Origin: a virus
Reading direction: 5' to 3' (one strand)
DNA: 48,228 nt
IMG/VR virus record: IMGVR_UViG_3300006947_000018
Location: 1 to 48,228 of that record
Shown here piece after piece: positions 1-48,228 of this stretch. The notes below the pieces were generated by a model. That model had not been told where the DNA came from. It did no database searches and saw only the letters and a program-made list of their open reading frames with translations. Numbering within the stretch: position 1 is the stretch's first letter; each line of letters opens with the position of its first letter. The position numbers were made by a program, and so were the translations under genes.

Positions 1-2
1 GA

Positions 3-650
3 TTAGTATACGGCAATGGCGGACTAAAGTGCTGGCCTAAAGAATACACAATGACCATAAACACACATGAAGCCGCAGTAGATGGTGAAGGAATGGAGTT
101 TTGCTGGAAACTAAACTACATACAGATGAATGATATATTTTCAGAAGTACATCAAACAGCATCGCCCTTCCAAGCCTTCAGAGCAGGCTTTAGAGAAGGT
201 GTTAAATTAAGTTTAGATCAAGGTACTAGAGTAAAAGCACACGAGTTTCAAGATAAAATATGGTACGGCAACTTTAACAGACTAAATGTTTGGTGTAATG
301 TTGGCACAGATGTAGAAAACGGATGGTGGGCAATATACGGAGCACGGTTAGGTTGTGAAAAAACAATACTAAGCGACTGGGACACAAATAAAATATCAGA
401 CTACGACTGGTTCAAAGAGTTTTTTGAAAAAGAAAAAAGTTATATAGACAGCGACGAACAGTTACAAGAGAAGGCTATTGCTATCGGTAATAGAATAAAT
501 GAGGAAGTACAGGGCATGATGCTGTTTGAACCCAACGATCAAATGAGTAAATTCTTTAAAGCAACGTTCGTTAATCCTAAAAGATGGGGAGCCATGATCA
601 CTGAAAGACAAATACAAGATCTTTTAGAGAAAGGCTTAATTGGGCGATGA
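3..650 (+). CDS. C-terminal part of a repeat-type glycosyltransferase-like protein (partial)
   Basis: The reading frame is open back to the left edge, so the ATG at 51 is probably internal and the gene starts outside the window. The protein ends like the 1187-residue protein at 8931-12494. Both have a Y-G-x-G-G-(L/V)-K module end, then an aromatic/small/aromatic segment leading into FRxxFRExVKLxL, and near the end a motif of the type I-x-D-Y-x-W. This is therefore a second copy of that protein's C-terminal domain, next to a second set of radical SAM genes. The function is not proven. The family resemblance is to GT-A-like modules, which are best seen in the longer paralogue. Its stop overlaps the next start (ATGA), which indicates translational coupling. 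Confidence 0.75.
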   Translation, partial: LVYGNGGLKCWPKEYTMTINTHEAAVDGEGMEFCWKLNYIQMNDIFSEVHQTASPFQAFRAGFREGVKLSLDQGTRVKAHEFQDKIWYGNFNRLNVWCNVGTDVENGWWAIYGARLGCEKTILSDWDTNKISDYDWFKEFFEKEKSYIDSDEQLQEKAIAIGNRINEEVQGMMLFEPNDQMSKFFKATFVNPKRWGAMITERQIQDLLEKGLIGR

Positions 651-1262
651 CACAATTAGCATGGATCTTCGGACATACATCTAACTTTTCACAGGCGTTA
701 GATTCAGAGTTTAGAGACAATGGCATATCGACATATGGCTGGGGCAGAGACACTATTGACTATGCTGACTTTGATAAATTCATAGAAGGCAAAGTAGTGC
801 CTGATATTTATAGTGTTAAATGCTAACATAGAAGAACAAATAGCACTTCAAATAGATACAAAAAATTATAAAAATATCCGGGTAGAAGATATGACAGGAA
901 TGCTAACAACATATTCTCCTGTGTTTTTATTCTTTGTTAAATTAATTAAATGGTTAGAACAACAAAATAAAGAAGCAAGTATATGTGCTATCAGTAGTTC
1001 TATTACGGCCTGGCCTTATAAATCAAATCAATATGTTATGTATGCTGTACTACGGAGTATGCTACAGCAAGTCGTGTTTAGTGCGTCTAACAGCGTCACT
1101 ACAGCGTTTTGTGTCAGTCCTAGCGGTATTGGCACCCATAATATAAGTCATTACGCAAACCATGTTATAAGACTCATAAAGAATAAAACTGATTTACAAT
1201 TAATTGACCTGTCAATGACAGATCCTGTTATAGACTTAACTAGGTACAGCAATGATACATGA
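647..1262 (+). pseudogene. Short-chain dehydrogenase/reductase-like gene split by a frameshift
   Basis: An ATG at 647, overlapping the previous stop, opens a 59-codon frame ending at 826. It begins with beta-strand residues and GHTSNF, which resembles the SDR nucleotide-binding glycine motif. From about 803 the homology continues in the +1 frame, open from 798 to 1262. Joining the frames after Pro-Asp gives PD-FIVLNAN, matching the SDR 'NAG' strand, followed further on by a serine-rich strand and a Y-x3-(M)Y-A-V-L-R helix like the SDR active-site region. The only start for the second frame is a GTG at 813 inside the NAG-like strand, without a ribosome binding site, so two separate genes are unlikely. 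It could be a broken gene, a base-call error or a recoded gene. No classic slippery heptamer is visible. The end overlaps the HAD gene by 11 bases. Confidence 0.6.
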
Positions 1263-1944
1263 TTACATATTTGACGTAGACGGAACACTGACACCTAGCA
1301 GAGGAATAATGGATCCTCAGTTTAAAAAAGAGTTTATTGCTTTCGCAAATACGCATAGAGTGTTTTTAGTTACAGGCAGTGACCGACCAAAGACCATAGA
1401 GCAAATAGGCGACGAAGTTTATAACAGTTGCGTTAGAGTTTATAACTGTAGTGGCAATGATGTGTATGCTAAAGACAAGCAACTTAGTCACAACGACTGG
1501 TCCTTGCCAGCAGAAGCCGGCTTCTTTCTAGTAAACGAATTAGATAACAGCAAATGGCAAACACAAACAGGCTTACACATAGAAGACAGAACTGGCATGG
1601 TAAACTTTAGTGTAGTAGGCAGACATGCAAACAAACAACAACGAGAACACTACTATCAATACGATTTAATAGTACAAGAAAGAACTGCTATTGCTGAAAG
1701 ATTTAATACACGTTTCCCAGAACTAAGTGCGAAGGTTGGCGGAGAAACAGGCATAGACATATTTCAAAAAGGATGTGATAAATCTCAAATATTAAAAGAC
1801 TTTGACACAGACTCAATTAAATTTTATGGTGATAGGGTTGATCCAGCAGGAAATGATTATCCTTTAGCAGTAAAACTAATACAAGAACATGTATTTGCTG
1901 TAACTGATTGGCAACATACTAGGGACTTATTAGAAAATGAGTAA
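1252..1944 (+). CDS. HAD-superfamily phosphatase, phosphomannomutase-like
   Basis: This 230-residue protein has the HAD motif I DVDGTLTPSR (nucleophile Asp8 and acid Asp10), a motif II region VFLVTGSDR, a substrate-side segment GGETGIDIFQKGCDK, and a motif IV-like FYGDRVDPAGNDYP. The last two are the hallmark arrangement of eukaryotic-type phosphomannomutases (HAD-IIB), which interconvert mannose-6-phosphate and mannose-1-phosphate, and of related sugar phosphatases. The length fits that family (about 220-250 residues). It overlaps the SDR remnant upstream and the radical SAM gene downstream (8 bases), so all are co-transcribed. A role in supplying mannose-1-phosphate or a related sugar phosphate for the nearby glycan genes is inferred. 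A plain sugar-phosphate phosphatase is the main alternative. Confidence 0.75.
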   Translation: MIHDYIFDVDGTLTPSRGIMDPQFKKEFIAFANTHRVFLVTGSDRPKTIEQIGDEVYNSCVRVYNCSGNDVYAKDKQLSHNDWSLPAEAGFFLVNELDNSKWQTQTGLHIEDRTGMVNFSVVGRHANKQQREHYYQYDLIVQERTAIAERFNTRFPELSAKVGGETGIDIFQKGCDKSQILKDFDTDSIKFYGDRVDPAGNDYPLAVKLIQEHVFAVTDWQHTRDLLENE

Positions 1945-3475
1945 TTACGACCAGGCGGCAGACACAGCCAATAAGCAACTAGACGAAATAAGTCCTAGTA
2001 TGTGTTATGCCAAATGGGCTCAGGTATCAATGCACTTACACAACGGTATGACACATAGTTGTTATCACCCACCGACACATAAGATACCATTAAAAGAATT
2101 AGAAGTAAATCCTTCAGCATTACATAACACTGAAGAAAAGAAAGAACAACGTAGACAAATGTTAGCAGGCAAAAGGCCTGATGGTTGTTCCTATTGCTGG
2201 CGTATTGAAGACGTTGGCGGTAGAAGTGATAGAGTTTACAGGAGCGGCGAGTACTGGGCACAAAATTCCAGGGAAGATATTGCTGAAGCGGGGGCTGATG
2301 GAAACATTAATCCACGTTATGTTGAAGTCAATTTCAATCAAGCATGTAATTTCAAGTGTAGTTACTGCTCGCCGCACCTATCCAACGCATGGGAAAAAGA
2401 AATAAAGCAACACGGAGCATACGATATTGTTGGTGGCGAACACAATAACCTCGACAGTTTGAGAAATGCTGGGCTGATGCCTTTAAAGTTATCACAAGCA
2501 GAGAATCCATACGTTACGGCGTTTTGGCAATGGTGGCCTGAAATGTATAAAACACTAGAAGTTTTTCGCATGACAGGTGGCGAACCGTTAATGGATAGCA
2601 ATACTTTTAAAGTATTGGATTATGTATACGACAATCCAAACGCATGGTTAGAAATGAGTGTGACAACTAATATGTGTCCACCTAAACCAGTGCTGATGGA
2701 CAAGTTCATCGAATCGCTACAAAAATTAGAAAAGATACAAATATGGGAGGACCCGGAAAAGTTTAATCCAAACTCAGGGAATAACTGGTATGTAGCACCA
2801 GCATGTAAGAACTTCGCAGTATTTGTAAGTGTCGATGGCTTTGGCGAACAAGCAGAGTATATGCGTAACGGTATGGATTTTCAGATGCTACAGGACAACG
2901 TACAACGTGTTTTAAAAGAAACAGATAATACAACTATTACATTTATTAATACGTTTAACTCACTTAGTCTTACAAGTTTACGTGATTATTTACAATGGAT
3001 ACTCGACTTACGAGATCAGTATGCTAAAGATGTACAAGGAACAAAATATATTCCTATTCCAGACAATGGCGATCATAAACATGATGACTATGAAGTAAGA
3101 CCTAAGCAACGTATATGGTTTGACATTCCGTTACTTAGAGCACCACTTTGGCAATGTATACAAGTAATGCCTCAGCAGTACGAAGACTATCTAGAAGAAG
3201 CCATCGCATTTATGGAACTAAATGAGTCAAATGAAGTAAATATAGACTATAGAGGATTCAAAGATTTTGAAATAGATAAGGTCAGACGAAACCTTGCATG
3301 GATGAAAGAAGGCAGAAAAATGTCACAGGAAGATCTTATAAAAGCAAAAGCAAACTTTTTTAAGTTCTTTACACAACATGATGCTAGAAGAGGCACAGAC
3401 TTCCTAGCAACGTATCCAGAAATGGGTGATTGGTGGAATATGTGCGAACAGGCGAATGCCTTAACAGGAGAATAG
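1937..3475 (+). CDS. Radical SAM protein with N-terminal twitch-type cysteine domain (copy 1)
   Basis: This 512-residue protein carries the radical SAM cluster motif CNFKCSYC (Cys137, Cys141, Cys144) and the SAM-binding GGEP at 214-217. An N-terminal extension holds four more cysteines (Cys23, Cys42, Cys84, Cys87) that could bind an auxiliary Fe-S cluster, with a histidine-rich SCYHPPTH segment in place of the CC pair seen in the other copies. From memory this matches the 'twitch domain-containing radical SAM' family (N_Twi_rSAM), in which the auxiliary domain precedes the core instead of following it as in SPASM proteins. The substrate is unknown. It lies in an operon with a paralogue 1 base downstream, and a shared or sequential role is likely. 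Confidence 0.85.
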   Translation: MSNYDQAADTANKQLDEISPSMCYAKWAQVSMHLHNGMTHSCYHPPTHKIPLKELEVNPSALHNTEEKKEQRRQMLAGKRPDGCSYCWRIEDVGGRSDRVYRSGEYWAQNSREDIAEAGADGNINPRYVEVNFNQACNFKCSYCSPHLSNAWEKEIKQHGAYDIVGGEHNNLDSLRNAGLMPLKLSQAENPYVTAFWQWWPEMYKTLEVFRMTGGEPLMDSNTFKVLDYVYDNPNAWLEMSVTTNMCPPKPVLMDKFIESLQKLEKIQIWEDPEKFNPNSGNNWYVAPACKNFAVFVSVDGFGEQAEYMRNGMDFQMLQDNVQRVLKETDNTTITFINTFNSLSLTSLRDYLQWILDLRDQYAKDVQGTKYIPIPDNGDHKHDDYEVRPKQRIWFDIPLLRAPLWQCIQVMPQQYEDYLEEAIAFMELNESNEVNIDYRGFKDFEIDKVRRNLAWMKEGRKMSQEDLIKAKANFFKFFTQHDARRGTDFLATYPEMGDWWNMCEQANALTGE

Positions 3476-3476
3476 A

Positions 3477-5132
3477 ATGCCAAGAAAGCATGACGAAACA
3501 GATAACGAATATCGCGATAGAGTAATTGATCCTATTTCGGATTCATTCTGTGCGGCAAAATGGCTTAATGCGACAATATGGTTAGGACACGGTGGAACAG
3601 CAAGTTGTCACCATCCCCCGGCGCATAATATAGACATAGAAGAAATTAAAACTAATCCTTCAGCAATTCATAACACTAGACACAAAAAGAAAATGCGTCA
3701 AATGATGTTAGAAGGCACTCGACCAAAAGAGTGTGAATATTGTTGGAAGATCGAGGACATGGAAAAAGATTCCGATGGCCACAGACCTGTAAGTGACAGA
3801 ACATTTAAAACTGTTATATACTCTGATGAAGAGATTGAAAAAATTGCTACAATGGATCCAGCAGATGATGTTAATTTAAAAACATTAGAAATTGCGTTTG
3901 ATAGAACATGTAACTTTGCTTGTTCGTATTGTAATCCAGCATTTAGTAGTACATGGGTTAAGGACGTTAGGAAGTTTGGCGGATATCAAAACATTAAATC
4001 AGACGCAAGAGGTCACTTTATTGACGATGCCCCGTATGCCGATCCGTTTGCTAAAGGCGAAGAAAATCCTTATGTGAAAGCATTTTGGGAATGGTGGCCT
4101 GAACTAAGTTTAGAGTTAGAAGAACTTAGAATTACAGGTGGCGAGCCTATGATGAATAATAGTGTGTGGGGATTATTTGAATGGTTCAAAGACAATGCTG
4201 ATATTCATCCAAATGCTAAAAACATGCGGTTTGCTGTTAATAGTAACTTAGGTGGTAAACCAGCATTAATTAATAGATTAGCAGAAGCATCACAGCATGT
4301 TAATAAGTTCCACTTATATTCAAGTGGTGAAGCAGTAGGACTTGGCGGGGAATACATTAGAGATGGTTTAATCTGGTCCGAGTGGAAACAAAATTGTGCT
4401 ATTATGTTACGCGAAGGAAACATTGAAGGTTTCCATATGATGATGACAGTTAACGCATTATGTTTAGATAGTATTGTACAATTTTTAGATTGGATTCTAG
4501 GCATGAAGCGAGAGTTTGGCGCAAGTAAGCCTAGGTTTAGTGTAAACATATTACGTTTTCCAAGTTTCCAAAGTGCGTTAACATTACCAGATCACTTAAG
4601 ACAACTGTATCACACAGAAATAAGAGAATGGCTTAACGGTGTTAGAGACAGAGACGAAAGAGATCAACACGGACATCCGTTAGTAGCAAACTGGGAAGAG
4701 GAACAGTTAACTAGACTTATTGAATATTTAGATGTTGTTAAGACACCACATAGAAATACTGCCGATAAAGATTTATTAGAACATGACTTTAGAGTATTCT
4801 ATGAACAGTACGATCAAAGACGTGGATTGGATTTTAGAAAAGCATTTCCAAGAATGGTAGAGTGGTATGATAGTTTAGAATTCACTGAATTAGTAGAACC
4901 AGAAAACGATATTCAGAAACCTAAAGGCGACAGACTAGTTGAAGTTTATGCTCATAGAGAAGTAAGCGAAGATGGTGAAGTTACTGTTGAAGAAGTAAGA
5001 CAACGTACACGAAAAACCGGTGAAAGCAAAGACGATTATGATGATACAAAGTACTCAGAAGAACCAGATTACAAAAGGGCAGGCAGTAGTATTGGGTGGG
5101 ACCCAGACGCAGATGGACTTGGTGGAAACTAA
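3477..5132 (+). CDS. Radical SAM protein with N-terminal twitch-type cysteine domain (copy 2)
   Basis: This is the nearest paralogue of the gene just upstream. It has the auxiliary-domain cysteines Cys25, Cys44, Cys86 and Cys89 with the histidine-rich SCHHPPAH segment, then the radical SAM motif CNFACSYC (Cys145, Cys149, Cys152) and GGEP at 221-224. At 551 residues it is longer than copy 1 because of a charged, low-complexity C-terminal tail (roughly residues 480-551, rich in Asp, Glu, Lys and Gly) that the other copies lack. The start has a GGAGAATAG-type ribosome binding site over the previous stop. The substrate is unknown. The shared histidine-rich N-terminus suggests that copies 1 and 2 handle related substrates or form a pair. 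Confidence 0.85.
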   Translation: MPRKHDETDNEYRDRVIDPISDSFCAAKWLNATIWLGHGGTASCHHPPAHNIDIEEIKTNPSAIHNTRHKKKMRQMMLEGTRPKECEYCWKIEDMEKDSDGHRPVSDRTFKTVIYSDEEIEKIATMDPADDVNLKTLEIAFDRTCNFACSYCNPAFSSTWVKDVRKFGGYQNIKSDARGHFIDDAPYADPFAKGEENPYVKAFWEWWPELSLELEELRITGGEPMMNNSVWGLFEWFKDNADIHPNAKNMRFAVNSNLGGKPALINRLAEASQHVNKFHLYSSGEAVGLGGEYIRDGLIWSEWKQNCAIMLREGNIEGFHMMMTVNALCLDSIVQFLDWILGMKREFGASKPRFSVNILRFPSFQSALTLPDHLRQLYHTEIREWLNGVRDRDERDQHGHPLVANWEEEQLTRLIEYLDVVKTPHRNTADKDLLEHDFRVFYEQYDQRRGLDFRKAFPRMVEWYDSLEFTELVEPENDIQKPKGDRLVEVYAHREVSEDGEVTVEEVRQRTRKTGESKDDYDDTKYSEEPDYKRAGSSIGWDPDADGLGGN

Positions 5133-5781
5133 TACTAGAACTATAGAGGCACATCTAACTGAAAAAAGTATAGGTGACGAACTCTTGGTTGAAGGAAGTA
5201 TTATTCCTAGCGACCTACGTGAAATATATCAGGATATAGTTAAACGTAGGTTTGAAGTATACCCTAACAGTGATAAAGTAAACGAATTAAATTACGATTA
5301 TCCTAGTTATGACTGGGCATCGTATCATGAATACAAATGTATTGATGTATTTCCTAATCTTAAATTAATCTTTCCTTACATTAAGCAATGTTTAGATATA
5401 GCAGGCGATGATTATAACGACTATTATTTTAAAAGTTGGATTAATGTTTGGCCTAAAGGACAAAAAATTATACCGCATAGGCATTACGGAACTTGGCACG
5501 GGTATTATGTTGTTAATGATACTGGTACTACAACATATTATACATATAAAGAAGATGGCAAGAACATGGTAGTACCGCTAAAGAACTTTTCCGGACATTT
5601 TACATTTATGCCAGCACACATATTACATTGGGCAGATGAGAACCCACAAGATGCTATGCGTATAAGCACAGGTTATAATATCAGTACATGGGAACAAATT
5701 GAAGAAGAAGATGCCGCAAATAAAAATGGCAGGGGCGGCCATATAAAAAATATAATTACACCTCTTAAGGATTTACTATGA
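5113..5781 (+). CDS. 2-oxoglutarate/Fe(II)-dependent oxygenase
   Basis: The ATG at 5113 overlaps the previous gene by 20 bases and gives 222 residues; an upstream ATG at 5020 would lie deep inside the radical SAM gene and is less likely. The core shows PHRHYGTWHGYYVVN (an iron-binding His-x-His start and the double-stranded beta-helix), then FMPAHILHWADEN (distal His), and R-x-S-x-G-Y-N-I, which provides the arginine that usually holds 2-oxoglutarate. This resembles the phage-common 2OG-FeII_5 type. It probably hydroxylates a small molecule or a protein residue; the substrate is unknown. The position between radical SAM genes suggests that it acts on the same pathway. Confidence 0.75.
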   Translation: MDLVETNTRTIEAHLTEKSIGDELLVEGSIIPSDLREIYQDIVKRRFEVYPNSDKVNELNYDYPSYDWASYHEYKCIDVFPNLKLIFPYIKQCLDIAGDDYNDYYFKSWINVWPKGQKIIPHRHYGTWHGYYVVNDTGTTTYYTYKEDGKNMVVPLKNFSGHFTFMPAHILHWADENPQDAMRISTGYNISTWEQIEEEDAANKNGRGGHIKNIITPLKDLL

Positions 5782-7190
5782 GTAAGATAAAACCAATATG
5801 GGAACACGGCGCAGTTAGTCCAGAATCACCTAACAAGGTATTTTGTACTGCTCCATGGACACATACTTATATTAGTCCTCAATCAGAAAGACGAATGTGT
5901 TGTGCTAGTAGAGAAGAACATCAATTTCAAAAACAATATATTGATGCTAGTAATGACGAAAAGTATGGTGAAGTAAGAGAGTCGGGTACTATTGATGATT
6001 ACAAACCTGTTAGTTTAAAAGAACATTGGAATTCACCTTACATGATGGACATAAGAAAAAAACTTATGGCAGGCGAAGAGATACCGCAATGCGATGTGTG
6101 TAATGACAGTATATTAAGTAGCAGTACCTACCGCCAATGGTTTACTGGTTTCTTATTTGAAGATAAAATAGATCAGTGTTTTGACAGCACGGATGAAGAT
6201 GGTAGAACTACAATGGAACCTATTAGTTTCGATTATAGGTACAGTAACTTATGTAACTTTAAGTGTCGTATGTGTGGTGAGCAACTTAGTTCAGCCTGGG
6301 AAACAGAAAAACGTAAACACGATCTGTGGACACCAGAGCAACAACCGTTTATGGTTCCTGAAAATAAAAAGATTATTCAAAAGTTTCAAAAAGAAGTAGT
6401 AGAAGAAGAGTTTTGGGAGTACATCAAGTCAGGTACAGTAGAAGAATTGTATTGGGTTGGTGGCGAACCACTTATGTATGACATACATTGGAAGTCAATG
6501 GATAGACTAGCAGAAGATGATAACTTAAAGAAAGTACATTTACGTTATAACAGCAACCTAAGTAGAGTAAGATATAAAGATTATTACTTATACGACTGGT
6601 TACCACAAGCAAAAGATTGGACTATGTGTGCTAGTATAGACGCAACAGGACCAATTGGCGAGTTTGTCCGCACAGGACTTGTTTGGGAAGAATGGGATAG
6701 AAACTTTCGAGAAGGTGTAGCACTACCAGGTGGTCATGATAAAATGATAATGGACTTAACATTAACAGGTCCGGGTATGTTTGATTTAAAAAACTTCCTT
6801 GACTATGCGTTAGAGTTAGATGTTAAGATAGAAACAAAACGTATGTTTGCGTTTCATCCAGATATTGTATTATCACCTATGGCATGGCCTAGACACATAC
6901 TAGATGAAATTGTAAATGATGTTTTAGATTATGCTAGACCAAGAGTTACTGAAAAACAGCAAACACTTATTAGAGAATTAGAAAGTATGCTAACTTCGCC
7001 TACATTTCAAGAACAGTTTCCTGATACAGCAAACGAACAATTCTTTAATGGTAGAGCGTATCAACATATAATACACAATATTCGAAAGGATGGGCAAGAC
7101 GGTCGTCTTACATTAGGTGATATTTACAGAGAACATAAGGAACTTTGGTTATGGTTTAGTAGACCTGATCCAAAACACAATCAACGTTAG
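5778..7190 (+). CDS. Radical SAM protein with N-terminal twitch-type cysteine domain (copy 3)
   Basis: This 470-residue protein has an auxiliary domain with CTAPW (Cys23), a CC pair (Cys41-Cys42) and CDVC (Cys105, Cys108). The core motif is CNFKCRMC (Cys159, Cys163, Cys166), and GGEP lies at 228-231. The 'C-x-x-P-W ... C-C' pattern is that of SPASM/twitch Fe-S domains, here N-terminal. It starts with an ATGA overlap on the oxygenase. It is the last gene of the + strand run, and its final 4 bases overlap the stop end of a small gene on the other strand, so the two transcripts converge without a visible terminator. Confidence 0.85.
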   Translation: MSKIKPIWEHGAVSPESPNKVFCTAPWTHTYISPQSERRMCCASREEHQFQKQYIDASNDEKYGEVRESGTIDDYKPVSLKEHWNSPYMMDIRKKLMAGEEIPQCDVCNDSILSSSTYRQWFTGFLFEDKIDQCFDSTDEDGRTTMEPISFDYRYSNLCNFKCRMCGEQLSSAWETEKRKHDLWTPEQQPFMVPENKKIIQKFQKEVVEEEFWEYIKSGTVEELYWVGGEPLMYDIHWKSMDRLAEDDNLKKVHLRYNSNLSRVRYKDYYLYDWLPQAKDWTMCASIDATGPIGEFVRTGLVWEEWDRNFREGVALPGGHDKMIMDLTLTGPGMFDLKNFLDYALELDVKIETKRMFAFHPDIVLSPMAWPRHILDEIVNDVLDYARPRVTEKQQTLIRELESMLTSPTFQEQFPDTANEQFFNGRAYQHIIHNIRKDGQDGRLTLGDIYREHKELWLWFSRPDPKHNQR

Positions 7191-7330
7191 TTTGCGAGAG
7201 TGCCAAACACACCAATTACTATTAAGCCAACTGTCCAAACGTTGGCTCCAAATATAGCAAGAAATAGTACTGCCCAAATCCAAAAATTGAAACTTAGGAC
7301 AAAACTGATAATTGAACTAATAATACCCAT
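7187..7330 (-). CDS. Small membrane protein, 47 residues
   Basis: The start codon at 7330-7328 overlaps the stop of the upstream gene as TAATG, which argues strongly for a real, coupled gene. Almost the entire product is hydrophobic, with two probable membrane helices (about residues 4-12 plus 18-30, and 33-44), and it is rich in Ile, Val, Phe and Trp. There is no recognisable family. It could be an inner-membrane accessory protein, or holin-like by size, but nothing specific supports lysis function. It ends inside the convergent radical SAM gene. Confidence 0.6.
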   Translation of the reverse strand: MGIISSIISFVLSFNFWIWAVLFLAIFGANVWTVGLIVIGVFGTLAN

Positions 7331-7746
7331 TATCTTGTGTAGTAAGACTCACAAAGTGGGTCCATATAACTTGGTGTATTAACAGACTGAGTTACAGTAA
7401 TTGTCTTACCGTTGTAAGGACTAACTCCAGTCGTAGTAATCATTGGCTCAATCGCCTCGTAATCAACAACTGACATAACAACATAGTTGTTAATATCAGC
7501 ACAATGAGTTCTACCAAGAGCAACGTCAGTGGCATTTCTATAAGCATTATACTTAGGTGCCATATACTCTTTTTCACCATTGTCAACATACTCATTGACT
7601 TGAGCAATCGCTGTAGCATAGTACTTCATTGTACGAGTGATTCCAGCCTTAGCCGCACCAGCATTTTTATACTGAGTGGTGCCCCAAGATGTCTTATTTG
7701 GCTCTCTGTGGATTGAACTATTCTTCTTACTTACTATTACAAACAT
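7330..7746 (-). CDS. Hypothetical phage protein, 138 residues
   Basis: I do not recognise a domain. The protein is mixed polar, with tyrosine- and asparagine-rich stretches and no signal peptide or membrane helix. It follows a full promoter (TTGACC, 17 bases, TATAAT) and a TAGGAG ribosome binding site 6 bases before the ATG, so it is well expressed and probably early. It is translationally coupled to the small membrane protein downstream. Confidence 0.7.
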   Translation of the reverse strand: MFVIVSKKNSSIHREPNKTSWGTTQYKNAGAAKAGITRTMKYYATAIAQVNEYVDNGEKEYMAPKYNAYRNATDVALGRTHCADINNYVVMSVVDYEAIEPMITTTGVSPYNGKTITVTQSVNTPSYMDPLCESYYTR

Positions 7747-7780
7747 AAAAACTCCTACCTTCTTATTAACTTATACAACT

Positions 7781-7809
7781 ATTATAACAAAAAACGCTGA
7801 CAAGGTCAA
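7781..7809 (-). promoter_or_regulatory. Sigma-70-type promoter, upstream of the 138-residue gene
   Basis: Read on the - strand: TTGACC (7809-7804), a spacer of 17 bases, then TATAAT (7786-7781). It is followed by a leader with TAGGAG before the ATG at 7746. The -35 box lies a few bases after the stop of the 77-residue gene. Confidence 0.8.
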
Positions 7810-7813
7810 CCTT

Positions 7814-8047
7814 TTATTGACCTAATCTATCAGCAAGAGTGATATTGCCAAGATAGCAATCAGCCAAATAATTAAATTGACGATTGTACGCACTTAAAGT
7901 GTCGATAAACGGGATGCCTAGATCCATATGGATATCAGCATCTACAAAGTTCCAGTTAACCTCACCTTCTTGTGTACCCATATGGATATTTTCCAAGTTA
8001 GTTACTGCTTTGTTGAATGCTTTTGCTAATTTTCTATCTATGTTCAT
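7814..8047 (-). CDS. Hypothetical phage protein, 77 residues
   Basis: A small acidic protein with no family I can name. The N-terminus is basic and helical (MNIDRKLAKAFNKAV), followed by an Asp/Asn-rich middle with two short motifs of the type DxHMDLG. It is a single-gene unit: its own strong promoter and TAGGAG ribosome binding site precede it, and another promoter starts directly after its stop. Confidence 0.7.
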   Translation of the reverse strand: MNIDRKLAKAFNKAVTNLENIHMGTQEGEVNWNFVDADIHMDLGIPFIDTLSAYNRQFNYLADCYLGNITLADRLGQ

Positions 8048-8082
8048 ATAAAACTCCTACCTTTTTGTTAAACTATGTGCAT

Positions 8083-8111
8083 ATTATACCACATTTCGTG
8101 GCAGAAGTCAA
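8083..8111 (-). promoter_or_regulatory. Sigma-70-type promoter, upstream of the 77-residue gene
   Basis: - strand TTGACT (8111-8106), 17-base spacer, TATAAT (8088-8083). The leader (GCACATAGTTTAAC, then an A-run and GGTAGGAG) is nearly the same as that of the promoters at 29159 and 36948, so these form a family. Confidence 0.8.
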
Positions 8112-8120
8112 CCTTTTATT

Positions 8121-8279
8121 TTACCAATTATGGATATTTCCAGCAATAATGACGAAACAAGTGACAAAATTAACCAGTACAATTACACTTCTAATGATTG
8201 CTATTTTGTCTGCTTCACTGTCAGTAGAGCCACTCTTTTCCCCTAGGCTCTTGGCCCAGATTCTCCAAAGGTTTTTCAC
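8121..8279 (-). CDS. Small membrane protein, 52 residues, GTG start
   Basis: The GTG at 8279-8277 overlaps the TGA of the methyltransferase gene as GTGA. The product starts KNLWRIWAKSLGEKSG, a basic/aromatic amphipathic segment. It continues with an acidic linker and one membrane helix (about residues 28-47: isoleucine, valine, phenylalanine), ending in a short GNIHNW tail. I think similar small proteins occur in cyanophage genomes, but cannot name a function. It is the last gene of the long - strand run. Confidence 0.65.
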   Translation of the reverse strand: MKNLWRIWAKSLGEKSGSTDSEADKIAIIRSVIVLVNFVTCFVIIAGNIHNW

Positions 8280-8956
8280 TTGTAGCCTATTTGCATAAAT
8301 CTTGTATAAGCAGGTGTTATCAACTGCCCTACAAAATGTGTTTTAGATAGAGGGTATTTAATACGCATATCTTCGATATCGTCACATGGATTAATGTGAC
8401 CCTCGAAGTCTTTGCTATTGTTAGTTTGCATAACAATTAATTGATCATCGTCTGCTGATTCAAACCATTCTGTGTCCATGTGTTCGCAACTGGTGTTAAT
8501 AACACAATCAGGCTTAACTCTAATTAGTTCTCCGCCTGTGGTAAATTCCATATTATTTGTCGCTATGACCGACATGTCTGCTACCACACCTTTATATTTC
8601 CAAAAATCGTGTACATACTTTTGATTAAGTTTTTCAGATAGTTCTATTGCGATTGGGTCTACATCAAAACCGTATATGCGTTCTATAGTCAATGCTTTAT
8701 GAAGTGGCTCAACTAACGTTCCAATCCAGCAACCTAAAATAGCAACTGTCATGTTACTCGGCAATGGAGTAACTCGATATAGTTCTCCTAATAACCAAGT
8801 CTTACTTGCTAATTGTCCTTTACTAAATGCGTCTCGCGGATACACACCTTGATGCTGTATAATATGTTCGAACCAACTAGGGGAAGGTCTCCAAAATCCA
8901 TTGTCAATGTACTTTGTTACTTGTTCCCAATTATTTAATGTTATTGTATCGTTCAT
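8276..8956 (-). CDS. Class I SAM-dependent methyltransferase-like protein
   Basis: This 226-residue protein has a Rossmann-type methyltransferase core: VAILGCWIGT (residues 71-80) is motif I, the SAM glycine loop, with Cys-Trp in place of the usual acidic or glycine residues, and YGFDVDP (95-101) is the acidic strand that binds the SAM ribose. CVINTSCEHM may be the motif IV region. The substrate is unknown. It overlaps the 1187-residue repeat protein by 26 bases and ends the tailoring operon, so O- or N-methylation of the same product is a reasonable inference. Confidence 0.7.
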   Translation of the reverse strand: MNDTITLNNWEQVTKYIDNGFWRPSPSWFEHIIQHQGVYPRDAFSKGQLASKTWLLGELYRVTPLPSNMTVAILGCWIGTLVEPLHKALTIERIYGFDVDPIAIELSEKLNQKYVHDFWKYKGVVADMSVIATNNMEFTTGGELIRVKPDCVINTSCEHMDTEWFESADDDQLIVMQTNNSKDFEGHINPCDDIEDMRIKYPLSKTHFVGQLITPAYTRFMQIGYK

Positions 8957-11900
8957 ATAACCAATTGTAGTCGTTAATATTATTTAACTGATCTAAATTA
9001 TCTTTGTTTTCTAAAGCGAACGCCTTGCCTTCGCTGGCACCTCTTTTAGCCTGATTCCAAAATTTAGCAGTTGCTAAAGGATTAAGCCAACTATTCAATC
9101 TGTTGACACTATCCGGATCAGTACTTAATGTTAATTTAACACTCTCTCTAAAAGCACTACGCCATGTGCTATAGGCATCTGTATTAAAACGTGTTACACA
9201 ACTAACTTCGGGCATGGATTTAAATCTGTTACTAAGACCTGTTGTAAAGTCTAGACCCCAACTAGTAGCATCGCGTACTTGTTGTGTGTTAAATAATTTA
9301 ACTCCACCATATCCGTATTCTTCGCCAGTGACTGGATTGCTACTTGCCCATACATGTACGACTTCTTCATCATACATATCTGGTATATAACTAAAGTCAA
9401 AGTCTTCTGTTATATCAGCATCAGCATCAACAACCCAAAACATATCGCTCTTTATTGTATTAGCGGCTTCTTTGTGTGCGTTAAATATTCCCTCAATGTC
9501 TTTGATCCAGGTAGCATCGAAACGTGCTGTAAGACGCTTATATGCGTCCGTAGACCCCGTTTCCTTGTACGATAGGAACACTATGTCGTACTGTTTAGAC
9601 GTACTAAGAGCGTCTTTAACATAGTGTAGTTTGCCCTTTGATGTTTTACTGTATCTGACATCATCACTGCTGTAAGACGCTTTAAATACGTCTAAGAGGG
9701 GGTTTGGCCATAGTCTAACACCGCCATACGCATGTACTTTACCTGATCTAGCATTAAGTTTTTGCCATATGTGTAACTGGTCTGCGTTTTCAACTGCGGG
9801 TTTAAACTTGCTATTCCAGGTGTCAAATGTATCTACATTGCTATCAACTGTCCAAAAATACGCATTAGAATCCTGTGATCCAAACTCGTTTAATTGTTGT
9901 TTTAGCGGAACATCATTTGTAAATGTATACACATTCCATGATGGTGTTTCACTTGCCTGCTTGGGCATTAATTTTAAATCTGTAAATGTGTTATTAACAA
10001 TTTCTTTTTCTGTAAATGTATTATCCACAAATAAATCTGTAGGACAAAGCCTTACGTCTGTATGTACACCTTGTTCGTTTTGCCATACATGGACATTTTT
10101 AATATCCCATTGTGTTGGATAATAACTAAAGTCAAAATCATTTGCTATTTGTACGCAATAGTCTACAACCCAAAACATTTTTGTTTTAGTTTGCTCAGCA
10201 CATTGTTTATAGAATTCTGACACCCCGGACTTAACATCTTCGGCAGTCATTGTGTACACAGGATATTCTTTTTGTGTCGAACAAATACTTCTAATATATT
10301 TAGGTCTGCCTTTTGTTTGTGCTACTTTAGGATTTAAACTAACTCCACCATAGTCGTATTGCTTACCTGTAATTGGATTTAGTTTCTGCCATACATGTTG
10401 CTTTTCGGCATCCCAAACGCCTGGCACAAAATCAAAGTCAAAGTCTTCTTCGACATCTACGTCTGGCTCAATTACCCAGAACCAATCTTGTGTGCTAAGT
10501 TCTCTACCTTCTTCTTCGCTACTGTATTTTTCAAACACAGGTTTTGTAAATGGCGATACATCATGTATCTTTGTTTCAGCATTTTCCCAATTTAAAGGCA
10601 ACCAACGTACACCACCTATTTCCTCTGGGTACTTATGTTCTAATTGTCCTGGTACATGGAATGTGTGTATATAATCTTTTTCAAAGTTACTTGGCAACCA
10701 TTCTATGTCGTGGTCTATGACGTACTCTTTGTCTATTAACCAGCATTGCCCTTTTGCTTGTGAGTAATCGTTTGGATCATTAACAATATATACATTATAA
10801 CGTTTAGGCTTAACAGGTAAATCTTTATGTATTTTATATTCACCTTGATGTTCTTTTGGCACCCATCTAACTCCGCCCATAGGCGTTGGGTACTTATGTT
10901 CTAATTGTTTAGGCACATGGAATGTGTGTATAGTCTGTCTATCAAAAGAACCGGGTGTCCAATCAATGTCATCATCGATCTGATACTCCTTGTCTATTAA
11001 CCAACAATCTTCTGTGACTATACTAAGATCTTCGACATCATCAACAAACAATATTGGGTATTCTTTTTTGTGTATGTTTAAACTGCCTTTATATTTTGTC
11101 GATGTATTGACGTTATAACTTTTAGGTACTAGGTAAACACCACCCTCTTGGTCGGGGTATTTGTGCGTTAACTGATCCGTAATTTTAAAATTAAGTAAAT
11201 ATTTTTGCTCATCTTTAGTAGGAACGTATTTAAAATTGTTATTAACTGAATGTTCTGAATCAATGACCCAACACATCTTTGTCCTACTCTTTTTAATTAG
11301 TGATGAGAAGTCTTTGGGGTTATCAGTATAAAATATATCATACTTAACAGGATTAATGCCAGCCTGATATTTATTTTTAGTCATATCAAAATCTTTATGT
11401 ACTAGCCTAACACCACCACATCTATTATCCCATGCTTCTGTAATATCTGCTGGATAACGGTCGTCTAAATGCCCGGGTACTTTAAATATATGAATAAAGT
11501 CGCTTTCATGACTAGCAGGCACATAAAATAACTTGCCGTTAAATTGAAAATCTCTATCAACCATCCAAAACCATTCTGTTTTACTACGTTGAGCATAGTC
11601 GCTGTATTCTTCTGCTGTAAAGTCATCTTCGTCTATATAGAATACATCGTAACTATCATCCTCAATAGGACAAGACGGGTGTATCTTAGTTTCTGCTGTT
11701 CTCCAGTTTTTAGGCACTAATCTAATACCGCCCATTGCCATAGGATATTTTTCTGTTAATTGATATGGCATCCTAAAAACATGTATCATCTTGTCTTCAA
11801 ATGGGCTAGGTACCCAGTCTACTGTTTTAATATTAAATTTATGTTGAGCATCAATTAACCATACATACTCGTCATCAAATATCTTACGTTGGGCATAGTC

Positions 11901-12494
11901 GTCTACATTCCTAACATAAAATTGTGGATACGATTTACTGGTATCTAAAAAGTTATGGAATTTTGTATCGCACTCTTTCCAATTACGGGGAAACAATTTT
12001 ACTCCGCCTTCGTCTGCTGGATACTTATGCTCTAGTTGTCCACGTAAATGAAAACTATGTATAAAGTCTGGCTCAAAGTTACCTGGTGCCCAGTCTATAT
12101 TATCTGCTAATTTGTATTCAGGATCTACACACCAAACATGTGTCGCAAATTGATTATTATCAAAATATTCTATAGGCGTATCGGTATCAAGTGTTTCGAA
12201 CTTCTTTTTACATACAACATTATTCATCTCCTTAATACCTAGTGACTCTTTTTTAGGTATTAATTTTAATCCGCCGTAATTAGTTTTATTCCATTTCCAT
12301 ACATGTTCGTATCCGTGATCATATGACTTAGGTGTGTATTCAAGTACGTCATAGTCTAATAATTCTGTGTTAGGTTCAATCAGCCAATAGAGTTTTGTTT
12401 TAGGTTTAATTTCATCCTGTGTAGAGATTTGTTTAGCAAAAGGATATTGATCCTTTAGTTCTTCGTTTTCACCTATGTAGTAAATATCATACAT
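8931..12494 (-). CDS. Giant repeat protein with about eleven degenerate GT-A-like modules
   Basis: This 1187-residue protein has about eleven tandem modules of 85-120 residues. Each runs through a hydrophobic strand with an acidic motif (W-(L/V)-I-D-x-E/D-x-x-(I/V)-D), then D-(I/F)-(D/E)-(W/F)-x-P, then (I/V)H-(T/V)-(F/W), then K-Y-P or Y-G-Y, and closes with GGV-(R/K/S)-L/W. The last module (about residues 990-1090) is the most complete and resembles a GT-A glycosyltransferase, with FLSYKE near its start and a DxD-like WVVDADADI. A separate C-terminal domain (FRESVKL, INDYNW) is shared with the partial gene at the left edge. Modules 6 and 7 are so alike in DNA that they must be recent duplicates. 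The neighbours are sugar and tailoring genes. A glycosyltransferase or glycan-binding role is inferred, not shown. Confidence 0.7.
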   Translation of the reverse strand: MYDIYYIGENEELKDQYPFAKQISTQDEIKPKTKLYWLIEPNTELLDYDVLEYTPKSYDHGYEHVWKWNKTNYGGLKLIPKKESLGIKEMNNVVCKKKFETLDTDTPIEYFDNNQFATHVWCVDPEYKLADNIDWAPGNFEPDFIHSFHLRGQLEHKYPADEGGVKLFPRNWKECDTKFHNFLDTSKSYPQFYVRNVDDYAQRKIFDDEYVWLIDAQHKFNIKTVDWVPSPFEDKMIHVFRMPYQLTEKYPMAMGGIRLVPKNWRTAETKIHPSCPIEDDSYDVFYIDEDDFTAEEYSDYAQRSKTEWFWMVDRDFQFNGKLFYVPASHESDFIHIFKVPGHLDDRYPADITEAWDNRCGGVRLVHKDFDMTKNKYQAGINPVKYDIFYTDNPKDFSSLIKKSRTKMCWVIDSEHSVNNNFKYVPTKDEQKYLLNFKITDQLTHKYPDQEGGVYLVPKSYNVNTSTKYKGSLNIHKKEYPILFVDDVEDLSIVTEDCWLIDKEYQIDDDIDWTPGSFDRQTIHTFHVPKQLEHKYPTPMGGVRWVPKEHQGEYKIHKDLPVKPKRYNVYIVNDPNDYSQAKGQCWLIDKEYVIDHDIEWLPSNFEKDYIHTFHVPGQLEHKYPEEIGGVRWLPLNWENAETKIHDVSPFTKPVFEKYSSEEEGRELSTQDWFWVIEPDVDVEEDFDFDFVPGVWDAEKQHVWQKLNPITGKQYDYGGVSLNPKVAQTKGRPKYIRSICSTQKEYPVYTMTAEDVKSGVSEFYKQCAEQTKTKMFWVVDYCVQIANDFDFSYYPTQWDIKNVHVWQNEQGVHTDVRLCPTDLFVDNTFTEKEIVNNTFTDLKLMPKQASETPSWNVYTFTNDVPLKQQLNEFGSQDSNAYFWTVDSNVDTFDTWNSKFKPAVENADQLHIWQKLNARSGKVHAYGGVRLWPNPLLDVFKASYSSDDVRYSKTSKGKLHYVKDALSTSKQYDIVFLSYKETGSTDAYKRLTARFDATWIKDIEGIFNAHKEAANTIKSDMFWVVDADADITEDFDFSYIPDMYDEEVVHVWASSNPVTGEEYGYGGVKLFNTQQVRDATSWGLDFTTGLSNRFKSMPEVSCVTRFNTDAYSTWRSAFRESVKLTLSTDPDSVNRLNSWLNPLATAKFWNQAKRGASEGKAFALENKDNLDQLNNINDYNWLYERYNNIK

Positions 12495-12729
12495 GTCGTT
12501 TGTGCTCTGCTACTATGCTGTCTATTACAGTACTAATATGTTTAACTTCCATATCTATACCATCGTATCTTTTTTGTAATTCTGCGCCATACACAGGACA
12601 TACGCCTTTATGGTCTGGTAACTTGCCACCACAGGTATTACATCGACCCTGGAGTTTAAGTTTAATCGTCCTTAATATGGACCGGGACGTTATATGTGTC
12701 TTCGAATATTCTCGCATCTGTCTCATCAT
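12487..12729 (-). CDS. Small zinc-ribbon-like protein
   Basis: Up to 80 residues with a CNTCGG...GVCPVYG segment (Cys-x2-Cys and a third Cys about 13 residues on; His and Tyr nearby), which looks like a half zinc ribbon, followed by a helical, charged C-terminal part. The start is uncertain. The only ATG codons lie within the carbamoyltransferase gene (12729, 12726, 12717), giving an overlap of about 55-70 bases. Its stop overlaps the start of the giant repeat protein by 8 bases. The function is unknown. Confidence 0.6.
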   Translation of the reverse strand: MMRQMREYSKTHITSRSILRTIKLKLQGRCNTCGGKLPDHKGVCPVYGAELQKRYDGIDMEVKHISTVIDSIVAEHKRHV

Positions 12730-14200
12730 TAACTATAGGCATGCCTTTAACATTTAAACTGGTATTAAGTATCATTGGACAGCCTGTTTCATTATAAAAT
12801 TGTGTCATGAGTTCGTATAACTCAGGATGTTGTTGTTTGTTTACAGTTTGTACTCTGCTAGTACCGTCTGCGTGTACAATAGCAGGAAACTCGTCTGGCT
12901 TTTTACATCTAGCAACATATTGCATATACGGAGCATCGCTTACACGGCCTGGCATTTCAAAATAGTCATGTACATGCTCTTGTAAAATAATAGGAGCAAA
13001 CGGTCTAAACTCTTGTCGCTTTTTAATTTTGTTTACTTTGTCTTTAATTTCTAAGCCACGCGGATCAGCACTTAATGTTCTATTACCTAATGCTCTAGGT
13101 CCAAACTCTGCTTTGCCATTTGCTATTCCAAATATCTCGCCGGCTAGTAAACTCTTTAATGCTTTCTTAATAGGATACGCACCTTTGATATCATTGCCTA
13201 AGTACGGTCCTTCCCATTTAACTTTTGTGCCTGTTTCATTATAAACATGTAATGCCGCGGCACCTAAACTACTTCCAGCATCACCTGGGTTCGGCATTAT
13301 GTGTACATTTTCATACAACTTAAATAACTTACCATTAGCAACACAATTTAACGCACACCCGCCCATGAACACTAAATTCTTACTTAGTGTTTTACTTAAA
13401 GCATATCTGGCATACGCAAAAATTCTTTCTTCTGCTACTGCTTGTGCACTTGCGGCAATGTCATAATCTATTGGTCGTTGCCCCCATTCGTCTCTTTCTA
13501 CTTGAGCATTTCTATTTAGATAGTTCCACGGCAGACCTCTTTGTAAATTCTGCTTCATGTATATTGCGTTTTTATCTTCTTTTATTTTTGGGTCTCTAAA
13601 GAATTCATAATCCATCTGTGATTTGTACATGGGTTTGCCATATGCGGCCATGCCCATTAATACATATTCGTCTTCCATTGGTTTTAAACCGACATGTGCT
13701 GTCATGGCACTATAAAATAAACCTAGGCTACTTGGAAATGTTACACTATGTAATTTGTTAAGTTCGCCATTTTTCCAATGCCATATACTTGCTGTATCGA
13801 ATTCGCCGATAGCATCAATAACCATAACTGCGGCATCATCGAACTCACTAGTCAGTACACCTGCCGCGGCATGTGTCTCGTGATGCCAGTATGTCTTTAT
13901 AGGAATATTTTTAAGTTCAGGATAGAAGTCTTTTATCCATTTTTTCATTGATGGTTCTGTTAGACCTCTCCAGTTGCCAGCATACACATTTCTTAACTTT
14001 TTCATAAATGGTTTTTCGTGTAATACAATTACGTCTGGCTTTCCAAACTTTAAACAATCATTGATTAATTCGTGATTTAGATATGGGTCGTTTTTTATTT
14101 TGCTGTATCTTTCGGAATGTGAGGCAAAGACTATTTTGTCATCTTCAACAACTGTCGCGGCCGCATCATGGAATTGGAAACTTAAACCTAGTGTTCGCAT
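12662..14200 (-). CDS. NodU/CmcH-family carbamoyltransferase
   Basis: This 512-residue protein has the full family architecture: an N-terminal FHDAAATVV (His11, Asp12), SERYSKIKND, a HHETHAAAG segment (the metal/adenylate site of the TsaD-like domain), VIDAIGEFDTAS, GGCALNCVANG, and the C-terminal EFGPRALGNRTL signature of the YrdC-like half. These enzymes move a carbamoyl group from carbamoyl phosphate, through carbamoyl-AMP, to a hydroxyl on a sugar or antibiotic-like molecule. The length fits (about 500-600). It sits among glycosyltransferase, PLP and radical SAM genes, so a sugar hydroxyl is the likely acceptor. Confidence 0.9.
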   Translation of the reverse strand: MRTLGLSFQFHDAAATVVEDDKIVFASHSERYSKIKNDPYLNHELINDCLKFGKPDVIVLHEKPFMKKLRNVYAGNWRGLTEPSMKKWIKDFYPELKNIPIKTYWHHETHAAAGVLTSEFDDAAVMVIDAIGEFDTASIWHWKNGELNKLHSVTFPSSLGLFYSAMTAHVGLKPMEDEYVLMGMAAYGKPMYKSQMDYEFFRDPKIKEDKNAIYMKQNLQRGLPWNYLNRNAQVERDEWGQRPIDYDIAASAQAVAEERIFAYARYALSKTLSKNLVFMGGCALNCVANGKLFKLYENVHIMPNPGDAGSSLGAAALHVYNETGTKVKWEGPYLGNDIKGAYPIKKALKSLLAGEIFGIANGKAEFGPRALGNRTLSADPRGLEIKDKVNKIKKRQEFRPFAPIILQEHVHDYFEMPGRVSDAPYMQYVARCKKPDEFPAIVHADGTSRVQTVNKQQHPELYELMTQFYNETGCPMILNTSLNVKGMPIVNDETDARIFEDTYNVPVHIKDD

Positions 14201-14207
14201 AGTATAA

Positions 14208-14384
14208 TTATCTGTAAATGAAAGGGTCGCGTTTTCTTAATTCTTCTAAACGTTTCTTAAGGATCTTTTCTTTTTCAGATAACTGCGTCTCTTCGGAAAT
14301 ATCTTCGCCTTCACGTCCACGATCTTCGTTCCCGTCGGCATTAAGTTCAGTTATTTCTTTCTGTGTTTTTTTATAGTCTGTCAT
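14208..14384 (-). CDS. Small charged protein, 58 residues
   Basis: The ATG is at 14384, 4 bases after the stop of the glycosyltransferase-like gene, and the frame closes 7 bases before the carbamoyltransferase start. The product is very rich in Glu, Lys and Asp with a likely coiled-coil helix (about residues 34-52) and ends in KRDPFIYR, a conserved-looking basic/aromatic tail. The coding context and tight spacing support a real gene. The function is unknown. Confidence 0.6.
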   Translation of the reverse strand: MTDYKKTQKEITELNADGNEDRGREGEDISEETQLSEKEKILKKRLEELRKRDPFIYR

Positions 14385-14388
14385 AACA

Positions 14389-15969
14389 CTATTTATCGTG
14401 TCTTGTCAGATCATCAAAGAGATTATTGAATAAATCGACAGTGGTTTGAACATTAAAAAAGTGGTTTCTATTATGCTCTAACTTGTCCTTAATAGTATTA
14501 ATATCTAATGTATTTGTACATGCTTTATGTATTGTTTGTTCTGTAATATGCTTTATTCTTTTATCAGATTCACCTATATTGTCGTACCCTTCGTCAAACC
14601 ATTCTGGAAAAGTTTCAAACCCTAACTTGCGTAATCGCTCTAATGCTCCAGGATGAGTAACTAGTATAAATGGGTGTCCGTACATAATAGGCTTAAATGT
14701 TTTTTCAGTTAAAAAGCCAGTGTCATTCGGTGCTTCTGGATAATAGACTGTTTGATTATAATCAGGAACATATTGACTAAAGATGCCAGGCTGAGAAATT
14801 AAGTCAGGATCAAAAGAACTTTCATTTGCTATAGTAAACTCTGTATTAGCATACCATTCCCAATTTACCCATCTGTCTCTAAATTCATATGAATTGTTTT
14901 CTTGACTAAACATATCAGAGTTCACAGCATGTTGATTGTCAATTAAGTCATCTTCGATAATGATTGGCAATGCCTGGCTTAATGATGTATAATCGTCTCG
15001 TGTTAGAGCATGATGAAACTTATCAAATCTATCATTAACAGCGTCCAATGATCCAAAGTCGTTAACACCATGATTGTAAAATGGCTTATTTGGATCTAAG
15101 GAGAATCTAGCACTTACTATGCCTTTGTCTATCAACCCATTTTGTACAAGATGGTTTATAATGTATAGCCTGTGGTCTTTCATGTAGTTATTAAGACATA
15201 TAAATTTATATGGTTTATTATTTTTGTATATATTGTCAGGATTAAAATTCTTATGTATTAATGGGTTTCTTTCATCGTTGTCTGAGGATGCTTTATTACC
15301 TTGGAGTTCGTGTAGCATAAAGAATTCTACTTCAACTAGTTCTACGCCAAATTCTTGTTTTATAAGATTTGATCTAGACATCTTGCCGTTATTAAATGGT
15401 ATACTATGTGCTGAATACAAATACTTTACAAAATCTGCTTTACCAAACATTGTGTGTAGCCAAAAGAACAATCTATGTAAACTATACGACTCCGCTTCAA
15501 AGGCATTATCAATAACAATGTTTATACCTGCCCGATGTATTGATTGCCACATAGCAAGAGGTATACAATAACTATGTAGTCTGTGTACTATTACTATAAC
15601 GTTATTATGATATTGTTTTGCGTCTGTTATAATATTATCAATGTTTTTAACATCGTCAGCATTATTATAATGCTGTATCTCGACTTCTCTATCTAGCAAA
15701 TTTAAAAACATTCCTTCAGAATGGTCACTTTGGGAGAAATGAATATGATCCTGTTGATCTAGTTGTCCTATAATATACGGTGTGTTCCAATGCTCTTTAT
15801 AAAGTTTATCGTCTGTGTTCCATGTTTTATATTCAGCATGGGCTTGTTCAGGCGCAGGATCTATTAATGGAAAGATATGTGTTGGCGCATATATTTCATT
15901 TGGATTTTGTACATAGTGATTTATTATTGCTCCTTTATTAAAGCATAATATTTTTAAAGTATCTTTCAT
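14389..15969 (-). CDS. Putative glycosyltransferase, paralogue A
   Basis: This 526-residue protein has no DxD-type N-terminus that I can identify. The C-terminal half has FLTEKTFKPIMYGHPFILV followed by an L-x-x-L-G-F-E-T-F segment, the pattern of the donor-binding end of GT-B-like glycosyltransferases (the 'TEKxxxPI..G.PxI' box known from fucosyltransferase- and exostosin-like families). A central KPYKFICLNNYMKDHR is the likely start of the second domain, matching the ...FLCLNNRPRFHR of paralogue B. It overlaps paralogue B as ATGA. Sugar and acceptor are unknown. Confidence 0.65.
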   Translation of the reverse strand: MKDTLKILCFNKGAIINHYVQNPNEIYAPTHIFPLIDPAPEQAHAEYKTWNTDDKLYKEHWNTPYIIGQLDQQDHIHFSQSDHSEGMFLNLLDREVEIQHYNNADDVKNIDNIITDAKQYHNNVIVIVHRLHSYCIPLAMWQSIHRAGINIVIDNAFEAESYSLHRLFFWLHTMFGKADFVKYLYSAHSIPFNNGKMSRSNLIKQEFGVELVEVEFFMLHELQGNKASSDNDERNPLIHKNFNPDNIYKNNKPYKFICLNNYMKDHRLYIINHLVQNGLIDKGIVSARFSLDPNKPFYNHGVNDFGSLDAVNDRFDKFHHALTRDDYTSLSQALPIIIEDDLIDNQHAVNSDMFSQENNSYEFRDRWVNWEWYANTEFTIANESSFDPDLISQPGIFSQYVPDYNQTVYYPEAPNDTGFLTEKTFKPIMYGHPFILVTHPGALERLRKLGFETFPEWFDEGYDNIGESDKRIKHITEQTIHKACTNTLDINTIKDKLEHNRNHFFNVQTTVDLFNNLFDDLTRHDK

Positions 15970-17438
15970 AAGTATGTATTTAGGAACTTGAACAGATGAT
16001 TCATTATTGGTTCCTTGTCGTAAAATCTCCTATAGTTATGTATAATTTTATCCAATGTATTGCTGTTAATCCGCGAACGGTCAAAGTTTTTTATGATCTC
16101 TAGGAATGTATTATAACGTATATTGTGATCTAAGTCAAGATCGTATTGCGACGAACAGTTAAATTCTTCATGGAAGTTTTCAAAGCCTTGATCATTTAAA
16201 ACTTTGCTTGTACCTGGCATACCAAACGGTATAAACATATGGCCATATTGTATTGGCTTATATACTTTTTCTGTAAGAAATGCTCTCCATGGTTTAGGCG
16301 TTACATCTTTTATTAGTACTTCAGGATACGAATCAATAAATGACGGCTCGTAATAAGTTTCTACAGCAATAGAGTATATAGAGTTTTTATATATGTCATT
16401 TGAAAAACTTCTATCATTTAACAGGTCAGGCGTATTGTCTTTTAGATTAACCTTAACTGTTTCTTCTAACTCGGGTATAATCATTTGTTCTGGGTATTTT
16501 TTTAAGTTACTAAGTATCTGCTTAGGTGTCGTATTGTACATTGCTAACTCGTCAATCATTCGCGGTGAATGGAAATGCTCATACCATAGTTCTGCTATTA
16601 CTGGTTGAACAATATGCTGTTTAGCAGGATATTGCCAACGTCTTGATACATAGTTATTTTCAAGTAAGTTATTATCTCTTAAATCATCAAGTAATGCCAT
16701 TCTATGAAATCTAGGTCTATTATTTAAACAAAGAAAATCCTTAGATTTTTCAGCATTGAAATTTTCTATAATTTGTTCTTCAGATGTTTCATTTGTTATG
16801 TGTGTATACGATCCTCTATGATTAGTTATGCCTGAAGAGGCAACTAGTACTTCATTAATTCTAAAGTAATTAAACGTATCAATGTTAACGCCTGTATATT
16901 CTGTAAACGCCTTAGGTATATTATCAGTAGGTTGTGTTTTGTCGCCACCTACAATAAATGTAAAGTTTTTGCCAATCTCAAAAAGATCATTCAATATTTT
17001 TAAAACAGGATAGTAGTATGTAAACGTAAATGCTTCGAAGGACGCATCAATTAAAACAGGACATTGGATACTAGTAAGTTTCTTAACATCTTCGTTTGTA
17101 AGGAACACTAAATCGTCAGCATGTATAAAAACTATATCAGGCTTTGATAGCAGGTCATTATCATCTAGTGATAATCCTTTACTGATATATGTATGAGGAC
17201 CATGTCCAGCAACTCCGCGGACGCCTAGGCTTCCAAACAAGTGTGGAATATGCGGTATGCCTCTTGATGTATTTGTAAAATAGGAAACACCTGAATTTAA
17301 ATCTCCGCAAAAGATTTTCTCTTCAATAATAGGTGGTTCACTACACCAGGAAGGCTGTATAGTTAAGTATTCCTCAAAAATAGGATTTATAATTTTTCTA
17401 TCGGCTAAATCTATCCAAGCAATTCGTATATCACTCAT
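15966..17438 (-). CDS. Putative glycosyltransferase, paralogue B
   Basis: The start is set at the ATG 17438, which overlaps the radical SAM stop by 8 bases; an upstream TTG at 17450 is possible but weaker. The product is 490 residues. It shares FLCLNNRPRFHR, F-(L)-T-E-K-V-Y-K-P-I-Q-Y-G-H and L-x-x-x-G-F-E-N-F with paralogue A, in the same order, so the two are tandem duplicates that have diverged. They probably transfer two different sugars, or extend the same chain, in the pathway encoded by this operon. The family assignment rests on the C-terminal box and on context only. Confidence 0.65.
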   Translation of the reverse strand: MSDIRIAWIDLADRKIINPIFEEYLTIQPSWCSEPPIIEEKIFCGDLNSGVSYFTNTSRGIPHIPHLFGSLGVRGVAGHGPHTYISKGLSLDDNDLLSKPDIVFIHADDLVFLTNEDVKKLTSIQCPVLIDASFEAFTFTYYYPVLKILNDLFEIGKNFTFIVGGDKTQPTDNIPKAFTEYTGVNIDTFNYFRINEVLVASSGITNHRGSYTHITNETSEEQIIENFNAEKSKDFLCLNNRPRFHRMALLDDLRDNNLLENNYVSRRWQYPAKQHIVQPVIAELWYEHFHSPRMIDELAMYNTTPKQILSNLKKYPEQMIIPELEETVKVNLKDNTPDLLNDRSFSNDIYKNSIYSIAVETYYEPSFIDSYPEVLIKDVTPKPWRAFLTEKVYKPIQYGHMFIPFGMPGTSKVLNDQGFENFHEEFNCSSQYDLDLDHNIRYNTFLEIIKNFDRSRINSNTLDKIIHNYRRFYDKEPIMNHLFKFLNTYL

Positions 17439-18651
17439 CGCATAACTCAACTAATCGAGGGAATATCTCACGCCAATTCTGCTCTCTGATTTTGTCGAGT
17501 TGATCATTGTAAACTTTAAACTTTAGCCAACCATCCTCGTCCCATTCATCATTATCAAACATGGATAATAGATTTCCTAGGCTATGGTTATTACCAAAGT
17601 CAGTTCTAAACTGTGAGTGTATCTGTGTTCTTGCTTCTGGGTGTATTATCTTAGGACTTAAAAACGAAGGATCGTATACATAATTTAAATGTACATGTAA
17701 GCCTAACTCTCTTGTTGCCCACTTGTGAAACTCTCCTAAATAAGGATAGTTATAAGCACTTACGGTTTGACATATACTGGTTTCAATCCAATCCTCTGCC
17801 ATAATTTGCTGTAAGTGATTTGTTACTGTTTCCCAATCACTTGGGTATCTAATATAATGATTGCGTTCTGCTAAATCGTCTATACTAGCACTAACTTGTA
17901 TTTTGCCAAACTGTTTCCATATATCAAATGTTTTTTCTGGTAAGTTTGTCATATTAATATTATACCATAGAGTCATATCCTTTGCTCTTCCGGAAACTAT
18001 TAATTTTTCTAAATATTCCCAATGCTTTTTAATTAGTGTTGGCTCACCGCCATTGATATATACTAATTCTAAATTGGGTGCTGATTCGAATAAGTCGTCC
18101 CAAAAATTATCTTCTTCGGGCCACTTGTATTCGTCTTTGTCTATGTTACCATATTTAGTAACGAAGTCCAAAGTTGCTTCAATTTTCTTATAATCATTGC
18201 GCCACTGAGATGAACTTGCTGGATTACAAGTACGACACCTGACATTGCACAAATTACCAAGACGAAGCTCAACAAAACGAAGATCCATATCAATGTGGCC
18301 ATCTTCCCCCACAAGGTCCTTTGCTCGTACATGGTCGAAGTGTTTAAAAACTTCAGCCTCGGACTGTCTCTTACTTGTAATTCCTTTCCTTTCTTCATCA
18401 TAACACCTCGTACATGCGGCAGGTTCTTCGTCATTAAGCATTTGTAGTCTGACTTCTTTATAATAGTCAGAATTCATAATTTGCTCTATGCTATGGTTAT
18501 TTAAATCTAACCATTCATTTCCACCGTCTTCTCTATTGTTTTTACTTCTACTTGCTCCATTTTTGTGATCACTTATACAGCATAACGTACATCCACCATG
18601 TGGGTGCGTTGCCAAATGTGTAAATGGCAGAGGGCAATAAGTTTTACTCAT
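17431..18651 (-). CDS. Radical SAM protein with N-terminal twitch-type cysteine domain (copy 4)
   Basis: This 406-residue protein has an auxiliary region with CPLPF (Cys6), Cys21, Cys24, Cys25 and CTRC (Cys80, Cys83). The core motif is CNVRCRTC (Cys135, Cys139, Cys142), and INGGEP has GGEP at 201-204. The end is short, without a C-terminal SPASM domain, as expected if the auxiliary domain is N-terminal. Its start overlaps a tiny ORF as ATGA, and its stop overlaps the glycosyltransferase start. The substrate is unknown. It is closer to copy 5 than to copies 1 and 2, judging by the CC pair and the CRTC core. Confidence 0.85.
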   Translation of the reverse strand: MSKTYCPLPFTHLATHPHGGCTLCCISDHKNGASRSKNNREDGGNEWLDLNNHSIEQIMNSDYYKEVRLQMLNDEEPAACTRCYDEERKGITSKRQSEAEVFKHFDHVRAKDLVGEDGHIDMDLRFVELRLGNLCNVRCRTCNPASSSQWRNDYKKIEATLDFVTKYGNIDKDEYKWPEEDNFWDDLFESAPNLELVYINGGEPTLIKKHWEYLEKLIVSGRAKDMTLWYNINMTNLPEKTFDIWKQFGKIQVSASIDDLAERNHYIRYPSDWETVTNHLQQIMAEDWIETSICQTVSAYNYPYLGEFHKWATRELGLHVHLNYVYDPSFLSPKIIHPEARTQIHSQFRTDFGNNHSLGNLLSMFDNDEWDEDGWLKFKVYNDQLDKIREQNWREIFPRLVELCDE

Positions 18652-18743
18652 TTTCTTCTATTCATCCTGTTAGCAGTTCTCTGAAAACTTTTTTCTAAAA
18701 AAGTATTCCACCAACTCGACCAACAGCCTCTTAACCTATTCAT
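18648..18743 (-). CDS. Tiny basic protein, 31 residues
   Basis: An ORF fitted exactly between two genes: its ATG overlaps the last codons of the 67-residue gene and its TGA overlaps the next ATG (ATGA). The product is basic and aromatic (MNRLRGCWSSWWNTF, then Lys/Arg-rich). The overlaps at both ends suggest translational coupling rather than chance. It is too short to assign; a membrane-surface amphipathic peptide is possible. Confidence 0.4.
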   Translation of the reverse strand: MNRLRGCWSSWWNTFLEKSFQRTANRMNRRK

Positions 18744-18939
18744 CATCTTTACGATCTCTCAATTTTTCTGTCATGCTATCTTCAGGCGGTATTTCCGCAT
18801 CAGCATTAGCAAATCTTCTACGTTGTATGGCATCCCAATTAACGTTTTTCCATTCGTTCGCGGCATCATGTGTTTCAGCGACTGCCTTCAGCAAGTCGTC
18901 TACACTTGAATCTGCTCGAGTGTTTCTTTTAGTTGTCAT
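18736..18939 (-). CDS. Small hypothetical protein, 67 residues
   Basis: A charged, soluble protein with a helical, alanine-rich middle (about residues 12-40) and an acidic/basic tail ending in KDDE. It overlaps the stop of the 59-residue gene upstream (the ATG lies in that gene's last codons) and the tiny ORF downstream, so it is part of the same transcript between the two radical SAM genes. No family recognised. Confidence 0.6.
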   Translation of the reverse strand: MTTKRNTRADSSVDDLLKAVAETHDAANEWKNVNWDAIQRRRFANADAEIPPEDSMTEKLRDRKDDE

Positions 18940-19108
18940 TTATTAATCTCCATGATTCTTTAAATAAACAAAACCGTGTGTGGCTATCGGCAGTTTTATA
19001 TATAAACTGCATTGCCAGTAATTGTACAACCTCGCCCTCAAACTTTCCGTTAAGGTTACAAGTATGTTCTATTCTATCGCCTAATTTTGGTTGTTTACTT
19101 TTACTCAT
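18929..19108 (-). CDS. Small hypothetical protein, 59 residues
   Basis: The ATG is at 19108, just past the stop of radical SAM copy 5; the stop overlaps the next ATG by 11 bases. It has a compact beta-rich pattern (LGDRIEHTCNLNGKFEGEVV, then Q-F-I-Y-K-T and R-F-C-L-F) typical of a small SH3-like or KOW-like fold, but this is a guess from strand pattern only. Similar short proteins occur in cyanophages, as far as I recall. Confidence 0.6.
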   Translation of the reverse strand: MSKSKQPKLGDRIEHTCNLNGKFEGEVVQLLAMQFIYKTADSHTRFCLFKESWRLINDN

Positions 19109-19109
19109 A

Positions 19110-20339
19110 TTATATACTTATCATGTTATCCTTTAGTACTTCAAAAAGTTCTGTAAATGTATCCTCAAAACTTTCGTCTCTGTATACATCTCCTGCTTTA
19201 ACCTGTGCCACAAACATTCTCCAATGTTCATCAGTACTTTCTGTACCGGCGTGTGCTACTAATGGTGATATGTCCTTGTCGTATTTTATTTGGTCCCAAG
19301 CAGGTAATCCATGTTTTTCAGGATTAGTAACTCTGTCCATAATTGTTTCTTTTAATGGTGAAGGAACGACATTTGCTTCACACCATTCTGGAAAATGTAC
19401 TAGATTATTCCAAATCATAAATTCAGGGTATTCTGTTTCAAAGAAATGATGAAACTCTCTTAGATAAAAGAAGTTCCACACACTTACGGTATGTGTAACA
19501 TTTATGTTAACATGATCGTGCTCAGTGTGTAACTTATAAAATTTGTCTAAGTTTGCTAATACATTATTATCCCAACTATCTCCGTGACGCAGATAATCAA
19601 ACTTTTCTGCTACGCCATCTAAACTTATATTGAACCCTAAGTTCTCAAAGTTGCCTACAATTTTATCTATCAGTTTGTCATTGTAGAATGTTCCGTTAGT
19701 GCTGAGAGTAATCATTATATTTTTGCTTACTCCCATGTCAACTAACTTGTCAATGAGTTTACGAAACTCTTTCATATAGAAAGGCTCGCCTCCCATTATT
19801 TCTAAAACTTTTACATGTGGTAACCAATCTTCTATATCTAACCAGAACTTAGAATTTTCTAAGTCGTGTAAATCTATTTTCGAAGGTGGCTCCCAAAATG
19901 ATATTTCTCTATCAATTGATTCCTTTCTCCATTTACTGCTGTAATTTGCATTACAAGTTCTACATTTCAAATTACATGCGTTACCTAGTATAAGTTGATA
20001 ATCCCGCGGCATATCGGGTTCAGCCTCGTAATCTATTCCATCTGGGTATCTCCATTCTGCGTAACCATTGTATAATTGTCGTTTAGACTCCTTACCGTTG
20101 TCTTCGTCTATCCAACATGTAGCACAATTCTCTGGCTTGTTGCCTTCGCGAATTTCATGCCTTAAATCTTTCATATAATCACTATGAAAAATATCTCTAA
20201 TAGAGTCTTCCCCTAACGTGTAGTCTGAGCCGTCCGGTCGCGATATTCTTTCACGAGCAATACAGCAACTTCGTAAAGTTCCGCCTGGTTCGTTACTGAG
20301 GTGTGTCCACAGTAGACTACAATGTTTAGGTTCGCTCAT
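19110..20339 (-). CDS. Radical SAM protein with N-terminal twitch-type cysteine domain (copy 5)
   Basis: This 409-residue protein has an auxiliary region with Cys7, a CC pair (Cys25-Cys26) and CATC (Cys72, Cys75); the core is CNLKCRTC (Cys122, Cys126, Cys129); IMGGEP has GGEP at 183-186. It overlaps the PLP-enzyme gene by 14 bases, so the two are likely to act in one pathway. The shared length and motif spacing with copy 4 point to a duplication, with three small genes now in between. Substrate unknown. Confidence 0.85.
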   Translation of the reverse strand: MSEPKHCSLLWTHLSNEPGGTLRSCCIARERISRPDGSDYTLGEDSIRDIFHSDYMKDLRHEIREGNKPENCATCWIDEDNGKESKRQLYNGYAEWRYPDGIDYEAEPDMPRDYQLILGNACNLKCRTCNANYSSKWRKESIDREISFWEPPSKIDLHDLENSKFWLDIEDWLPHVKVLEIMGGEPFYMKEFRKLIDKLVDMGVSKNIMITLSTNGTFYNDKLIDKIVGNFENLGFNISLDGVAEKFDYLRHGDSWDNNVLANLDKFYKLHTEHDHVNINVTHTVSVWNFFYLREFHHFFETEYPEFMIWNNLVHFPEWCEANVVPSPLKETIMDRVTNPEKHGLPAWDQIKYDKDISPLVAHAGTESTDEHWRMFVAQVKAGDVYRDESFEDTFTELFEVLKDNMISI

Positions 20340-21240
20340 ATTCTTCTACTAACAACTTTGATATACAAAGTCTAGTTAAATCGTTTCCTCTATTAAAACT
20401 GTCGTGTTTTGTTTGATTGCTTTGGGCAAATATAATACAGTTAGTTGGTTTCAACTGTAACCTATTACATACTACCATGTGCGCCTTCATATACTTGTTA
20501 GGTATATAATCTGGTCCCCACGCACTCATGGCATACTCGCCAATCATAGCACCAAAGTTATTTACTATACCGTGTTGATTAGCAAACAATACAGCATCGT
20601 CTATTTCTTTACGTTGTAAACGTATGCCTGCTCTTGCTCCTATGATAGGAAACGTTTTGCCTAAACTAAACGTAACTTCCTCTACACACGGTTTATCTAT
20701 GTTAATACTTATGCCATAGCACATACCAAAGTAGGCCATATCTATTAAAACAGGCACATTATTATGTGTACACCAGTCAAGTAATTCATTCATGTCTTCT
20801 TTTACACGACCAGTATCGCTAAAAGGACAACTGATAATTACAGCATCGCCTTCTTGAACTTGCTCGTAATTATAAATCCATGACCATTTAGCATCTAAAT
20901 TATTACTAGCAACTTTGTGCATCATAAAGTCACCTTTATAAAACTTAAAGGTTTTTTTGCTATGTCTTTGCATGAACATACTAAATGCTTCACTGGTTCC
21001 GTTAGTTTGTGTAACATGCGGAAAAGCATCTAAGCCACTGATAGTATTTAACTGGCTACTTCTAATCCATCTGCCAAACATTTCTACAAACTTTTCTCTA
21101 TGATCTGTTACGCCATCCGCGGCAAAGAAGTCTCGCCACTCATATGTGCTTTCACAGAAATCTCTAAGTTCCCATGTAATGTCTTTGTCCTGAATTGCAT
21201 ATCCACCGTTAAGTGGTCCGCTGTAGTTATACTCACTCAT
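20326..21240 (-). CDS. PLP-dependent aminotransferase-like enzyme (fold type I)
   Basis: This 304-residue protein has TQTNGTSEAF (the phosphate-binding loop before the cofactor), PVLIDMAYFG (Asp167, pairs with the pyridine nitrogen) and SLGKTFPIIGARAGIRL with Lys195 as the Schiff-base lysine and a downstream Arg. The order matches class I/II aminotransferases. At about 300 residues it is shorter than the usual 380-400: the N-terminal arm and the C-terminal domain appear reduced. It may be an aminotransferase, or a lyase or decarboxylase of the same fold. It is coupled to the oxygenase upstream and the radical SAM gene downstream. Confidence 0.75.
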   Translation of the reverse strand: MSEYNYSGPLNGGYAIQDKDITWELRDFCESTYEWRDFFAADGVTDHREKFVEMFGRWIRSSQLNTISGLDAFPHVTQTNGTSEAFSMFMQRHSKKTFKFYKGDFMMHKVASNNLDAKWSWIYNYEQVQEGDAVIISCPFSDTGRVKEDMNELLDWCTHNNVPVLIDMAYFGMCYGISINIDKPCVEEVTFSLGKTFPIIGARAGIRLQRKEIDDAVLFANQHGIVNNFGAMIGEYAMSAWGPDYIPNKYMKAHMVVCNRLQLKPTNCIIFAQSNQTKHDSFNRGNDLTRLCISKLLVEEYERT

Positions 21241-22021
21241 CGCTTTCTAATTTTCCATGTCCGTATTCATTTTCTAAATGGTAAGGTTGATCGGCATCTT
21301 TATCGTACCAATACAAACTTTTGTGTGGTGGATCTCTCCAATCATGCTTACTGTCTGCTATGTAGTAAAATAATCTAAACCCTACTCTAAACCTGTCCTC
21401 AGGACATGTAATAGGATTAGGGTGTCCGTGGAATCCACGTTTGTGATATTTCCAAATAACAACATTACCCATCTCTGGCGGATAACTTACAACCTTATGA
21501 GTTTTATCAAAATCCCAAAACTGTAAATCTCCGTGCCATTCTGGATCCCAGTCAGGTGTAAAGTATAATATTAAACTTAACGCTCTGTGCGTTTGGCATT
21601 CTTCATTCCAGTTAAAGTCGGAATGTATCTTAAGGCTATCGCCCTGAAAACTTTTCATATAACCAGCACCGACTAAATATGGGTCTGGTAATAAATGCGG
21701 TACGTCACATACCTTCCTTAGCCAACCTAAAAACTCTGGACTATGTAAAGCACTAACAAGTTGCCTAGCCACCGGCGCATGTTCTAGTTCCTTGCACTCT
21801 TCCATGTAACTTTTTGCCCTAGTAAATGTAGTCCAATGCTTTTTAGGTATTGTAATACTTTCTTCATACAATGCTTTACTTACTTCTGCTGGTATAAAAT
21901 CATTTAAGGCAAGGGTTGGATAAGGTGGGGTATAGCGATACTGCTCATTTAATTTAAGCATCTCGTTATCACTGCCCCACTTATCGTGTATGTGATCAAT
22001 TATAAGTTGATCTATGTTCAT
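21233..22021 (-). CDS. 2-oxoglutarate/Fe(II)-dependent oxygenase (prolyl-hydroxylase-like)
   Basis: This 262-residue protein has KIHSDFNW (iron ligands His133 and Asp135), a strand-rich LSLILYF, then GFHGHP (distal His198 or His200) and RFRVGFRLFYY, where Arg211 would bind the 2-oxoglutarate carboxylate. This is the classic HxD...H...R layout of the P4Hc/2OG-FeII_3 group. The substrate is unknown and could be a sugar, amino acid or peptide. It starts as TAATG on the dehydrogenase stop and overlaps the PLP gene by 8 bases. Confidence 0.8.
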   Translation of the reverse strand: MNIDQLIIDHIHDKWGSDNEMLKLNEQYRYTPPYPTLALNDFIPAEVSKALYEESITIPKKHWTTFTRAKSYMEECKELEHAPVARQLVSALHSPEFLGWLRKVCDVPHLLPDPYLVGAGYMKSFQGDSLKIHSDFNWNEECQTHRALSLILYFTPDWDPEWHGDLQFWDFDKTHKVVSYPPEMGNVVIWKYHKRGFHGHPNPITCPEDRFRVGFRLFYYIADSKHDWRDPPHKSLYWYDKDADQPYHLENEYGHGKLESDE

Positions 22022-23310
22022 TATGCTCCTCTAGTGTTGCCGTAATGGATAACCTGAACACCTGTAATGTCAGGCGTCTTTCTCCATGGGTCAACTACGA
22101 TACTTCCATTCGCAAAACTTAACTCTGTTCCGTTACCAGTCTTGACACTTAATGCTTCATCGCAATCTGTGACATTATGCTCACCATACCAATTAGGCAC
22201 CGTATCAAGTTGGTCACCGTATGTGACTCCTGGGTTATGTGCTAATAAGTATACTGCTGGATTGTTTAATACATCCTCCGGCGGCGTGTCACCAGTTTGT
22301 TCGTCATAGTAATACAATGGATGCCCTTGGGCAACAACATAGTGACCTACAAGCATACTACTAGAACCACTTTCATATGGCACTAATGGTTTGTATGCTT
22401 TACCTACTATAACTATAGGTATGTCATTTGCTAAGTCTAGCAATCTTTTTGCCATGTTCTCTGCTTGTACTTCTCTTGAAAGCATTACAGCATCAAACAA
22501 ATCGTATCCTAAGCCTAAGTTTTCAGCCATCCAACGTAACGCGATATTATCTCTAGGGTGACAAGCACCGCCATCGCCCATGCCCGGCTTCATGTACCCA
22601 GGTCCCATAATACGTCTGTCTGAATTTGCCAAAGCATCGCACACAACTTCTGCGTTAATGTTGCCTGACGCTTCTGCTACGTCTTGTATCATATTAACTA
22701 AACTAACTTTCGCTGATATAAATGTATTATAGAAAACCTTAATACATTCGCATTCGTCCCATGTACCTATAACATAGTTTGGGTCGTTTTGCATTATTGT
22801 TTTGTAGAAGTCTACTAGTTCTTTTGCGTCACCAGTTTCACTTCCATCTTCTGTTCCAATCATTACCATTTCTGGATTAACCATATCCCACTTCACAGTA
22901 CCCATAGCAATTAAGTATGGATTGTACACAAAGCGAGTGTTAGTCATTAGAGGAATAAATTCTCTTCTTACAGTACCAGGCAGTACTGTCGATATAAGGA
23001 CTATTAATTGTTCTTGGGTCGCTACAGCATTTACTTTACTAAGAATGTCTTTAACTATTGTATAATCAAAGTCCTTGTTTGGTAAATGGCTGGTAGGTGC
23101 CTTGCCATCATACTGTGGGTCATGTGGTGTAGGTACTGCGATAAAAACAATTTCTTGTCCTCTTACAGCATCTTCCATATTATCAACCATTGTAAAGTTT
23201 TCAGGCTCTACTGGGTTAACATCATAACCAACAACATCATGGACCTCGGCGACCATTTCGGCGCAGGCTTGTCCTAACTTACCTACTCCGATGAATCCGA
23301 TTGAGGCCAT
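22021..23310 (-). CDS. UDP-glucose/GDP-mannose dehydrogenase family protein
   Basis: It starts at the ATG 23310: GGAG ends 6 bases before it and abuts the other ATG at 23316. The product is 429 residues with the NAD-binding IGFIGVGKLG, FIAVPTP, the VLISTVLPGT strand, a central helix region KVFYNTFISAK (conserved Asn/Lys), and GGACHPRD with the catalytic Cys250 (GGxCxPxD). It oxidises a nucleotide sugar at C6 to a uronic acid. The C-terminal third (VIVGKAYKP) is the UDP-binding domain. It is the first gene of the long - strand run and could feed the glycosyltransferases with a uronic acid donor. Confidence 0.9.
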   Translation of the reverse strand: MASIGFIGVGKLGQACAEMVAEVHDVVGYDVNPVEPENFTMVDNMEDAVRGQEIVFIAVPTPHDPQYDGKAPTSHLPNKDFDYTIVKDILSKVNAVATQEQLIVLISTVLPGTVRREFIPLMTNTRFVYNPYLIAMGTVKWDMVNPEMVMIGTEDGSETGDAKELVDFYKTIMQNDPNYVIGTWDECECIKVFYNTFISAKVSLVNMIQDVAEASGNINAEVVCDALANSDRRIMGPGYMKPGMGDGGACHPRDNIALRWMAENLGLGYDLFDAVMLSREVQAENMAKRLLDLANDIPIVIVGKAYKPLVPYESGSSSMLVGHYVVAQGHPLYYYDEQTGDTPPEDVLNNPAVYLLAHNPGVTYGDQLDTVPNWYGEHNVTDCDEALSVKTGNGTELSFANGSIVVDPWRKTPDITGVQVIHYGNTRGA

Positions 23311-23356
23311 TTTCATCTCCTGTTATTGTCTCGTGCACTATTATCTAGTACACTCA

Positions 23357-23364
23357 TATTTATC
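23357..23364 (-). promoter_or_regulatory. Possible late-type promoter element (GATAAATA)
   Basis: GATAAATA on the - strand, 46 bases before the start of the dehydrogenase gene, in a gap that has no TTGACA/TATAAT promoter for this strand. The T4 late promoter is TATAAATA, so this is a one-base variant. It is inferred to drive the tailoring operon late in infection. Confidence 0.35.
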
Positions 23365-23368
23365 ATTG

Positions 23369-23493
23369 CATAAATACTAGTATGGCAAATGATGATCCGC
23401 CTAATGATTGTAAATTAATAGAAGAAATAAGATAAATAATTTACATAAGAATATAACATAAGGTTATATTAGTATCAGAGTATTCACTCGTAG
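23369..23493 (+). promoter_or_regulatory. Intergenic control region of the cytochrome/copper monooxygenase gene
   Basis: It contains CATAAATA (23369-23376) and GATAAATA (23431-23438), both T4-late-like, and a sigma-70-like pair: TTTACA (23440-23445), 17 bases, GTTATA or TTATAT (from 23463). A perfect inverted repeat AATATAAC/GTTATATT (23450-23457 and 23463-23470, 5-base loop) lies over that -10 region and could be an operator. No gene is seen here except a 17-codon ORF without a ribosome binding site. Confidence 0.35.
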
Positions 23494-23520
23494 TTGATAC
23501 GCAATCCAAAGGAAAATAAA

Positions 23521-24804
23521 ATGTACAAGTATATAGCCGTGGCTCTGATAGCCATATGGTCTACATCAGTGTGGGCTACAGATTATGCTACAGAAGTAGC
23601 AGATATTATTAATAATAATTGTGTAGTATGTCATAGAGCAGGTGGCATAGGACCAATGAGTTTTGAAACGTATGACCAAGTTAGACCATGGGCGCCATTA
23701 ATGGCTATTAAAGTAATGAAAAGAGAAATGCCACCTTATGCGTATGATCACGGTGTTGGTATACAAAAGTTACAAGGCGACTGGCGCCTATCCCAAGAAG
23801 AGATTGATACTTTTGTTGAATGGGTAGACACTGGAGCAATGTATGGCAATACAGAAATTGTAGTACAGCCTGTAGTATTTCCAAATGATAATGAATGGAG
23901 TTTCGCACAGGACTTTGGTGAACCTGACCTTATAATTGCGTCAACTCCTATAGATATTCCTGCCGAGGGAGCGGATCTTTGGCATAAACATTATGTGCCT
24001 GCCGGCAACGAAGTGCCTAGGTGTATTAAAGCAGTTCAAGTTAAGCCACGTGGAGATGCTAAGGCTGTAGTACATCATGCTAATAGTTCTGTGTTCTTAA
24101 CAAACGAAGAAACTGGAGAGTTAGAACGTTATGGACAGTTAACTGAATATGCCATGGGCAAGTGGGGTGAGATACCAGGCGATGGTGTGTGCCGTACACT
24201 TCCAGCAGACTCACAAATCCTTTGGGACATTCATATGTATCCAGGAGGGGTTGGAGCAACAGCACAAGGACTGGCAGTTAAAGATAATATAGTAGAGATT
24301 GGACTATGGTTCCATGAAGTAGGATATGAGGACAAGAGTTACAATCAAGACTTGGCACTATACCCTTTGCGAGATGGTTATGAGAATGGTCACTTAATTA
24401 TACCTCCTAATGGTTATGCTATGACACAAGGGTTTAAGTCTTTTGATCACCCAGTGCGTATAGACAGTTTCCAACCACATGGACACTTGCGGATGAATGC
24501 CGCCAGCCTAGAGATATTTTATCCTGAAAGCGGACGTACAGAAAAGATAGGACAAGTATCTAACTGGAGTGCGACTTGGCACCACAGCCATTTGTTTGAT
24601 ACTTCCGTGGCACCACTAGTTCCTGCTGGTGCGGTACTAGTTATGAAACAATGGTATGATAATACTGCTGATAATCCAAACAACCCTGATTCAGATATGT
24701 GGGTAGTAGATGGTAGTAGGACTGGAGACGAAATGTCTCATTTTTGGATAGCCGTTACACACTTAGATGATAAAGGCTATAGTAAATTAAAGGCTAGTCG
24801 TTGA
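23521..24804 (+). CDS. Exported cytochrome c fused to a copper type II (PHM-like) monooxygenase
   Basis: The ATG at 23521, 7 bases after AAAGGA, is preferred to an upstream TTG (23494) because it places a signal peptide (MYKYIAVALIAIWSTSVWA) at the N-terminus. Mature domain 1 has CVVCH (Cys34, Cys37, His38), a heme c site, with a MPPY methionine (Met70) as possible distal ligand. Domain 2 shows the copper ligands of peptidylglycine-hydroxylating/dopamine-beta-type monooxygenases in order: His185-His186, His238 (CuH), His320-x-His322 and Met375 (CuM). Such fusions exist in bacteria, acting in the periplasm with the heme as electron carrier. The gene stands alone, with an opposite orientation to its neighbours. 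It looks like an auxiliary metabolic gene taken from a host. The substrate is unknown. Confidence 0.8.
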   Translation: MYKYIAVALIAIWSTSVWATDYATEVADIINNNCVVCHRAGGIGPMSFETYDQVRPWAPLMAIKVMKREMPPYAYDHGVGIQKLQGDWRLSQEEIDTFVEWVDTGAMYGNTEIVVQPVVFPNDNEWSFAQDFGEPDLIIASTPIDIPAEGADLWHKHYVPAGNEVPRCIKAVQVKPRGDAKAVVHHANSSVFLTNEETGELERYGQLTEYAMGKWGEIPGDGVCRTLPADSQILWDIHMYPGGVGATAQGLAVKDNIVEIGLWFHEVGYEDKSYNQDLALYPLRDGYENGHLIIPPNGYAMTQGFKSFDHPVRIDSFQPHGHLRMNAASLEIFYPESGRTEKIGQVSNWSATWHHSHLFDTSVAPLVPAGAVLVMKQWYDNTADNPNNPDSDMWVVDGSRTGDEMSHFWIAVTHLDDKGYSKLKASR

Positions 24805-25153
24805 AGTCTGGGTGGGTGTCGTTGCCTATTATACCGTCATACCCTTTGAAGCGATAATAAACTGAAAGTTCTGCGCCTTTCTTAACAGGTATAACTGTGT
24901 GTATTGTTCTGTCACCTTTGTCTGTGCTTATGTAACAGTTAGGACTTTCTGAATGGTTAATAAATCCACCAAGCGGTGTTCTAACCCATTCGTGCCTGTC
25001 TTGATTATACACTAAGACATGTGTTTCACCTAATACAGTACCGGCTTCGATATCCTGAGTAGCATGTAGGCCTAGGCCGTCTATTTTAGATTGTTTAATT
25101 GTTAAACCTTCTGGTAAAGGTCTATAGGTAAAGTCGTTAAACGTCTTGCTCAC
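24794..25153 (-). CDS. SET-domain protein
   Basis: This 119-residue protein has a minimal SET fold: GLGLHATQDIEAGTVLGE, GGFINHSESPNC (the NHS motif that binds SAM), and a closing ELSVYYRFKGYDG with the catalytic-type tyrosines. SET proteins methylate lysine side chains; some small ones are inactive scaffolds. It converges with the + strand copper enzyme and overlaps its end by 11 bases. The start overlaps the glutaredoxin stop as ATGA. Confidence 0.8.
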   Translation of the reverse strand: MSKTFNDFTYRPLPEGLTIKQSKIDGLGLHATQDIEAGTVLGETHVLVYNQDRHEWVRTPLGGFINHSESPNCYISTDKGDRTIHTVIPVKKGAELSVYYRFKGYDGIIGNDTHPDFND

Positions 25154-25458
25154 GATAACACTTCTTTAAGTTCACCGGCAGTATGCATTTCTGTTATAAT
25201 GTCACATCCACCAATTAGTTCTCCCTTAGCAAATAGTTGAGGGAAAGTAGGCCAATCAGATATGTCCGGCAATGTAGCACGAATCTCAGGATTCTCAAGT
25301 ATATCTACATAACCAAACTCTGCGTTACATTCTATAAGAGCCTGTACTGTTCTAGCACTGAATCCACATTGTGGTTCATAAGGTGTTCCCTTCATGTATA
25401 ACAAAATAGGTGTTTCTGCTATCTGCTTTTTGATTTTTTCTTCTACTGTTTCGCTCAT
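25150..25458 (-). CDS. Monothiol glutaredoxin (Grx4/GrxD type)
   Basis: This 102-residue protein has MKGTPYEPQCGFS, the monothiol active site with Cys31, then WPTFPQLFAKGELIGGCDI (cis-proline and glutathione-binding region). Grx4 proteins bind a [2Fe-2S] cluster with glutathione and hand it to targets. The length and motifs are complete. With six radical SAM proteins (including QueE) in the window, a role in Fe-S supply is a plausible inference. It overlaps its neighbours by 4 bases on both sides. Confidence 0.9.
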   Translation of the reverse strand: MSETVEEKIKKQIAETPILLYMKGTPYEPQCGFSARTVQALIECNAEFGYVDILENPEIRATLPDISDWPTFPQLFAKGELIGGCDIITEMHTAGELKEVLS

Positions 25459-25742
25459 GAAGTCTTCCTACTGTATTCATTAACCAGCTCTTCGCCGCTT
25501 AAACGTTTACCAAAGGTTACTTCTTCTAATAGCACTTGCTTATCATTATAAACTTCGCGTCTAATAAAGCCACCGTTGTATTGAGTGTCCATTACATATT
25601 GTCCTTCTTTGGTATCCTGTGGACGGGTATCGTACCACATGCTAGCCAGTCTGTGACTATGTAATGATTGAATGCCATCTGCCCATTTTTCTGCTTCTAT
25701 TAAAAGGCGTTGTCTTTCTACTGTATCGTCGTATTGTGTCAT
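25455..25742 (-). CDS. Hypothetical protein, 95 residues
   Basis: A soluble protein with an N-terminal helix (residues 5-25) and a beta-rich middle (GQYVMDTQYNGGFIRREVY). No family recognised. A perfect TATAAATA lies just upstream of the start and may be a late promoter. It is coupled to the glutaredoxin gene by an ATGA overlap. Confidence 0.65.
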   Translation of the reverse strand: MTQYDDTVERQRLLIEAEKWADGIQSLHSHRLASMWYDTRPQDTKEGQYVMDTQYNGGFIRREVYNDKQVLLEEVTFGKRLSGEELVNEYSRKTS

Positions 25743-25747
25743 AATAT

Positions 25748-25755
25748 TATTTATA
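25748..25755 (-). promoter_or_regulatory. Possible late-type promoter element (TATAAATA)
   Basis: An exact match to the T4 late promoter TATAAATA on the - strand, 5 bases before the ATG at 25742. It overlaps the stop of the 45-residue gene, so chance cannot be ruled out, and transcription from it would give an almost leaderless message. Confidence 0.3.
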
Positions 25756-25888
25756 AACTCGGTCCGCCATTATGCCCAATTAACGACTTTTTCTTCTTCG
25801 ATTCTCTCCATCTAAGAAAATCCAACGCAACTTCTCTTGTAGAATGTGTTAATGTGCTGACTGGTGTTTTTACTTTTACTTTTTTCAT
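25751..25888 (-). CDS. Small basic protein, 45 residues
   Basis: The ATG is at 25888, in the 160-base gap between two longer genes. The product begins with alternating Lys/Val (MKKVKVKTPV), has a helix (EVALDFLRWRESKKKKS) and ends with GHNGGPSL. It is strongly basic, so nucleic acid binding is possible. No family recognised. It fills the gap with the same strand and similar composition, which supports it being real. Confidence 0.5.
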   Translation of the reverse strand: MKKVKVKTPVSTLTHSTREVALDFLRWRESKKKKSLIGHNGGPSL

Positions 25889-25902
25889 ATTAATGCCCTG
25901 TG

Positions 25903-26166
25903 TTACCATTTGTTTTGGTCAATGCCTCTTGTATTGTAATCACTTTTAGGTGATGCTTTATCATAGTTGTAAGGAACCGAAACTGCGTATGGATCTGTCA
26001 TTCCTTTTCCTATCCATGTAAACTTATTATAAACTGTAGACGGATTTATATGATCAAAGTATCTGTCTACACAGGTATCTTTTTCTTCTGCGTATGCTTC
26101 TACTTCATCATACGTTCCGTATACTAATTCGTTATTGTTTAGTTTTGCTAGTTCCGTGTTGCTCAT
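25903..26166 (-). CDS. Hypothetical protein, 87 residues
   Basis: An acidic, tyrosine- and asparagine-rich soluble protein with a helical N-terminus and a polar C-terminus. No recognised motif. It starts as ATGA on the stop of the upstream gene, so the two are translated together. Confidence 0.65.
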   Translation of the reverse strand: MSNTELAKLNNNELVYGTYDEVEAYAEEKDTCVDRYFDHINPSTVYNKFTWIGKGMTDPYAVSVPYNYDKASPKSDYNTRGIDQNKW

Positions 26167-26483
26167 AATCTGCTAATTTGTCCTAAGTAATTATCTACTT
26201 GTGGATCGTTTAATCCTCTTAGCACATCATCGGTGATGTCTGTGTCGTAGCATAGTTCACCTTGCCAAAAAACTGCTAACTCCCACTTACCTTTAATAGG
26301 ACGCATACCTGACTTATGTGCTTCAGGATCTTGCGATTCGATATACTCGTCGTCCATGTTATTAATAAGTTCGAACTCTGGTATTAAACTAGCACCATAG
26401 CCATTTGAAAACTCGTATATACAATGCCTGCCGCCCATGTGATGAGCTGATTCCTCTTTAATATATTTTCTCCACCTAAGCAT
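26163..26483 (-). CDS. Hypothetical protein, 106 residues
   Basis: The ATG at 26483 (MLRWRKYIKEE) overlaps the previous stop by 8 bases and is preferred to 26504, which would double the overlap. It has a basic first helix, then GGRHCIYEFSNGYGASLIPE and a WELAVFWQGELCYDTDIT segment, which reads as a small beta-sheet protein. No family recognised. Confidence 0.65.
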   Translation of the reverse strand: MLRWRKYIKEESAHHMGGRHCIYEFSNGYGASLIPEFELINNMDDEYIESQDPEAHKSGMRPIKGKWELAVFWQGELCYDTDITDDVLRGLNDPQVDNYLGQISRL

Positions 26484-27015
26484 GTGGTTCTGTCTCCGGG
26501 TCAACTAAAAACTCATCGTCTAGGCTTTCGCCTTCTATACTTTCTTGTTCTTCGTCAAGGTAATCTGTGATAGCAAATCTTTCGTTTAGTTCTTGGCCTA
26601 GCTCGTCATCGTCCCAAAAGTCTCTGCTCTGTTCACTAATTGACATCTCGCCTGTTTCTAATGTACCGCAAAAGTCATTGCCGCCTTCATGGAACTGTAA
26701 TTTAATATCAACATCAGGATTATTAGCCATGTAAGTAATACATGCTTCATCCGGTGGTCCCCACGCACTTTCGCAATAGCCAACAATAGCAGAAGTAGTA
26801 TCATTAATTGTTTCCAGTTCTAAATTAGCATCGGTTAGTGAAATGTCCCACTTAGTGCCCCAAGTGTTAATTGCGTCGTCATAATCCCAATTACCAATTG
26901 GGACCATTGCTTCTAGTAACCCATCGCTACTTGTATCTGTTGCTTTACTCCATATTGCTTCGACCTTTTCTGTAGGTCCTTCAATTACAATATGATTACT
27001 ACACCAATTTGGCAT
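26476..27015 (-). CDS. Api92-like/DUF1281-type phage protein
   Basis: This 179-residue protein begins MPNWCSNHIVIEG, the N-terminal signature of the Api92-like ferredoxin-fold family found in T4-like and other phages and in mobile elements. The later AWGPPDEA and CITYMANNPDVDIKLQFHEGG segments fit the same family, in which W-x-P-P-x-x-(F/A) and a sheet with a Glu/Gly turn are conserved. An acidic tail (about residues 140-179) follows. The function of the family is not settled. It sits directly after the ligase gene. Confidence 0.75.
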   Translation of the reverse strand: MPNWCSNHIVIEGPTEKVEAIWSKATDTSSDGLLEAMVPIGNWDYDDAINTWGTKWDISLTDANLELETINDTTSAIVGYCESAWGPPDEACITYMANNPDVDIKLQFHEGGNDFCGTLETGEMSISEQSRDFWDDDELGQELNERFAITDYLDEEQESIEGESLDDEFLVDPETEPHA

Positions 27016-27016
27016 C

Positions 27017-28285
27017 TTACAGTTTCTCCCCTAGTTCAAAACCTCTAAAGGTCTTAAACCTTGGAAACCTTAGGCTCCAAACATCGTCAGCGTCTTGGCT
27101 TTGTGTTGCCGCATCTGCTCTAATCTCTACTAACTGCCCGATAACTGATTCCTTAACTGCCCATACATCTTTACGCATGTCATCAGTTAATCCGCTACCA
27201 ACATTAAGGTGGAAGTCTTTGCCATCATCGTTACCTTCAACAACAAACGCACCAAGCATACCAGCATTTTTGCCTGTACCCTCTTCAACGCCAACTACTG
27301 TTAGTGTAACTTCAATGAAAGGTTTGATCTTTAACCAAGCATGACTACGTTTACATTTGTAGCCATCATGTGCTGGCTTTATCATTAGACCCTCATAGCC
27401 TTCTTCTAACGCAAGTTTGTTCATTGCTTTGAACTGTGCCTGCCCTTCGTCTAAGTCTAGGTTAACAAGTGTTGCTTCAACTAACTGTATTCTGTAGTTG
27501 AACAAACTGCTCAACTGAGTTAGCCTATCACGTCTATCAATAGCACTCATTGTAGTGCCTGCCGCGTTAAACTCTTCAAGTGTTAGCATGTCAAATACAG
27601 CAAGATATGAATCCTCAGTCTGAGCACCCTCTTTTCTGTGTACTTGTCTCATAAGTGTTTGGAAGTCTTCTGACATCACTTCGCCATCAAATACCATGCC
27701 TTCGAACTCTGGCTTACTTAATGCTTCGTTAATGTGTGGAAAGTTTTCTAGTAACTTACCATTACGTGAATACAATGTAGCATCACCGTTTCGCACAATA
27801 GCAATAACTCTAACGCCATCGTATTTGTATTCAATATAACATACTCCAGCAATCTTCTTAGGATGTTTAGCACCATCATGTGCTAACATACAACCAAATA
27901 GTGGAATAGTATCTTTTTTAACTTTGTTAATAAGTTTAGCACCAGTACCACAACGAAGGTCTTTGATTAGTATTCGTCTGTACCAATCGTTCCATTGTTC
28001 GTTAGTTGCTTTATCGCAAAGTGCCTGTATGGCATCACGAGCCGCATGTCCAGTAGTCTGTCTAAACTCTAAGTCTGTAGCAAGGTCGTTAAATTCATCT
28101 AAAGTAATGCCTTCGCCATCTTGCTCACTAAACGGAACTTGCTTAACACCAAAAGTAATTAACGGATCAAGACACTTTGTAGCACCATCAATGAATACTG
28201 AATCCATTTCCTGCTCAATAACGTCTTGCTTGAATAGAGAACTATTGTTGCTCTCTAGTTTTTGTATAATGTTCCATGGATTCAT
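27017..28285 (-). CDS. ATP-dependent DNA ligase (T4 gp30-like)
   Basis: This 422-residue protein has the nucleotidyl-transfer motif EYKYDGVR with the adenylated Lys154, motif III-like FDGEVM, motif IV YEGLMIKP and motif V AWLKIKP, then an OB-fold end. The N-terminal alpha-helical domain (residues 1-140) resembles that of T4 ligase rather than the short minimal ligases. It seals nicks in replication and repair. The length is a little below T4 ligase (487). It overlaps the upstream hypothetical gene as ATGA. Confidence 0.92.
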   Translation of the reverse strand: MNPWNIIQKLESNNSSLFKQDVIEQEMDSVFIDGATKCLDPLITFGVKQVPFSEQDGEGITLDEFNDLATDLEFRQTTGHAARDAIQALCDKATNEQWNDWYRRILIKDLRCGTGAKLINKVKKDTIPLFGCMLAHDGAKHPKKIAGVCYIEYKYDGVRVIAIVRNGDATLYSRNGKLLENFPHINEALSKPEFEGMVFDGEVMSEDFQTLMRQVHRKEGAQTEDSYLAVFDMLTLEEFNAAGTTMSAIDRRDRLTQLSSLFNYRIQLVEATLVNLDLDEGQAQFKAMNKLALEEGYEGLMIKPAHDGYKCKRSHAWLKIKPFIEVTLTVVGVEEGTGKNAGMLGAFVVEGNDDGKDFHLNVGSGLTDDMRKDVWAVKESVIGQLVEIRADAATQSQDADDVWSLRFPRFKTFRGFELGEKL

Positions 28286-28635
28286 GATTTCTCCTTTTTT
28301 GTGTTATAATCTGCCATCGCTTCTTTGATCATTGTGCGATACTCACCCATCAACTGCCAACCGTTTAGGTCTCCTGATGATTGAATGTCAAAACCATAGC
28401 CATCTTTAACTTGTCTATTTGGCTTAAATGAAACTTGCTCTACAAAACCAAATTCGATTTTGTAGTATTTCTTTTGATGGTAAGTTCCTCTCTTGTCGCC
28501 ATGTAACCAAAAAGTATCATCTTTGCCTTGAACAGGAGTCATTACAGCACCTGTTGTAGCCTTAATAAACTTTTTCATATCGTCCGTGTGTTGATACTTT
28601 GAAGCAAGGACGGTTGTGTTTCTTTGCGTAATCAC
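28282..28635 (-). CDS. Hypothetical protein, 117 residues, GTG start
   Basis: The GTG at 28635 overlaps the previous stop as TAGTG. The product has a basic beta-rich middle (KYYKIEFGFVEQVSFK) and a helical C-terminus ending in Lys/Glu. No family recognised. It lies between the ligase gene and another phage hypothetical in a promoter-led early unit, so a DNA-metabolism accessory role is possible. Confidence 0.65.
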   Translation of the reverse strand: MITQRNTTVLASKYQHTDDMKKFIKATTGAVMTPVQGKDDTFWLHGDKRGTYHQKKYYKIEFGFVEQVSFKPNRQVKDGYGFDIQSSGDLNGWQLMGEYRTMIKEAMADYNTKKEKS

Positions 28636-29120
28636 TATGCCACCTCTGCTTTAAGTTGAGCATCGTTGTGATCGAACCAACCATTAGCAGTCTTGAACTG
28701 ACATTTGTAGTCAGAACGATCATTGCCTGGAAGTGGAATCCACTGTTCAGCCTTACCAATAATACCACGTGCCCAAAAGTTATCATCGTCACGCGGAGTA
28801 TGATTAGTCTGTGCTAACCATCTGTCACCGCCCCAACGGAATTGGATTGGTGTTTCCCAATGCTCACATATTTCGCCTTTGCCGTCACCGTCTTTGCCTA
28901 GTTGACGAATTTCAAAATCTAAAATGTATTCTTGCGAACCACCATTGTTATATTCAATGATGTTGGTTAGACCCGGAATGCCGTCAGCCTCAATCTTAGC
29001 AACTTGCTTGTCAGTAAGATCATCAACAAAGTACGTTGTACCGCCCTTGAACTTCCAATGTGGATTCTGTTCATCACCGTAATTTTCTTTGTATTGCGAC
29101 TGGATAACTAATGTATGCAT
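28635..29120 (-). CDS. Hypothetical phage protein, 161 residues
   Basis: The first gene after a strong promoter, with TAGGAG ahead of the ATG. A soluble protein with repeated aromatic/Gly pairs (HWKFKGGTTYF, EICEHWETPIQFRWGG, GNDRSDYKC). I believe proteins like this are common in T4-like cyanophages, but I cannot name the family. It is the head of the operon that includes the DNA ligase. Confidence 0.7.
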   Translation of the reverse strand: MHTLVIQSQYKENYGDEQNPHWKFKGGTTYFVDDLTDKQVAKIEADGIPGLTNIIEYNNGGSQEYILDFEIRQLGKDGDGKGEICEHWETPIQFRWGGDRWLAQTNHTPRDDDNFWARGIIGKAEQWIPLPGNDRSDYKCQFKTANGWFDHNDAQLKAEVA

Positions 29121-29158
29121 AATAAAAACTCCTACGTCTTTTGTTAAACTATGTGCAT

Positions 29159-29187
29159 ATTATACTAAAAAACCGCCGTGAGGTCAA
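29159..29187 (-). promoter_or_regulatory. Sigma-70-type promoter of the DNA ligase operon
   Basis: - strand TTGACC (29187-29182), 17-base spacer, TATAAT (29164-29159), then a leader GCACATAGTTTAAC like that at 8083. It lies downstream of the sulfotransferase stop. Confidence 0.8.
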
Positions 29188-29214
29188 CCTTTTTTACCAC
29201 TTTTTTTGGTATAT

Positions 29215-30120
29215 TTAACTATTTGATCGCATTATTACATCGTTAACTTTAAGTTTAGATGTATTTTGTAGGAAAACCCCACGATTTTTGCCTTCTGGCA
29301 TATAACGATAGCTCAGGCTGTCGTGTAATAACTGTATACCTCTTTCACCGTAATACTTCTTCAAAGGCCATTCTCTCATCATTTCTTCGTATGTATCTGA
29401 AGTAGGTTTTGCTAACTCACCTATATACCGACTAGGACTAGTATCTTCCTTTTGCCAGTCTTTTGAATACCCAAATGTATCAAAATCCCATTTGTAGAAA
29501 TTATATAATACATCTAGTACTCTATCCCTATTATTGCATTGCTCAATAACATTTTGCCACGGAAATCCACTGCTTAACTCATTTCTATGTGGCGTAGGAT
29601 TTTGCATTGCTACAGGCTTAATGTAGCCATAGTGTTCCATAAAGCGATGTCTAGTGTGCTCGTACATTTCTTCCATACGTTCAAAGCACCCAATGTAATC
29701 AACTCTTGGTGCTGTAGTATCATCTACTAGGTAATATATCTGTGGTGTTTTATGCATTGCCCATAAACTTGTTACAGTTACAGGATCTAGGTATGTCAAT
29801 AGATTTGATACATCTTTAGGCTTACCAAAGAATCTCCAATTAACCCAATATTCAAACGACATATCTGATGCCGCCAACGGGCCTGCCATGCCCCATCTCC
29901 ATAGACTAACTTCTCTATCATACGGATTCCTTACCATTGCCATTTTGTAGTTGGCATCAGGATTATCCATATAATGACAAGCCGTACTAACAGGACTATG
30001 GTTATCGAATATCTCTATATCAGTATTTGTACCATAGTTCTCTAGGAACATTTTAAAGGATTTACCACCGGTACGTGGTATGTGGATAAAGAGTAAATCT
30101 TGTTCCGGTAAGTAAAACAT
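29215..30120 (-). CDS. Sulfotransferase-family protein
   Basis: This 301-residue protein has FIHIPRTGGKSF (residues 11-22), the 5'-phosphosulfate loop that binds PAPS, and AMVRNPYDREVSLW, the 3'-phosphate-binding motif. The order and the distance of about 60 residues match the Sulfotransferase_2 (heparan/chondroitin-type) group. It would move sulfate from PAPS to a hydroxyl of a carbohydrate or other acceptor. It starts as TAATG on the stop of the gene upstream. It is separated from the main sugar cluster but could act on the same product. Confidence 0.85.
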   Translation of the reverse strand: MFYLPEQDLLFIHIPRTGGKSFKMFLENYGTNTDIEIFDNHSPVSTACHYMDNPDANYKMAMVRNPYDREVSLWRWGMAGPLAASDMSFEYWVNWRFFGKPKDVSNLLTYLDPVTVTSLWAMHKTPQIYYLVDDTTAPRVDYIGCFERMEEMYEHTRHRFMEHYGYIKPVAMQNPTPHRNELSSGFPWQNVIEQCNNRDRVLDVLYNFYKWDFDTFGYSKDWQKEDTSPSRYIGELAKPTSDTYEEMMREWPLKKYYGERGIQLLHDSLSYRYMPEGKNRGVFLQNTSKLKVNDVIMRSNS

Positions 30121-30440
30121 TATTTTAAGTTTGCGTTCTTAAAAAGTTCGTCAGTTCCAGCAGTAACAACTGCCTCGACTTTTGCTAAGTTAAGATAGAT
30201 CTCAACTTTTTCAGTGTGCTTATTCCATAGCCTTGATAAATCAGAGGCGTGGTTAGGATCAAGCGGTATAGCACCTTCTATATCAGAACCCATTAGCTCA
30301 GACTCATTACCGCGTTCATCGGTAATAATTAACTTGTCACAGTATTGACTTGGTATCGATGATGGAAATACTTCTTTAAGCATTTTATCAAAGTTACTTA
30401 GTTTGGAGTTATGGGTGAGAATTATTTTTCTCAGTGCCAT
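30120..30440 (-). CDS. Hypothetical protein, 106 residues
   Basis: A soluble, mixed alpha/beta protein with no motif I know. It is followed immediately by the sulfotransferase gene (TAATG) and preceded by a 4-base gap to the 213-residue gene, so it is in the same transcript. Confidence 0.65.
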   Translation of the reverse strand: MALRKIILTHNSKLSNFDKMLKEVFPSSIPSQYCDKLIITDERGNESELMGSDIEGAIPLDPNHASDLSRLWNKHTEKVEIYLNLAKVEAVVTAGTDELFKNANLK

Positions 30441-30444
30441 AACT

Positions 30445-31086
30445 CTACTTCTTCTTAACTGCTGAGTTTTTTGGTCTGCCTGGCTTAGGTGCTGGTTTTA
30501 ACTCCGGCGCTCTTGCGTAGGCTTCTTCTCTTTTGCTATGTGCGTCAGCTCTCATCTGATTTTGGACACTATCAATATCTGATTCAATAAGGTCTGCTTG
30601 TCTTAGCAGTTGTTGAGCGATTTCTAACTGCTCTTCAGCCTCTCTTCCAGATAGTTGTTTTGGTCTTTCGATCTGATTAACAGCATCCATTACAGATGTA
30701 TCAGCAAGAGTTGGTTTGTCCATCTCTTGACCTTTCTGAATGTCACCGATAGCACTATTAAGATCACCTAAAGGTATTCTGTCTTTAGTGGTTGGTAGCA
30801 TAACTACTTCACTGACAGGTACTTTAGTGATTAATTTGTCTTCGTGTAACGCTTTTAGCATAATTCTACCATCACTAAAGTTTCTACCGTTTAGTACATT
30901 GGCTAAATCATTATTATTCTGTGCTTCTAGGCTTTCGACCTCTCTGACTAGTTCATCATGTTGAGTAATTCCTAGTTCACCTGACATCACAACTAATGCG
31001 TTTTCAGGCTCCCCAGGAACTTCTCTAAATAAAACTAGACATTTACGATCGCGCCATTCGGCAACATGCTTCATTATGTCTGGCAT
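30445..31086 (-). CDS. Hypothetical phage protein with basic C-terminal tail
   Basis: This 213-residue protein has a mixed N-terminal half, a long helical, Gln/Glu-rich region (about residues 145-185) that could form a coiled coil, and a tail PKPGRPKNSAVKKK with a GRP core like an AT-hook. DNA binding through the tail is an inference. The start has AGGA 7 bases upstream. I recall similar proteins in T4-like cyanophages, without a known function. Confidence 0.65.
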   Translation of the reverse strand: MPDIMKHVAEWRDRKCLVLFREVPGEPENALVVMSGELGITQHDELVREVESLEAQNNNDLANVLNGRNFSDGRIMLKALHEDKLITKVPVSEVVMLPTTKDRIPLGDLNSAIGDIQKGQEMDKPTLADTSVMDAVNQIERPKQLSGREAEEQLEIAQQLLRQADLIESDIDSVQNQMRADAHSKREEAYARAPELKPAPKPGRPKNSAVKKK

Positions 31087-31087
31087 A

Positions 31088-31405
31088 TTATTCCTCTACT
31101 GGTGCTTCTTCTTCTGCCGGTGCTTCACCTTCAACCGGTTGCTGAGCCTGTGCTACGGCACCCAAGAACATGGAAAGTTTATCATAAACTGCTCCAACTT
31201 GTGATGCTTCGTTGCCTTTAAAGGCTCCTCTTTGAACTGCTAAGTCTACAATCTGCATAAGCATAGAAAGTTCTTCCAGGCTAAGTGCCGGATCGGCTTG
31301 TTGCTCTTGCTCCGGTGCTTCACCTTCAGGCATTTCGCCTACGGTGTTACCTTCGTCCGGTGCGACTGTTTCTTCTACAATCTCTGTGTTTTCGTTGTCT
31401 GCCAT
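31088..31405 (-). CDS. Acidic low-complexity protein, 105 residues
   Basis: The start is set at the ATG 31405, 5 bases after GGAGG; a TTG 4 codons upstream lies over that ribosome binding site and is not credible. Both ends are strongly acidic, Glu/Pro/Ala-rich and probably disordered, around a central helix-rich part (about residues 42-85, LSLEELSMLMQIVDLAVQRG). It ends with a repeated GEAPAEEEAP. No function assigned. Confidence 0.7.
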   Translation of the reverse strand: MADNENTEIVEETVAPDEGNTVGEMPEGEAPEQEQQADPALSLEELSMLMQIVDLAVQRGAFKGNEASQVGAVYDKLSMFLGAVAQAQQPVEGEAPAEEEAPVEE

Positions 31406-31441
31406 TTTTTCCTCCAAATGGATAAATTTGTATTACAATAG

Positions 31442-31449
31442 TATTTATT
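31442..31449 (-). promoter_or_regulatory. Possible late-type promoter element (AATAAATA)
   Basis: AATAAATA on the - strand about 37 bases before the ATG of the acidic protein, in a 55-base gap with no TTGACA/TATAAT promoter. A weak match to TATAAATA. Confidence 0.25.
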
Positions 31450-31460
31450 AACTGGTGCTT

Positions 31461-32231
31461 TTATGTGAACGATAAAAAGGTGTCAATTGCAAGTTGGTCG
31501 TAAACATTAAAGGTTAACTTGGCTCCACTAAGGGTTCCACCTTTGCCGCTACCAGTATCCATAAAGATAACACGCTCTTCATTCTTAGTGTAGTACACCA
31601 AAGGCATCTTTAAGTTGTTTACAAAATCAGGCGCCGGTTTCAATGGCGAACGATCGTGTCCAACAAACACAATATGTCCTTTTGGTATTGCTTCAGCCCA
31701 ATCATACACTCTATGAGCGTACGGCTGACCTTGCCACATTACAGTATTCGTGTTATCAACCTGTCCGTATAAGAATACGTTTTCAATTGACTTCTTCGTG
31801 ATCTTCTTCTCTGCCCAAAACTCAGGATGAAACCCGCCGTGAGTAAAAAAGAAGTTTTTAAACCATGCAAAATGAGGCATCCTAGGACCAACTTCTAACA
31901 TAAGGTCCCTAAAAAGATCAATACCAAAGTCTACCCTTGCTAATGTATCTCTCTGTGCTTTGCCTAATTTAACATCATTGCCCTTTGCCCAACGATACAT
32001 TTTGTTATCGTGGTTTCCTTGGATAATCATGCCATGGCCGCTATCTAATATTTCTTTAGCAAGTAAAAGACTCTCTAAAGGTTTAGGACCATAATCAATG
32101 ATGTCACCAAGTTGTAGGTAATATAGGTTATTTTTACGAGCATAAGAGTAAGACGTCGCAAAGTCAGAGAATACAGAATGTACATCTCCTACTACGAGCA
32201 AACCTTTATAATTTTCTAATGGTAATTCCAC
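31461..32231 (-). CDS. Calcineurin-like metallophosphoesterase, GTG start
   Basis: The GTG start lies 8 bases after TTAGGAG. The 256-residue product has the five metal-binding blocks in order: GDVHSVF, GDIIDYG, GNHDNK, FTHGGFH and GHDRS. This is the two-metal core of the PPP/ApaH-like phosphatases, so a protein or dinucleotide phosphatase (as in lambda phosphatase) is likely; a nucleotide phosphodiesterase is the alternative. It has its own promoter and is followed by the acidic protein gene. Confidence 0.88.
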   Translation of the reverse strand: MELPLENYKGLLVVGDVHSVFSDFATSYSYARKNNLYYLQLGDIIDYGPKPLESLLLAKEILDSGHGMIIQGNHDNKMYRWAKGNDVKLGKAQRDTLARVDFGIDLFRDLMLEVGPRMPHFAWFKNFFFTHGGFHPEFWAEKKITKKSIENVFLYGQVDNTNTVMWQGQPYAHRVYDWAEAIPKGHIVFVGHDRSPLKPAPDFVNNLKMPLVYYTKNEERVIFMDTGSGKGGTLSGAKLTFNVYDQLAIDTFLSFT

Positions 32232-32261
32232 AACTTATACTCCTAACTAACCTATGTTGCA

Positions 32262-32290
32262 ATTATACTAAAATTGCTCTCATAAGTCAA
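32262..32290 (-). promoter_or_regulatory. Sigma-70-type promoter of the metallophosphoesterase gene
   Basis: - strand TTGACT (32290-32285), 17-base spacer, TATAAT (32267-32262), followed by a 30-base leader with TTAGGAG. The -35 box is just past the stop of the amidinotransferase. Confidence 0.75.
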
Positions 32291-32296
32291 GCGATA

Positions 32297-33370
32297 TTAA
32301 CGCCAATAACTTTCTAATTTACCCTCTCTAACCAGGTCAGTACTCACACAATGTGGGCCTCCTGCTAGGGTTCTCATATGCCTCATTTGAACAGGCACTG
32401 GTGTGATTCCATGCTTTTCCATGGCTTTCATCAATGGTACTTCTTCACTTGGTACTAATACATGTTGGGGATCAACACTTAATACATTCATACCAATCCA
32501 ACTACTTGCTGGAGCATAGTCTTCTAAACAAGGCTGACCAACACACATTTCTTCTGTGTACCAAATCTTATCCCAATTTTTGTATATCTCGGGTACTTTA
32601 TCCTTATCGACTCTACTACCATTAAGAATAACTAGACCAGGCCTAAGTGGCATAATGGTACTGTCAACATGAGCCCAACTGTATAGGTCCTTCATTTGGT
32701 GTACCCTAAAGTCGGGGCCTAGAGCGTTCTGTAACCACTTAGCACCCATCTCATTACCGGTGTTGGATATAAGATACAGTATGTCGTAACCCATGCGTAT
32801 AAGGTTAGCAGGGTCTAGTATAGGTTCGTTATTGTTTACACTTGGGTCTCTGCCTGGTTGTATTTTAAATAAGTCATCTTGTAACATAGGCTTAGGCATC
32901 TGTAACCAATTAGCACCTTCCATCATCTTATCCATAAAGAGGTCTCGGAATAAAAAGGTTTCATGGTACCTTGCTCTCAAACTCATAGCACCTTCGATGA
33001 TCTTGTCACCTATTACAGTAACACTATCACGTGGGCAGTATGCTTCGTATTGATCGGACTTCCAATGCCCGTTGCTAACGTCTGCTGTAAAGTCCACAGC
33101 ATCAAGATTAGGTCTATGTACCTTAACACCGAAATCGTTGCTTAGAACGTTGCACATTGCGTCTAAGTCCTCTTCTGCTTCGTGGTATACATGCTCTGGG
33201 TAACTACCCTTTGGCATCTTGGCATACTCTTCAGGACTTAAATTGGCATAGTTGGTAGCATGGTGAGAAAGGTCTCCATGCGGTATATTGGCACCTGTGG
33301 CAGTACCAATTATTACTTCTTTAAGTGGGTCCCATTCATTACAGGACCAAAGATCTTTATTCTGTGTCAT
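32297..33370 (-). CDS. Glycine amidinotransferase-like enzyme
   Basis: This 357-residue protein shows the amidinotransferase (arginine:glycine type) layout: NEWDPLKEVIIGTA at the N-terminus, VHRPNLDAVDF, YCPRDSVTVIGD, SLRARYHE, and LAGGPHCVSTDL with the nucleophile Cys341. The family moves the amidino group of arginine to an acceptor amine, making guanidino compounds. The acceptor is not predictable. The size fits (about 350-390). Homologues are known in phage and cyanobacterial secondary metabolism. It overlaps the upstream gene by 14 bases. Confidence 0.88.
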   Translation of the reverse strand: MTQNKDLWSCNEWDPLKEVIIGTATGANIPHGDLSHHATNYANLSPEEYAKMPKGSYPEHVYHEAEEDLDAMCNVLSNDFGVKVHRPNLDAVDFTADVSNGHWKSDQYEAYCPRDSVTVIGDKIIEGAMSLRARYHETFLFRDLFMDKMMEGANWLQMPKPMLQDDLFKIQPGRDPSVNNNEPILDPANLIRMGYDILYLISNTGNEMGAKWLQNALGPDFRVHQMKDLYSWAHVDSTIMPLRPGLVILNGSRVDKDKVPEIYKNWDKIWYTEEMCVGQPCLEDYAPASSWIGMNVLSVDPQHVLVPSEEVPLMKAMEKHGITPVPVQMRHMRTLAGGPHCVSTDLVREGKLESYWR

Positions 33371-33689
33371 GTGTAGTATTTACTACAATTGACTCAATAT
33401 GTGGTGCTAGTCCGGTTTCTTTGCCGGTTGCTTGGAATAGTTGCACGAAGGCATTACAGTCGCCTGTATTTTCAAAATAGATACGCCAAATATTGTCGCT
33501 ACCTATCGTGGTCATATGGAATACGCCTTGAGCATTTACATCAAAGTGATCAAGTAATTCCCAAAGGGTATCATCGTCTTTGGCTGACTGAAACACTTCA
33601 AGTTTATTTTGTAACATACTTTCATAGGTAGGAGTACCAATTAAACCTTGGTACTCTATCCCTGTAAGTTTTTTACTTCTTTTAATCAT
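33357..33689 (-). CDS. Hypothetical protein, 110 residues
   Basis: A small soluble alpha/beta protein, basic at the N-terminus (MIKRSKKLTG), with VFHMTTIGSDNIWRIYF as a probable two-strand unit. No family recognised. It starts as TAATG on the VWA gene stop and overlaps the amidinotransferase. Confidence 0.65.
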   Translation of the reverse strand: MIKRSKKLTGIEYQGLIGTPTYESMLQNKLEVFQSAKDDDTLWELLDHFDVNAQGVFHMTTIGSDNIWRIYFENTGDCNAFVQLFQATGKETGLAPHIESIVVNTTHDTE

Positions 33690-34912
33690 TATGCCTTGTA
33701 CTTAACTGTTACGCCATATGGTGCTACTGGAGTTCTTCCACCGTAGCCTGCGCCGTGTACAATAAACAATGTATCGCAGTAATCTTCGTCACCCCAACTA
33801 CCCCATGGGTAGCCATCTGTGAATACAATTAGTTTCTGTGGTACAATGTCTTCTTCTTTAAGACGCTCAAACATACAATCAAACTCAGTACCGCCACCAC
33901 CTTCGATTTGAATGTCGTGTATTTCATCAACGTTACTAGCATCAAATTCGTGTATAGTGTAAGTGTCTGTATCAAAGAAACAAAGTCTTAATACAAAGTT
34001 TGTGTACTGCTCCATGATACCTTTTACTTCACTACAAAGATCTCTAAGCATATCGTCGCCCATAGAACCGGAACTATCAATAAAGCAAAATACATCTAAG
34101 TCTGTGTCGTAATCCATACCAGGAAGATAAACTTGTTCAGCAATACCTTTTCTAGCAGGTCTCATAAAAGTGTAATCGTTCTTAACAACACTTTGAATGT
34201 TCGTAGCAAGAAGGTCTCTCCAATCCAACTCAGGATTAGTAAGTTCTTGTATCATCTTTCTAACGCCTCTTGGTACATCTTTATTACTAGCACCTTTAGA
34301 CGCATTCATGATTGCTTCTTTCATCTCCTCGCGGATTTGGTTTCTTTCTTCCTCGGAGTATTCTGGTGGTCCATCTTCGCCGTCTTGTCCTGGAGCATTA
34401 GCTCTTGGACCAGTACCGTCACCATCTTCGTCACCGTCAAAGTCTAAATGCATGTCTAATGTTTCTTGGTTCTGATCACCGTTCTCAAACAAGTCATCGT
34501 ATACTTCATCGGAAATCCAGTTCTGATATTTGTAATCAAAACAGATATTAACTTTGGTAATCTTCTTACCAATGTTGTTTTCAACTAAGTCCATGTTCAC
34601 AACATAGTCATTTGCTATGTTCCATAAACGAGGTTCTCTGTTGCCTCTACGATCCATATGATCATAAACACAATGTAATACCTCATGCCCCATTAGGAAG
34701 ATAAGTTCATCATCATCCAATGTGTTAATAAATTCTGTATTATAAAAGAAATGTCTGCCATCTGTTGCGGCAGTCGGGCACCAACTAGATGCCTCTTGTA
34801 ACTCTAACCTAGTAGCCAGGTTACCAAAGAAGCCATTATTCAAAAGTAATTGTACCCTTGCGGTAATCAATCTATCTTTTGTTTCTTCTGCTGTAAATGT
34901 TGCTATATTCAT
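33689..34912 (-). CDS. VWA-domain protein with N-terminal metallopeptidase-like domain (DUF2201-type)
   Basis: This 407-residue protein's first half has FLMGHEVLHCVYDH, a zinc HExxH site (His76, Glu77, His80). An acidic Asp/Gly linker (about residues 155-190) follows, then a von Willebrand A domain whose MIDAS loop is DSSGS (279-283), ending near IVFTDGYPWG. This is the layout of the VWA-like/putative metallopeptidase family whose genes pair with MoxR ATPases. The pair probably works as a chaperone- or metal-insertase-like machine, or as a protein remodeller. It has a promoter and ribosome binding site of its own, with the MoxR gene immediately upstream in a separate unit. Confidence 0.88.
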   Translation of the reverse strand: MNIATFTAEETKDRLITARVQLLLNNGFFGNLATRLELQEASSWCPTAATDGRHFFYNTEFINTLDDDELIFLMGHEVLHCVYDHMDRRGNREPRLWNIANDYVVNMDLVENNIGKKITKVNICFDYKYQNWISDEVYDDLFENGDQNQETLDMHLDFDGDEDGDGTGPRANAPGQDGEDGPPEYSEEERNQIREEMKEAIMNASKGASNKDVPRGVRKMIQELTNPELDWRDLLATNIQSVVKNDYTFMRPARKGIAEQVYLPGMDYDTDLDVFCFIDSSGSMGDDMLRDLCSEVKGIMEQYTNFVLRLCFFDTDTYTIHEFDASNVDEIHDIQIEGGGGTEFDCMFERLKEEDIVPQKLIVFTDGYPWGSWGDEDYCDTLFIVHGAGYGGRTPVAPYGVTVKYKA

Positions 34913-34941
34913 ATTGAAGTTCTCCTACAAACTATACTTAT

Positions 34942-34970
34942 ATTATACTAAAAAAACTGGGTAAGGTCAA
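34942..34970 (-). promoter_or_regulatory. Sigma-70-type promoter of the VWA gene
   Basis: - strand TTGACC (34970-34965), 17-base spacer, TATAAT (34947-34942), then TAGGAG before the ATG. It lies just after the terminator of the MoxR transcript. Confidence 0.8.
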
Positions 34971-34982
34971 CCTACTTTTACT

Positions 34983-35016
34983 TAAAAAGGATGGGGGGAC
35001 CGTTAAGATCCCCCCT
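34983..35016 (-). terminator. Rho-independent terminator after the MoxR gene
   Basis: On the - strand GGGGGGA (35015 side) pairs with TCCCCCC (7 base pairs, 9-base loop TCTTAACGG), followed by ATCCTTTTTAAG. On the + strand there is no T-run, so it acts on the - strand, ending MoxR transcription 57 bases after the stop. Confidence 0.75.
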
Positions 35017-35073
35017 ATAGTCTGCGTCGCGTCGTTGTAGGTTGTAGGAGTAACTGGCGACACAGGAACTAAC

Positions 35074-36153
35074 TTATGAGCCGATGTTCATATACTTGCC
35101 GTATCTTTCAACCCACTCGTCGATACGATCTACATCAGCAAAATCTACGTCTATCTCGTACTCGCTAAGAGCAATCTTACATCCGAGTACGCACATTTCT
35201 GGTTCGAAATTGTCCATTAAGAAGTTAATAAAGTTATTGAACGAAGTTGTAAGTGCCTTCTCGTCCTCTGACTCTTGAATGTTTTTCAACTCATAGCTCA
35301 TACCTACTGTAAGAGCATACTTGGAAGATATTTCAAGTTTCTTAAGTTCTGTAACCTTACCTGAAAGTATTTCAGAAGGGTTAGGAAGTTTAGAAGCATT
35401 CTTCTTATGATTCATAAATTTGATTGCCATACCTTCACCAACCAAACCTGTTACAATGTCCATCTCCTCATCATGAGTCATGTCACTGTCTTCAAGCATC
35501 TGGCTAACAAAAGCCCAACTTCTTGGAGTAGCAAAACTTCTGCTTGAACTCTTAGGATCAAAGTCAAAAAGGTCTTGTTTAGCAAAAGCCAAGTAACCAA
35601 CAACATCAGCAAGGATGTTATTTTCAATAGCCCATGTCTGCCATACACCGTGGTTAACTTCTACTTCTAAGTGAAGGAACCTGTTAGCAAGTGGACTAGG
35701 CATTCTGTAAGTAACACCTTTATCAGTGTCTCTGTTACCAGCCGCCGCAAGTACTACATTATCAGGTAGTACATAGTTACCAACACGTCTGTTAAGGATC
35801 AACTGATAAGCAGTTGCCTGTACACTTGGAGGTGCTGAGTTTAATTCGTCTAAGAACAAGTAGACAGTTTCATACTGACTAGCAAGTTCTTCTGAAGGTA
35901 GTTCGGCAGGTGCCGCCCACTTCATTTTGTTATCTGTTTCGTCCCTGTACGGATATCCTTTGATATCAGTTGGATCTAATAAAGCCATTCTCAAGTCGAT
36001 TAAAAGGTTGTTACCTTCTTCGGCTATCTGAGCTAGGATGTCGGATTTACCAACTCCTGGAGGTCCCCATATAAATACAGGACGCTTCTTAGCGAAGGCT
36101 CTCTTGATATGCTTCTTAGCACGATCGAGTTTAATTTTTCTTACATTTTCCAT
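35074..36153 (-). CDS. MoxR-type AAA+ ATPase
   Basis: This 359-residue protein has a Walker A GPPGVGKS at 30-37 and a Walker B LFLDE with the catalytic Glu at about 103, then NRRVGNYVLPDNVVLAAAGN (sensor 1 Asn) and MPSPLANRFLHLEV (arginine finger region). This is an AAA_5/MoxR-like ATPase. It neighbours the VWA/HExxH protein, its usual partner. The C-terminal half is helical. It has its own promoter and a strong terminator, so ATPase and VWA protein are made from separate messages of the same kind. Confidence 0.9.
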   Translation of the reverse strand: MENVRKIKLDRAKKHIKRAFAKKRPVFIWGPPGVGKSDILAQIAEEGNNLLIDLRMALLDPTDIKGYPYRDETDNKMKWAAPAELPSEELASQYETVYLFLDELNSAPPSVQATAYQLILNRRVGNYVLPDNVVLAAAGNRDTDKGVTYRMPSPLANRFLHLEVEVNHGVWQTWAIENNILADVVGYLAFAKQDLFDFDPKSSSRSFATPRSWAFVSQMLEDSDMTHDEEMDIVTGLVGEGMAIKFMNHKKNASKLPNPSEILSGKVTELKKLEISSKYALTVGMSYELKNIQESEDEKALTTSFNNFINFLMDNFEPEMCVLGCKIALSEYEIDVDFADVDRIDEWVERYGKYMNIGS

Positions 36154-36190
36154 ATTTTATTGCTCCTACACAATTATTTAATATACAACT

Positions 36191-36219
36191 ATTATACTAA
36201 ATTGTTGGGTTAAGGTCAA
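36191..36219 (-). promoter_or_regulatory. Sigma-70-type promoter of the MoxR gene
   Basis: - strand TTGACC (36219-36214), 17-base spacer, TATAAT (36196-36191). The -35 box is within the last codons of the 79-residue gene. The leader has TGTAGGAGCAAT before the ATG at 36153. Confidence 0.8.
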
Positions 36220-36436
36220 CCTCTTTTTGAATCTTTTCTAATTCTTTTATTAAAGAGGGATTTGCGTCAATGTTCTTTTGTTCAACAAAAGTCATCTCAA
36301 CTAGGTAACCCAACGACTGTAACTCTTCTAACCTTTGATGTACATCGGTATCAGTGTAATGCGTAGGATCAACAACCCAATCATGGTTGCCTGCCCTAGC
36401 ACTAAACTTATCTAGATAACGAAGTAAAAATATCAT
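36197..36436 (-). CDS. Hypothetical protein, 79 residues
   Basis: A mostly helical, charged protein (residues 30-75) with a hydrophobic first turn (MIFLLRYLDKF). No family recognised. It starts as TAATG on the stop of the 158-residue gene, and its 3' end carries the -35 box of the MoxR promoter. Confidence 0.65.
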   Translation of the reverse strand: MIFLLRYLDKFSARAGNHDWVVDPTHYTDTDVHQRLEELQSLGYLVEMTFVEQKNIDANPSLIKELEKIQKEVDLNPTI

Positions 36437-36912
36437 TATGCTACCAATTCTGCTTCGATAACTAATGATGTGATATCAACAAACCCAAACCCGTCAACTA
36501 TGTGGAATGACCCACTAACTTTGTCTTCGACAATGTCACCAACTGATAGTGAATGCATATTTCTAAGTTCAGTTACTTTTTTAGTCTTCTTGTTTAAGTA
36601 AGTCCTCATAGTAAAACCACTAACGAAAGCATCAAACGTTTCGTCTGTGTCAGTGTCTTCGTTGTAGTAGTAACCATTTAGGATTTTGAATACTTCTTCT
36701 AACTTATTACCTTCAGTAACAAACTCTGCTACCTGGCATACGTTAGTGTAATGTTGAAACATATCAGCAGTAAAGCCTTTGGCGCCTTTGCCTGTTTCTA
36801 AACGAGCATTGTACTCTGGGTACTTATTTGCTGTATTTGTGTGGCCGCCATCTGGACCATTGACAAAGTCATAAACTTCTTCACTAACTTTGATTTGGTG
36901 TATATTGTACAT
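36436..36912 (-). CDS. Hypothetical phage protein, 158 residues
   Basis: A soluble acidic protein with the segments GPDGGHTNTANKYPEYNARL and RNMHSLSVGDIVEDKVSG, the latter a small beta-barrel-like end. It follows a strong promoter and a TAGGAG ribosome binding site. I think it belongs to a family common in cyanophages, without a known role. Confidence 0.65.
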   Translation of the reverse strand: MYNIHQIKVSEEVYDFVNGPDGGHTNTANKYPEYNARLETGKGAKGFTADMFQHYTNVCQVAEFVTEGNKLEEVFKILNGYYYNEDTDTDETFDAFVSGFTMRTYLNKKTKKVTELRNMHSLSVGDIVEDKVSGSFHIVDGFGFVDITSLVIEAELVA

Positions 36913-36947
36913 AAAAACTCCTACGTTTTTGTTTAACCTATGTGTAT

Positions 36948-36976
36948 ATTATAGCAAAATACAGGGTCAAGGTCAA
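36948..36976 (-). promoter_or_regulatory. Sigma-70-type promoter with duplicated -35 box
   Basis: - strand TTGACC (36976-36971), 17-base spacer, TATAAT (36953-36948). A second TTGACC lies 6 bases closer (36970-36965) but would leave an 11-base spacer. It drives the 158-residue gene. Confidence 0.78.
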
Positions 36977-36979
36977 CCT

Positions 36980-37561
36980 TTACCAGACGTTTCTTTGATT
37001 TATTTCGCCTGCTAAGTTGTTGAATTGATTAGTAAAAGCAGAATATACTGTAACTCTTGTTAAATGCGAGGTATGTACTTCCATGCTATGTAGCAGTTGA
37101 CCCGGAAAGATTACTAAATCGTTGTATTTGTTAGGTATATTAACGTCCTGCTCTTCACCAAGTACCAAGGAACCACCTTCTGTGTAGTCCCAATGCGGAT
37201 TACCAAACCATAATGCTATAGTGTAGAACTCGCTATCAGCAAGTTCATATCTATCCTTATGTGGTTTAAATGTTTGGTTGGATCTAATCGCATTTATGTA
37301 CGATTTTTGATATGAGCTTTTCTTACAGTCAGGAGATATAACTTTGGCATGTTCGATTATATCGCTAACAGGAAAAATATTAATATAGTCTACTAAGTTT
37401 AAACCTGATGTAAAGTAATGCATATCAGTATCCTGACGTCCACCACCACAGTTAAAGAATGGAACAGTAGTATAGTAATCTTCCCATTTGCGTAGGACAA
37501 CGTCCGAGAACGCATCAGGTATGTGTACTACTTGTAAGTCATCGATTGTGTAGGTCTTCAT
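36980..37561 (-). CDS. 2-oxoglutarate/Fe(II)-dependent oxygenase
   Basis: It starts at the ATG 37561 (overlap ATGA with the methyltransferase stop); an ATG 3 codons upstream is possible. The 193-residue product has FKPHKDRYE (His101, Asp103), FYTIALWFGNP, then FPGQLLHSM (His158) and LTRVTVYS (Arg169). The HxD...H...R spacing fits a small phage-type 2OG oxygenase. It is the third such enzyme in the window, but here it is tied to the putative methyltransferase-endonuclease genes. The substrate could be a protein, a small molecule or possibly a base; no TET/AlkB signature is visible. Confidence 0.75.
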   Translation of the reverse strand: MKTYTIDDLQVVHIPDAFSDVVLRKWEDYYTTVPFFNCGGGRQDTDMHYFTSGLNLVDYINIFPVSDIIEHAKVISPDCKKSSYQKSYINAIRSNQTFKPHKDRYELADSEFYTIALWFGNPHWDYTEGGSLVLGEEQDVNIPNKYNDLVIFPGQLLHSMEVHTSHLTRVTVYSAFTNQFNNLAGEINQRNVW

Positions 37562-38466
37562 TTGAACCAAATATAGATCTTGTCTTGTTTCTTTTTACCT
37601 GACTGCTGACCTAGTTGCTGTTTTAGATCCTCTTCATCCTCGCATACCGGAAGACCAAAGGATACAGCATCGTCATACATTTTAGGTGATATGTTAAAAC
37701 AAATTGTGCCGCCTGGCTTGATATTGTCTATACACTTTTGCCATAGCGGAATAAAGAATTCAGTATAAAACTTTTCATCTGATTCCCAAGGCTCCATGTG
37801 TTCATATATTTCTAAGTTTACATATGGTGGAGATGTTAATACAAAGTCATACTCTAGTTCACTAAAGTCTACATCGAGAGCACTTTGCCATAACATTTGT
37901 AGTTTAGGCTTTTCAAATACAGCAGGCGTCTTGTTATCAAGCATCTTAATCATGCTGTCGTATGCTGGCTTCATGTTTATATTTGTGTCAATACCAGTGT
38001 AGTCAATACCAAGTGCCCACGCACCTAACATTCTACCGCCCCAACCGGCTGTAGGATCTAACACACTTTCAGCATTATACTTTTGATATAAGTATTTGGC
38101 AGTTGTACTCTTAAACATTACAACAGAGCCTAAGTTAATCCTAAAGCATTCAAATACATTTCCTGCGGCAGATTTGCCACCTCTGTTACGTTTTCTTGCG
38201 GAGTCAATAAGTTTATCCCACTTGTCCTTGTCATTATAGATATCGTAAATAGTATCTCCGCCTTCGCGATGACATTGTAGTAAGTTCTTAAATTGATGAT
38301 GGTATAGGAAAGGATTGCCATAGAAGTTATTCCTGTTTTCACCAGAGTTAAAGCCGAACAAGTTGTTTAAGTCTTTGTTCAAATCGCTGGCAGAGAGAAC
38401 CTTATGTTCTTCTATCTGCTCGATTGTTACATCTTCTATATTTTTATTTACTGGTTTTAGTGTCAT
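37558..38466 (-). CDS. Putative DNA methyltransferase (SPPY type)
   Basis: The start is set at the ATG 38466 (23-base overlap); a longer frame begins at 38538. The product (302 residues) has a SAM-binding block SVLDPTAGWGGRML and the catalytic TSPPY, typical of N4-cytosine or N6-adenine amino-methyltransferases. A segment GSVVMFKSTTAKYLY precedes motif I. It directly follows a PD-(D/E)XK protein gene, so the two form a candidate restriction-modification pair. An orphan methyltransferase, or an RNA base as target, cannot be excluded. Confidence 0.7.
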   Translation of the reverse strand: MTLKPVNKNIEDVTIEQIEEHKVLSASDLNKDLNNLFGFNSGENRNNFYGNPFLYHHQFKNLLQCHREGGDTIYDIYNDKDKWDKLIDSARKRNRGGKSAAGNVFECFRINLGSVVMFKSTTAKYLYQKYNAESVLDPTAGWGGRMLGAWALGIDYTGIDTNINMKPAYDSMIKMLDNKTPAVFEKPKLQMLWQSALDVDFSELEYDFVLTSPPYVNLEIYEHMEPWESDEKFYTEFFIPLWQKCIDNIKPGGTICFNISPKMYDDAVSFGLPVCEDEEDLKQQLGQQSGKKKQDKIYIWFK

Positions 38467-39133
38467 TAAATATTGTCTCAACTTTCCCTTCGCATAGTGC
38501 TCTGTTCTTATGTTTGAAGTAGTCAGTATACTTAGCACCGCCGGCGTGTGACCACATGTGTCTTTGGTAATAACTCATGCCTCTACCTTGCGTATCTAGT
38601 GCTTGTAGTTTAGCATTAAGTTCGTTGACTAACGTTTCACTTTGCTTAGTAAACTCATCGATTACTTTTCTTTGTTCAGTATTAACAATGTCGTCACCTA
38701 AGTACATTGTAGACTGATTAGACTTCTCTGAACAGAACAAGTAAATGTATCCAATTTTAGGTAACCCGCCATTGTACATAGGATTATTGGATTTGCCACT
38801 CTTACACTCTATAAAAAACACTTTATTGTTTACTTTAAATATAAAGTCTGGAGAGTTATGTGTACCAGTAGGCTGACTAAAGTATACGTTATCAGGCATA
38901 TTGTCTACAAACCTACCTTCTAGTAACGCATCTCTAAACGTAATGACACTAGTAAAGTGTAGGCTAGTTGCTAATGCTTTAAAGTTGCTTTGAAGCAAGG
39001 AGTTGTTTTCAAGCACATCTTCTACAGCATCTTCGTGGCTAGATAGATTGTGTACACTACCGCTAACTGCTTGGTAGTTTCTAAAATAAGGCAATGCGTT
39101 CAATTCCTTATGTATTTTTTGTGCTTTATTCAT
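38444..39133 (-). CDS. Putative PD-(D/E)XK endonuclease
   Basis: This 229-residue protein has SPDFIFKVNNKVFFIECKSGK, giving the catalytic core Pro95-Asp96 ... Glu109-Cys110-Lys111, the signature of restriction-endonuclease-like folds, with an upstream acidic helix (Glu34, Glu38) that could supply the extra metal ligand. It overlaps the methyltransferase gene downstream by 23 bases. It has its own strong early promoter, and the nuclease is translated first. It may be a type II restriction enzyme or a nuclease against host or rival DNA. Confidence 0.65.
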   Translation of the reverse strand: MNKAQKIHKELNALPYFRNYQAVSGSVHNLSSHEDAVEDVLENNSLLQSNFKALATSLHFTSVITFRDALLEGRFVDNMPDNVYFSQPTGTHNSPDFIFKVNNKVFFIECKSGKSNNPMYNGGLPKIGYIYLFCSEKSNQSTMYLGDDIVNTEQRKVIDEFTKQSETLVNELNAKLQALDTQGRGMSYYQRHMWSHAGGAKYTDYFKHKNRALCEGKVETIFNDTKTSK

Positions 39134-39167
39134 AATTTCAAACTCCTACATTCTTAACTTAACTTGC

Positions 39168-39196
39168 ATTATACCCTATTTCGTGGTAAATGTCAA
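39168..39196 (-). promoter_or_regulatory. Sigma-70-type promoter of the endonuclease/methyltransferase genes
   Basis: - strand TTGACA (39196-39191), 17-base spacer, TATAAT (39173-39168), then a TGTAGGAG ribosome binding site. Both boxes are perfect consensus. Confidence 0.82.
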
Positions 39197-39237
39197 GTTT
39201 TATAGTTCACAACTCATTTAATGATGTGTTAATGATT

Positions 39238-39357
39238 GATAAATAGATGCTGTAACACGATTGTAACATACAGTTTGACAAAATGTAACAGAGCCCAATA
39301 GGGATGAAGTCGCACCAAACGTACTAGCATTAATGCTACAAACAAAAGGAGAAACAC
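39238..39357 (+). promoter_or_regulatory. Control region of the 45-residue gene: late-type box, phased repeats, palindrome
   Basis: It contains GATAAATA (39238-39245), three TGTAACA direct repeats (39251, 39262, 39284; spacings 11 and 22, with a degenerate TTTGACA near the missing position at 39274) and a perfect 14-base palindrome TAGCATTAATGCTA (39325-39338) just before AGGAG. The repeats fall on one face of the helix. They could bind a regulator or initiator protein, or shape the leader RNA. Confidence 0.45.
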
Positions 39358-39495
39358 ATGGCGAATCCATTAGGAGTAGTAGCCAGGTTTGCCCATCTAA
39401 CGATTGGAACGACATCTGACTACTTTAAAAAATTCGACTCATTAATGAAATCTGGTACTATGGAAAACATATTAGCAGGTGAGGTATACATTTAG
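39358..39495 (+). CDS. Small protein, 45 residues
   Basis: An ATG 5-6 bases after AAAGGAG, on the + strand within a - strand region. The product is soluble with an amphipathic helix and a Tyr-Phe-Lys-Lys-Phe segment, ending EVYI. The stop lies at the junction of a 12-base tandem repeat (AGGTATACATTT, 39482-39505). A terminator 25 bases after the stop closes a one-gene transcript, so the gene is real and separately controlled. Function unknown. Confidence 0.6.
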   Translation: MANPLGVVARFAHLTIGTTSDYFKKFDSLMKSGTMENILAGEVYI

Positions 39496-39505
39496 GTATA
39501 CATTT
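39482..39505 (+). repeat. Tandem 12-base repeat at the stop of the small gene
   Basis: Two copies of AGGTATACATTT in a row, each holding the palindrome GTATAC. The first copy supplies the stop codon at the junction. Meaning unknown; a binding site or a slippage product. Confidence 0.5.
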
Positions 39506-39519
39506 TAGGGGTTGTTGAT

Positions 39520-39542
39520 AAAGGGTCTTAGGACCCTTTTTT
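39520..39542 (+). terminator. Rho-independent terminator
   Basis: AAAGGGTC pairs with GACCCTTT (8 base pairs, loop TTAG), and the T-run continues to six T on the + strand. It ends the 45-residue gene's transcript. On the - strand the run is only three T, so there it would be weaker for the gene ending at 39541. Confidence 0.8.
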
Positions 39543-39927
39543 ATTCGGGTGTTTTTGGTTGTCTTAAACCATTCAACCACTTTTCTAAGTTTTGTCCTTT
39601 CAGTTTAAGAATAATCGAATCCTTTTCGCTAAACAGCACTAACTTTTTATTATCAATATAATAAGGCCACACCATAGTTCTATCCATTTTAACTACAGCC
39701 TTATTTGTAAGTAGGAAGTTATCTAACGCAAACGGATAACTAGTAAAACTCTTTTCCATTAGTTTTAGGCCAAACTTGGATAGCCGTACACCTGTTATAC
39801 TGTTTTTGCGTATTCTAGCATTTTTAAAGATAATTGCGATAAGTTCGGTAACGTCATACTCAGCAATATCGAGTTCTTTTTTAAGTTTGGATATTATTTG
39901 ATATTGTAGACTATTTTTGAGACTCAT
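39541..39927 (-). CDS. Hypothetical protein, 128 residues
   Basis: The ATG at 39927 overlaps the previous gene by 17 bases; the longer frame to 39987 is less likely. A basic, Lys/Leu-rich protein, helical at the start (SLKNSLQYQIISKLKKEL) with RIRKNSITGVRLSKFGLKLM, a winged-helix-like stretch, then a beta-rich end. DNA binding is possible from the pattern only. The stop overlaps the terminator. Confidence 0.65.
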   Translation of the reverse strand: MSLKNSLQYQIISKLKKELDIAEYDVTELIAIIFKNARIRKNSITGVRLSKFGLKLMEKSFTSYPFALDNFLLTNKAVVKMDRTMVWPYYIDNKKLVLFSEKDSIILKLKGQNLEKWLNGLRQPKTPE

Positions 39928-40225
39928 TACGGATGGCATCCTCTTGTACAATAGGCCCGCCTTCCATCTGAACAACACAGAACTCATCTGTGTTAAATTG
40001 TTTGTTTAATCTTTCTGCTAAATTAAACGCATGTCCAGGATTAGAAAAACTTGTTTTCTTATATTTAGGGCCTGGGTAGTTTAGGTATGAATGCATGGTT
40101 CTAAGATTAATAGGATTGTCATTAAAAAACACACTATAAACACTGGAAGCCGCCAAGACTTGCTCTGTTTTATAATTTGTGGTATCGTGATGTTCTAGAA
40201 TCACTTTTGGCTTTGGTCTACTCAT
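39911..40225 (-). CDS. Hypothetical protein, 104 residues
   Basis: A soluble protein with a basic N-terminus (MSRPKPKVILEHHDT) and SNPGHAFNLAERLNKQF. The EVLAAS- and FCVVQM-like strands resemble small regulatory folds, but no family is recognised. It has AGGAG 6 bases before the ATG, with GATAAATA 18 bases upstream of the start. Confidence 0.65.
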   Translation of the reverse strand: MSRPKPKVILEHHDTTNYKTEQVLAASSVYSVFFNDNPINLRTMHSYLNYPGPKYKKTSFSNPGHAFNLAERLNKQFNTDEFCVVQMEGGPIVQEDAIRNESQK

Positions 40226-40243
40226 GTATGTCTCCTGTATACT

Positions 40244-40251
40244 TATTTATC
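40244..40251 (-). promoter_or_regulatory. Possible late-type promoter element (GATAAATA)
   Basis: GATAAATA on the - strand 18 bases before the ATG at 40225, with AGGAG in between. Position and spacing fit a T4-like late promoter better than the other copies. Confidence 0.4.
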
Positions 40252-40284
40252 TAAAATACAGTTAAAACATACTTTAATAGAGAT

Positions 40285-40524
40285 TTAAACTAGTTTGGAC
40301 CTTAGCAATTGGTCAAAACCACCAACAAGCTCGTCGTCTACGAGTATCTGTGGCAATGTAGACACAACTGTATTAAATGTTATTTCTATTGATTCGTACA
40401 GGCCTTGTATCTCATGAGGATCATTTACTACCGTTTCGTCGTACTCGTAGTTGTTGATTTCTAGCCATTGCTTAGCCATACCACAAATTGGATTGTTAGT
40501 TTCTGTGTATATTTCAATCTTCAT
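40285..40524 (-). CDS. Glutaredoxin-like protein with an altered active site
   Basis: A 79-residue protein of thioredoxin fold: MKIEIYT strand, NNPICGMAKQWL where the usual CPxC should be, and STLPQILVDDELVGGFDQL (cis-proline and glutathione-binding loop). Only Cys14, at the second cysteine position, is left; Asn11 replaces the usual nucleophilic first Cys. It may therefore not act as a normal disulfide reductase and could bind glutathione or a metal, or use Cys14 alone. It overlaps the upstream gene by 11 bases. Confidence 0.75.
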   Translation of the reverse strand: MKIEIYTETNNPICGMAKQWLEINNYEYDETVVNDPHEIQGLYESIEITFNTVVSTLPQILVDDELVGGFDQLLRSKLV

Positions 40525-40777
40525 CTTGTTTTAACATAAACCATGTAAATTTGCCTAAGTCTCTCTCTGTTTTAAAACTAACAAATGCTCTGTCGTTTTT
40601 ATTGGGTTGATCTATGTAAGGTGCTGACCTTTCAAACCACCAACCGTATCCATCCGTAATATTATCTTCGCACCACATCAAGTAACCGTGATTTATAGCA
40701 TGACCAGTCATTCTGTAGTTGTACTCATACTTCCGGTTATACTCACCAATCTTAATGCTATTTGAATTGGCCACCAT
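40514..40777 (-). CDS. Hypothetical protein, 87 residues
   Basis: An aromatic, Tyr/Trp-rich soluble protein (NRKYEYNYRMTGHAINHGYL, GYGWWFERSAPY) with no family I know. It overlaps the 57-residue gene (20 bases) and the glutaredoxin-like gene. Confidence 0.6.
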   Translation of the reverse strand: MVANSNSIKIGEYNRKYEYNYRMTGHAINHGYLMWCEDNITDGYGWWFERSAPYIDQPNKNDRAFVSFKTERDLGKFTWFMLKQDED

Positions 40778-40931
40778 CGACTTCCATGGACATACTCTGC
40801 TTCGCTACTACATCTTTTGTAGGAGTAACTTCGCCAAGTGCTATTAGTAATTCACTAATGTCTAATGAAACTACAGTTGAACCTTTAGATTGATAGAACT
40901 TTAAATTTTCAATCAGCGTTTTTAATTTCAT
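40758..40931 (-). CDS. Small hypothetical protein, 57 residues
   Basis: The ATG at 40931 overlaps the last codons of the 173-residue gene, filling the gap between two genes. It is helical at both ends (MKLKTLIENLKFYQ; VSLDISELLIALGEV) with a short polar tail. No family recognised; a small two-helix protein such as a toxin-antitoxin or adaptor component is possible, but nothing specific supports that. Confidence 0.5.
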   Translation of the reverse strand: MKLKTLIENLKFYQSKGSTVVSLDISELLIALGEVTPTKDVVAKQSMSMEVDGGQFK

Positions 40932-41430
40932 TACGTTTGATCTTATTAAGTTCTTTAAGTCTAAACCTTAGTTCATCTTTAGTTTTAAATGGACCTTCGT
41001 AACCATATTGAAATAGGGTAGTTGCTTTAGGGCAATAACCATGTTTCCAACCTTTCTCAAAGTTAATAGCATACCAACCTGCGGCATACAACACATCGCT
41101 ATTAGCAGTCTTGCTAAACAGCGGAATATCTCTATTGTATTCAGAGTGATCACTAGCAACCAATTCTGGTGCTGGAAAGGGAATTTCGAATCCTGCGATA
41201 AACATTTTATCTGGGTGTACTACGTGGTCTGCTTCTTTCTTAAATACTTTCGCACCAAAGAACTTTTCAACATCGCGGTCTGAGTAAAACTCTTCCTTAA
41301 TTTCATTAGATAGGTATTCATATGTTCCTTGAACATTTTGATATAAAACACCTACGTTACCTCGTTGCTGATCTATTACTAACCAACTACACTCATCAAC
41401 CTTTTTAATTGTTGCTTTCTTACTCATCAT
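40909..41430 (-). CDS. Hypothetical phage protein, 173 residues
   Basis: Starts MMSKKATIKKVDECSWLVID; either Met may be used. A soluble, mixed fold with a C-terminal basic helix (ELRFRLKELNKIKRNEI). The segment DVLYAAGWYAINFEKGWKHGYCPK is aromatic and may be a small-ligand pocket. Similar proteins seem to occur in T4-like cyanophages, without known function. It overlaps the upstream small gene by 11 bases. Confidence 0.65.
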   Translation of the reverse strand: MMSKKATIKKVDECSWLVIDQQRGNVGVLYQNVQGTYEYLSNEIKEEFYSDRDVEKFFGAKVFKKEADHVVHPDKMFIAGFEIPFPAPELVASDHSEYNRDIPLFSKTANSDVLYAAGWYAINFEKGWKHGYCPKATTLFQYGYEGPFKTKDELRFRLKELNKIKRNEIKNAD

Positions 41431-41602
41431 TATCTCCTTCCTTTATTAACTCTCGTTTTCTTGTTATTTTACCAGTTCTACTATTGGTTGTTGTTGTACA
41501 TTGAAATATTGTTCCGCCCTTATCGGGTGATTCAAATGTAACCAATTTCGATTCTGGTCCGTACTTAATTGCATCCCAAATCTTCCTTATTGCTTCTGAC
41601 AT
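41420..41602 (-). CDS. Hypothetical protein, 60 residues
   Basis: It starts at the ATG 41602 (16-base overlap on the exonuclease stop) in preference to 41659, which lies deep in that gene. The product (MSEAIRKIWDAIKYGPESKL) has an N-terminal helix and a beta-hairpin-like, basic C-terminus with TTTNSRTGKITRKREL. Function unknown. Confidence 0.6.
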   Translation of the reverse strand: MSEAIRKIWDAIKYGPESKLVTFESPDKGGTIFQCTTTTNSRTGKITRKRELIKEGDNDE

Positions 41603-42579
41603 GCGTTTAATATCTCGCCGAACTCTGTTGCGGCATTTGTTAGTTTGGGCATGTTCCATTGATTACAAAACTTCATAAAGAAGATGCCTACATTCTGTAT
41701 CTTTTCTTTCTCTGTTGATTCAACAAACACTTCTTTTACACCTTCTTTAATCTCATCCGGCTGTAGTGTTAAATCAATTAATATCCTATTACGCTCGTAG
41801 TCGTCAATGACTCTATGCTCTTGCTCTTCATGGTCAACCCAACGTTGTAACATAAAGTTATTAAAGTCAAAGCCACCGCGTTCCATATCAGCGAATGCTT
41901 CTTGCATGCCTGTCTTGTTCTTACTGCCCTTCTTCCTAGCACCTGGAAAAGCACTAAAGATGTTATCACTTGTATCACCTCTAACACACTTTTCAAACAG
42001 TAACCATTTAGGATTAGGTATAGGCTTGGGCTCTCGTGTCTTGTTATCAATAGCACGTTTCATTGTTTTCATTTCAAATATGCCATCGTGCCTAACAACT
42101 TGATCAGTTACACCATTGTACTGGCTTATATTCTCGCTAACCAATTGATAAAAGTCGCTGTCTGTACTAATAATCACATGCTCGTCATCTGGGTGCTCTT
42201 GTGTCCACATAGCAATTAAGTCATCTGCTTCTGCCTGTGGGTGTCTTAATACAGTACAATTAGTTTTAGTTTTTAAGTATTCAATAAAATGGTCATATGC
42301 TTCAAAGAATATTTCATCTTCTTCTTGCTGATTAGGTGACCTCTGATCCATCGAAACCTTTCTATTCTTCTTGTAAGGTTCATAGAAGTCTTTACGCCAA
42401 CTTCTACCTTCTAAACAGAATACAACATGATCTCCATCGAACTGTTTCCATGACTTCTTAACACTATTAAACATAATGTGCATTGCCATACCAACTTTCA
42501 TATCAATGTCGCTAGTACGAGCAGTTACATGCTTCGCTCTAAAGAACATGTTCAATGTGTCAACTAAAATATATTTCAT
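41587..42579 (-). CDS. 5'-3' exonuclease/RNase H (T4 Rnh-like, FEN family)
   Basis: This 330-residue protein has MKYILVDTLNMFFR (metal-binding Asp7), FCLEGRSWRKDFYEPYKKNRK (arch region), AEADDLIAMW (metal-binding carboxylates) and ISTDSDFYQLV. These are the flap-endonuclease metal and arch blocks in the right order, and size and context match T4 RNase H, which removes lagging-strand RNA primers. KKGSKNKTG marks a basic helix-hairpin region. It starts as TAATG on the 138-residue gene. Confidence 0.9.
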   Translation of the reverse strand: MKYILVDTLNMFFRAKHVTARTSDIDMKVGMAMHIMFNSVKKSWKQFDGDHVVFCLEGRSWRKDFYEPYKKNRKVSMDQRSPNQQEEDEIFFEAYDHFIEYLKTKTNCTVLRHPQAEADDLIAMWTQEHPDDEHVIISTDSDFYQLVSENISQYNGVTDQVVRHDGIFEMKTMKRAIDNKTREPKPIPNPKWLLFEKCVRGDTSDNIFSAFPGARKKGSKNKTGMQEAFADMERGGFDFNNFMLQRWVDHEEQEHRVIDDYERNRILIDLTLQPDEIKEGVKEVFVESTEKEKIQNVGIFFMKFCNQWNMPKLTNAATEFGEILNACQKQ

Positions 42580-42995
42580 TACTTACCCTTTTTAACTTTT
42601 GCTATATCGTCATCAGTTACTTTAACAACATCAGACGGTGAACGATCACCTTCTAATCCAAAGTCCTGATCTGCATTATCTTGTAGCAGTATTGTTCTAC
42701 ATAAGTCGTTAAACCATGAATTAACTGTGTCCTCGTCGCTGTTTCCTGTATAACCATTGCTTTGCAACATTGTAACAAAATTATCATTAAAGTCAAGCTC
42801 TACAAAGCCTTTTTTAGGATTAATTGGATCAACATCCATTTGTAGTACATTAACATAAGGTTCCTCGTTAATTGTTGCTAGTTCTTTTTCAAGTTCAGCA
42901 CCTTCGAGGTCTCTCTTTGCTATCGCAATCTTCTTGTCTTTTTCACTCTTGAACCATAACCTAGGGTCCATTGTATCTTTCATCTTATTCGCCAT
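42579..42995 (-). CDS. Hypothetical phage protein, 138 residues
   Basis: A charged protein with a basic N-terminal helix (EKDKKIAIAKRDLEG) and an alpha/beta middle, KKGFVELDFNDNFVTMLQ, then a helical, acidic region and a Lys-rich end. I recall similar proteins in cyanophages near the exonuclease gene. Function unknown. It overlaps the zinc protein gene upstream by 11 bases. Confidence 0.65.
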   Translation of the reverse strand: MANKMKDTMDPRLWFKSEKDKKIAIAKRDLEGAELEKELATINEEPYVNVLQMDVDPINPKKGFVELDFNDNFVTMLQSNGYTGNSDEDTVNSWFNDLCRTILLQDNADQDFGLEGDRSPSDVVKVTDDDIAKVKKGK

Positions 42996-43137
42996 TCTCT
43001 TTCTCCTTTAATTCCTTTAACTCTGTAAAGTATGCTAAACTACACTCTGCCCCGCAGAATATTTTTGTTTTATCACCAGTATGATATTTTATTTCTTGTG
43101 GAAATACCATCTTGCTACATGTATGACACTTATACAT
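42985..43137 (-). CDS. Small zinc-ribbon protein, 50 residues
   Basis: The ATG at 43137 overlaps the last codons of the upstream gene; the end overlaps the next start. MYKCHTCSKMVFPQE ... KIFCGAECS gives two Cys pairs (C-x2-C and C-x3-C) spaced as in a small zinc ribbon, followed by a charged helix. The complete ligand set supports a folded, real protein. Transcription or replication accessory functions are typical for such phage proteins. Confidence 0.65.
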   Translation of the reverse strand: MYKCHTCSKMVFPQEIKYHTGDKTKIFCGAECSLAYFTELKELKEKENGE

Positions 43138-43549
43138 CTTCTAATGCTTTAATATCCGTTACAATACATTTATCAATTCTACCAAAAGCATCAACTGTGT
43201 TGACTCTTAAGCCTTTTTGAATTCTTTCAAAATAAGATTGATTTAGTGGATTGCCAAGTATAAAAGCATTTGCCATATTTAAATTCCAACAAAATGATAC
43301 AGTTAGTTCATACTTCTTTCTATCTCTCATTTCGATTACTATTGTGTTATCATCTGTAGAATACGCATCTCTAACTTGCCCTGTAAAAATAATAATAGGC
43401 TCTTCTACTTCTACTATGTTTTCTACTATGTTTATCTCATGCCCGTGATATGTAACGTTGTGGTCCTCTGCTAGAACAAATGCCGTCCATAACGGTAAAC
43501 TGAGTACTATTGCTATTTTAACTATGTTGTCGTATAAAAATCTTTCCAT
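43130..43549 (-). CDS. Hypothetical exported or membrane-anchored protein, 139 residues
   Basis: A signal-anchor-like N-terminus (MERFLYDNIVKIAIVLSLPLWTAFVLA) is followed by a beta-rich domain with alternating strands (IIIFTGQVRDAYSTDDNTIV and so on). It contains two cysteines. It may be a periplasmic or membrane-attached phage factor, of the superinfection-exclusion kind, but no family is recognised. It begins 1 base after the QueE stop. Confidence 0.6.
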   Translation of the reverse strand: MERFLYDNIVKIAIVLSLPLWTAFVLAEDHNVTYHGHEINIVENIVEVEEPIIIFTGQVRDAYSTDDNTIVIEMRDRKKYELTVSFCWNLNMANAFILGNPLNQSYFERIQKGLRVNTVDAFGRIDKCIVTDIKALEDV

Positions 43550-43550
43550 A

Positions 43551-44426
43551 TTATTTTCCTATTGCGTTACCGTAAATGTGTACGTGAACTCTGCTTGTAT
43601 AATTGTAACCTCTTTGGATAGCCTCATCGGCAATGGTTGCCTCTGTTTGTACTAACCCTTCAAATGTACCACCAACGCCCATAATCCATACAGGAAAGTT
43701 ACATCCTGCTTCGCGGAATAGTTTGGTGTTTTCTTCCACTTCTTTCCAACTTGCTTCAGTACCATTAACAACAAATTTCAACTGACCATTGTTTGATGCT
43801 TCTGCGTACTGCCCTATTACTTCTGGCTTGATTGCTTTCTTACTCATCTCTCCAGCAGTTGCCCAAAGTTTAGGACTAAGACTCCAATACCATTCACCTG
43901 GATACTCTTTAATGTATTCTACCATTTCCTGTTCAATTGGCCTAGTGCCGTTAGTTTCAACAGTAACATAGTTAGGCATGTTATTACGTTTCTTAAACTC
44001 TTCCATTATATTAATCATACCAGGCTGTGTCTTCTTAAGCATCGGCTCGCCGCCTGTAAACACCATGTGCACGTTTTGTTGTGTTAGTGGATGTACGAAC
44101 TTACCCTTAGGTAGAAGTGCTGTTAGCTCGTCTACAGCCTCCTCTACTGTACGATCAGTAATAAGATGCTTGTAACGTTTACTCCAAGTGTAACTACTGT
44201 CACACCCTTTATCAAACACAGGCAAGTCCATAACATCTGTTATGTCTGTTAGGTCTAACGTTTCGTATGGTAATACATAAGTGCTAGTATCAGTAGGATC
44301 CTTCTGTCCAAAGCCGTTACATTGAAGATTACATAGGAAAAATCTCATCCACAAACTAGGTATACCAACGTATTGGCCTTCCCCTTGTGCTGAATAAAAT
44401 GTTTCGCTATACTTTAAAGGGTTCAT
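43551..44426 (-). CDS. queE: 7-carboxy-7-deazaguanine synthase (QueE-like radical SAM)
   Basis: This 291-residue protein begins YSETFYSAQGEGQYVGIPS, the QueE N-terminal motif, and has CNLQC (Cys32, Cys36), but the third cluster Cys follows only after a 38-residue insert, at GCDSSYTW (Cys75), where ordinary QueE reads CDTxYTW. FTGGEPM, ETNGT and SLSPKLW complete the family. It makes 7-carboxy-7-deazaguanine from 6-carboxy-tetrahydropterin, a step to preQ0. It starts as TAATG on the FolE stop, so the pathway genes are coupled. Confidence 0.88.
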   Translation of the reverse strand: MNPLKYSETFYSAQGEGQYVGIPSLWMRFFLCNLQCNGFGQKDPTDTSTYVLPYETLDLTDITDVMDLPVFDKGCDSSYTWSKRYKHLITDRTVEEAVDELTALLPKGKFVHPLTQQNVHMVFTGGEPMLKKTQPGMINIMEEFKKRNNMPNYVTVETNGTRPIEQEMVEYIKEYPGEWYWSLSPKLWATAGEMSKKAIKPEVIGQYAEASNNGQLKFVVNGTEASWKEVEENTKLFREAGCNFPVWIMGVGGTFEGLVQTEATIADEAIQRGYNYTSRVHVHIYGNAIGK

Positions 44427-45118
44427 TACTTGTCACATGCAAATTGTTGTTGAAGTTTAATATTATCCATAAATTCTTTCTTTGTACCTGGATCATCTTT
44501 GAACGCACCTTTTAGAACAGTTGTCTGTGTTAGACTGCTATGTGCCTTAACACCTCTATTCTCTACGCACCCATGTGTGGCTTGTATATAAACACCTAAG
44601 TGTTCGGCACCAGTTGCCTTCTGAATCTCTCTAACAATGTCGTTAGCAAGTTCTTCTTGTAGTGTTCCACGCATAGCACACCATTGTGCTATTCTTGTGT
44701 ACTTGCTTAGTCCAATTAGTTTGTCACTAGCAATAATACCAATGTATGCTACACCTCTAACTATCTGATGGTGATGCGAACACATACTTGTAAGTTCGCT
44801 ACGCACAACTAACATGCCTTCATAACGATCGTCGCTATCATTTGGAAATGCTGTTGCGATAGGCATTGCTTCATACCTACCTGCCATTAGTTCGTTAATA
44901 TACATTTTAGCAAGGCGTTTGCCTGTGCCCATGCTGTTAGGATCATTCTCAGTATCAATTACAAGTCCTTGTAATACATCTTCAAACTTAACTGCGAGTT
45001 CGTCAATCAGTTGTTGCTTTTCGCCTTCTTGTATGTGGTCAGATATATTATCGCCTGCCCAAAATCTTTTACCTGCGCCAATTAAACGTTTTTTAATTGT
45101 GTCACTAACTCCCATCAT
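44426..45118 (-). CDS. folE: GTP cyclohydrolase I (FolE)
   Basis: This 230-residue protein has SMCSHHHQIVRGVAYIGI with zinc ligands Cys113 and His116, SKYTRIAQWCAMRGTLQEEL, and ATHGCVENRGV with Cys184, the complete GTP cyclohydrolase I active site. It turns GTP into dihydroneopterin triphosphate, the first step to preQ0 (with QueD and QueE) or folate. Start: AGGAG 4 or 7 bases before two adjacent ATG codons. It is the gene before queE, with a QueD-like gene 2.8 kb away on the same strand. Confidence 0.92.
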   Translation of the reverse strand: MMGVSDTIKKRLIGAGKRFWAGDNISDHIQEGEKQQLIDELAVKFEDVLQGLVIDTENDPNSMGTGKRLAKMYINELMAGRYEAMPIATAFPNDSDDRYEGMLVVRSELTSMCSHHHQIVRGVAYIGIIASDKLIGLSKYTRIAQWCAMRGTLQEELANDIVREIQKATGAEHLGVYIQATHGCVENRGVKAHSSLTQTTVLKGAFKDDPGTKKEFMDNIKLQQQFACDK

Positions 45119-45305
45119 CTAACTCCTTAATTTGTTCTCTTAGTTCTTCTATTTCTCTCTTAAGATTAAGTTTCTCAATCTTCTCATTTGCCAATACGGT
45201 ATCATCTAAATGATGCTCGTAGTCATCTGTTATTTTACTATCTAACTCTCTATGTCTTTCTTCTAAGACTTTAAGATGGTTGGACAGACTTATTGATGTA
45301 CTCAT
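45105..45305 (-). CDS. Small coiled-coil protein, DUF465/YdcH-like
   Basis: A 66-residue helical protein with HLKVLEERHRELDSKI, then an acidic linker, and LKREIEELREQIKEL. The 'L-x-x-E-(H/R)-x-x-L-D-x-x-I ... L-K' arrangement resembles DUF465/YdcH. Function unknown. It overlaps FolE by 14 bases and the upstream gene by 35 bases. Confidence 0.65.
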   Translation of the reverse strand: MSTSISLSNHLKVLEERHRELDSKITDDYEHHLDDTVLANEKIEKLNLKREIEELREQIKELDDGS

Positions 45306-45471
45306 TGTCTTCCCTCAATACACCGTTTTCCCAATTCTCGCAGACATCGTTAGCATAATGTATGCTCTTGTCTTTGACGTTAACTGTACCAAACGGTTCG
45401 TAATTCTTAAATAAGTGTACGACAAATCCGTTGTCTTCCACTACCTCTGCTTTTTTATAAACTTTAGTCAT
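45271..45471 (-). CDS. Hypothetical protein, 66 residues
   Basis: A small beta-rich soluble protein (TKVYKKAEVVEDNGFVVHLF, EPFGTVNVKDKS) with a Tyr/Asn-rich end. No family recognised. It starts 3 bases after the phosphoribosyltransferase stop and overlaps the coiled-coil gene by 35 bases. Confidence 0.6.
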   Translation of the reverse strand: MTKVYKKAEVVEDNGFVVHLFKNYEPFGTVNVKDKSIHYANDVCENWENGVLREDNEYINKSVQPS

Positions 45472-45474
45472 GCG

Positions 45475-45963
45475 TTATCTCCACCACTCTTCATATGGAA
45501 AGACAATCCATCTTTCCTGATCAGGTAAAACATTATTTGCTGTATAACTAACTTTATCAAATTCGCTTGACTCTTTGTCAAATAATGTACAATACTTAAG
45601 GTCGTCATGACGGATAAACATATTGTTGTTATCCTTACTATCAAAGTCATTGATAATGCTGTCAATACCTATTAGTGTTGTACCTGTGTCGTTGATATCA
45701 TCAACAACTAAAACCTTCTTGCCTATGTATTTAGATAAAATGTGTCTAAGAGTGCCGGAATCTTCGATATGCCCGTCTCTTGTTTGCCACCTAAATGCTT
45801 CGAATGGAACTTCAAAGTAATGGCTCAACATAACACCAAATGGATATGCGCCTCTACCGGGGCCTATCACTACATCTGGATGATATGAATCATGGGCCAT
45901 CTCTCTAACGATGTGTCTGCAGTCTCTATTAAGGACGTCCCAAGTGTAATATAATTTGCTCAT
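45475..45963 (-). CDS. Phosphoribosyltransferase-like protein
   Basis: This 162-residue protein has VVIGPGRGAYPFGVML (phosphate loop) and VLVVDDINDTGTTL (residues 84-97), the PRPP-binding signature of type I phosphoribosyltransferases, as in xanthine/hypoxanthine enzymes. It may salvage purines or feed a base-exchange step. The -10 box of its promoter ends only 6 bases before the ATG, so its mRNA should be leaderless or nearly so; there is no room for a ribosome binding site. Confidence 0.85.
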   Translation of the reverse strand: MSKLYYTWDVLNRDCRHIVREMAHDSYHPDVVIGPGRGAYPFGVMLSHYFEVPFEAFRWQTRDGHIEDSGTLRHILSKYIGKKVLVVDDINDTGTTLIGIDSIINDFDSKDNNNMFIRHDDLKYCTLFDKESSEFDKVSYTANNVLPDQERWIVFPYEEWWR

Positions 45964-45969
45964 GTGTGT

Positions 45970-45998
45970 ATTATACCATATTTTATGGCAGATGTCAA
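45970..45998 (-). promoter_or_regulatory. Sigma-70-type promoter giving a near-leaderless message
   Basis: - strand TTGACA (45998-45993), 17-base spacer, TATAAT (45975-45970), followed by ACACAC and directly the ATG (45963). The -35 box lies within the last codons of the 180-residue gene. Confidence 0.8.
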
Positions 45999-46537
45999 TC
46001 GGAATCTAATAAAACTATCTCATTATTGTCAAAATGTTCTAAATCCAATAGAGCCATGTTGTCGTTGACATTGCGTTTTGTCATTTCTAAAAACATTTCG
46101 ATCTCATTCGCAAATGCTTTATCTAGTATAGGGTTCAGTGATTCTGCTTCCCCAATTTTACCTGTAATAAGCTCACAGGCATTCTTAAGTGATATTGTAA
46201 GACCTTCTACAAGCATTGCGTCAAACCCTTTCAATCGTTTATTAACAAATATAGAACGGTTCAGCATACGCATATAACACTCTGCTGATATCTCTTGTAT
46301 TTTGATTTCAACTCTACACTCTGCGAAAGTTAAATTCTTAAATGTTAAAATGTGATATGGGTCAAATTCAGTGTACTTACAAAAGAACTGAATACAGTCA
46401 ATGATGTCCTCTTCATTAACAGGATAGATGTTTTGAATTTCTTCTAAGTCATACCCTGCTCCAATAGACTTGCATACTCCCATCATAGGAACAGCATGTC
46501 TTTCTGTTACATAAATCCCACGTCTTTTACTGATCAT
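45995..46537 (-). CDS. Hypothetical protein, 180 residues
   Basis: A mostly helical acidic protein. The N-terminal part SIGAGYDLEEIQNIYPVNEEDIIDCIQF looks like a small helix-turn-helix of the DUF433/antitoxin kind ('GxxLEEIxxxYP...'), though this match is only by eye. The C-terminus is helical. It overlaps GalE's stop by 4 bases. Confidence 0.6.
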   Translation of the reverse strand: MISKRRGIYVTERHAVPMMGVCKSIGAGYDLEEIQNIYPVNEEDIIDCIQFFCKYTEFDPYHILTFKNLTFAECRVEIKIQEISAECYMRMLNRSIFVNKRLKGFDAMLVEGLTISLKNACELITGKIGEAESLNPILDKAFANEIEMFLEMTKRNVNDNMALLDLEHFDNNEIVLLDSD

Positions 46538-47523
46538 TTATTTTTAATTGCCTTTGATTTATTATCCAACCAATTCTTTGAATGTTCAAACATTTCGTCT
46601 AAACTAAATTGTGGTTTCCAATTAAGTAATTCATTTGCCTTAGTAGTATCGGCACACAAATAGGATGGGTCGCCTGCTCTTCTCGGACCAACCACATATT
46701 CTAATTGCTTACCTGTAACTTTTTCGACCGAGGAGATTAGGTCATGGATACTAAATCCAACACCAGAGCCTAAGTTAAATATACCACTCTTGCCACCGTT
46801 ATTAAGATACTCTACTGCTTTTAGTTTAGCATCAGCAATATCTTGTATATGACAATAGTCTCTAATACATGTTCCGTCTTTAGTATCGTAGTCACTACCA
46901 CAAATATTAAATATCTTACCATTCATAGCACAATCAATTAAGATTGGCATAACATGGCTAGCCGGTTCTTGTGTATATCCGTTAGTTGCTAAAGGATCAG
47001 CACCAGCGGCATTAAAATACCTAGTGCTAACATAGTTTAAACCATATGCTTTATTATAGTCTTCAAGCATTAGTTCAGTCATGTACTTACTCATAGCATA
47101 CGGACTCATTGGATTTGGTGTCAAATCCTCTTTAAATGGTTCTTGTGTATCTCTTTCACCGTATACACTACTTGAACCACTAAAGATAAAGTTCTGTACG
47201 TCATGTTGTACACACATATCTAACAATGCCTGTGTTCCAGACACATTGTTTCTATAATACTTACCTGGGTTATCAATACTGTCAGGTACAACATGACTGG
47301 CCGCTAAATGTACAACCGTTTTAGGTTTAAACATTTCTAATATGCCTGCTGTTGATTGTTTAGCAAAATCATGTGGGAATGATGTGAAGTCTTTCGACGC
47401 CCACTTCCTATTACCATTGTCAATAACTATGACTTCATAGTTTGCCTTGGCAAATGTTTTGCTTACCTGTGTTCCTATAAACCCGGAACCACCTGTGATA
47501 ACAACTGTTTCTTTATCACTCAT
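46534..47523 (-). CDS. galE: UDP-glucose 4-epimerase-like (GalE), extended SDR
   Basis: This 329-residue protein has ITGGSGFIG (residues 9-17), FSGSSSVYG (Ser/catalytic strand), the YAMSK pair Tyr142/Lys146, RYFNAAGA, and NLGSGVGFS. The order is that of GalE, which swaps UDP-glucose and UDP-galactose (and may use N-acetyl forms). It would supply a donor sugar for the putative glycosyltransferases. The start is ATGAGTGAT with AGGAGAAG upstream. Confidence 0.88.
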   Translation of the reverse strand: MSDKETVVITGGSGFIGTQVSKTFAKANYEVIVIDNGNRKWASKDFTSFPHDFAKQSTAGILEMFKPKTVVHLAASHVVPDSIDNPGKYYRNNVSGTQALLDMCVQHDVQNFIFSGSSSVYGERDTQEPFKEDLTPNPMSPYAMSKYMTELMLEDYNKAYGLNYVSTRYFNAAGADPLATNGYTQEPASHVMPILIDCAMNGKIFNICGSDYDTKDGTCIRDYCHIQDIADAKLKAVEYLNNGGKSGIFNLGSGVGFSIHDLISSVEKVTGKQLEYVVGPRRAGDPSYLCADTTKANELLNWKPQFSLDEMFEHSKNWLDNKSKAIKNK

Positions 47524-47683
47524 CTTCTTCTCCTTTGTCTTCGTCTGTAAACAGACCGCCCCTATCTTCTACTTCGTCGATAGTGTCACTTAATCCTTGA
47601 GCAGGTTGTGACTTGGTCGGCTGAATTACAGTCTCTTTGTCACCTCTCTTTTGTATGAAAGGTATACGTTTTATATTAGGCAC
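47516..47683 (-). CDS. Small hypothetical protein, 55 residues, GTG start
   Basis: The GTG at 47683 overlaps the stop of the histone-like gene by 8 bases. The product has a basic N-terminus (VPNIKRIPFIQKRGDKE) and an acidic C-terminus ending in DRGGLFTDEDKGEEDE, with the galE start overlapping its stop. It is probably disordered; no family recognised. Overlaps at both ends support a real gene. Confidence 0.5.
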   Translation of the reverse strand: MPNIKRIPFIQKRGDKETVIQPTKSQPAQGLSDTIDEVEDRGGLFTDEDKGEEDE

Positions 47684-47858
47684 TATTTTTTGCTTCTTGG
47701 ATTTCGTTTCTTCTAGTTTTACATAGTTTAGTGATTTCCATTAATGCCTTTCTTGCTCTTGTGGCTGAGGCTTTGATACCTGTGCCTTCTTTAAACTTCT
47801 CGTTCTCGTTTACATATTCTTCGAATAATGCTTTTAATTTAATATGTGCTTCTGTCAT
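47676..47858 (-). CDS. Small basic helical protein, histone H1/Hc1-like
   Basis: This 60-residue protein (MTEAHIKLKALFEEY, then EKFKEGTGIKASATRARKAL and a CKTRRNEIQEAKNS tail) matches a small family seen in T4-like cyanophages and annotated as histone- or Hc1-like; it may bind DNA. It is basic with two helices. AGGAGAAA precedes the ATG. Confidence 0.65.
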   Translation of the reverse strand: MTEAHIKLKALFEEYVNENEKFKEGTGIKASATRARKALMEITKLCKTRRNEIQEAKNSA

Positions 47859-47876
47859 GATTTTCTCCTTATGTGT

Positions 47877-48228
47877 TTAATCATCGAGCCCTGGGACATA
47901 CGTCTCCTGAGCATCGTCTTTGTGCGGATTACCACCTTCATACCAACTGCCCTCTTTGGCTTGCGTTACTGGTATTGGTTCATGGTATTCCATTTCACAG
48001 CCGTTTTCATTATCCTCGGCTACGGATATCTTTATATAGCGATCAGGATACTTTGCTTGTATCGTTAATGCTAAATCGTCAGCGATCATCTCGCATGACT
48101 TAAAGTCTAGTTGGAGTTCTGCATTTCCATACAGTTTCTCCAACCATCTTTTAAATTGTATGAACTCTATATCTCTATCATCATGGAACACTTCAATCCA
48201 CACTTTAAAGTGGAATGTGTGTCTATGC
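47877..48228 (-). CDS. 6-pyruvoyl-tetrahydropterin synthase/QueD-like protein (partial)
   Basis: The frame is open to the right edge, so the start is outside. The part visible has HRHTFHFKVWIEV (the 'HxH' zinc-binding strand of the T-fold), FKSCEMIADDLA ('ptaE' helix region) and ISVAEDNENGCEMEY (the strand with the conserved Glu), then an acidic tail. With folE and queE nearby this fits QueD, which makes 6-carboxy-tetrahydropterin. The catalytic Cys would lie upstream of the window. Confidence 0.7.
   Translation of the reverse strand, partial: HRHTFHFKVWIEVFHDDRDIEFIQFKRWLEKLYGNAELQLDFKSCEMIADDLALTIQAKYPDRYIKISVAEDNENGCEMEYHEPIPVTQAKEGSWYEGGNPHKDDAQETYVPGLDD

Follow-up and report, generated by a model that had tools for sequence, protein, structure and literature searches.

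A putative late-expressed glycan cluster with an ordered set of radical SAM genes in large marine T4-like phages

The 48,228-nucleotide viral sequence analysed here (IMG/VR record IMGVR_UViG_3300006947_000018, hereafter the window) carries radical SAM and sugar-enzyme genes whose order, GT-A, rS1, rS2, rS3, (UGD), rS4, (carbamoyltransferase, repeat GT), is shared by ~60 related viral contigs. The window probably represents a large uncultured marine T4-like phage with a putative late-expressed glycan cluster. With about even confidence, we read the cluster as a late, cytoplasmic phage pathway for glycan assembly and tailoring, the glycan being more likely meant for the virion than for the host surface or DNA. 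More tentatively, we propose that a tail-fibre virion glycan is made throughout a large group of T4-like phages, its radical SAM enzymes comprising four conserved members and many variable ones. In phages, radical SAM genes have so far been counted as loose auxiliary genes; four of them here form a fixed, ordered and probably late set at the tail-fibre locus, which makes for a testable pathway. To our knowledge, no virus has been reported to diversify the sugar coat of its particle by radical chemistry. If the cluster decorates virions, its sugar chemistry would be unusually rich for a phage particle and would bear on receptor binding and surface variation of marine phages; a large and so far uncharacterised family of enzymes would also gain a functional context.

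A sequence-only reading of this DNA had pointed out an enzyme-rich gene group of ~23 kb, and family profile matches confirmed it: the five N-terminal-twitch radical SAM proteins, two 2OG-Fe(II) oxygenases, UDP-sugar dehydrogenase, carbamoyltransferase (of TobZ type) and phosphomannomutase-like HAD that it named are real, while its PLP enzyme and methyltransferase match their families over a partial stretch and below cut-off, respectively. Most cluster proteins received no functional assignment from PHROGs. The features are as follows.

3..650 (+): rep5, GT-A-like by homology, motifs and model; C-terminal two thirds, cut at the window edge
813..1262 (+): 149 aa ORF between the GT-A and PMM-like HAD genes, without Pfam or PHROG match
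1252..1944 (+): phosphomannomutase-type HAD (PF03332, 1.1e-21; solved PMMs, down to 3e-24)
1937..3475 (+): rS1, radical SAM (NF033640, 321.8 bits), the first radical SAM after the GT-A gene in relatives
3477..5132 (+): rS2, radical SAM (NF033640, 303.3 bits; ortholog clade in 25 loci, support 0.86)
5020..5781 (+): OGa, 2OG-Fe(II) oxygenase (phrog_81, 8e-14), start probably near 5113
5778..7190 (+): rS3, radical SAM (NF033640, 298.2 bits; single-copy clade in 29 loci, support 1.0)
7330..7746 (−): 138 aa ORF at the junction of the runs, without Pfam or PHROG family match; a 76% identical homologue lies at the same place in relative L006
8276..8956 (−): putative methyltransferase (PF08242, E=0.0076, below cut-off), conserved in 8 loci
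8931..12494 (−): REP, repeat protein by sequence, with a C-terminal GT-A-like domain (residues 968-1187) by rep5 homology
12487..12729 (−): small CxxC zinc-ribbon-like protein (weak PF13240), between the carbamoyltransferase and REP in 7 loci
12662..14200 (−): O-carbamoyltransferase of NodU/TobZ type (PF02543, 7e-41; PF16861, 2e-51)
14389..15969 (−): GTa, putative GT-B-fold glycosyltransferase-like protein by AF2 model (pLDDT 70) and Foldseek
15966..17450 (−): GTb, GTa paralogue (~20% identity, invariant residues in common), ATG start near 17438
17431..18651 (−): rS4, radical SAM (NF033640, 362.8 bits; clade in 31 loci, support 1.0)
19110..20339 (−): rS5, radical SAM of a multi-copy group (NF033640, 296.1 bits; 41-sequence clade, 26 loci, support 0.985)
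20326..21240 (−): short PLP-dependent aminotransferase-like protein, 304 aa (Aminotran_1_2, PF00155, 4.4e-9, residues 124-233), without match among solved structures
21233..22021 (−): OGb, 2OG-Fe(II) oxygenase (PF13640, 8.3e-12), 66-87% identical in 20 viral loci
22021..23316 (−): UGD, UDP-glucose-type dehydrogenase, first gene of the minus run (PF00984, 4e-18; PF03721, 3e-14; phrog_9148, 6e-98)
23333..23353 (−): 8 bp hairpin (GTGTACTA/TAGTGCAC) where the UGD transcript probably has its 5' end, from leader comparison
23357..23364 (−): GATAAATA, late-promoter-like motif of the UGD run, upstream of UGD

The two converging runs had been described as carrying the same enzyme classes; they do not, and are parts of one run, with radical SAM copies that fall in different ortholog groups of the tree. 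Duplication of one gene set was considered as their source and ruled out by these groups and by the single run of the relatives. Gene order indicates instead that one ancestral run was split and partly inverted in the window's lineage. The minus run spans 8276-23316 rather than 8121-23310, and the overlaps of 1-26 bases noted earlier hold at most junctions, but not at the gaps 18652-19109 (458 bases) and 14201-14388 (188 bases) or in the between-run region 7191-8275. The first gap retains no remnant of the gene occupying that place in relative L007, and the one weak terminator candidate between the runs did not rise above shuffles.

All five radical SAM proteins of the window belong to a single family, N_Twi_rSAM (NF033640), at 296.1-362.8 bits against a curated cut-off of 170 bits. 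The CxxxCxxC AdoMet cluster motif and four N-terminal cysteines of an auxiliary cluster are intact in all five, these cysteines being 95-98% conserved across 199 sequences. Related viral records hold 5-20 N_Twi_rSAM genes each, so the clustering lies far beyond chance. No solved-structure relative of rS3 or rS5 was found among PDB sequences, and no known substrate was found for any member of the family. Peptides are frequent substrates of SPASM/twitch radical SAM enzymes, and the proteins show weak NCBIfam matches to peptide maturases; a RiPP-like radical modification of a virion peptide or protein, with the glycosyltransferases merely co-travelling, is nevertheless rather improbable, given neighbouring genes that encode sugar enzymes, the absence of a PqqD/RRE-like domain among the Pfam matches and the fact that no clear conserved precursor peptide was noticed. 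Two Bdellovibrionia MAGs carry a chromosomal island of N_Twi_rSAM genes in which the profiles used recognised no glycosyltransferase; the family is thus not strictly tied to glycans.

The claim that a single pathway assembles and decorates a product containing sugar is supported by the fixed gene order in the ~60 related contigs and by the associated sugar-nucleotide and tailoring families. In the tree, rS3 occurs as a single copy in each of 29 loci (support 1.0), and it is present in 58 of 61 rS4 loci. When the GT-A protein served as an independent bait, N_Twi_rSAM genes lay within 10 kb in 45/61 viral loci with enough downstream sequence. Independent occurrence of the genes, which would have spoken against a system, applies to UGD, OGb, the PLP protein and the carbamoyltransferase, which vary, while the GT-A/rS1/rS2/rS3/rS4 core is constant. 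Variation also extends to relative L111, where a NeuB-like gene occupies the position of OGa. In a Pfam tally, the recognisable cluster families mostly belong to sugar chemistry, including NeuB, RmlD, DegT aminotransferase, epimerases and a sulfotransferase.

The carbamoyltransferase possesses both the N-terminal (PF02543) and C-terminal (PF16861) domains and aligns with TobZ over residues 2-498. Among solved structures it comes closest to TobZ, GdmN and novobiocin carbamoyltransferase (4e-47 to 2e-59), all of which tailor antibiotics; this lends some support to the suggested likeness to antibiotic-like sugars. A diffusible aminoglycoside-like small molecule made during infection, to which the same three enzymes could point, is very improbable: no exporter was found, and the tail-fibre anchor in relatives and the late-promoter-like motifs make the earlier alternative of a small-molecule product less likely.

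Predicted folds and homology support tentative GT-B (14389-17450) and GT-A (ORF 3-650; C-terminus of 8931-12494) assignments for the proteins read earlier as glycosyltransferase-like. The two paralogues GTa and GTb have no Pfam or PHROG match, but the predicted fold of GTa is GT-B-like; the Foldseek top matches of this model (pLDDT 70) are UGT2 (2e-4), PimB' (1e-3) and BshA, and the protein carries conserved FxCLNNxxKxHR and TEKTxK motifs. Of the two supposed repeat-type proteins, REP is one, with ~ten degenerate units (W-[VIL]-[DE]...P...HxW...GGvkL.P) and a C-terminus that shares homology with rep5 proteins (domain E=1e-16); ORF 3-650 is a non-repeat, truncated GT-A-like protein. This fragment is 33-67% identical to full-length proteins of 307-333 aa directly upstream of rS1 in relatives. 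D-x-D-N and NGLxYGNGG are invariant in the family, as are D64 and D66 of the D-x-D motif in 22 full-length homologues, a part lacking from the truncated window copy. An AF2 model of the L014 homologue (pLDDT 84) returned mostly GT-A enzymes at the top of a Foldseek search, with modest scores (best E=1.9e-3, TM ~0.3); the rep5 profile gave only chance-level matches to PDB sequences.

Relatives place the cluster after tail-fibre genes and two glycogenin-like glycosyltransferases; this anchor is known from relatives only, as the window ends inside rep5, before that point. A tail-fibre-like gene lies a few genes upstream of the GT-A bait in 66 of the 70 loci with enough upstream sequence, PHROG tail-fibre and virion-structural matches occur in the region upstream of the cluster, and gp23 was found on 12/17 related records. 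The upstream pair matches glycogenin, a protein-glycosylating GT8 enzyme, at E=1e-4.

The motif GATAAATA lies upstream of ORFs in 22 of 25 occurrences in cluster loci (0.9 expected) and in 24 of 32 in structural regions (1.0 expected), suggesting that the cluster is probably expressed late. T4-type late promoters are TATAAATA/NATAAATA (PMC2984593). Unlike GATAAATA, the T4 form TATAAATA is rare in these viruses and hardly placed upstream of ORFs, and it was not found in the K566 and KVP40 stretches examined. Of 21 distinct leaders, 18 have a hairpin of at least 5 bp in roughly this position, against 7.5 expected from shuffled sequences.

Location and timing also bear on two other destinations for the sugars. 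The cluster could make or decorate sugars in the LPS or capsule of an infected host, blocking superinfection or progeny recapture; we consider this somewhat unlikely. O-antigen loci commonly contain NeuB, RmlD and carbamoyltransferase families, late expression is also compatible with a late change of the host surface, and the host-recognition glycosyltransferases beside radical SAM cassettes in pelagimyophages have been read in this way (PMC7029224). Against it stand the late-promoter-like motif common to cluster and structural genes, the glycogenin-like enzymes adjoining the tail fibre in relatives, and the membrane proteins: no flippase, polymerase or membrane-bound glycosyltransferase of Wzx/Wzy or Gtr type, and no ABC-type membrane protein, was seen in the cluster regions, where a simple hydropathy count predicted at least three membrane segments in 6/970 ORFs, five of them from one family of ~255 aa. 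Soluble glycosyltransferases build the LPS core as well, so the missing membrane proteins are also compatible with a host-surface product. That the enzymes place decorated sugars on modified DNA bases is quite improbable. Virus-encoded glycosyltransferases that hypermodify DNA are known (Pyle 2024, cited in PMC12619734), and genes for QueE and GTP cyclohydrolase I are present in the window; these deazaguanine genes belong to another run, 20 kb from the cluster, and the cluster's place after tail-fibre genes in relatives and its late-promoter-like motifs contrast with a modification needed by the time the DNA replicates.

For the favoured virion glycan, a conditional scheme can be drawn. Sugar nucleotides would be made or altered by the PMM-like HAD and UGD, and in relatives by NeuB, epimerases and DegT aminotransferase; the chain would be assembled by soluble glycosyltransferases, namely the glycogenin-like GT8 pair and rep5-type GT-A in relatives and REP and the GT-B proteins in the window. 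Enzymes rS1-rS4 would perform a constant set of radical reactions on the sugars or chain, while rS5-type copies, 2OG oxygenases, the PLP protein and carbamoyl-, methyl- and sulfotransferases would add variable decorations. Three points of this scheme are inferred: a single product for all cluster enzymes, its nature as a glycan, and its attachment to a virion protein, for instance the tail fibre. The sequence-only reading as a whole is partly supported.

Radical SAM cassettes near phage tail fibres have been noted before. The pelagimyophage host recognition cluster (PMC7029224) is similarly hypervariable, combines glycosyltransferases with radical SAM cassettes and, as in the relatives of the window, directly follows T4-like tail-fibre genes, the window being cut before that point. 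The present group differs in the fixed GT-A/rS1/rS2/rS3/rS4 core and late-promoter-like motif demonstrated here; we found no description of the conserved core, gene order or promoter in the literature, and no N_Twi_rSAM in HTVC008M. The T4-like environmental genome TARA_ERS488813_N000010 resembles the group in its many radical SAM genes (12) in a marine setting, but these were treated as Fe-S metabolism, and the description includes no glycan pathway or layout (PMC5332604). Mycobacteriophages Che8 and Rita encode glycosyltransferases to which glycosylation of virion proteins has been attributed (Freeman 2023, cited in PMC11256854); they are few, and the available portion of that source describes no radical SAM, oxygenase or carbamoyl chemistry. 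Chloroviruses and mimiviruses likewise use their own sugar-nucleotide enzymes and glycosyltransferases for viral glycans, but infect eukaryotes, and the accessible part of PMC4691112 does not mention a radical SAM set. The set of the present cluster is unusually large.

Among 50,697 phage records, tblastn gave no match for u119, GTa, the repeat GT, the rep5 GT-A or one GT8-like protein encoded upstream; the last three went undetected in cultured phages. A smaller version of the radical SAM/glycosyltransferase cluster does occur in the cultured Vibrio phage K566 (OZ196521); it differs in that neither the rep5 GT-A nor REP was detected in the stretch examined. There, N_Twi_rSAM genes, with 2/5 copies exceeding the NF033640 cut-off, are interleaved with two GT8 genes and GT4-like genes, which provides independent support for the glycan reading and a cultured phage in which the pathway can be tested now.

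The gene content proposed from sequence alone was borne out, with corrections. All five N-terminal-twitch radical SAM proteins (rS1–rS5) are members of N_Twi_rSAM (NF033640), with scores far above the family cut-off. The glycosyltransferase (GT)-like calls depend on predicted structures, as they find no support in Pfam; on those models, 14389-15969 would be GT-B-type and the family of ORF 3-650 GT-A-type glycosyltransferase-like. The C-terminal domain of 8931-12494 belongs to the same GT-A family and, read from the sequence, is preceded by about ten shorter, degenerate copies of that domain's central part.

Window genes named in the comparison with relatives
3-650 (+), rep5, candidate GT-A-like glycosyltransferase, cut by the window edge
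8931-12494 (-), REP, repeat protein with a GT-A-like C-terminus
20326-21240 (-), PLP, aminotransferase-like
21233-22021 (-), OGb, 2OG-Fe(II) oxygenase
22021-23316 (-), UGD, UDP-sugar dehydrogenase

The sequence-only reading had described two converging runs; relatives fetched with rS4 as bait instead show one run in a fixed order: rep5, rS1, rS2, rS3, UGD, (OGb, PLP), rS5, rS4, more radical SAM or GT genes, the carbamoyltransferase and REP. Their cluster genes lie mostly on the same strand, L045 and L049 having inversions of their own. In the window and its close relatives (L007-L010, L029), the block with rS3 lies beyond the methyltransferase, on the opposite strand. The converging runs thus derive most simply from an inversion and relocation within the lineage. 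The 458-base gap between rS4 and rS5 (18652-19109) holds no recognisable gene; in L007 this place is taken by a membrane-protein-like gene of 150 aa, of which the window shows no detectable remnant.

In a tree built from 199 radical SAM sequences, in which seven cysteines are 95-98% conserved, the five window copies fall into different ortholog groups. Between 5 and 20 members of the family are present per related record; the 59 kb record that contains L051, for example, has 20.

Radical SAM ortholog groups and their tree support
rS1: 20 loci; only 0.37
rS2: 25 loci; 0.86
rS3: once per locus, 29 loci; 1.0
rS4: 31 loci; 1.0
rS5: several copies per locus; 0.985

The GT-A protein served as an independent bait for viral loci. 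Where enough upstream sequence was available, the same small gene (u119) and a GT-like gene were found upstream of the GT-A gene in 70/70 loci, a tail-fibre-like gene in 66/70 and a second GT-like gene in 63/70, and N_Twi_rSAM genes lay within 10 kb of the GT-A gene in 45 of the 61 loci with enough downstream sequence. As the loci are the best matches and include near-duplicates, these fractions should not be read as population estimates. Genes lying upstream are labelled virion structural and tail fibre in PHROGs, and a profile made from the two GT-like genes hits glycogenin, a GT8 enzyme (E=1e-4). Genes of the rep5 type also occur in Tateyamaria, Ruegeria and Cribrihabitans contigs (L099, L103, L104, around position 10,000), with no N_Twi_rSAM neighbours in the fetched stretch.

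The motif GATAAATA is late-promoter-like; the late promoters of T4 read TATAAATA and those of cyanophages NATAAATA (PMC2984593). Seven structural-gene regions contain 32 copies of GATAAATA, and 24 of these lie 18-110 bases ahead of an ORF, against 1.0 expected; of the 25 copies in 17 cluster loci, 22 share this placement, against 0.9 expected. Control octamers with a comparable base composition were rarely in that position. In most relatives the motif sits 43-64 bases ahead of UGD, and in the window at 23364-23357 (minus). Directly 3' of it, a hairpin with a stem of 5 bp or more is present in 18 of the 21 distinct leaders (7.5 expected from shuffles); its stem differs in sequence between them, and it may protect the transcript 5' end. 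The UGD leaders, stemming from related viruses, are not independent. In the window the motif and this conserved hairpin together fall within 23333-23364 (-) (relatives in alignment A4). Another copy of GATAAATA, at 23431, precedes an ORF divergent from the UGD run (23494-24804, +), with a signal-peptide-like start, a CxxCH motif and a weak cytochrome c match (PF13442, 8e-4), possibly a phage-encoded periplasmic cytochrome-like protein.

Among the 139 different families of the cluster regions, tallied against Pfam with radical SAM and rep5 proteins excluded, many members have no match; sugar enzymes predominate among the recognisable ones.

Recognisable cluster-region families
NeuB (6e-60)
DegT/DnrJ/EryC1 aminotransferase (6.5e-61)
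Epimerases, GDP-mannose dehydratase, UDP-glucose dehydrogenase
Carbamoyltransferase, sugar-type C-methyltransferase, sulfotransferase
Methyltransferases, 2OG oxygenases

Only 6 of 970 cluster-region proteins have at least three predicted membrane spans, and thus no flippase or polymerase was seen among them. Elsewhere the window encodes a third 2OG-Fe(II) oxygenase (36980-37570, -), an NAD-dependent sugar epimerase (46534-47523, -) and a sulfotransferase (29215-30120, -); in close relatives the sulfotransferase gene remains near the cluster. Adjoining QueE-like and GTP cyclohydrolase I genes (43551-45118, -) suggest that DNA is modified with 7-deazaguanines, independently of the glycan cluster.

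Taken together, the data favour a single pathway, late and cytoplasmic, for building and decorating a glycan. This model is weakest on the acceptor: a virion protein is favoured over the host surface by the tail-fibre position, the late motif, the glycogenin-like GTs and the lack of membrane proteins, none of which is direct evidence. Radical SAM cassettes in such phage regions (PMC7029224) and a T4-like genome that encodes 12 radical SAM proteins (PMC5332604) have been reported; within an open-access library, no paper was found that describes the conserved core, the order of its genes or its promoter.

The window covers an entire IMG/VR virus record (48,228 bases), itself a genome fragment, in which no tRNA was found. 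With the T4-type major capsid protein gp23 (PF07068) present in 12 of 17 related records scanned, its group is taken to be marine T4-like tailed phages, partly jumbo-sized. Beyond these records, two Bdellovibrionia MAGs each hold about 20 or more N_Twi_rSAM members over the cut-off. In one MAG, more than ten lie in a chromosomal island of ~30 kb between housekeeping genes (L213-L214, G039:C1:745,513-774,880), which also encodes a PLP enzyme and an amidinotransferase-like protein; the second MAG has a similar set. The island contains no multi-spanning membrane protein. The profiles used detected no GT in it, and the enzyme family may therefore have other products in bacteria. KVP40 has three weaker members, one close to a gene annotated as a PF00534 match. 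Cultured Vibrio phage K566, a possible laboratory model for the cluster, has five, of which two exceed the cut-off; two GT8 genes and one GT4-like gene are interspersed among them (L209, 161,548-170,335).
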